DNA of 23,078 nt from a virus. Made by a program: the position numbers and the translations under genes. Numbering within the stretch: position 1 is the first letter of the stretch; every line of letters starts with the position of its first letter. The stretch is from positions 1 through 23,078 of the IMG/VR virus record IMGVR_UViG_3300034374_000307; one strand, 5' to 3'. Under the pieces are notes generated by a model. That model searched no databases and was not told where the DNA came from. It worked only from the letters and a program-made list of their open reading frames with translations. Of the stretch, positions 1-23,078 are shown one piece after another.

Positions 1-1069
1 CAAAAGCACTTCCACTAAATACTGCTTTACCATCTCCCATTCCCCAACCTGTACCAAAAGTCCAATCTTGCCCAACCTCTTTTACTGATACGTTGTCTAT
101 TGAAAAAGTATCCGTACCATTTGCATAGATAACTAAGTTTTCAGATGATGCATCTGCTTGTGCATAGTATGTATAATTACCTTCAGAAAGATGTGTTTGA
201 TTTACTCTAACAGAACCAAAATCAACTATGTTTAAATTTGAACCTGTACTAGATAAAACATCAAAATTTATTTTATATATACTTCCTGAAGTTGTTGTAA
301 TTGATTGAAGTATGTATTGATAACCTGTACCACTACCATCATAAGAAGCATTACCATTTGCTATAGACCATCCTGTTTGTTTTGTCCAACCTGTATCTGT
401 TGCAAAGTCGCCATTAGTTACTAACTCTGAACCTATCTGACTAAAATCTCCATTAGTTACTTCTTCTACACCCTCTTGTGCAAAATTCCCGTTTGCAATT
501 CTGTTTGGGCTATAATAGGTGTTATACATACGAGTAATCTCATCTTGTGTGAGTTCTCTATCGTAAACTGCAAACTCATCTATCTGTCCATTAAAATAAG
601 AACCACCTGAAACTTGACTACCACCTATAGTTAATGATTCTGTGTAAGCATCATATCCTGTAATATTTACTGCATTAGTTTGTGTTTGTAAAACCCCATC
701 TATATAAAGTTTACAATTACCAATAGTTGTAGCATCTGCATATACTACCCAATGATGCCATTCCCCATCATCTTGTGCAGTAACATCTTGCCAATAAACA
801 TATGTATTACTACTAAAACCTAATAATGGTTTATCTGATAAATAATTTAAACTAAAACTCCCTTCAGTTAAAGCACCATGTCCAAAAACAGTATTAGAAC
901 CTGATTCACTTGTTTTACACCAAAAAGAATAAGTAGTATTTTGTAGTACAGTATCTGCACCATCAGTAATAATCCTATCATCTACTCCATCAAAGTCAAT
1001 AGAATACTTATTTACAAACTTGTAAATAGGTTGAGTTGTTAAACTTAATTTGTTTGCTAATGCTAACAT
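1..1069 (-). CDS. LamG-domain tail fibre/adhesin-like protein, 3' end outside window
   Basis: This open frame starts at an ATG one base after the preceding gene's stop and runs off the left edge, so only the first 356 residues are visible. Residues about 20-182 look like a concanavalin A-like (LamG) jelly-roll: SIDFDGVDDRI near the start, WHHWVVYADA at 104-113, KLYIDGVLQTQ at 120-130 and GQIDEFAVYDREL ending near 173. Then come three 13-residue repeats (see the repeat entry) and a carbohydrate-binding-module-like beta domain (about 223-330), with the start of another such module after that. Domains of this kind bind glycans, and at the end of a structural block the likely role is host-surface recognition as a fibre or virion adhesin. 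The exact function is inferred. An enzyme domain could lie in the missing C-terminus. Confidence 0.8.
   Translation of the reverse strand, partial: MLALANKLSLTTQPIYKFVNKYSIDFDGVDDRIITDGADTVLQNTTYSFWCKTSESGSNTVFGHGALTEGSFSLNYLSDKPLLGFSSNTYVYWQDVTAQDDGEWHHWVVYADATTIGNCKLYIDGVLQTQTNAVNITGYDAYTESLTIGGSQVSGGSYFNGQIDEFAVYDRELTQDEITRMYNTYYSPNRIANGNFAQEGVEEVTNGDFSQIGSELVTNGDFATDTGWTKQTGWSIANGNASYDGSGTGYQYILQSITTTSGSIYKINFDVLSSTGSNLNIVDFGSVRVNQTHLSEGNYTYYAQADASSENLVIYANGTDTFSIDNVSVKEVGQDWTFGTGWGMGDGKAVFSGSAF
382..499 (-). repeat. three 13-residue (39-bp) degenerate tandem repeats in the LamG protein
   Basis: Residues 191-229 read as three units in exact 13-residue register: IANGNFAQEGVEE, VTNGDFSQIGSEL and VTNGDFATDTGWT. 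The conserved core is (V/I)xNG(D/N)F. The DNA copies are diverged except for a shared gtaactaatgg core in units 2 and 3. The units mark the entry to a carbohydrate-binding-like module, so they may be duplicated module leaders. Confidence 0.6.
954..1069 (-). other. N-terminal lead-in segment of the LamG protein
   Basis: The first ~20 residues (MLALANKLSLTTQPIYKFVN) precede the lectin fold and are probably a short attachment or linker segment. No signal peptide pattern is seen, as expected for a virion protein assembled in the cytoplasm. This marks a sub-region of the partial gene, not a separate gene. Confidence 0.3.
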
Positions 1070-1070
1070 A

Positions 1071-1331
1071 TTATTCTACATATCCGATAGCCAATCCACT
1101 CGTAAGAGTTATAGCCGTAACGTTCATAAAAAGAGTTGTACCAGCAGGTATCGTAGTAACTAAGTTACTCTCTCCTGTACAATCTGCTACAGTTATACTA
1201 GATATTACACTTTCTAAAACAAAATAAACTGCATAATAATCTTTGCCTGTTTGTGCAGTAGTTGTAAATACTTCTACAGTACCTTTTCCTAACTGCTCTC
1301 TTAATAATTCGTTATTATTTTCTATTACCAT
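1071..1331 (-). CDS. small beta-rich phage structural protein (86 aa)
   Basis: A short protein with an N-terminal charged helix (NNNELLREQLGKG) followed by beta-rich sequence, including YYAVYFVLES and the closing pattern IPAGTTLFMNVTAITLTSGLAIGY. I recall similar small proteins with an AGT...G...ITLTSG-type ending lying just before fibre genes in many phages, where they are taken as virion components, but no function is established to my knowledge. It lies 16 nt after the 158-residue gene and one base before the LamG gene, so it is probably co-transcribed with both. A role as adaptor or decoration protein is inference. Confidence 0.65.
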   Translation of the reverse strand: MVIENNNELLREQLGKGTVEVFTTTAQTGKDYYAVYFVLESVISSITVADCTGESNLVTTIPAGTTLFMNVTAITLTSGLAIGYVE

Positions 1332-1347
1332 AATTTTTTATTTATTA

Positions 1348-1824
1348 TTAACTAACGTATATGTAATTTGTACCACTTGGTTCAGGATGCTCTGTATATT
1401 GTACTTCTTCTTCTCCTGATGCTTCTGATACTAATAATTTTCCTTTCTCTACTAGCCCTTGTACTATACCTTTATCTGCTGCTGGTGGTGTTAGTACATC
1501 ATTCTCATTTATTGGTGCAAATCCTGCTGACAAAGTAGCAACATCTTGCCAACTAACCTCGTATATCTCATAAGTCCAATAGCCATTTGGAGTAAAATCT
1601 ACTGTGCCTGTATAAACATCATTAGTTCCATGATTCATAGCTACTAATGTGTATCTATCATTTACTGTTTGGCTTTGTCCATAGCCATATACAACACTTT
1701 TAGACATATTATTGGTAAATTTAAACAAATATCTTATTTTAGAACTTGGTACGCTTGTATCTATTCTCTTCTCTTCTGTTGTTACATAAAACCTACCTTG
1801 TTGTCCGTATTGTATATGTATCAT
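1348..1824 (-). CDS. structural protein, beta-rich (158 aa), first gene after a terminator-promoter pair
   Basis: The sequence begins MIHIQYGQQGRFYVTTEEKR and alternates polar and aromatic residues as in a beta sandwich. NGYWTYEIYEVS (about residues 80-92) and a later VEKGKLLV stretch recall small structural proteins seen near the fibre genes of Bacteroidota phages. The C-terminus is acidic and proline-containing (EEEVQYTEHPEPSG). It opens a new transcription unit: a UUCG terminator ends the previous unit, and copy five of the CTATTATATA motif sits 5 nt (from TATTAT) before its ATG. The specific function is unknown. Confidence 0.65.
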   Translation of the reverse strand: MIHIQYGQQGRFYVTTEEKRIDTSVPSSKIRYLFKFTNNMSKSVVYGYGQSQTVNDRYTLVAMNHGTNDVYTGTVDFTPNGYWTYEIYEVSWQDVATLSAGFAPINENDVLTPPAADKGIVQGLVEKGKLLVSEASGEEEVQYTEHPEPSGTNYIYVS

Positions 1825-1826
1825 AC

Positions 1827-1857
1827 TATATAATAGAAAAAAGTCGTTTTTGTTTGA
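1827..1857 (-). promoter_or_regulatory. putative phage promoter, copy 5 (TCAAAC-N15-CTATTATATA)
   Basis: On the minus strand TCAAAC (1852-1857) is followed by 15 nt and then CTATTATATA (1827-1836). TATTAT ends 5 nt before the ATG at 1824, so an RNA starting 6-7 nt downstream would begin at or beside the AUG. The site lies directly after the U tract of a terminator, as expected for a unit boundary. Confidence 0.65.
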
Positions 1858-1858
1858 T

Positions 1859-1884
1859 AAAAAAAAGAGCTACCGAAGTAGCCC
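1859..1884 (-). terminator. UUCG-tetraloop intrinsic terminator after the tail tube gene
   Basis: On the minus strand GGGCTAC - TTCG - GTAGCTC forms a 7-bp stem (1867-1884) with a stable UUCG loop, followed directly by eight T residues (1859-1866). It is 24 nt past the stop of the 192-residue gene. This is the clearest factor-independent terminator in the window. Confidence 0.85.
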
Positions 1885-1908
1885 TTTAAGAAATATGAAA
1901 AACAATGA

Positions 1909-2487
1909 TTAAGAAGTTACTATTGTTTGGTAAGTAAATCCTGCATTATCTAATGGAGTAGTAGTATAATCTTCAACAGTTAACATTGGGTTTCTTTCCA
2001 TACCATCGAAAGTCCATGTATAACCGTTCATATCCCCAAACGCTGCACCAGTTGCATTAGTACCTGCATTTAGTTCCATACCATTTTCTAATCCTAAAGC
2101 TAATAATACATTATTACCAGTAGCAGTTATTATTTCATTTAATTCCAAAAATATAACTAATCTATTAGAAGCTAATAATTTAATTTGATTTTGGTCTTCT
2201 TTTGTTAATTTGTGTAGCATTATTTCAACTGATGGAGTATAAAATACTGTACCATTCTCGCTAGAGCCTGTAATAGTTTCTGTACAAGAAGCAGTACCCC
2301 TCTTTAAAGTGTATTTATATATGTCATCAGAAGCACCCATTGTAAATGTTACTAACGAACCTACATCAGTACTTGTACCTTCAGCATAAGCAGTAACTTC
2401 ATCAAACTGTGCGAAATAAATTGCCTTTATCCCACCTACTGTATCTCTACAAGTTATATTTCTTCCTTTTGTTAAATTACAAGACAT
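1909..2487 (-). CDS. probable major tail tube protein (192 aa)
   Basis: The protein starts MSCNLTKGRNITCRDTVGGIKAIYFAQFD, a Cys-containing lead-in followed by a GGI(K)xIYxAxF element that I associate with tail tube proteins of Bacteroidota siphophages. The middle part (ASNRLVIFLELN) and ALGLENGMEL...GDMNGYTWTFDGMERNPM fit the conserved C-terminal half of that family, where the subunits stack into the tail tube. It lies between the capsid gene and a strong terminator, so it should be produced at a high level with the capsid. The family call is by pattern; a neck protein or another beta-barrel virion protein is the alternative. Confidence 0.65.
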   Translation of the reverse strand: MSCNLTKGRNITCRDTVGGIKAIYFAQFDEVTAYAEGTSTDVGSLVTFTMGASDDIYKYTLKRGTASCTETITGSSENGTVFYTPSVEIMLHKLTKEDQNQIKLLASNRLVIFLELNEIITATGNNVLLALGLENGMELNAGTNATGAAFGDMNGYTWTFDGMERNPMLTVEDYTTTPLDNAGFTYQTIVTS

Positions 2488-2508
2488 ATTATTTATTTTT
2501 AAAGTTAA

Positions 2509-2530
2509 GGAAGTAGCCGAAGCTACTCCC
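2509..2530 (-). terminator. UUCG hairpin after the capsid gene (leaky terminator or processing site)
   Basis: On the minus strand GGGAGTAGC - TTCG - GCTACTTCC forms a 9-bp stem with one G-U pair. The sequence downstream (CTTAACTTTAAAAATAA) is a poor U tract, so full termination is doubtful. It lies between the capsid and tail tube genes and could lower downstream transcription or protect the capsid mRNA 3' end. Confidence 0.55.
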
Positions 2531-2543
2531 TTTTAATCAGTTA

Positions 2544-3446
2544 TTATGATTGGTTTACAATATCAGAACCAACACCAACCTGAACACCACCTGAGAACTT
2601 AGCAACTACTCTTAAGTTATCTGAGCCGTCAAGGTCAGTCATATCTAGGGTACGGATGTTTGTATTATCTGAAAGCAAGTCTGTTCCGAAGAAAAGATTT
2701 GATTTTTCAGCAGCTACCATTACGTTATCTGCCATACCTGGACATGGTTGGATATTGATACCTTCAAATACAGGCTTGTAGTCTCCTGTCATGTTGTAAG
2801 CATTTAAGTATCCTAATGTAGAAATTGCAGAAATGTAGAATCTGTAAGTTTTCCAGTTCATGTAGATACTTAAGTCATCTCTTCCGTATACATTAGAAGG
2901 AATGTCAGCTACTAAAGTTTGTAGGTTCTCTATAATGTTTGCCTCTGTATAAGCAGCCGTAGCCGTTGAAGCTACAACTGTACCATCTACTGCAAAAGCA
3001 CCTGTAGTAGCAGTTTGGAATCCTTCAAATTGTCCTGCCGTTGCATCAGCACCTTGCCAAATAGAACCTTCTACTGCATCTGCAATAATTTCTCCAAAGT
3101 AAGATAATACATACTGGTCAAAAGTAGGTGCATTTCTATTGAAAGCCCCTGCTCTCATTTCTTCTGCCTCCCATCCTGATAGTAAAGTTTTTTTACAAAG
3201 GTCAACATTAATTTGTAGATTCTTAGGAGTTAATACTTTCTCTGTAAGTGCTAAAGTACCTGCATCAGTGAAATCACACGTCGCATCGGCTACTAAAGAA
3301 CTCCCAGCCATTTTCCTTATATTTTCTTTATATTTCACGTTTTCTAAGACAGTTAATCCTTCTAAAGATTTTGCCTCTTTTAAAGCAGCCGAAATATATT
3401 GTCCGAATGCTTTACCTGAATAATTTGATGTTACTGTAAAAGCCAT
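2544..3446 (-). CDS. major capsid protein (300 aa)
   Basis: The likely HK97-fold coat protein. It follows the protease and the acidic scaffold, the usual capsid position. The N-terminal helix-rich region contains VLENVKYKENIRKMAG, and TPKNLQINVDLCKKTLLSGWE resembles the E-loop/spine region of such coats. Later features include DQYVLSYFGEIIADAVEGSIWQG and a C-terminal FSGGVQVGVGSDIVNQS, typical of Bacteroidota phage capsids. Its codons look noticeably less AT-biased than those of its neighbours, as expected for the most abundant virion protein. The start has a very A-rich leader (AACTAAATAAATAAAAAA before ATG), the usual Bacteroidota substitute for a Shine-Dalgarno. It is 8 nt past the scaffold stop and presumably shares the scaffold promoter. 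Confidence 0.85.
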   Translation of the reverse strand: MAFTVTSNYSGKAFGQYISAALKEAKSLEGLTVLENVKYKENIRKMAGSSLVADATCDFTDAGTLALTEKVLTPKNLQINVDLCKKTLLSGWEAEEMRAGAFNRNAPTFDQYVLSYFGEIIADAVEGSIWQGADATAGQFEGFQTATTGAFAVDGTVVASTATAAYTEANIIENLQTLVADIPSNVYGRDDLSIYMNWKTYRFYISAISTLGYLNAYNMTGDYKPVFEGINIQPCPGMADNVMVAAEKSNLFFGTDLLSDNTNIRTLDMTDLDGSDNLRVVAKFSGGVQVGVGSDIVNQS

Positions 3447-3454
3447 TTTTTTAT

Positions 3455-4120
3455 TTATTTAGTTAAGTTATATAATATTCTTTCTCTTTTAGTCATTTTA
3501 GAAATATCGTTAGATGATAACTCTCTCCCTAAAGCACTAAACTTATTAATATCTACAGGGTTTGCAGCAGGTTCATTTGATAACTCTACTACTTGTGCAG
3601 ATAGTTTTTCTTTTTCTGAAGATAATTCTTCATTTGCTGACTTAAGCTCTGCTATTTCAGATTTTAAAGATTCAATCTCTGTATTAACACTGCTCATTAA
3701 ATCAACAACTATAGATTTAACCTCATCCATTAAAGCTACTTTGTCAAATTCTACTGCTTCAGTTTCTTCAACTTCTTCAATAGTATCTTCTGTAGTATCT
3801 TCGTTCATTTCTTCCTTAGAAGCCTCTTCAGTTACTTCTTCAGCAACTTCTTCTTCTACTTCATCTTCGTATAATTCAGCAACAACGCCTTCAACTTCAA
3901 CGCTGAAGCCTTGCCCATCCTCTGTACGATATTGACCTACAGGAAGTAACATAGTTGTTCCATCTTCAGTAAGAACTGATACATCCACTCCTGCTTCTAA
4001 TGAGTCAGCAGTAGAAACTATTATAGTACCATCTTCTAATTTTGCCTGAAATTCAAGGCTAACACTTTCTTCTTGAGTTTCAAGACCAAGTGCTACTAGT
4101 ATTTGTTGTTTTAAATCCAT
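3455..4120 (-). CDS. acidic coiled-coil capsid scaffold protein (221 aa)
   Basis: The protein shows three parts: a beta-rich N-terminal domain (about 1-80, with the LPVGQYRTEDGQGFSVEVEG core); a very acidic linker rich in Glu and Asp (about 83-123); and a predicted coiled coil (about 128-182, with IESLKSEIAELKSANEELSS), followed by a basic tail ending KRERILYNLTK. This arrangement, directly before the capsid gene and after the protease, is that of phage scaffolds that nucleate procapsid assembly and are later digested. Copy four of the phage promoter motif lies before it, so scaffold and capsid can be expressed apart from the protease. No enzymatic motif is seen. Confidence 0.8.
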   Translation of the reverse strand: MDLKQQILVALGLETQEESVSLEFQAKLEDGTIIVSTADSLEAGVDVSVLTEDGTTMLLPVGQYRTEDGQGFSVEVEGVVAELYEDEVEEEVAEEVTEEASKEEMNEDTTEDTIEEVEETEAVEFDKVALMDEVKSIVVDLMSSVNTEIESLKSEIAELKSANEELSSEKEKLSAQVVELSNEPAANPVDINKFSALGRELSSNDISKMTKRERILYNLTK

Positions 4121-4132
4121 TTGTCTTTTTTT

Positions 4133-4163
4133 TATATAATAGAATTAATTATTATTTGTTTGA
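4133..4163 (-). promoter_or_regulatory. putative phage promoter, copy 4 (TCAAAC-N15-CTATTATATA)
   Basis: TCAAAC (4158-4163) and CTATTATATA (4133-4142) are separated by 15 nt on the minus strand. Unlike the other copies, the ATG is 15 nt beyond TATTAT, leaving a short A-rich leader (AAAAAAAGACAA). It overlaps the last codons and stop of the protease gene and would drive scaffold and capsid. Confidence 0.65.
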
Positions 4164-4864
4164 TTTTGTAAAATCTCATTTAAAGCAGAAAGTATCTCTT
4201 CATTTGTAGGTTGCTTTTGCATTTTCTCAAATTTATTGACAAAATAGCCTTCAATACTTAATCCTTTAAGTTCTCCTTCTTTAATTTTTACCCACATATC
4301 ATCATTTTCTATTTTCATCTTAACAAACCAAGTTCCATCAGGTAAATCAAAGCCATATAATTTTGACTTATCCATATCTCCTTCTTTAATCCAACTTTCT
4401 ACTGTTAAAACACCTGATACTCTATCTTCGTGTTGATATGTAGCTTTATGATGATTATTGTGCTTTAAATATAACTCACTAGCCTGTCTTACTGTTTCTT
4501 TCGAAAAATATACATAATAATCCGAATCAGTATTAGCGTCATATCTAAATATTTGTTTATTTGGTATTAAAGCAGGGCTTACTAGCATTCTTTTTTCCTC
4601 ATCTATCTTAGCTAGTGTTAAATTATTCTTTTCTTTTCCGAAAAAAACAAAATCCTGCTCTATTGCAGGGCTAGTAACTAAGCTAATAGCGTCTATTGTT
4701 AGTTCTTCACTATCATCAGATACTACTAATTCTACTATTTTAGTGTTTTTTAGCTTTTTATAGTTATTAGCATTAGCTATTTCACACTCTTCTATAGTAT
4801 CGTACTGACATTCTCCAGTATCTCCCCACTTATATTTTCCGTTTTCACATTGTTTACAAGGCAT
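4145..4864 (-). CDS. XkdF-like prohead maturation protease (239 aa)
   Basis: The sequence matches my recollection of the XkdF-like serine protease family (Peptidase_S78_2) that trims scaffold and capsid in the procapsid. Visible landmarks are LVTSPAIEQDFVFF (about 62-75), LVSPALIPNKQIFRYD (about 94-109), a His-rich KHNNHHKATYQHED segment (about 134-147) and the GLSIEGYFVNKFEKM block (about 203-218). His in the second-last block and Ser in the last are the likely catalytic residues. The N-terminus carries an extra Cys-rich segment (Cys at 3, 6, 18 and 27, with GKYKWGDTGECQYDT) that could bind metal. It directly precedes scaffold and capsid, the canonical position, and starts at its own copy of the phage promoter. 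Confidence 0.8.
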   Translation of the reverse strand: MPCKQCENGKYKWGDTGECQYDTIEECEIANANNYKKLKNTKIVELVVSDDSEELTIDAISLVTSPAIEQDFVFFGKEKNNLTLAKIDEEKRMLVSPALIPNKQIFRYDANTDSDYYVYFSKETVRQASELYLKHNNHHKATYQHEDRVSGVLTVESWIKEGDMDKSKLYGFDLPDGTWFVKMKIENDDMWVKIKEGELKGLSIEGYFVNKFEKMQKQPTNEEILSALNEILQNQTNNN

Positions 4865-4866
4865 AA

Positions 4867-4897
4867 TATATAATAGATTTAATTAATATTCGTTTGA
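4867..4897 (-). promoter_or_regulatory. putative phage promoter, copy 3 (TCAAAC-N15-CTATTATATA)
   Basis: On the minus strand TCAAAC (4892-4897), 15 nt, CTATTATATA (4867-4876), then 5 nt from TATTAT to the protease ATG at 4864. It fills almost the whole gap after the tape measure stop (4901-4903). No terminator separates it from the upstream unit. Confidence 0.7.
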
Positions 4898-4900
4898 TTT

Positions 4901-6310
4901 TTAAATTGTAGCCCTTCTTCTAATATTAGCTAGTTTATTTTGGTTATTTGTCATATCATCAGTAACAACATAAGCCTGTACAGGTTGTGCTTCTTGTCCT
5001 CCTCCTAAAGTAAACTGTCCACTTAGCATTTCAGGTGCAGGAGTTCCTGTATCTCCAGGTGCAGCAACATTACCACCACCTCCAGGCACATCTGTTTGTA
5101 GTATTCTCTTAACATTTGCTAGTCCATTAATAATAACGGCTGCTGCCATAGGGAATTTAGCTACACTAGGCAAAGTTTTGTCTGTGAACACTGCATTAGC
5201 ACCCTCAAAAGTACTCATTATAGCACTCGCTACGGCAAGTTCTTTACTTTCTGATGCAAAATTACTCATAGCACCCATAATTGCTGAAAAATTGCTTATT
5301 TTAGCTTTTGCGACCTCCTCATCTAATTTTTTATCATTTTTACGTTTTTGGTCAAGACCTTTAAAGTAAGAATCATTTGCTTTAAACATTTTCATATTAC
5401 TTTCTTCAGCTAATCTTGGCATTTCTGTTAAAATACCCATTCTTTCTTGGTCTAATCTCTTTAGTTCTTCTAATGCTGCTATTTCTTTTGCTTCTGCTTC
5501 TCTTTTTATACCATTTATCTTGTTATTTAATTCTATTTGCTTAGTAATACTTTCTTGTTTAATATTAAAAAGGTTTATTTCCGCTTGTGCTTCTTTATCT
5601 AAATCTTCTGCTTGAGTTTTACCACCTCTCATTATATTTAGTTCCCTTTGGATTCTTAAATCTTCTTCTGCATTAGCAACTCTTTTATCTAATAATTTAT
5701 TTTCTATATCGAAAGCATCTTGTGCTGCCTTTAATCTTACCTCTTCATCTTTAGTTAAATCTTCTGCAATTAATTTTAATCTTTCTATTTCTGCTCTTTG
5801 TTTTGCAGTTTCTACATTTAAATCTCTTTGGCTATCTCTTAAATCTTGGTATGCTCGTTTTAAAGCAACTGTAGCATTAGTATCATTAACTATTTCTGTT
5901 CCTATATCTTTGAATGTTGCTTTTACATCTTCTAATGCACCTTTAGTATCTCCTTGAAATAATTTTACAATAGCGCCACCAAAAGTTGATATTCTATCTA
6001 TAATCACATTAACTGCTGCACCTACTCCTGCAAAAACTCTCTCTAAAGCTTCAGCACCTTCTTTTGTTTTATTAAACCATGTAAATAATGAACCTACTGC
6101 AATAACTAAAGCACCAATACCTGTAGACATAATCGCACCCCTAACAGTAGAGAATGATTTTACTGCTGTTGTTGCCATAGTTTGAAAGCCTCTTTTTACA
6201 TCATTAAGAGACACACCCATAACTTTAAATTCATTAGCTAATTCACTTGCCTTTTCTGTTACATCTCCTATGTTTGTTTTTACTTCTGCATTAATTATTT
6301 CTTTTGCCAT
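4901..6310 (-). CDS. tape measure protein (469 aa)
   Basis: This looks like a short tape measure protein, which sets tail length and enters the cell during DNA delivery. After an amphipathic start there is a hydrophobic segment with Gly/Ala pattern (AIMSTGIGALVIAVGSLFTW, about 59-78) and another near 87-115. A long Glu/Lys/Gln-rich helical coiled-coil region covers about 145-330, and a second hydrophobic patch (KFPMAAAVIINGLANVKRIL) comes near 390. The tail end has a Gly-rich linker and QPVQAYVVTDDMTNNQNKL, a C-terminal signature I recall from Bacteroidota phage tape measures. At roughly 1.5 angstrom per residue (established rule) this implies a tail near 70 nm. It ends the tail unit; its chaperone is unusually far away, at 13278-14047. 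Confidence 0.8.
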   Translation of the reverse strand: MAKEIINAEVKTNIGDVTEKASELANEFKVMGVSLNDVKRGFQTMATTAVKSFSTVRGAIMSTGIGALVIAVGSLFTWFNKTKEGAEALERVFAGVGAAVNVIIDRISTFGGAIVKLFQGDTKGALEDVKATFKDIGTEIVNDTNATVALKRAYQDLRDSQRDLNVETAKQRAEIERLKLIAEDLTKDEEVRLKAAQDAFDIENKLLDKRVANAEEDLRIQRELNIMRGGKTQAEDLDKEAQAEINLFNIKQESITKQIELNNKINGIKREAEAKEIAALEELKRLDQERMGILTEMPRLAEESNMKMFKANDSYFKGLDQKRKNDKKLDEEVAKAKISNFSAIMGAMSNFASESKELAVASAIMSTFEGANAVFTDKTLPSVAKFPMAAAVIINGLANVKRILQTDVPGGGGNVAAPGDTGTPAPEMLSGQFTLGGGQEAQPVQAYVVTDDMTNNQNKLANIRRRATI

Positions 6311-6312
6311 AA

Positions 6313-7158
6313 TTATATCGTTTGTGTTATTTTATTTTGCCATAATTTTACTTCAGCAGTCCATTGTATATATGTTTCTGCTAATCCTGATACGTGAACA
6401 CTAAAAGATGTAGCCGTAACATCCTTTACAGTACCAGTTAGATTTAATCCACTATGCCCATGTGGCACTACTGCATGAACGTCTACATGATAAGTAGAAG
6501 CTAATCCATTACTAAATTCTACTCCTCCTGTAAGTTTAAAATAGCCGTATTCTCCTGCCGTACCAGCTCCTATACCTGTATTAACTCCAATAACATGAGC
6601 TTCAAAACCCATAATACAATTAGCTACTTTTTGTATATATGTAGTAGGTAAATATTGAGTTAATAAAGCAATTTCTGTATCATCTTCTGTATTTCCTGAT
6701 TGTTGTATATAAGATACTTGTGCTAAACTTAAGGTAGTACCAAAACCACCACCACCCATAACCACTTCTCCCTGATTCCTAGCTTGTGCAAATGAACCCC
6801 CTATTATTGCAGAGTCATTTAACCCATTATCTACTAAATGGTTTTTACCTGAAATGAATACGTTAAGATTATTACCACTAGATGTATTATTTGTACCTAA
6901 TATAGATGTATTTTCAGTTCCTATATTAGTTGTGTTAAGTTCTCCGTTTACTATATTATAAATATTATCTGATGTATTAGTTATTTTAGTATTATAATCA
7001 AAAGCAGTACAAGTTCCTGTAGCTTCATTATAAGTATATCCATAAGCCTCACAAGTTAGTTGATTAGGCTCTACATCATTTGTACCATCAGTAAATATTA
7101 CGTTACCTATACTTGTAACATATTTTGGTTTTATTTTAAATCCTTTTTTGTATTCCAT
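6313..7158 (-). CDS. repeat-rich tail/fibre-type structural protein (281 aa)
   Basis: This is a beta-rich protein with no catalytic motif. The N-terminal part has a Cys pair (TCEAYGYTYNEATGTCTAF). Residues about 65-140 form an Asn/Thr/Gly-rich, short-period pattern (NIGTENTSILGTNNTSSG, FISGKNHLVDNG, SAIIGGSFAQARN) resembling the left-handed roll of trimeric adhesin heads or a beta-helix. The C-terminal half (about 160-281) is an ordinary beta domain. It lies between the large minor tail protein, whose stop it overlaps by one base, and the tape measure. A tail-tip or fibre role is likely from context; the exact role is unknown. Confidence 0.6.
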   Translation of the reverse strand: MEYKKGFKIKPKYVTSIGNVIFTDGTNDVEPNQLTCEAYGYTYNEATGTCTAFDYNTKITNTSDNIYNIVNGELNTTNIGTENTSILGTNNTSSGNNLNVFISGKNHLVDNGLNDSAIIGGSFAQARNQGEVVMGGGGFGTTLSLAQVSYIQQSGNTEDDTEIALLTQYLPTTYIQKVANCIMGFEAHVIGVNTGIGAGTAGEYGYFKLTGGVEFSNGLASTYHVDVHAVVPHGHSGLNLTGTVKDVTATSFSVHVSGLAETYIQWTAEVKLWQNKITQTI

Positions 7159-9980
7159 TATGGTATTAATATAAATTCTACAGTTGATAAATCTCTAGGT
7201 TTGTAATCAATTTTATTTACTCTATATAATCTGTTTTTTATCATTACTTTTTCATTAAACTGAAATGTATTAATATCAGCAGGACTTAGATTTACTTTAA
7301 TTGTCATAACTCTAGTATCTGCATTATACAACTCATTATAGTAAGGCTGCCAATATATATTGAATAAATTATTTACAGGTATAAAAGGACTTCCTACAGG
7401 ATTTATTAATTGTGATGATTCAAAATTTAAGTCGCTTGTATCTACAGTAGTAGGGCTTACTTCTGATAAATGAGTAAACTGTCCAAAATACGTTTGATTC
7501 TCACTAGATAACCCATTTTGTGCAGGTATATAATAAGAATTAGCCGATAGCTTTTTGCCATTATCAAATAATATTCTAGGTGCATTATCAAACCCTTCAA
7601 AAGCACTTTGAGTATCATTAGATGAAAATATTGCAGGTACTATAAAGTCAGGGAATCTATCAAATAATGGTTTTATAACTGTAGCAGCAAAAGGAGAAGC
7701 CGTTATTTCTTCTTCTCCAGTAAGTAATGTAAAGCCAAATAAAAGATGAGAATTGAATATTTTAGAACCATATAAAGAACCACCAGTACCATTTCTATAC
7801 AAAGTGAAAGGATAATCTTCACTATCTTCTTCATATTTAAATATTGTTTTTTTCTTTAATTCTAAAGGTGTTAATTTTATTTCAGTAGCATCTACTCTAT
7901 CTGTCCAATCATGTTTTATATTTCTATCTGCTAAACTTAGCCCTGCCGTATCTTCAAAAAATATCTTATTATACGGCTCTATGCGTATATTTCGTGTGTT
8001 GCTAGGGTCTGGCATAGAAACTAAGTTAAACATCGTAAAAAACGCTTTAACGTACTCCCACTGCCCTATCTCCCCTCGCTTTGAATTAAGCAAAGTAGAA
8101 TCTATTACAGTTGTTAATCCTACAGTTACATCTACTGTACTAGGGAAAGGTGCTACTGTACTATTATATTGTTTAAAAGTTCCTGCCGTTGTACTTCTAA
8201 ATTGAAGTTCAAATGTTTCGTTAGTATCTAAAGTAGTAAATATAACACCTGATTCTACTACGTAAACTGTAGTAGTATATGCAGTTGATGTTAAATTATA
8301 TATATCTGTTATATTACCTCCACTATCTTTTTTTACTCCCCTAAAGGTTAAGGTGTCATTTGTTATACAAGTAAATCTAACACTATACTCTATTTTATAA
8401 CCTGAATTATCTGATTGTCCTACAAACTTATAATTTACATCATCCCAGCCCATCTCATCTGAATATTCGTTATAAGATAAGTTTACATTTTTAAAAGTTG
8501 TAGCTGAAAGATAATCAGGTAGGGATTGTCCGAATCTATTATATACACCCTGTTTTGTTTCGCTAGGAACTTCACCTGTAAAGTTGAAATCCATATAAAG
8601 CTTAGTAAAATCTACATCTCCTGTGCTTAAGTTTAAGCCATCTAAAAAATCAGATGAATAAGTAAACCCAGCATCATTCATTATTTTTTTAAACAAATAT
8701 CTACAGTTTATAAAAGGTCTAAAAGCATCTTCTAATCTATTTAATACAGGCTGCCCATCTACTGCATTAGTTCCTGAAGGTGCAGTTAAACTAATATTAC
8801 CAGTCCAATCAACAAAAGGGTATTTTAGCACATCTGTATTGTTTGCACCTAAAGAAGCCTTGTAAGCAAATGAGTTTACAGGTAAAGAGTTAGTTAAAGG
8901 AAGCCCTGTTGTTTCCCAACTAGCCTTTATATTTGTTTTGTTATAATCGTGTTCTAGTTCATCTAAATCTAAATCAGATAATTTTTTATTTTCTAGTACA
9001 TCTTTTAATGCTATAGTTTCTGAATATAGATTGACATTATAGCTTATTTCTCCTTCCTTATTTACTATATCTATAAGCCTTAAAAATCCTTCAAATAAAA
9101 TATAGCCATCTTGTTTTAATATACACTTAGTTTGTACATAAGGATTAAATGTATTTTGTGCTAATACTCCATCTATTTGTGTAGAGTTCGTTATTTCAAA
9201 TATTTGTGTAAATATTCTATTGTTTCTTTTTGTAGCAGGTAAATTAAAGTCCTTAGAGTAGCTTTGTGTTTTTTCTGCTGCATTTTTAAAGTTGTCAATA
9301 GATAAGCTTAATGGTATATCTTCATCTTGATATAAGTCGCATATTACTTGCCCATCTGCTAAGTCAGTAAATACTAAAGGCGGTGTAGCACCTGCACCCC
9401 TAATTGTTATTCTTCTTACTTCTATATAATCTGCACCACTATTTTGGTAATCTAATATTAATACTTCTGATGAGTTTACTGCCGTAAAGTCAAATGTTTT
9501 ATATCCTGTAGTAGATGTTGATATAGCAGTAGCACCCCCACCTCCTAAGTTGTTACCATAACTATCATTACCTATAAATAAAAAACCACCTGTAGCAGCA
9601 TTTACTATTCTAAATTTAAGTTGATAGGTTGCTCCTACTACTAAATTGTCTATTCTTTGATATACACCACTACTAGAATTTACACCTCCTGAAGCTGCTT
9701 TAAATCTAAGCTTAGGTGCTACAGTACCTATTTTAATAGGATAATCTACATCTGCATACGAAGTACCACCAAAAGACCTAAATTTTTTCCAATTAGTTAT
9801 TGGTGCATCATTTGTTACTGCATCAAAAGCAGGGTTGCTAGTAGTAGAGCTATATCCTGTGTGGTTTTGTATAGTATTAAAGCCTACTCCATCTGCTACT
9901 AGATTAGTATTAATTACACTAGAGTTATATTGGTAAACTCCCTGATAATCCTGTGGGTATAATATTAGTTGTACACTCAT
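7158..9980 (-). CDS. large minor tail / tail-tip hub-like protein with N-terminal carbohydrate-binding-like module (940 aa)
   Basis: The protein is the largest in the window. Residues about 1-50 are a lead-in. Residues about 60-195 look like a galactose-binding/CBM-type beta sandwich (VYQRIDNLVVGATYQLKF, TTGYKTFDFTA, ADYIEVRRITIRG). The core begins near 203 with VICDLYQDEDIPLSLSIDNFKNA and SYSKDFNLPATKRNNRIF, a block I associate with tail-tip/baseplate-hub proteins of Bacteroidota phages. The remainder is beta-rich, with a final block near 900-940 (FNEKVMIKNRLYRVNKIDY). It overlaps both neighbours by one base, so it is translationally coupled to the 479-residue protein. Role in tail tip and host contact is inferred; no lytic enzyme motif was seen. 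Confidence 0.7.
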   Translation of the reverse strand: MSVQLILYPQDYQGVYQYNSSVINTNLVADGVGFNTIQNHTGYSSTTSNPAFDAVTNDAPITNWKKFRSFGGTSYADVDYPIKIGTVAPKLRFKAASGGVNSSSGVYQRIDNLVVGATYQLKFRIVNAATGGFLFIGNDSYGNNLGGGGATAISTSTTGYKTFDFTAVNSSEVLILDYQNSGADYIEVRRITIRGAGATPPLVFTDLADGQVICDLYQDEDIPLSLSIDNFKNAAEKTQSYSKDFNLPATKRNNRIFTQIFEITNSTQIDGVLAQNTFNPYVQTKCILKQDGYILFEGFLRLIDIVNKEGEISYNVNLYSETIALKDVLENKKLSDLDLDELEHDYNKTNIKASWETTGLPLTNSLPVNSFAYKASLGANNTDVLKYPFVDWTGNISLTAPSGTNAVDGQPVLNRLEDAFRPFINCRYLFKKIMNDAGFTYSSDFLDGLNLSTGDVDFTKLYMDFNFTGEVPSETKQGVYNRFGQSLPDYLSATTFKNVNLSYNEYSDEMGWDDVNYKFVGQSDNSGYKIEYSVRFTCITNDTLTFRGVKKDSGGNITDIYNLTSTAYTTTVYVVESGVIFTTLDTNETFELQFRSTTAGTFKQYNSTVAPFPSTVDVTVGLTTVIDSTLLNSKRGEIGQWEYVKAFFTMFNLVSMPDPSNTRNIRIEPYNKIFFEDTAGLSLADRNIKHDWTDRVDATEIKLTPLELKKKTIFKYEEDSEDYPFTLYRNGTGGSLYGSKIFNSHLLFGFTLLTGEEEITASPFAATVIKPLFDRFPDFIVPAIFSSNDTQSAFEGFDNAPRILFDNGKKLSANSYYIPAQNGLSSENQTYFGQFTHLSEVSPTTVDTSDLNFESSQLINPVGSPFIPVNNLFNIYWQPYYNELYNADTRVMTIKVNLSPADINTFQFNEKVMIKNRLYRVNKIDYKPRDLSTVEFILIP

Positions 9981-11419
9981 TATGCAGATTGTATTCTTTT
10001 ATTCTTAGTTTTTTCTAATTCAAATGTATATTGTATTAACTTATCATTTGCTTTAGTTTTTCTAGTATAGCTAGAAGTAGTAACAGTAACAGGCTCTACG
10101 TATTTATTTATCATACCACTTGTGTCTGTATCAGAGTAACCATTTAGTATATAAACTTCAGGGCTATTTATTAAGTCCTCAAACCATACTGCATCTGCAT
10201 CTACTAAGTAATCAGTATTTATACTTATTCTTTCTTTACTATTTACTCTAAAGTTTTTCATGCCTCCTCTGAAGCCATCTATTTTATATGTGCTTTCATT
10301 CCAAGTACCATCTAATTGAGTATATGATGTTCTATTAGTTTGTAAAGACCTTACTGACTTTTTAGTAAATGTATAATAATCCCAAGTACCATGAGGATTT
10401 AACCAAGTTAGCCTAATACCCTCAAATCCTTTACAATCATCTGTTATTATGTTGATAGTATATAATTGACTTATAGCTATATTTTGGTCGTCAAAAGCTT
10501 GTATTGTATAATAAGATGTATTTGCTTTATGTGCATCCCAACTAGTACTCCATCCATCTAAGTTAGCAGGGAAAGCACCTAAGTAATTTATCCTTGTTCT
10601 TGCTAAATTATTTGCGTTTGTAAAAGCACCGTTAGTCCAATTAGCAAAATTTTGTATAGTAGCTAGTAGAGTATTAGAACTATCATATAGCTTTATATTA
10701 AAATAATTTACCCTATAGTTAGTAGCAGTATCATCTCCTACTTGAAATGAATAATCTCCTGTAGATAAAAAGTTAAAAAAAGGCAAAGTACCATAATCAG
10801 ATAATCTTGCATATTGTGTAGTAGGTGCATTACTTAAAAATTTAGCATCAGTATCATTCATTACATAATTGAAGTCAGATAACTGATAACCATAATCTGC
10901 GCCTATTTGATTTAATACATCATCATACTGTAAATAGCCATTATAAAATAAGTATGGTTCTGATAATACTGAGTTAGTTGTATCTATAGTTACCACCCCT
11001 GTTAGTGTTGTTGAGTATTCTAATAAAAACTCTACTTGAAAATATCTAGCTACATTATCAGAAGTGGCAAACTTGTCTATTAAGTGTATAGGGTGTGGTG
11101 TGCTATCTGAATAACTAACTGTTTTATATGTACTAGTATTACCAAAATCAGTTCCTTTATTGTCAGGCTTTACAAAGCTTTCTAAAATAGGTTGCATTGA
11201 GAATATACCTACTCCTGCGTTATTTGGAGTTGTTTTTAATACGGCTACTCTATTTGATATATCATTTAAGTTTGTACTACTATCATTTACATATACATAA
11301 GCTACAAATTTTACGTTATAATTACTAGCTACTATATTATCATCTTTAACTGTAAATATTATATCCTGACCTACTGGTAAGGTTTTATATAGTGGTTTTT
11401 GTTGTATTGTTATTGCCAT
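9980..11419 (-). CDS. minor tail protein, possible distal-tail component (479 aa)
   Basis: A beta-rich virion protein starting MAITIQQKPLYKTLPVGQDIIF. The C-terminal half has GFEGIRLTWLNPHGTWDYYTF followed by KKSVRSLQTNRTSY and FRVNSKERISINTDYL, a block I recall from Bacteroidota phage genes next to hub-like proteins. Aromatic and Asn/Thr content is high and no helical or catalytic segment stands out, so a portal is unlikely despite the suitable length. It is coupled by one-base overlaps to the gp10-like gene before and the hub-like gene after. A distal-tail (Dit-like) position is the best inference. Confidence 0.6.
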   Translation of the reverse strand: MAITIQQKPLYKTLPVGQDIIFTVKDDNIVASNYNVKFVAYVYVNDSSTNLNDISNRVAVLKTTPNNAGVGIFSMQPILESFVKPDNKGTDFGNTSTYKTVSYSDSTPHPIHLIDKFATSDNVARYFQVEFLLEYSTTLTGVVTIDTTNSVLSEPYLFYNGYLQYDDVLNQIGADYGYQLSDFNYVMNDTDAKFLSNAPTTQYARLSDYGTLPFFNFLSTGDYSFQVGDDTATNYRVNYFNIKLYDSSNTLLATIQNFANWTNGAFTNANNLARTRINYLGAFPANLDGWSTSWDAHKANTSYYTIQAFDDQNIAISQLYTINIITDDCKGFEGIRLTWLNPHGTWDYYTFTKKSVRSLQTNRTSYTQLDGTWNESTYKIDGFRGGMKNFRVNSKERISINTDYLVDADAVWFEDLINSPEVYILNGYSDTDTSGMINKYVEPVTVTTSSYTRKTKANDKLIQYTFELEKTKNKRIQSA

Positions 11420-11934
11420 TATGCTTTTATTATATTTTCTATATCTTGTTTTACTGCTTTACCTACTTTATCATAAAAGCCTCTTAACTCAAGTTGTAAA
11501 GGCTTCTGAAAAAAACTTATCCCTTCTATACCTCTGGTGTATATTTTATTAGCTATTAGATACTGTAAACTTTTACGTGATATAAACCTACCCTGCTCAT
11601 CTCTAGGTGCTATACCCCTACGAACTATCCACTTATCTAATAATCTCATAGGTGGTCTTTTATTCGTATATCTATAAGGGCTTTCTTTTCTTTGCCCTTC
11701 ATAGTCTACATAGTATCTTTTTTCATTAGTACCTGATACTCCTTTGTCCATAAAAGTACCGTAGTCAGCCATCAAAAACTCTACAGATAAATTATCCTTT
11801 TCTTTTTTGATTCTAAATTTTATACTATTAAGTAAATCTCCTGATACTACTTTTTTCTTTCTCTTTAGTATTCCTTTAGCTTTATTGACTACACTTTTAC
11901 CGAAACTATTTAAGTATCGTTCTAATGCTTCCAT
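11419..11934 (-). CDS. HK97 gp10-like head-tail joining/tail completion protein (171 aa)
   Basis: The fold pattern fits the HK97 gp10-like family: an N-terminal amphipathic helix (LERYLNSFGKSVVNKAKGIL), then VVSGDLLNSIKFRIKK, the strand VEFLMADYGTFMDKGVSGT, then SPYRYTNKRPPMRLLDKWIVRRGI, ending with a helix (RKSLQYLIANKIYTRGI) and SFFQKPLQLELRGFY. The (A/D)YGxFxDxGV block is the most diagnostic. Such proteins act at the head-tail interface or tail terminator. It lies among the tail genes with one-base overlaps on both sides, so the genes are co-translated. Confidence 0.7.
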   Translation of the reverse strand: MEALERYLNSFGKSVVNKAKGILKRKKKVVSGDLLNSIKFRIKKEKDNLSVEFLMADYGTFMDKGVSGTNEKRYYVDYEGQRKESPYRYTNKRPPMRLLDKWIVRRGIAPRDEQGRFISRKSLQYLIANKIYTRGIEGISFFQKPLQLELRGFYDKVGKAVKQDIENIIKA

Positions 11935-12377
11935 TATACACTAGCTACAAATATTTCTACGTCTAAATCTGCTGAAGGATTTACTTGTAAACTTCTTAAA
12001 TCAGACATAGTACCAAAGCTAGGTGTAGTACCTTCTTCTGCTAACATTACATCATCTGCTGCACATAGTATATGTGATTGTCCTGCATTAAGTAGTACTT
12101 GGTAATTCGTAGCTGCACCTACTACTGCTAGTTCTAATGAGTTAGTTTGGTCTAAATTTGTTACTCTAATATACCTAACATCCTCTTTGTCTATTTGTAC
12201 TGCTGAACCATAAGAGTTAGAATCAAAAGTTGCTAAGTGAGTAGTTTGTGCTGAAGTACAAGTTACTATTCTTTCATATACGTTATTTATACCAGTTGTT
12301 GTTACTGTATTAGTCGTGCCTCTTACTGCACCGTTTAATGTAACGCTTTCTGTTAATGTTGTTGTTAAATCTGCCAT
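11934..12377 (-). CDS. beta-rich structural protein (147 aa)
   Basis: The sequence is Thr/Val/Ala-rich throughout and predicts as a beta sandwich: TLTESVTLNGAVRGTTNTV at the start, then EDVRYIRVTNLDQTNSLELAV, YQVLLNAGQSHIL and a closing SADLDVEIFVASV. The RYIRVTNLD...L...G.S block recurs, as I remember it, in small virion proteins of environmental phages, but I cannot name a function. Its start is one base past the preceding gene's stop and its end overlaps the gp10-like start. A neck, decoration or tail-associated role is possible. Confidence 0.55.
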   Translation of the reverse strand: MADLTTTLTESVTLNGAVRGTTNTVTTTGINNVYERIVTCTSAQTTHLATFDSNSYGSAVQIDKEDVRYIRVTNLDQTNSLELAVVGAATNYQVLLNAGQSHILCAADDVMLAEEGTTPSFGTMSDLRSLQVNPSADLDVEIFVASV

Positions 12378-12378
12378 A

Positions 12379-12729
12379 TTATTTATTATCTATTTGTTTT
12401 AATTTATTTATTGCCCAATTAATTCCACTGCTCCCTCCCCAAGCATCCCACATTAGACCTCCACACCCTTCTGAGTATGGTACATCTTTATGTTGTTGGT
12501 GTCTTTTAAAACTAGCCATTCTAGCTATAGTATCTCTGCTAATAGGTTTCTTATCTGCTAATTGTGCAGACCTTGTCCAGCCTACTCTAGTACCACAGTC
12601 GCTACCATTTTCTTCTTTCCACTTTCTAGCCCTTCTAGCGTTATTAGTTGCGCTTTGTGGATAGTCTGTATAGCTTTCTAGATTAATACTAATTTCTTCT
12701 AGCTTCTCTAATATATCTTCATAGTTCAT
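12379..12729 (-). CDS. phage protein with GTRVGWTRSAQLA...WDAWGG domain (116 aa)
   Basis: Residues about 24-112 carry a recognisable recurrent phage domain: NNARRARKWKEENGSDCGTRVGWTR (read in two parts), ADKKPISRDTIARMASFKRH and GGLMWDAWGGSSGINWA. I recall the same Ala-rich helix, GxxVGxxRAxQLA, RMxSFxxRH and WDAWGG blocks, alone or fused to other proteins, in head and packaging regions of many phages and in polyvalent proteins. Its function is not established to my knowledge. The first 23 residues form an acidic helix. It sits between the tail completion gene and the 147-residue structural gene and is probably made at the same time as the tail proteins. Confidence 0.6.
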   Translation of the reverse strand: MNYEDILEKLEEISINLESYTDYPQSATNNARRARKWKEENGSDCGTRVGWTRSAQLADKKPISRDTIARMASFKRHQQHKDVPYSEGCGGLMWDAWGGSSGINWAINKLKQIDNK

Positions 12730-12787
12730 AAGTTATCTTCGGTGGTATTAGTTGTATTGTTAATTTTCCTATTTTTATTTTAAACAT
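12719..12787 (-). CDS. possible 22-residue microprotein bridging two tail genes
   Basis: An ORF starting at an ATG that overlaps the previous stop as TAATG reads MFKIKIGKLTIQLIPPKITY plus two residues. It ends 11 nt inside the next gene's start region. It fills what would otherwise be a 57-nt gap, and its coupled start and overlapping end are the spacing pattern used by real genes here. It could be a translated coupling leader or a real small protein. The length is too short for confidence. Confidence 0.4.
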   Translation of the reverse strand: MFKIKIGKLTIQLIPPKITYEL

Positions 12788-13281
12788 TATTTACCTGCAT
12801 ATACTGTTTGTTGTGGTGCTATACAAGTGTTATAATCATTCTCAATTATTATTGGTAACGTAAACACCCACCCACTTACTGAGTTGTCAAACCTTTCTGT
12901 AAACGGCTCTATAGTAATATCTCCTTCTGTAAAATATGCAGGATTTTCTCCTTCACTAGCACCTGATAAATACAGGCTTTCTCCATTTTTTAATGTACCT
13001 ATTAAATCATTACAAATACTTAAGCAATCTGATAATACTTCCTGTTCGTTGCTTTCATCAGGAAATACTAAGTCCATTACAAAGACCTGAAAGTTTAATG
13101 TCATTTGATTATTTTGTGCTACTGCATTAATTGGATTAATATGCATTAAAGGATATAGCGTATTTTTTTCTAAGTCTATTTCCCAAATATCTCCAGTTGT
13201 TACTGTCTTTATTTGATAGTGATTAGTACCTAATTGCTTTAAGGTATCTATTGTATTGTTATAATTTTTAAAGTGCGTCAT
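12787..13281 (-). CDS. probable tail terminator/completion protein (164 aa)
   Basis: Sequence landmarks are YPLMHINPINAVAQNNQMTLNFQVFVMDLV (read across 44-73), VLSDCLSICNDLI (about 82-94), FTERFDNSVSGWVFTLPIII and a C-terminal NTCIAP. I associate the YP...F.V.VMDLV...VLSD.L.I..DLI layout and the Cys-Pro ending with tail completion/terminator proteins of Bacteroidota phages. The alpha/beta pattern fits that fold. Its ATG overlaps the TGA of the frameshift-extension ORF, linking its translation to the chaperone. The assignment is by pattern and position. Confidence 0.6.
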   Translation of the reverse strand: MTHFKNYNNTIDTLKQLGTNHYQIKTVTTGDIWEIDLEKNTLYPLMHINPINAVAQNNQMTLNFQVFVMDLVFPDESNEQEVLSDCLSICNDLIGTLKNGESLYLSGASEGENPAYFTEGDITIEPFTERFDNSVSGWVFTLPIIIENDYNTCIAPQQTVYAGK

Positions 13282-13523
13282 CTACTAACTTTTTTTATTT
13301 CGTTTAAATCGACCTCATAAGTAAGCCAAGTTAAACATTCATATAAGCTTAATTTTGTTATCCTTTCTAAGTTTACTATTTCTCCATTTGTTAATCTATA
13401 CATCACTCCGAACCATCCCCACTTTTTTGCGAACTTGTCGCTTGTAGTGATTGTATCATCTGATTCGCCCGTTCCGTTAAATACAACGGCAAAATCTTCG
13501 ATAGTTCGTTCCCTAAAGTCCAA
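13278..13523 (-). CDS. -1 frameshift extension of the tail assembly chaperone (81 codons)
   Basis: This reading frame lacks a good start (TTG inside the T run) and is best read as the extension reached by -1 slippage on the heptamer T TTT TTT. The long product would be 175 residues from the 0 frame plus 81 from this frame, 256 in all. The extension contains KKWGWFGVMYRLTNGEIV and ITKLSLYECLTWLTY, resembling the W..Y...LA...V..I..L...E.L.wL.Y pattern of chaperone C-terminal domains. The TGA overlaps the ATG of the tail completion gene. If the T run were really ten bases, the fusion would be a single uninterrupted gene. Confidence 0.7.
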   Translation of the reverse strand: MDFRERTIEDFAVVFNGTGESDDTITTSDKFAKKWGWFGVMYRLTNGEIVNLERITKLSLYECLTWLTYEVDLNEIKKVSR

Positions 13524-14047
13524 AAAAAAACCAATGAACTATGTACATCTTTAGCCTTCATTTTTTTAAACTTCTCAGCTCTCATTCTAACCTCACTGCC
13601 ATTATAAGCAGTTATTGAGTAGTGTTTACCATTCTTCTCTACTATAGGTCTATAAAGAACTGCCATAATTTTTGATAAGTTTTTTTCTATTCCTGCCTGT
13701 ATGTATGTTTCTATATCTGCATACTCTCCAAGTGTTATCTCAGATAAATCAGGATGAAAGCCATACTCTACATTATCTATTTCAATTATCCTTCTTAACT
13801 TACCTTTAGCATCCTTTTGCAATTCAGCTATTTTATTTAAGATATTAGATACATCATTTATACCTAGTTCTTTAATTAACTTCTTAGGTATATCAGATAA
13901 CAAGCTTATTGTATCTAATGCCTCTTTTGACTTTGAATCACTATTCATAGTAATTAACTTAGCCCATTTTTCAAGTGTTACATCATTCCAACTATTTATA
14001 AGACTGTAAGATTTTTTCTTACCATCCTTTTCAATGTTTACTTGCAT
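13403..14047 (-). CDS. tail assembly chaperone, short form (214 aa)
   Basis: A mostly helical protein: SYSLINSWNDVTLEKWAKLI near the start, then YGFHPDLSEITLGEYADIETYI (about 95-116) and LSKIMAVLYRPIVEKNGKHY (about 124-143), a block I recall from a Bacteroidota phage family. The ORF ends WTLGNELSKILPLYL...SSQKSGDGSE. A slippery run of nine T lies at codons 173-176, and a second ORF in the -1 frame overlaps this gene's last 118 nt. This is the layout of lambda gpG/gpGT-type chaperones that coat the tape measure before tail tube assembly. It is the first gene after the terminase terminator, starting at promoter copy 2. The chaperone identity rests largely on the frameshift architecture. Confidence 0.7.
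   Translation of the reverse strand: MQVNIEKDGKKKSYSLINSWNDVTLEKWAKLITMNSDSKSKEALDTISLLSDIPKKLIKELGINDVSNILNKIAELQKDAKGKLRRIIEIDNVEYGFHPDLSEITLGEYADIETYIQAGIEKNLSKIMAVLYRPIVEKNGKHYSITAYNGSEVRMRAEKFKKMKAKDVHSSLVFFWTLGNELSKILPLYLTERANQMIQSLQATSSQKSGDGSE
13522..13530 (-). other. T9 slippery site for -1 programmed frameshift
   Basis: In the 0 frame the codons are GTT TTT TTT TGG. Re-pairing of both TTT codons one base back keeps perfect anticodon matches and leads into TTG GAC TTT AGG, the extension frame. No downstream structure was assessed. Confidence 0.65.
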
Positions 14048-14049
14048 AA

Positions 14050-14081
14050 TATATAATAGAATTATTTGTTATTTAGTTTAA
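14050..14081 (-). promoter_or_regulatory. putative phage promoter, copy 2 (TTAAAC-N16-CTATTATATA)
   Basis: Minus strand TTAAAC (14076-14081), 16 nt, CTATTATATA (14050-14059), then 5 nt from TATTAT to the chaperone ATG at 14047. Together with the terminator at 14123-14156 it resets transcription between packaging and tail genes. Confidence 0.7.
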
Positions 14082-14094
14082 AATTGTATATTTG
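14065..14094 (+). promoter_or_regulatory. possible host-type promoter facing the terminator (TTTG-N18-TATATTTG)
   Basis: On the plus strand TTTG (14065-14068), 18 nt, then TATATTTG (14087-14094) matches the Bacteroidota consensus (TTTG / TAnnTTTG). A transcript from about 14100 would end at the hairpin 14123-14156, giving an RNA near 55 nt. Such matches occur by chance in AT-rich DNA, so this is weak. Confidence 0.25.
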
Positions 14095-14122
14095 TGCCGT
14101 TTTCTTAAAGTTTTTGTTTTTC

Positions 14123-14156
14123 AAAAAGGTGTAGCTTTGCAAGGCTGCACCTTTTT
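14123..14156 (-). terminator. strong hairpin terminator after terminase large subunit
   Basis: AAAAAGGTGTAGC (14123-14135) and GCTGCACCTTTTT (14144-14156) form a 13-bp stem with one G-T pair around an 8-nt loop. It starts immediately after the TerL TAG (14157-14159). A5 and T5 flanks make it potentially active in both directions. Confidence 0.85.
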
Positions 14157-15470
14157 CTATTGTACATAATACCTTCCGTAATTACTATCTATTTCATAGT
14201 ACATTCTCATAGCTAAAGCATCTGCATAATCAGGAGACCTACCTATAATATCTTTAATAGTATCTTTAGGTATTATTTGTAGTTTATTATCCTTATCAGC
14301 ATCTTTAGTTCTTACCTGCTCTAGCTCTTCTATGATTTGATTCTTTACTGTTATATCATTACACTCTATACCTATCTGTGCTTTATTTACAAGGTCTGCT
14401 AGTTTGTAATAGCATTGTGTTTTTAAGTTCTGATAGTTTTCTCCTTTCAAAGGCTTAGAGTTATTTACAAATCCTCTGCAACGCATATAATCTTTTACAC
14501 CACCACCAACGCCATCTTCATCAACAATTATGTTATTTAGTTTAACTGCATATTGTTGTTGTAACTTCTTAATTTGCTCGACAACGTCATTTATAGCCGA
14601 TTTAAGCATACTTTGTATATATTTAATATGTAACCCTTCCCAAACTATAATAATCGTTTTATCGCTTCCAAAACGTGCTATATCGCAAGATATGTATTTT
14701 TCGCCCTCTTTTCCTGTTTGACTAAATAAATTAAGTATAGCATCATATTCTATTAAATTATCATTACTAGCATCATATTCCCAGTTACCATATAATAGTC
14801 TCTGTTTACTAAGTTCATCTAATGTTAATAATTGTGTCTTATAGTGTTTTGATATAAACTCATTATCATCTACTAAGCTTTGTATAAACTTTCTGTAAGG
14901 CTTTTGTACACCTTCTTTACTAGGCTTATAGTATTGAGTATATACCCAGTTCTTAGCAGGATTACAAGTCATAAGCAGCTTAGGTATTAAATCATACTCA
15001 TCTAATTTATAACGCATCCTAGAAGCTACTATGTTCTTAGCCTTTTCAGTTATTTGGTTTGCTTCATCTATAAAAGCTGCCGTTATTTCTAATGAACCTA
15101 AGCTATCAAAGTTTCTATCTGATGGGTATAGGAAAAGGTCTTTAAGTATTATCTCGCTACCATTATAAAATGTAACTATATTACTAGAGCCATTAAAGTT
15201 ATAATGTTTATTAGCTACTAATCCCCAAGCCTGGCATACTTCAAAAAATGTATTTAACGTAGTTTTTTTCAGGGCATCTAGTTTTGACCTGCCCATAAGA
15301 TATCTAGTCTTTGGATATTTAACACATAATAATATAAGCCAACTACAGCCTACCCATGATTTACCACCTCCTGCTGCACCTCCGAATAATATCTCTGTAG
15401 TAGTTTTATCAAATAAGTATTCAATAGCTTGTCCTTGTGTTTCTGTAAATTCAGTATCAATATTCAACAC
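14157..15470 (-). CDS. terL: terminase large subunit (437 aa)
   Basis: The DNA packaging motor, an N-terminal ATPase with a C-terminal RNase H-like nuclease. The Walker A loop GGAAGGGKS is at 30-38. Walker B is AAFIDEAN with D135 and E136. The coupling motif MTCNP is at 167-171. The nuclease domain shows YISCDIARFGSDKT (D263), IIVDEDGVGGGVKDY (D317, D319) and a final SPDYADALAM (D415, D418). The length is normal for the family. The start is probably GTG at 15470, followed at once by TTG; either overlaps the TerS end by about 14 nt and no in-frame ATG exists until residue 59. It ends the packaging unit at a strong terminator. Confidence 0.95.
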   Translation of the reverse strand: MLNIDTEFTETQGQAIEYLFDKTTTEILFGGAAGGGKSWVGCSWLILLCVKYPKTRYLMGRSKLDALKKTTLNTFFEVCQAWGLVANKHYNFNGSSNIVTFYNGSEIILKDLFLYPSDRNFDSLGSLEITAAFIDEANQITEKAKNIVASRMRYKLDEYDLIPKLLMTCNPAKNWVYTQYYKPSKEGVQKPYRKFIQSLVDDNEFISKHYKTQLLTLDELSKQRLLYGNWEYDASNDNLIEYDAILNLFSQTGKEGEKYISCDIARFGSDKTIIIVWEGLHIKYIQSMLKSAINDVVEQIKKLQQQYAVKLNNIIVDEDGVGGGVKDYMRCRGFVNNSKPLKGENYQNLKTQCYYKLADLVNKAQIGIECNDITVKNQIIEELEQVRTKDADKDNKLQIIPKDTIKDIIGRSPDYADALAMRMYYEIDSNYGRYYVQ

Positions 15471-15810
15471 CTTTTATATTTACATTTATCTTTATAGGCT
15501 CATCTCCTGATGTTAGGTCTAGTTCACTTCTTTCTATATATCCTCTTTTCTTTCCTTTAGTCTTTAAATAAAATATAGTAGCTGAAGTACTACCGTCTTT
15601 TATTTGTGTATGTAATTGGCTCTCTGCAAAATCTAAAGCAACATTTTCTATTTCTTTTACTGCCTGAGCAAACTCCTCATCTTCTTTAAGCCATTTGTAA
15701 TAAGTGCTTCTAGGTGTATCTGTTTTTTTACAGGCTACAGTTACAACACCTAAACTATTTTCTAAAGCTTGTAACATAGCTTCTTTTTTTATATGTCTAC
15801 TTTTGTTCAT
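15457..15810 (-). CDS. terS: terminase small subunit (117 aa)
   Basis: The N-terminal half is a helix-turn-helix: KKEAMLQALENSLGVVTVACKKTDTPRSTYYKWLKED (in parts, residues about 8-44), a typical DNA-recognition arrangement for the subunit that selects phage DNA for packaging. The middle EIENVALDFAESQLHTQI and SATIFYLKTKGKKRGYIER blocks are characteristic of small terminase proteins of Bacteroidota and related phages. The C-terminal end (EPIKINVNIKGVEY) is a beta tail. It overlaps TerL at its end and the glycosyltransferase at its start, so all are translated together. Confidence 0.85.
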   Translation of the reverse strand: MNKSRHIKKEAMLQALENSLGVVTVACKKTDTPRSTYYKWLKEDEEFAQAVKEIENVALDFAESQLHTQIKDGSTSATIFYLKTKGKKRGYIERSELDLTSGDEPIKINVNIKGVEY

Positions 15811-16655
15811 AATTTTTTATATTTTTCTTCTAATATTACAGGTGTAGCATTATTCCAAGTTATTCTATGATGTAACCTCATATGCTTATCACCCATTAAT
15901 GCAACTTTTACTGCTGAAGGTGTGTACATAACTGAATAAAAAGATTTAACATAAGTTCCTTTTGATAAATATATTTCTGTTAATCCACCTTCATTTGATT
16001 GTGTTACTTTTTGAGTTAGTGATAATATAGGTAAAGTAAAAAATAAATCTCCTTTTGTAGCATTTTGTACATAAGTATTTACATCTTCATTTATTCTACC
16101 TACAAAGTTAAAAGGTCTATCAGTTGAGCATAAAAAACTATTCATACATTTTCTTCTAAGTTTTGGGTTTTTAGCATAAGAATTTTCTGAACCACCTATA
16201 AAATCTCCACCCTGTGACATAGCAATAGTTTTAGCAGGAATACTTTTGTAAAAGTTTAACATTAATTCTAATACTTTATCTAAATTTCTTATTTGCTCAG
16301 GTTTATTCATATAATATAAACGATAATGAAAAGCAATATAGTCATCATCTAATACTAAAAAATATTTAATACCTATCTTTTTAGCTAAATCAAAACAAGC
16401 ATTTCTTGCATAAACAACCACCCTTTCATCATTAAAATTATCTCCTATATCAAATTTGTCTTTATAATTTTTTTTACTAAATACAATAACTTTATCTTTA
16501 TATAAGTTTTGATATGTTTCTAGTTCTTTATCATCATCTGAACATATAAAATATACTTTACCTGTATATCCTCGTTTTTTTAAAGTTTCATAGGTTATAA
16601 CTCTGTCAGACCTTCCGTAAGTTAGTATAAATATTGCAAAATCTTTATTTTTCAT
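15807..16655 (-). CDS. TET/JBP-associated glycosyltransferase-like protein (TAGT/GREB1-like GT family, 282 aa)
   Basis: A predicted GT-A-like glycosyltransferase of the TAGT type described by Iyer, Aravind and colleagues, proposed to glycosylate modified pyrimidines in phage DNA. Landmarks: IFILTYGRSDRVITYETLKKRG (8-29), YFICSDDD (35-42), VVVYARNACFDLAKKIG (79-95), the metal-binding-type acidic run VLDDDYIAFHYR (101-112), MSQGGDFIGG (146-155), a highly characteristic MNSFLCSTDRPFNFVGRINEDVNTY (171-195, in two parts), SKGTYVKSFYSVMY and a C-terminal RLHHRITWNNATPVIL. It overlaps the ParB-like gene by 11 nt and TerS by 4 nt. No TET/JBP oxygenase or hydroxymethylase is visible in this window; if the target is a hydroxymethyl base, that enzyme must lie elsewhere. 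A non-DNA acceptor is possible. Confidence 0.8.
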   Translation of the reverse strand: MKNKDFAIFILTYGRSDRVITYETLKKRGYTGKVYFICSDDDKELETYQNLYKDKVIVFSKKNYKDKFDIGDNFNDERVVVYARNACFDLAKKIGIKYFLVLDDDYIAFHYRLYYMNKPEQIRNLDKVLELMLNFYKSIPAKTIAMSQGGDFIGGSENSYAKNPKLRRKCMNSFLCSTDRPFNFVGRINEDVNTYVQNATKGDLFFTLPILSLTQKVTQSNEGGLTEIYLSKGTYVKSFYSVMYTPSAVKVALMGDKHMRLHHRITWNNATPVILEEKYKKL

Positions 16656-17373
16656 AATCTGTTATATATGATTGTTCTATTTCCTTACTTAGTTTAACAT
16701 AACCATTCTCAATAGCTTTATTAAAATCAATTATAACTAAAGCACTATCTTCCATTAACTCTTGAATTACTTTATTCGAATGAGCATAAAAATCTGCAAT
16801 ACTTTGATAGTTAAATACTGTATGCCTATATGCAGCTTTAATTAAAAATTCTTTTTCTTCTTTTTTTATATTACAAAGCTCTATCTTTTTTATTAACTCT
16901 TTTACTTTATCTTCATTGTATAGTTCTTTTTCTTTTGGCTTTTTATTTTTTGGTTCATAAGTAGGTGCTTCAATATTCTTTGTATATAATTCTTCTTCCT
17001 CTTTTACATCATCTTCATTCTGCCATACATCTAATCCCCATTCTGCTAGTTTAGTACTATCCCATTCATTAGCTAATATATCCCATTCCCACTCTCCAAA
17101 TCCTACATTATCTTTTATTATAAATTCCTGCTTTTGTTCTTTTGTTAATCCTTCTGCTATTTTTATATATACTTCTTTTAGACCTGCTTCTATACAGGCT
17201 TTGTATCTCATATTACCACCCAGTATAGTCATATCTTCATCTACTACTATTGGTCTAAGCTCTAGCATTTCAGGAAAATCCTTTATAGATTTAACAAGCT
17301 TTTTAAACTTATCATCTTTTATAATTCTTGGATTATCTTTGTTGGGTTTTAACTTATTGATTTCTAGTTTCAT
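16645..17373 (-). CDS. ParB-like nuclease-domain protein with conserved helical C-terminal region (242 aa)
   Basis: Residues 1-115 form a ParB/Srx-like domain: LKPNKDNPRIIKDDKFKKLV, LELRPIVVDEDMTILGGNMRY with the GGNxRYKA core at 52-59, then LTKEQKQEFIIKDNVGFGEWEWD and LAEWGLDVW. In phages such domains may be DNA-binding adaptors, nucleases or partners of modification enzymes. After an acidic linker comes a second conserved region: YTKNIEAPTYEPKNKKPKEKEL (130-151), EKEFLIKAAYRHTVFNYQSIADFYAHSN (173-200, in parts) and ELMEDSALVIIDFNKAIENGYVKL (205-228, in parts). From memory this second block recurs in phage ParB-like proteins, some next to glycosyltransferases. It opens the packaging unit and overlaps the TAGT gene. 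No methyltransferase domain is attached. Confidence 0.8.
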   Translation of the reverse strand: MKLEINKLKPNKDNPRIIKDDKFKKLVKSIKDFPEMLELRPIVVDEDMTILGGNMRYKACIEAGLKEVYIKIAEGLTKEQKQEFIIKDNVGFGEWEWDILANEWDSTKLAEWGLDVWQNEDDVKEEEELYTKNIEAPTYEPKNKKPKEKELYNEDKVKELIKKIELCNIKKEEKEFLIKAAYRHTVFNYQSIADFYAHSNKVIQELMEDSALVIIDFNKAIENGYVKLSKEIEQSYITDYEK

Positions 17374-17375
17374 AG

Positions 17376-17407
17376 TATATAATAGAATAAATTAATAATT
17401 AGTTTAA
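17376..17407 (-). promoter_or_regulatory. putative phage promoter, copy 1 (TTAAAC-N16-CTATTATATA)
   Basis: Minus strand TTAAAC (17402-17407), 16 nt, CTATTATATA (17376-17385), then 5 nt from TATTAT to the ParB ATG at 17373. It overlaps the end of the zinc-ribbon gene. This marks the apparent switch from replication to packaging genes. Confidence 0.7.
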
Positions 17408-17632
17408 AAACTTTTCTTTAGTATCTTTCCATAAATTATCCTTCCTTTTACTTAGTGATGGTTCTGTTCTTCTTATACTTGGAAAGCCACCAAACTCTTT
17501 AGCTATCTCCTGCATATATTCTCCACATTCACATTGTGCCTCACGAGTTCTAACTTTACCACCCACTACTTCTAAAGTAGCTTTAGCTAAGTCCTTAGTA
17601 TTACCACATTCATTACATTGATATTTTAACAT
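17399..17632 (-). CDS. small zinc-ribbon protein (77 aa)
   Basis: The frame stays open to a TTG at 17662, but the ATG at 17632 (MLKYQCNECGNTKDL) is preferred because the zinc ribbon begins there and an A-rich leader (AAACTAAATACT) precedes it. C6 and C9 with C34 and C36 form a CxxC...CxC metal site. The C-terminal GGFPSIRRTEPSLSKRKDNLW pattern is one I recall from other Bacteroidota phage zinc proteins. A nucleic-acid-binding role is plausible but unproven. It is separated from its neighbours by short gaps, so it may be expressed on its own. Confidence 0.65.
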   Translation of the reverse strand: MLKYQCNECGNTKDLAKATLEVVGGKVRTREAQCECGEYMQEIAKEFGGFPSIRRTEPSLSKRKDNLWKDTKEKFLN

Positions 17633-17650
17633 AGTATTTAGTTTAAAAAT

Positions 17651-17707
17651 AAAGGAGAGCAAAAAACATTTAATATATTATTAGTGGCAATATGCCTACT
17701 CTCCCTT
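17651..17707 (-). repeat. inverted repeat across the 17633-17695 gap
   Basis: On the minus strand AAGGGAGAG (17699-17707), at the end of the DUF3310 gene, can pair with CTCTCCTTT (17651-17659), including one G-U pair, around a 39-nt loop. It lies just before the zinc-ribbon gene's leader. It is too open to be a clear terminator. Confidence 0.3.
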
Positions 17708-17914
17708 ATTTAGTTTTAAATCATCTAACTCAAACTCCAAATGTGCAATAGCTTTCTTTATACATTCTTCAGGTCTATTATGCTTAAAATTTGCCCTCAA
17801 AAGATAAGTTACTGCGTTTCCCACATTGTAAGAAAGTTCCCAATCAGATACAACTTTCCTAGCCTCGTATTTATAATTCTTTCCTATATAATAGTCAGGT
17901 ATTCTTTTATCCAT
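17696..17914 (-). CDS. DUF3310 family protein (72 aa)
   Basis: The short sequence matches the DUF3310 pattern known from many phages: PDYYIGKNYKYEARKVVSDWEL, then YNVGNAVTYLLRANFKHNRPEE and KKAIAHLEFEL. The conserved GNAVxYLLRAxxK and KAxxxLxxEL blocks are all present. The family is short and helical and sometimes fused or adjacent to nucleotide metabolism genes, but its biochemical role is not firmly known. It overlaps the preceding Cys-rich gene by 8 nt and belongs to the early operon. Confidence 0.8.
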   Translation of the reverse strand: MDKRIPDYYIGKNYKYEARKVVSDWELSYNVGNAVTYLLRANFKHNRPEECIKKAIAHLEFELDDLKLNKGE

Positions 17915-18305
17915 ATTTTTCTTTTATTTGTTTAATTCCTTGAAAACAGTTGTTTAGACAAGTACCACAATTACTTGTAGGTTTGTATCTTGTACCATAT
18001 ATTGTATTGTATAGTTCGACCATTTTCTTTTTTACTGTAACATTCTTTGCCACTCCTGTCTTTATATCATCCCAAATCAAAAGACATTCTTCTATCAGTT
18101 CTTCAGGTATATCATCAGGTCTTTCTACTTCTGTTGTTTTACTCCAATACTTTTGTGGACATTCCATTACTCCTATCCTAGCTTTTACTTTCATAAAACA
18201 TAAGCAGACCTTACAAGTACCTGTAGGCTTAAAATAATATACACACTCTCTACATAATGCTATACGTTCTTCATACACCTCATTCTTTACAAAAAAATTA
18301 CTCAT
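17907..18305 (-). CDS. Cys-rich putative zinc-binding protein (132 aa)
   Basis: Two Cys clusters suggest metal binding: an N-terminal group at C18, C21, C31, C34, C36 and C49 (ALCRECVYYFKPTGTCKVC, then MECPQKYW), and a C-terminal group at C113, C116 and C120 (YKPTSNCGTCLNNCFQG). The middle is an acidic helical region (DDIPEELIEECLLIWDDI). The ending RYKPTSNCGTCLN I recall from other Bacteroidota phage proteins of unknown function. It overlaps both the sigma-like gene and the DUF3310 gene by 8 nt. Accessory transcription or replication protein is a guess from context. Confidence 0.65.
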   Translation of the reverse strand: MSNFFVKNEVYEERIALCRECVYYFKPTGTCKVCLCFMKVKARIGVMECPQKYWSKTTEVERPDDIPEELIEECLLIWDDIKTGVAKNVTVKKKMVELYNTIYGTRYKPTSNCGTCLNNCFQGIKQIKEKYG

Positions 18306-18852
18306 CTAAAACTTCTTTAAGATATTCTCTTACTTTGTCTATAGTTGTAAATAAGCTATTTCTACTTATGCCTGTTTTCTTTGCTAGTCCTGTTAAAGTG
18401 TTACCCTCGTAATAATATAATCGGAAAACTGAAGCATCATACCAATAAACATTTTCTAATGCTTTGTCTATTTTTTCAAGCTTTTGCCATTGTTTATACT
18501 CTTCAGGATTAGGTATGTTGTAAAGATTTTTTTCATTATTACTTTCTGTTATATCGTAGGTTATATTACTAGCCTGTAAATCTAAATTAGTATAATATTT
18601 TTTATACTTATAATAGTAAGGGCTTCTAGGGCTTGTGTAGCTATATCTTAATACTACTGCGCCATATCTTATTAATCCTTTTTTTCCATCTTTAGTATAT
18701 ATTTTTTCTAATGTTGCAGGATTCATTTGCATAAAATATAACATTAATTCCTGTACGGCTTCTTCGATTTCATTTATATCTTGCGAGTAGGTGTAAGACA
18801 TTTCTATAAATGTTTCTCTACAATCTGCTACTGCCTGATATATTTTATTCAT
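18298..18852 (-). CDS. sigma-factor-like transcription regulator (184 aa)
   Basis: The layout resembles a small sigma-70-family protein. The N-terminal half (about 25-75) has INEIEEAVQELMLYFMQ and KKGLIRYGAVVLRYSYTSPRSPYY, compatible with a diverged region 2. The C-terminal part (about 137-180) has VFRLYYYEGNTLTGLAKKTGISRNSLFTT and KVREYLKEVL, a good region-4 helix-turn-helix. Such proteins direct host RNA polymerase to phage promoters. A non-host-like promoter motif recurs in this window, and this is the only visible candidate regulator for it; that link is inference. It overlaps its neighbours by 8 nt on both sides. A phage-specific terminase-like or repressor HTH protein is a less likely alternative. 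Confidence 0.65.
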   Translation of the reverse strand: MNKIYQAVADCRETFIEMSYTYSQDINEIEEAVQELMLYFMQMNPATLEKIYTKDGKKGLIRYGAVVLRYSYTSPRSPYYYKYKKYYTNLDLQASNITYDITESNNEKNLYNIPNPEEYKQWQKLEKIDKALENVYWYDASVFRLYYYEGNTLTGLAKKTGISRNSLFTTIDKVREYLKEVLDE

Positions 18853-19201
18853 TATTATTTTTTATATCTCTTAAATCTCTAACAACCATTTCTAATGCAT
18901 TGTCTAATAATAGTTTGTATGCTCTTATAGCTTCTAAATTTCTTTTAGTTTGTATACCTGCAAAATATCCATTTACCATTACTGAAGTATGTGAAGGTAT
19001 AAGTGTTAGCCAATCATCCCAATTACCTGCATCTACATCTTTACCATAACTATTATGGTATTCTATTATAACTTGTAAAACTTCTTTAAAATTATTGTAT
19101 TTACTTTCTGAAGAAATTTCTTTGACAAAAGATAACATTAAGTTTAAATAATCATTAACAACTATTTGATGTGTAGTATTGGCAAATATTGGTTTTGTCA
19201 T
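18845..19201 (-). CDS. unrecognised protein (118 aa)
   Basis: I do not recognise this gene. It appears mostly helical, with VVNDYLNLMLSFVKEIS, FKEVLQVIIEYHNS and LEAIRAYKLLLDNALEMVVRDL, and a central DAGNWDDWLTLIPSH segment containing several aromatic residues. No Cys cluster, catalytic motif or membrane segment is visible. It lies between NinG and the sigma-like gene, overlapping the latter by 8 nt. An early-operon regulatory or replication accessory role is possible. Confidence 0.55.
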   Translation of the reverse strand: MTKPIFANTTHQIVVNDYLNLMLSFVKEISSESKYNNFKEVLQVIIEYHNSYGKDVDAGNWDDWLTLIPSHTSVMVNGYFAGIQTKRNLEAIRAYKLLLDNALEMVVRDLRDIKNNNE

Positions 19202-19222
19202 GCCTCAAAAATAAAAAATAAA

Positions 19223-19636
19223 TTACTCTATATTCTTTTCCTTTTTTATTTTATTAACAAGGTCTTTGTAATAACTTATCATTTCTACATAATCTACTCT
19301 AGTCATCTTAACATTTAACTTTGCTAAAAATTCTAAATCCTCAGCAGTACCTTTACCATACTTAGCATCTAAATACATACCAAACTTATACTGCTCACCT
19401 TGAGAATACATATTGCATTTGACGCACTGTACTTGACAATTTTGTTCATTCCATCTTGTATTATGATGCCTACGTGATTGAAAATGTCCGTTTTGAAGTT
19501 TCTTATAGTGGTCTACTTTACCACAAGTGAAGCACTGAGCTGCACCAGTATCAGTAGCTTCTCTTAATCTAATATATTTAGAGAACCAACTATCTAATTC
19601 TTTCTTAAGTTTGCTTACAGGTTTTTTTATCCCCAT
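19223..19636 (-). CDS. ninG: NinG/Rap-like recombination protein (137 aa)
   Basis: The sequence fits the lambda NinG (Rap) family, whose founding member is reported to nick or cleave branched DNA such as Holliday junctions. It has the N-terminal helix ELDSWFSKYIRLREA (13-27), a zinc-type Cys set C35/C38 (CFTCGK) and C71/C74 (VQCVKCN), and the HNH-like block LQNGHFQSRRHHNTRWNEQN (47-66). The C-terminal end is helical. The length is somewhat shorter than lambda NinG. It overlaps the HTH gene before it by 10 nt and probably helps recombination-dependent replication or resolution before packaging. Confidence 0.85.
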   Translation of the reverse strand: MGIKKPVSKLKKELDSWFSKYIRLREATDTGAAQCFTCGKVDHYKKLQNGHFQSRRHHNTRWNEQNCQVQCVKCNMYSQGEQYKFGMYLDAKYGKGTAEDLEFLAKLNVKMTRVDYVEMISYYKDLVNKIKKEKNIE

Positions 19637-19905
19637 ATTACTTTTTGCTCATATTGTGGTTTCGGTTTAAAATAAAGGTATTTGGCTACAGTTGTTTTTT
19701 TACCAAATTTATTCTTAAAGTGTAAGTCGTCTCTATGTATATTATATCCTTCTTTTTTTAAATTAAATATAATACTAGCTAGTCTAGTAGCACCATATTC
19801 TTTTATAGCTTCCCAACTAGTTATATGTCCATAGTTTTTTAAATGCCATTTAATAGCATCCTTTTGAGTTTTAATTTGGTCTTGTGTTATTTGTATAGTT
19901 TTCAT
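19627..19905 (-). CDS. small helix-turn-helix protein (HTH_39-like, 92 aa)
   Basis: Residues about 19-62 read GHITSWEAIKEYGATRLASIIFNLKKEGYNIH (in parts): a winged-helix module known from phage and prophage genes, where the recognition helix covers YGATRLASIIFNL. The C-terminal wing is KYLYFKPK. The N-terminal IQITQDQIKTQKDAIKWHL helix is typical too. The family is assumed to bind DNA, and replication or early control is likely from its position; no target is known. It overlaps the preceding gene by 4 nt. Confidence 0.75.
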   Translation of the reverse strand: MKTIQITQDQIKTQKDAIKWHLKNYGHITSWEAIKEYGATRLASIIFNLKKEGYNIHRDDLHFKNKFGKKTTVAKYLYFKPKPQYEQKVIWG

Positions 19906-20270
19906 TTTAATAGTTTTTTAGGTTCTTGATAAAATGGTACTTCTTCAGGTTTTTTATTTAGTGTATGTACCTGATAGTAAGCATCATTTACTGTCTTCTT
20001 ATGCGCAATTATCCATCTATAAAAAGTTCTTATATTTAGGAATGGTTCAAAGTCGCAAAACCTTACTCCTATATGAAAAGCATCTTGTATCTGATTAAAA
20101 TACAATCGTTTAAATCTGTTTTCAGTTTGTAAATCTTGTGCTAGTATTTTTGCTAGTGAAGCCATAGATTTAGCATCTGCTCTATGTCCTAACTCTACTG
20201 ATGTCTTAGCAATTAGGTCTAATGTCTTTTCTGTAAGTTCTTTGTTGTTTTCTTCTTGTAATGTTTTCAT
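19902..20270 (-). CDS. conserved early phage protein of unknown function (122 aa)
   Basis: The protein is helical: KTLDLIAKTSVELGHRADAK at the start, LAKILAQDLQTENRFKRLYF, then IQDAFHIGVRFCDFEPFLNIRTFYRWIIAHKK (in parts), the most distinctive block. The AFxxGVRF...LNIRTFYRW pattern resembles helicase-loader or replication accessory proteins encoded near phage DnaD-like genes, but I cannot confirm this. It overlaps genes on both sides by 4 nt and follows the winged-helix replication gene by one small gene. Confidence 0.55.
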   Translation of the reverse strand: MKTLQEENNKELTEKTLDLIAKTSVELGHRADAKSMASLAKILAQDLQTENRFKRLYFNQIQDAFHIGVRFCDFEPFLNIRTFYRWIIAHKKTVNDAYYQVHTLNKKPEEVPFYQEPKKLLK

Positions 20271-20461
20271 TTCTTAAATTTATATTTACTCATATCATTA
20301 TTTATTATAGTTCTATGTTTATATACATAGTCTCCTTTAGGCTCTTTAAATCTTTTACCTATTTCTAATTTACCACTATACTTAAAATAATTATTCAAAT
20401 CTATAGTATTTTTTTTATATAACTTTTCTAAGTATATCATCTGTTTGTATTCATCTATCAT
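20267..20461 (-). CDS. small basic protein (64 aa)
   Basis: I do not recognise this protein. The ATG at 20461 (MIDEYKQMIYLEKLYKKNT) gives a 4-nt ATGA overlap with the preceding gene and is preferred over the upstream ATG at 20485, which would overlap by 28 nt. It is Lys- and Tyr-rich (KRFKEPKGDYVYKHR, ending MSKYKFKK), so nucleic-acid association is plausible. No domain is recognised. Confidence 0.5.
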   Translation of the reverse strand: MIDEYKQMIYLEKLYKKNTIDLNNYFKYSGKLEIGKRFKEPKGDYVYKHRTIINNDMSKYKFKK

Positions 20462-21081
20462 AATAAATCCTTTGCTTTTTGCCATTCAGAAATTTGTGAA
20501 TCTAATTTAGAAGTTCCTTTTTTATTATTATTTTTTTCACGCAACTCCCAAGTCCTTATTGCAGCTTTCCAATCTTTCATTTTGTTTTTACCAACCATCC
20601 AGCCTTTACTTTCATAAAAATTAAAAAATGAATTAACATCTATATTATTATTACGTTCAATACAATAAAATTCAATTTCTTCAATTTTTGGCTTATTAAA
20701 GTATTTATTATTTATTCTTATTACTTTATTCTTATTAATAGTTGTTGATTTACTTAAGGACAAGTTGTTAAGAAACTTCACAACTAGTTGTTCATTTATT
20801 TTAAAATGTTGTTTAGCTGGAACGCCTATTCGCTTAGTTTCTATTATATTAAATTCTTTAAGTTTTTTAATAGCTTTTCTTTGTTGATACGGTGTAAGAG
20901 TTGTATCCTTTTCTATATTAGCTTCAGTATTAAAAAACCATCCATCTGTCATTCCATTATTTTCAAAGTATTCTTCTTTACTAATAAGGTCTGCTAATAA
21001 AACAGTTTCTTTTAAACCTATGCTTCTAATAAGTGCTTTGTTTACAATTAAAAATGCAGTACTACTTAATAATTCTCTCAT
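20458..21081 (-). CDS. winged-helix replication initiation/DnaD-like replisome protein (207 aa)
   Basis: Residues about 20-96 form a winged helix typical of phage replication initiators: SIGLKETVLLADLISKEEYF, then DGWFFNTEANIEKDTTLTPYQQRKAIKKLKEFNIIETK (in parts) and QHFKIN. After a low-complexity Ser/Thr/Asn linker there is a second conserved block, VNSFFNFYESKGWMVGKNKMKDWKAAIRTWE (149-179, in parts), which I recall from the C-terminus of phage replication proteins that recruit helicase or loader. It lies next to the DnaA-like gene, so together they probably start phage DNA synthesis. No helicase or polymerase is in this window. Confidence 0.75.
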   Translation of the reverse strand: MRELLSSTAFLIVNKALIRSIGLKETVLLADLISKEEYFENNGMTDGWFFNTEANIEKDTTLTPYQQRKAIKKLKEFNIIETKRIGVPAKQHFKINEQLVVKFLNNLSLSKSTTINKNKVIRINNKYFNKPKIEEIEFYCIERNNNIDVNSFFNFYESKGWMVGKNKMKDWKAAIRTWELREKNNNKKGTSKLDSQISEWQKAKDLL

Positions 21082-21596
21082 AGTGTTATTATATCTTCTG
21101 TATAGTCATATTCTTTTAATGCTTCTTTTATAATTTTAGAATTATAATCCATTTGTAAATATGTCGTAGGTAATATATATTCTGCCTTGCCACTTTTTAT
21201 TTTAAGTTTTACTTGTTTATTTTTTGTAGCAATCTTTATACCTGCATCTATTAAACATTTACAAAGGTCATCTCTATTATCAAAAACAAATTTAATATTT
21301 TCAGATTTATCAAAAGCTGCATATACTTTATTAAAAGCATCTCTATATTTTTTTAAAGCTGAATAATTATGTTTGTGCATTTTATAATAATATAATACAG
21401 AAGTCCTATCTTTTTTTATTACATCTGCAATAATATCAGGATGTATTCCTATATTATTTATTCCAATAAAACTAGCTATCATTCTTGAATAAACTAATTC
21501 TTGTTTTCTTTTTTCTGATTTTAAATCATCTTTTTGCAACCCTACTATCTCTGTAGTAAGGTCGCAAATGTTTTCAAATTTTTCTTTATCTGTCAT
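21078..21596 (-). CDS. DnaA domain-IV-like DNA-binding protein (172 aa)
   Basis: Residues about 30-75 resemble the DnaA C-terminal DNA-binding domain: KRKQELVYSRMIASFIGINN, then IIADVIKKDRTSVLYYYKMHK, where DRTSVLYYYKMHK parallels the DHTTVLHA signature helix. Unlike DnaA there is no AAA+ ATPase region, and the remaining C-terminal 90 residues are of unknown fold (ending EYDYTEDIITL). A role in recognising the phage origin or host DnaA boxes is inferred. It follows the SSB-like gene by 2 nt and overlaps the winged-helix gene by 4 nt. Confidence 0.65.
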   Translation of the reverse strand: MTDKEKFENICDLTTEIVGLQKDDLKSEKRKQELVYSRMIASFIGINNIGIHPDIIADVIKKDRTSVLYYYKMHKHNYSALKKYRDAFNKVYAAFDKSENIKFVFDNRDDLCKCLIDAGIKIATKNKQVKLKIKSGKAEYILPTTYLQMDYNSKIIKEALKEYDYTEDIITL

Positions 21597-21598
21597 AA

Positions 21599-21922
21599 TT
21601 AAAATGGTAAATCATCATTAGTATCTTCAATCATTTCTTCTACTATATTTCCATTAGCAGTTTCACAAGTCCAACCAGTTATATTATGATACCATCTTCC
21701 ATTATATTCTCTAGAAGAAAGGTTAATACTACAACTTAAATTATCTCCTATATTTTTACCTTGTAATTTTTTAATATTATCATTAGTATATGTTATAACT
21801 AATTCTTTATTATACTCAGTATATTGTTCTACTAATATAGATTGTTTTTTCCATTCTTTACCTGCTTTAGATATTCCTGTTTCTATATCAAATATTTTAA
21901 CTAATTTACATTCTATTCTCAT
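21599..21922 (-). CDS. DUF3127 OB-fold single-strand DNA-binding-like protein (107 aa)
   Basis: The beta-barrel part (about 1-86) shows the DUF3127 pattern: CKLVKIFDIETGISKAGKEW, SILVEQYTEYNKELVITY, IKKLQGKNIGDNLSCSINLSSREYNGRWYHNITGW (in parts). DUF3127 proteins of Bacteroidota are OB-fold relatives of SSB. The protein ends EDTNDDLPF, the acidic D-D-(L/I)-P-F tip by which bacterial SSBs recruit partner proteins, which strongly supports an SSB role in phage replication. It lies between the putative recombination gene and the DnaA-like gene. Confidence 0.85.
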   Translation of the reverse strand: MRIECKLVKIFDIETGISKAGKEWKKQSILVEQYTEYNKELVITYTNDNIKKLQGKNIGDNLSCSINLSSREYNGRWYHNITGWTCETANGNIVEEMIEDTNDDLPF

Positions 21923-21936
21923 TGTTTTATTATTTA

Positions 21937-22329
21937 TTAATTATTACTTTTTTTAAAATCTTCACTTTCATCTTCTGCTTTAAACCCAAGTTTATACATA
22001 CCAGTTATCTCAAGAGTAGCCCTAGCCATTGCTCTTTTTTGTGCCATCTCTAAAACATACCAACTGTTAGTATTACCATCTTTAAAGGTTTCTCCTTTAT
22101 ACGCAGAGGCTAAAGTTTCTATTGTTTTTTCTCCTTTAATAGCTATTGCTTTTACTCCTGCATATCTTGGTTCTAATTTTAGAACATCATAACGTATAAA
22201 TATATTTTCTATATCAATTATTTTTTCTATTCCACTTCTAGTAATTATTATATAGTGTTGATGTCTAAATACATCACTACGTTCTAAATTATATTTGTTA
22301 TATATTTTTTTAATAAGTTCTGTTTTCAT
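21937..22329 (-). CDS. putative recombination / single-strand annealing-type protein (130 aa)
   Basis: Beta-rich N-terminal part (FRHQHYIIITRSGIEKIID), then a C-terminal block NTNSWYVLEMAQKRAMARATLEITGMYKLGF (in parts). The M(A)xKRAxxRAxLxxTGxY sequence is a recurrent C-terminal helix in phage proteins next to SSB genes, including single-strand annealing (Rad52/ERF-like) types. The N-terminal domain is shorter than known annealing proteins, so the assignment is tentative. Its position next to the SSB-like gene fits. It starts with a 4-nt overlap. Confidence 0.5.
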   Translation of the reverse strand: MKTELIKKIYNKYNLERSDVFRHQHYIIITRSGIEKIIDIENIFIRYDVLKLEPRYAGVKAIAIKGEKTIETLASAYKGETFKDGNTNSWYVLEMAQKRAMARATLEITGMYKLGFKAEDESEDFKKSNN

Positions 22330-22508
22330 ATTTGTTTTATGTGTTTAATTAAAGTTTCTTTCATGTATTCAATATCTAGCCATTCTAGTATTTCAAAAGT
22401 AGATAAAGTTATTGTAAATTCGTTTCCATTTTCATCAGTTCCTACTAGTGTAGTTTCATTATCTTTTGAATGATGGGTATGTATATTGTGTAAGTTTTTG
22501 TATATCAT
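22326..22508 (-). CDS. unrecognised small protein (60 aa)
   Basis: A 60-residue protein with a His-rich start (LHNIHTHHSKDN), a probable beta hairpin (TTLVGTDENGNEFTITLS) and a C-terminal helix (ILEWLDIEYMKETLIKHIKQI). No family is recognised. It overlaps genes on both sides by 4 nt, which supports it as real. Confidence 0.55.
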   Translation of the reverse strand: MIYKNLHNIHTHHSKDNETTLVGTDENGNEFTITLSTFEILEWLDIEYMKETLIKHIKQI

Positions 22509-22858
22509 ATTCTTATTATTAATGGTTTATTATTATTTTCTTTATATAGTTTTTTATAATACTCAAGTTTTGTTTTAACTTCCTTATTTCTTTGTTCAGG
22601 ATTAGAATAAAAATCATAATAATATGAATTTTTTTCCTCTACTTTAAAATCATAAGCTTCATCTAAACAATAACCTGTGTCTTTTATATATTTATTTTTG
22701 GCTTCTTTAACCTGTTCTTTTGTACCAAATATTCTTATACTAGGTGTATAAGTTTCTAAATCTGTATAATACTTACTAGTTTTAATGTCATATTTTGTAT
22801 TATTAATAAACACAGGGTGGTCTGCATAAAAGTAAAAATCTTTAGCTATTAAATCCAT
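22505..22858 (-). CDS. unrecognised early protein (117 aa)
   Basis: No domain is recognised. The sequence is rich in Tyr, Lys and Asp (KYYTDLETYTPSIRIFGTKEQ, NSYYYDFYSNPEQRNKEV), with a likely alpha/beta start and a Lys-rich C-terminal helix (LEYYKKLYKENNNK). It overlaps the upstream membrane microprotein by 10 nt and the downstream 60-residue gene by 4 nt, so it is part of the early operon. Confidence 0.55.
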   Translation of the reverse strand: MDLIAKDFYFYADHPVFINNTKYDIKTSKYYTDLETYTPSIRIFGTKEQVKEAKNKYIKDTGYCLDEAYDFKVEEKNSYYYDFYSNPEQRNKEVKTKLEYYKKLYKENNNKPLIIRI

Positions 22859-23067
22859 TGCATTATAATTTTAGTTAATAATAAAACAATAGCTACTATT
22901 AAACAACCAAAACCTAATATTTCTAGCCAAGTTTCTTTTTTAGATTCTATTGGTGTAATTGTATAATCTAGTTGTCTTTTATGTTTAAAGAAGTTTAAAA
23001 GCTCATTATAGTTTAATATAAGTTCGTCTCTTGTTTCTCTATTGATTACTCTATATTGTGTTTTCAT
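22849..23067 (-). CDS. single-pass membrane microprotein (72 aa)
   Basis: The first ~45 residues are charged and cytosol-like (MKTQYRVINRETRDELILNY). Residues about 47-70 are a membrane segment (WLEILGFGCLIVAIVLLLTK) next to the C-terminal end. A C-tail-anchored early phage protein could act on host membrane processes or superinfection, but no homology is recognised. It is the first visible gene; an upstream promoter would lie outside the window. Confidence 0.55.
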   Translation of the reverse strand: MKTQYRVINRETRDELILNYNELLNFFKHKRQLDYTITPIESKKETWLEILGFGCLIVAIVLLLTKIIMQWI

Positions 23068-23078
23068 TGTTTTTATTT

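Follow-up and report, generated by a model that had tools for sequence, protein, structure and literature searches.

Five copies of a two-part sequence element (here P1-P5) on the minus strand of a virus genome fragment are best explained, with a probability that we put at about 0.86, as late promoters of a tailed phage with a host among the Bacteroidota, predicted from the sequence to be read by a sigma factor that the phage itself encodes (positions 18298-18852) and to yield mostly leaderless transcripts. The window, i.e. the whole stretch of DNA that was analysed, is an IMG/VR record of 23,078 bases. An earlier note on this DNA had offered a phage-specific late promoter family as the simplest reading of the element, and this reading is supported as by far the best one: the element precedes orthologous late genes, its -35 and -10 parts keep a fixed spacing while the distance to the ATG varies, it is absent from early genes, and its -10 part changes in concert with the phage sigma factor. 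The sequences themselves establish the sites with their conservation and geometry, the presence of a sigma-like gene, and the concerted change of sigma factor and promoters; binding of the sigma factor to P1-P5, the transcription start points, the late timing and leaderless translation are inferred and have not been measured.

Five two-part sites and the genes behind them

P1 (17376..17407) consists of TTAAAC (17402-17407), 16 intervening nucleotides and CTATTATATA (17376-17385), and is followed 2 nt on by the ATG of a ParB-like gene (16645..17373; phrog_620, PF02195). P2 (14050..14081), also composed of TTAAAC, 16 nt and CTATTATATA, stands 2 nt before the ATG of a 214-aa gene of unknown function (13403..14047; phrog_32199), located directly after terL. 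The remaining sites begin with TCAAAC, with 15 nt before CTATTATATA: P3 (4867..4897) lies 2 nt from the ATG of a protease gene (4145..4864; PF14550, Peptidase_S78_2), P4 (4133..4163), whose TCAAAC is part of the 3'-terminal sequence of the protease ORF, lies 12 nt from that of a scaffold-like gene (3455..4120), and P5 (1827..1857) lies 2 nt from that of a 158-aa gene (1348..1824) for which no family was matched. All these sites and genes are on the minus strand. The identification of the gene at 3455-4120 as a scaffold is an inference; it directly precedes the phrog_11320 gene, and its coiled-coil-type Pfam matches are all below cut-off. The late status of the genes led by P1-P5 is likewise inferred, from structural gene content.

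On re-reading, the earlier description proved accurate as to the five sites, their coordinates (17376, 14050, 4867, 4133 and 1827, minus strand), the identity of the 10-mer in all five and the distance of 15 or 16 nt from the AAAC (TAAAC-N16 at 17376 and 14050, CAAAC-N15 at 4867, 4133 and 1827). It did not mention that the 10-mer ends exactly 2 nt 5' of the ATG in four of the five. Under a first-order Markov model, 0.004 occurrences of the two-part pattern would be expected on both strands of the window, versus five observed, and the 10-mer alone occurs seven times versus 0.68 expected. An extra copy of the 10-mer in the DUF3310 gene (17885, minus) indeed lacks the AAAC partner; an antisense copy at 8536 (plus strand), also without AAAC, had been overlooked. 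The copy at 17885 corresponds to coding sequence for ...DYYIG..., kept in relatives, and both copies were rejected as promoters, being coding sequence without a -35 element. A weak sixth candidate 5' of the phrog_11320 (capsid-like) gene (ATATTATATA at 3469-3478, TAAAAT being 16 nt away) was likewise discarded, as it falls into the final coding part of the gene before it and only 7 of 21 relatives keep it. The sites had also been said to open gene blocks, which is true of P1, P2 and P5 but not of P3 and P4, which lie inside one co-directional late region. P5 follows an intrinsic terminator (1864..1887, minus; 10-bp stem, 4-nt loop, T run), the T-tail of which extends into the -35 element of the promoter.

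The element, TYAAAY followed after 16-17 nt by TATTAT, is of sigma-70-like promoter geometry. Direct reading of the sites upholds the claim that they do not resemble the Bacteroidota primary-sigma promoter (-33 TTTG / -7 TAnnTTTG), which this phage group uses for early genes: in P1-P5 the -10 element is TATTATAT, the -35 element is TYAAAY, and the TAnnTTTG box is absent.

Recurrence of the element in related phages

The large terminase encoded in the window exhibits 56% identity to that of Flavobacterium phage 11b and 52% to that of Cellulophaga phage phi10:1. Of the many related contigs, 280 have the terminase, 32 a capsid-region gene and 376 the sigma-like gene, and the two-part element recurs in hundreds of related contigs in IMG/VR. 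In 80 loci of terL relatives, comprising 909 kb, [CT]AAAC-N15/16-CTATTATATA was found 65 times in sense orientation and never in antisense, while a wider -35 definition, T[TCA]AAA[CT], gave 129 unique sense sites near an ATG and no antisense site with both elements. The spacing is 15 or 16 nt in 156 of 159 sites. Sorted by the gene that follows, the sites mostly precede orthologues of the five genes in the window, and this placement holds in relatives with protein identity as low as 46%. When orthologues were taken first and their unique upstream regions were then scanned, with up to two mismatches allowed in the -10 element, the orthologous promoter was found in 42/48 regions for P1, 61/62 for P2, 18/18 for P3, 25/25 for P4 and 16/16 for P5, i.e. 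every orthologue of the 158-aa gene carries P5. When the criterion is loosened to tolerate up to two mismatches in the 10-mer, a site is present in each of the 150 loci that contain the sigma gene and extend for 5 kb or more downstream; such numbers of loci are not numbers of independent events. The scan of relatives that the earlier note had proposed as a check was thus passed, with the element preceding orthologous late genes on the sense strand only, and the outcome that would have refuted the reading, matches scattered irrespective of gene starts, was not encountered in the relatives.

In three cultured relatives, Flavobacterium phage 11b, Cellulophaga phage phi10:1 and Polaribacter phage P12002L, we detected neither the two-part motif nor a homologue of the sigma factor, and hence no isolate of the lineage has been found.

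A relative of 30,485 bp, which is probably complete since it possesses a 127-bp terminal repeat, has motif matches at late genes only. The two-part element is absent from early genes, which carry host-type promoters instead. The pattern TTG-N17-21-TAHHTTTG, intergenic and followed by an ATG, was found upstream of the sigma gene 37 times in sense and not once in antisense orientation, and an example of an early host-type promoter, TTGTTAATATAAAAGTTAATTAGTATATTTG, is located 26 nt 5' of an early gene in the 30,485-bp relative. The host-type early promoters support both a Bacteroidota host and a division of labour between early and late genes.

A putative sigma factor of the phage

The gene at 18298..18852 (minus strand) lies in the run of early/middle genes upstream of P1 and encodes a protein of 184 aa, which on the basis of sequence and model comparisons qualifies as a putative, divergent member of the sigma-70 family, ECF-like and containing regions 2 and 4. 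TIGR02937 (sigma70-ECF) matches all 24 diverse homologues that were compared (best E-value 5e-12) and covers residues 8-181 of the copy in the window. With 29.9 bits the latter remains below the curated cut-off of 42.9, as does the L316 copy (42.7 bits), while a relative in contig C4 of G001 exceeds it with 50.7 bits; gp36 of phiEco32, a proven sigma factor, obtains 23.3 bits, which is below both the cut-off and the copy in the window. Pfam reports a weak match to sigma region 4 in most of the 24 homologues, with sub-cut-off matches for the window copy, PHROGs has no family for the gene, and a sequence search of solved structures returned only a weak match to sigma-28. The AlphaFold model (pLDDT 77) comprises two loosely placed domains; its top Foldseek matches in the PDB are sigma factors with a probability of about 1.0, the best being the ECF sigma factor L of M. 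tuberculosis (E-value 7e-4, probability 1.0, TM-score 0.35), and the low TM-score is attributed to the loose placement of the two domains.

Joint change of the sigma factor and the promoters

In one clade of relatives (L078), P2 and P3 read ACATTATATA instead of CTATTATATA. Each of three contigs of this clade (G017, G018 and G021) has five copies of ACATTATATA, which all lie on the late strand, and lacks CTATTATATA, a fourth (G019) contains five copies of ACATTATATA and one of CTATTATATA, and wherever the following gene could be assigned the copies of ACATTATATA correspond to P1-P5. By comparison, the related contigs G023 and G024 contain four and five copies of CTATTATATA on the late strand. 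The sigma factor of the L078 clade exhibits substitutions S74C, S77N and Y87N at positions where 192 other unique sequences show no variation, together with R76N at a residue that is R in 188 of these 192. Y76 is found in L379/L388 and in L045/L047; the L388 contig has five copies of ACATTATATA, and in L045 and L047/L048 P2 reads ATATTATATA. Among loci that contain both the sigma gene and P2, R76 is accompanied by CT (C first) in 67 of 68, the sole exception being a misplaced call on CTATATATA in L043, and a residue other than R76 is accompanied by A in five of five. On the sigma tree L045/L047 are far from the other non-R76 sequences, which indicates at least two separate origins.

From these comparisons we consider the specificities of the sigma factor and of the promoters to be linked, as far as sequence covariation can indicate. 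The covariation is strong in pattern, yet it comprises few independent events, only two or three promoter switches; the L078 clade is on a long branch and divergent overall, and a few R76 genomes in which P1 or P3 begins with A (L363, L022) count against the link. Residue 76 is located just after the helix that matches regions 2.3-2.4, according to an alignment made by eye on the shared EEAVQE motif, and its contact with the promoter is not proven. The same alignment led us to drop the possibility that residue 76 belongs to the ECF specificity loop L3. We think it fairly probable, with clearly less confidence than in the promoters themselves, that in this widespread lineage of uncultured marine Bacteroidota phages with mostly leaderless late mRNAs the sigma factor and the late promoters have switched specificity jointly at least twice, with a single residue, R76, following the initial base of the -10 element.

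Position of the promoters relative to the start codons

TATTAT and the ATG are separated by 5 nt at P1 (39/42) and P3 (18/18); P2 has gaps of 5-10 nt, P4 has gaps of 15-19 nt, and those of P5 are 5, 8 or 17-18 nt long. A gap of 5 nt, which prevails at P1, P2 and P3 and is found in half of the P5 sites, would make the mRNAs leaderless there; in the absence of RNA data this remains an inference, as do the leaders of about 10-13 nt at P4 and the remaining P5, whose start points were not measured. A -10-like TANNNT box some 12 bp 5' of the start codon has been described as the mark of leaderless bacterial genes (PMC3160421), and P1, P2, P3 and some P5, where TATTAT begins 11 nt 5' of the ATG, conform to this definition of the TA-led class, although it was established on host promoters of cellular genomes. 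Two further facts count against our explanation. A discriminator of 5 nt is at the short end of the range for sigma-70 family promoters, and Flavobacterium hosts make few leaderless mRNAs: these account for 5.5% of mapped mRNAs in Flavobacterium psychrophilum (PMC9723704), and 87% of the predicted leaders of F. johnsoniae are longer than 10 nt (PMC6847099). Leaderless late mRNAs would therefore be a peculiarity of the phage.

Proposed mechanism and alternative explanations

According to the mechanism that we propose, the primary sigma factor of the host would read the early genes, including the sigma gene, from host-type promoters. The phage sigma factor would load on the host RNA polymerase, with TYAAAY serving as the -35 and TATTATAT as the -10 element across a spacer of 16-17 bp, and once made it would activate packaging, tail, head and other late genes via P1-P5, with transcription starting on or beside the A of the ATG at P1, P2, P3 and about half of P5.

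It is possible, but in our judgement unlikely, that P1-P5 are late promoters that depend on a sigma factor of the host, be it the primary one or an ECF, or on the host holoenzyme with another phage activator, while the sigma-like protein has some other function. Flavobacteria do possess several ECF sigma factors (PMC9723704), the covariation analysis covered the sigma factor alone among the phage proteins, and the L078 clade is divergent overall. However, the motif matches neither the host TAnnTTTG promoter nor the reported CGT-box ECF motif (PMC9723704), and the altered sigma residues adjoin the helix aligned with regions 2.3-2.4. Moreover, the concerted change of all promoters in single phage lineages implies that their reader is phage-borne, and the joint change of sigma factor and promoters seen in the sequences is not easily accounted for by a reader from outside the phage genome.

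We give much less credence to P1-P5 being not promoters but operators of a phage transcriptional regulator. A conserved bipartite site 5' of several operons would look alike, but the spacer of 16-17 bp between -35-like and -10-like elements and the absence of dyad symmetry do not fit an operator, the interval between site and ATG is too short for another promoter, and upstream of P3 and P5 there is no sense host-type box, with few at the other sites. Least credible of all is a conserved translation-initiation or 5' mRNA element near the ATG, even though the motif ends 2 nt from the ATG at most sites and initiation signals in Bacteroidota are non-SD and A-rich (PMC6847099). The element may abut the ATG or lie 16 nt and more away from it, yet the distance between its two halves is fixed; the ATG behind P5 is shifted by 12-13 nt while the sequence of P5 is unchanged, which argues against a ribosome-binding element; and the element is missing from most phage genes and at P5 abuts a terminator.

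Comparison with known systems and implications

Late promoters of the T4 type, recognized by gp55, consist of a -10 element only, without a -35 element, and P1-P5 are not of this type, as TYAAAY is conserved at a fixed spacing. A similar organization is known from Salmonella phage 7-11, where the ECF-like sigma factor gp47 (SaPh711_gp47) with the host core polymerase uses bipartite late promoters, GTAAtg-16-aCTA, and early genes use the primary sigma factor of the host (PMC8948821). In our model the window phage likewise combines a phage ECF-like sigma factor and bipartite promoters before late genes with a host sigma factor for early genes, but it differs from 7-11 in the sequences of the elements, in the phylum of its host and in phage family, and leaderless starts go unmentioned in the account of 7-11 (PMC8948821). 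In a profile comparison the sigma family of the window exhibited only weak region-4 similarity to gp47 (E-value 0.0045, probability 7.7%) and no usable similarity to gp36 of phiEco32; both gp36 and gp47 are annotated as ECF sigma factors. In phiEco32, gp36 has its own class of middle/late promoters and early genes are on host promoters, but its promoter is the single element tAATGTAtA rather than a two-element one, and gp36 lacks region-4 homology (PMC8948821). The late promoters of phiKZ (TATG, with G as the start point) are similar to P1-P5 in lying directly at the transcript start, and phage transcripts there are 'often leaderless' (PMC5312081), but they are served by a multisubunit phage RNA polymerase and not by a sigma factor with the host polymerase.

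Phage sigma factors with promoters of their own are thus already known from gp36 and gp47; the novelty here lies in the class of sequence, in the phylum of the host, in the leaderless placement and in concerted switches that occurred in nature. Our literature search found no description of a late promoter class for Bacteroidota phages, whose temporal control has been sparsely studied, and the sigma-promoter pair offers a system that can be tested; as it differs from the host TAnnTTTG promoters, it may also become a genetic tool in Bacteroidota. Leaderless starts would show how a phage initiates translation in a phylum without Shine-Dalgarno signals. With a sigma factor and its whole small regulon switched in concert in natural relatives, the co-change of a regulator and its sites becomes directly testable, and, if our reading is true, this lineage would constitute a natural record of promoter-sigma rewiring.

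A predicted antisense promoter at P2

The proposed late promoter P2 (14050-14081, minus strand) is overlapped in its -35 element and spacer by a promoter of the host (Bacteroidota) type, TTG-N18-TATATTTG, which lies at 14066-14094 on the plus strand and points outward from P2, and about 25 nt beyond it a hairpin with a T-run is found at 14123-14156 (plus strand). The antisense host-type box is present in 85 of the 115 unique P2 upstream regions, where its spacing to the P2 -35 is mostly constant (7-8 nt), and a T-run has been found in 44 of 57 antisense transcripts predicted from P2 regions. An early antisense RNA of about 55 nt could be made from the 14066-14094 promoter; comparison of this predicted RNA with Rfam returned no family above the gathering score. 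Alternatively, the antisense promoter could serve to hold P2 closed early.

Genes associated with the proposed late promoters and their relatives

The gene led by P2 (13403-14047, minus strand) is overlapped by an 81-aa frame on the same strand (13278-13523), which is likewise conserved (73 loci), and the two look like a putative pair of tail-assembly chaperones produced via frameshifting. The copy of the 10-mer (the -10 sequence identical in P1-P5) at 17885-17894 (minus strand), inside a DUF3310-like gene, has no -35; it codes for YYIG, and in relatives it is retained, without a -35, through conservation of the protein.

Contigs of this phage group have also been found in two public MAGs (L194, PAPR01000004.1, and L195, PBGL02000003.1) whose labels are Pseudooceanicola and Euryarchaeota; the phage contigs are evidently misbinned there. 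The related contig G008 (IMGVR_UViG_3300035224_000007; 30,485 bases), catalogued under linear records, is probably a complete genome, because a 127-bp direct repeat is common to both of its ends.

The minus-strand gene 15807-16655, which has the ParB-like gene on one side and the small terminase on the other, encodes a protein matching phrog_842 (beta-glucosyl-HMC-alpha-glucosyltransferase; E 6e-72), for which a role in DNA modification is possible; genes of this type are restricted to 21 of about 83 related loci. The proposed late promoter P1 (17376-17407, minus strand) is constant among relatives, while the gene downstream of it (16645-17373 in the window; L038, L041 and L128 among related loci) is variable, being a ParB-like gene, one encoding an MNKNEII... 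protein or one whose leader is longer, a pattern resembling an exchange of cargo genes downstream of a constant late promoter.
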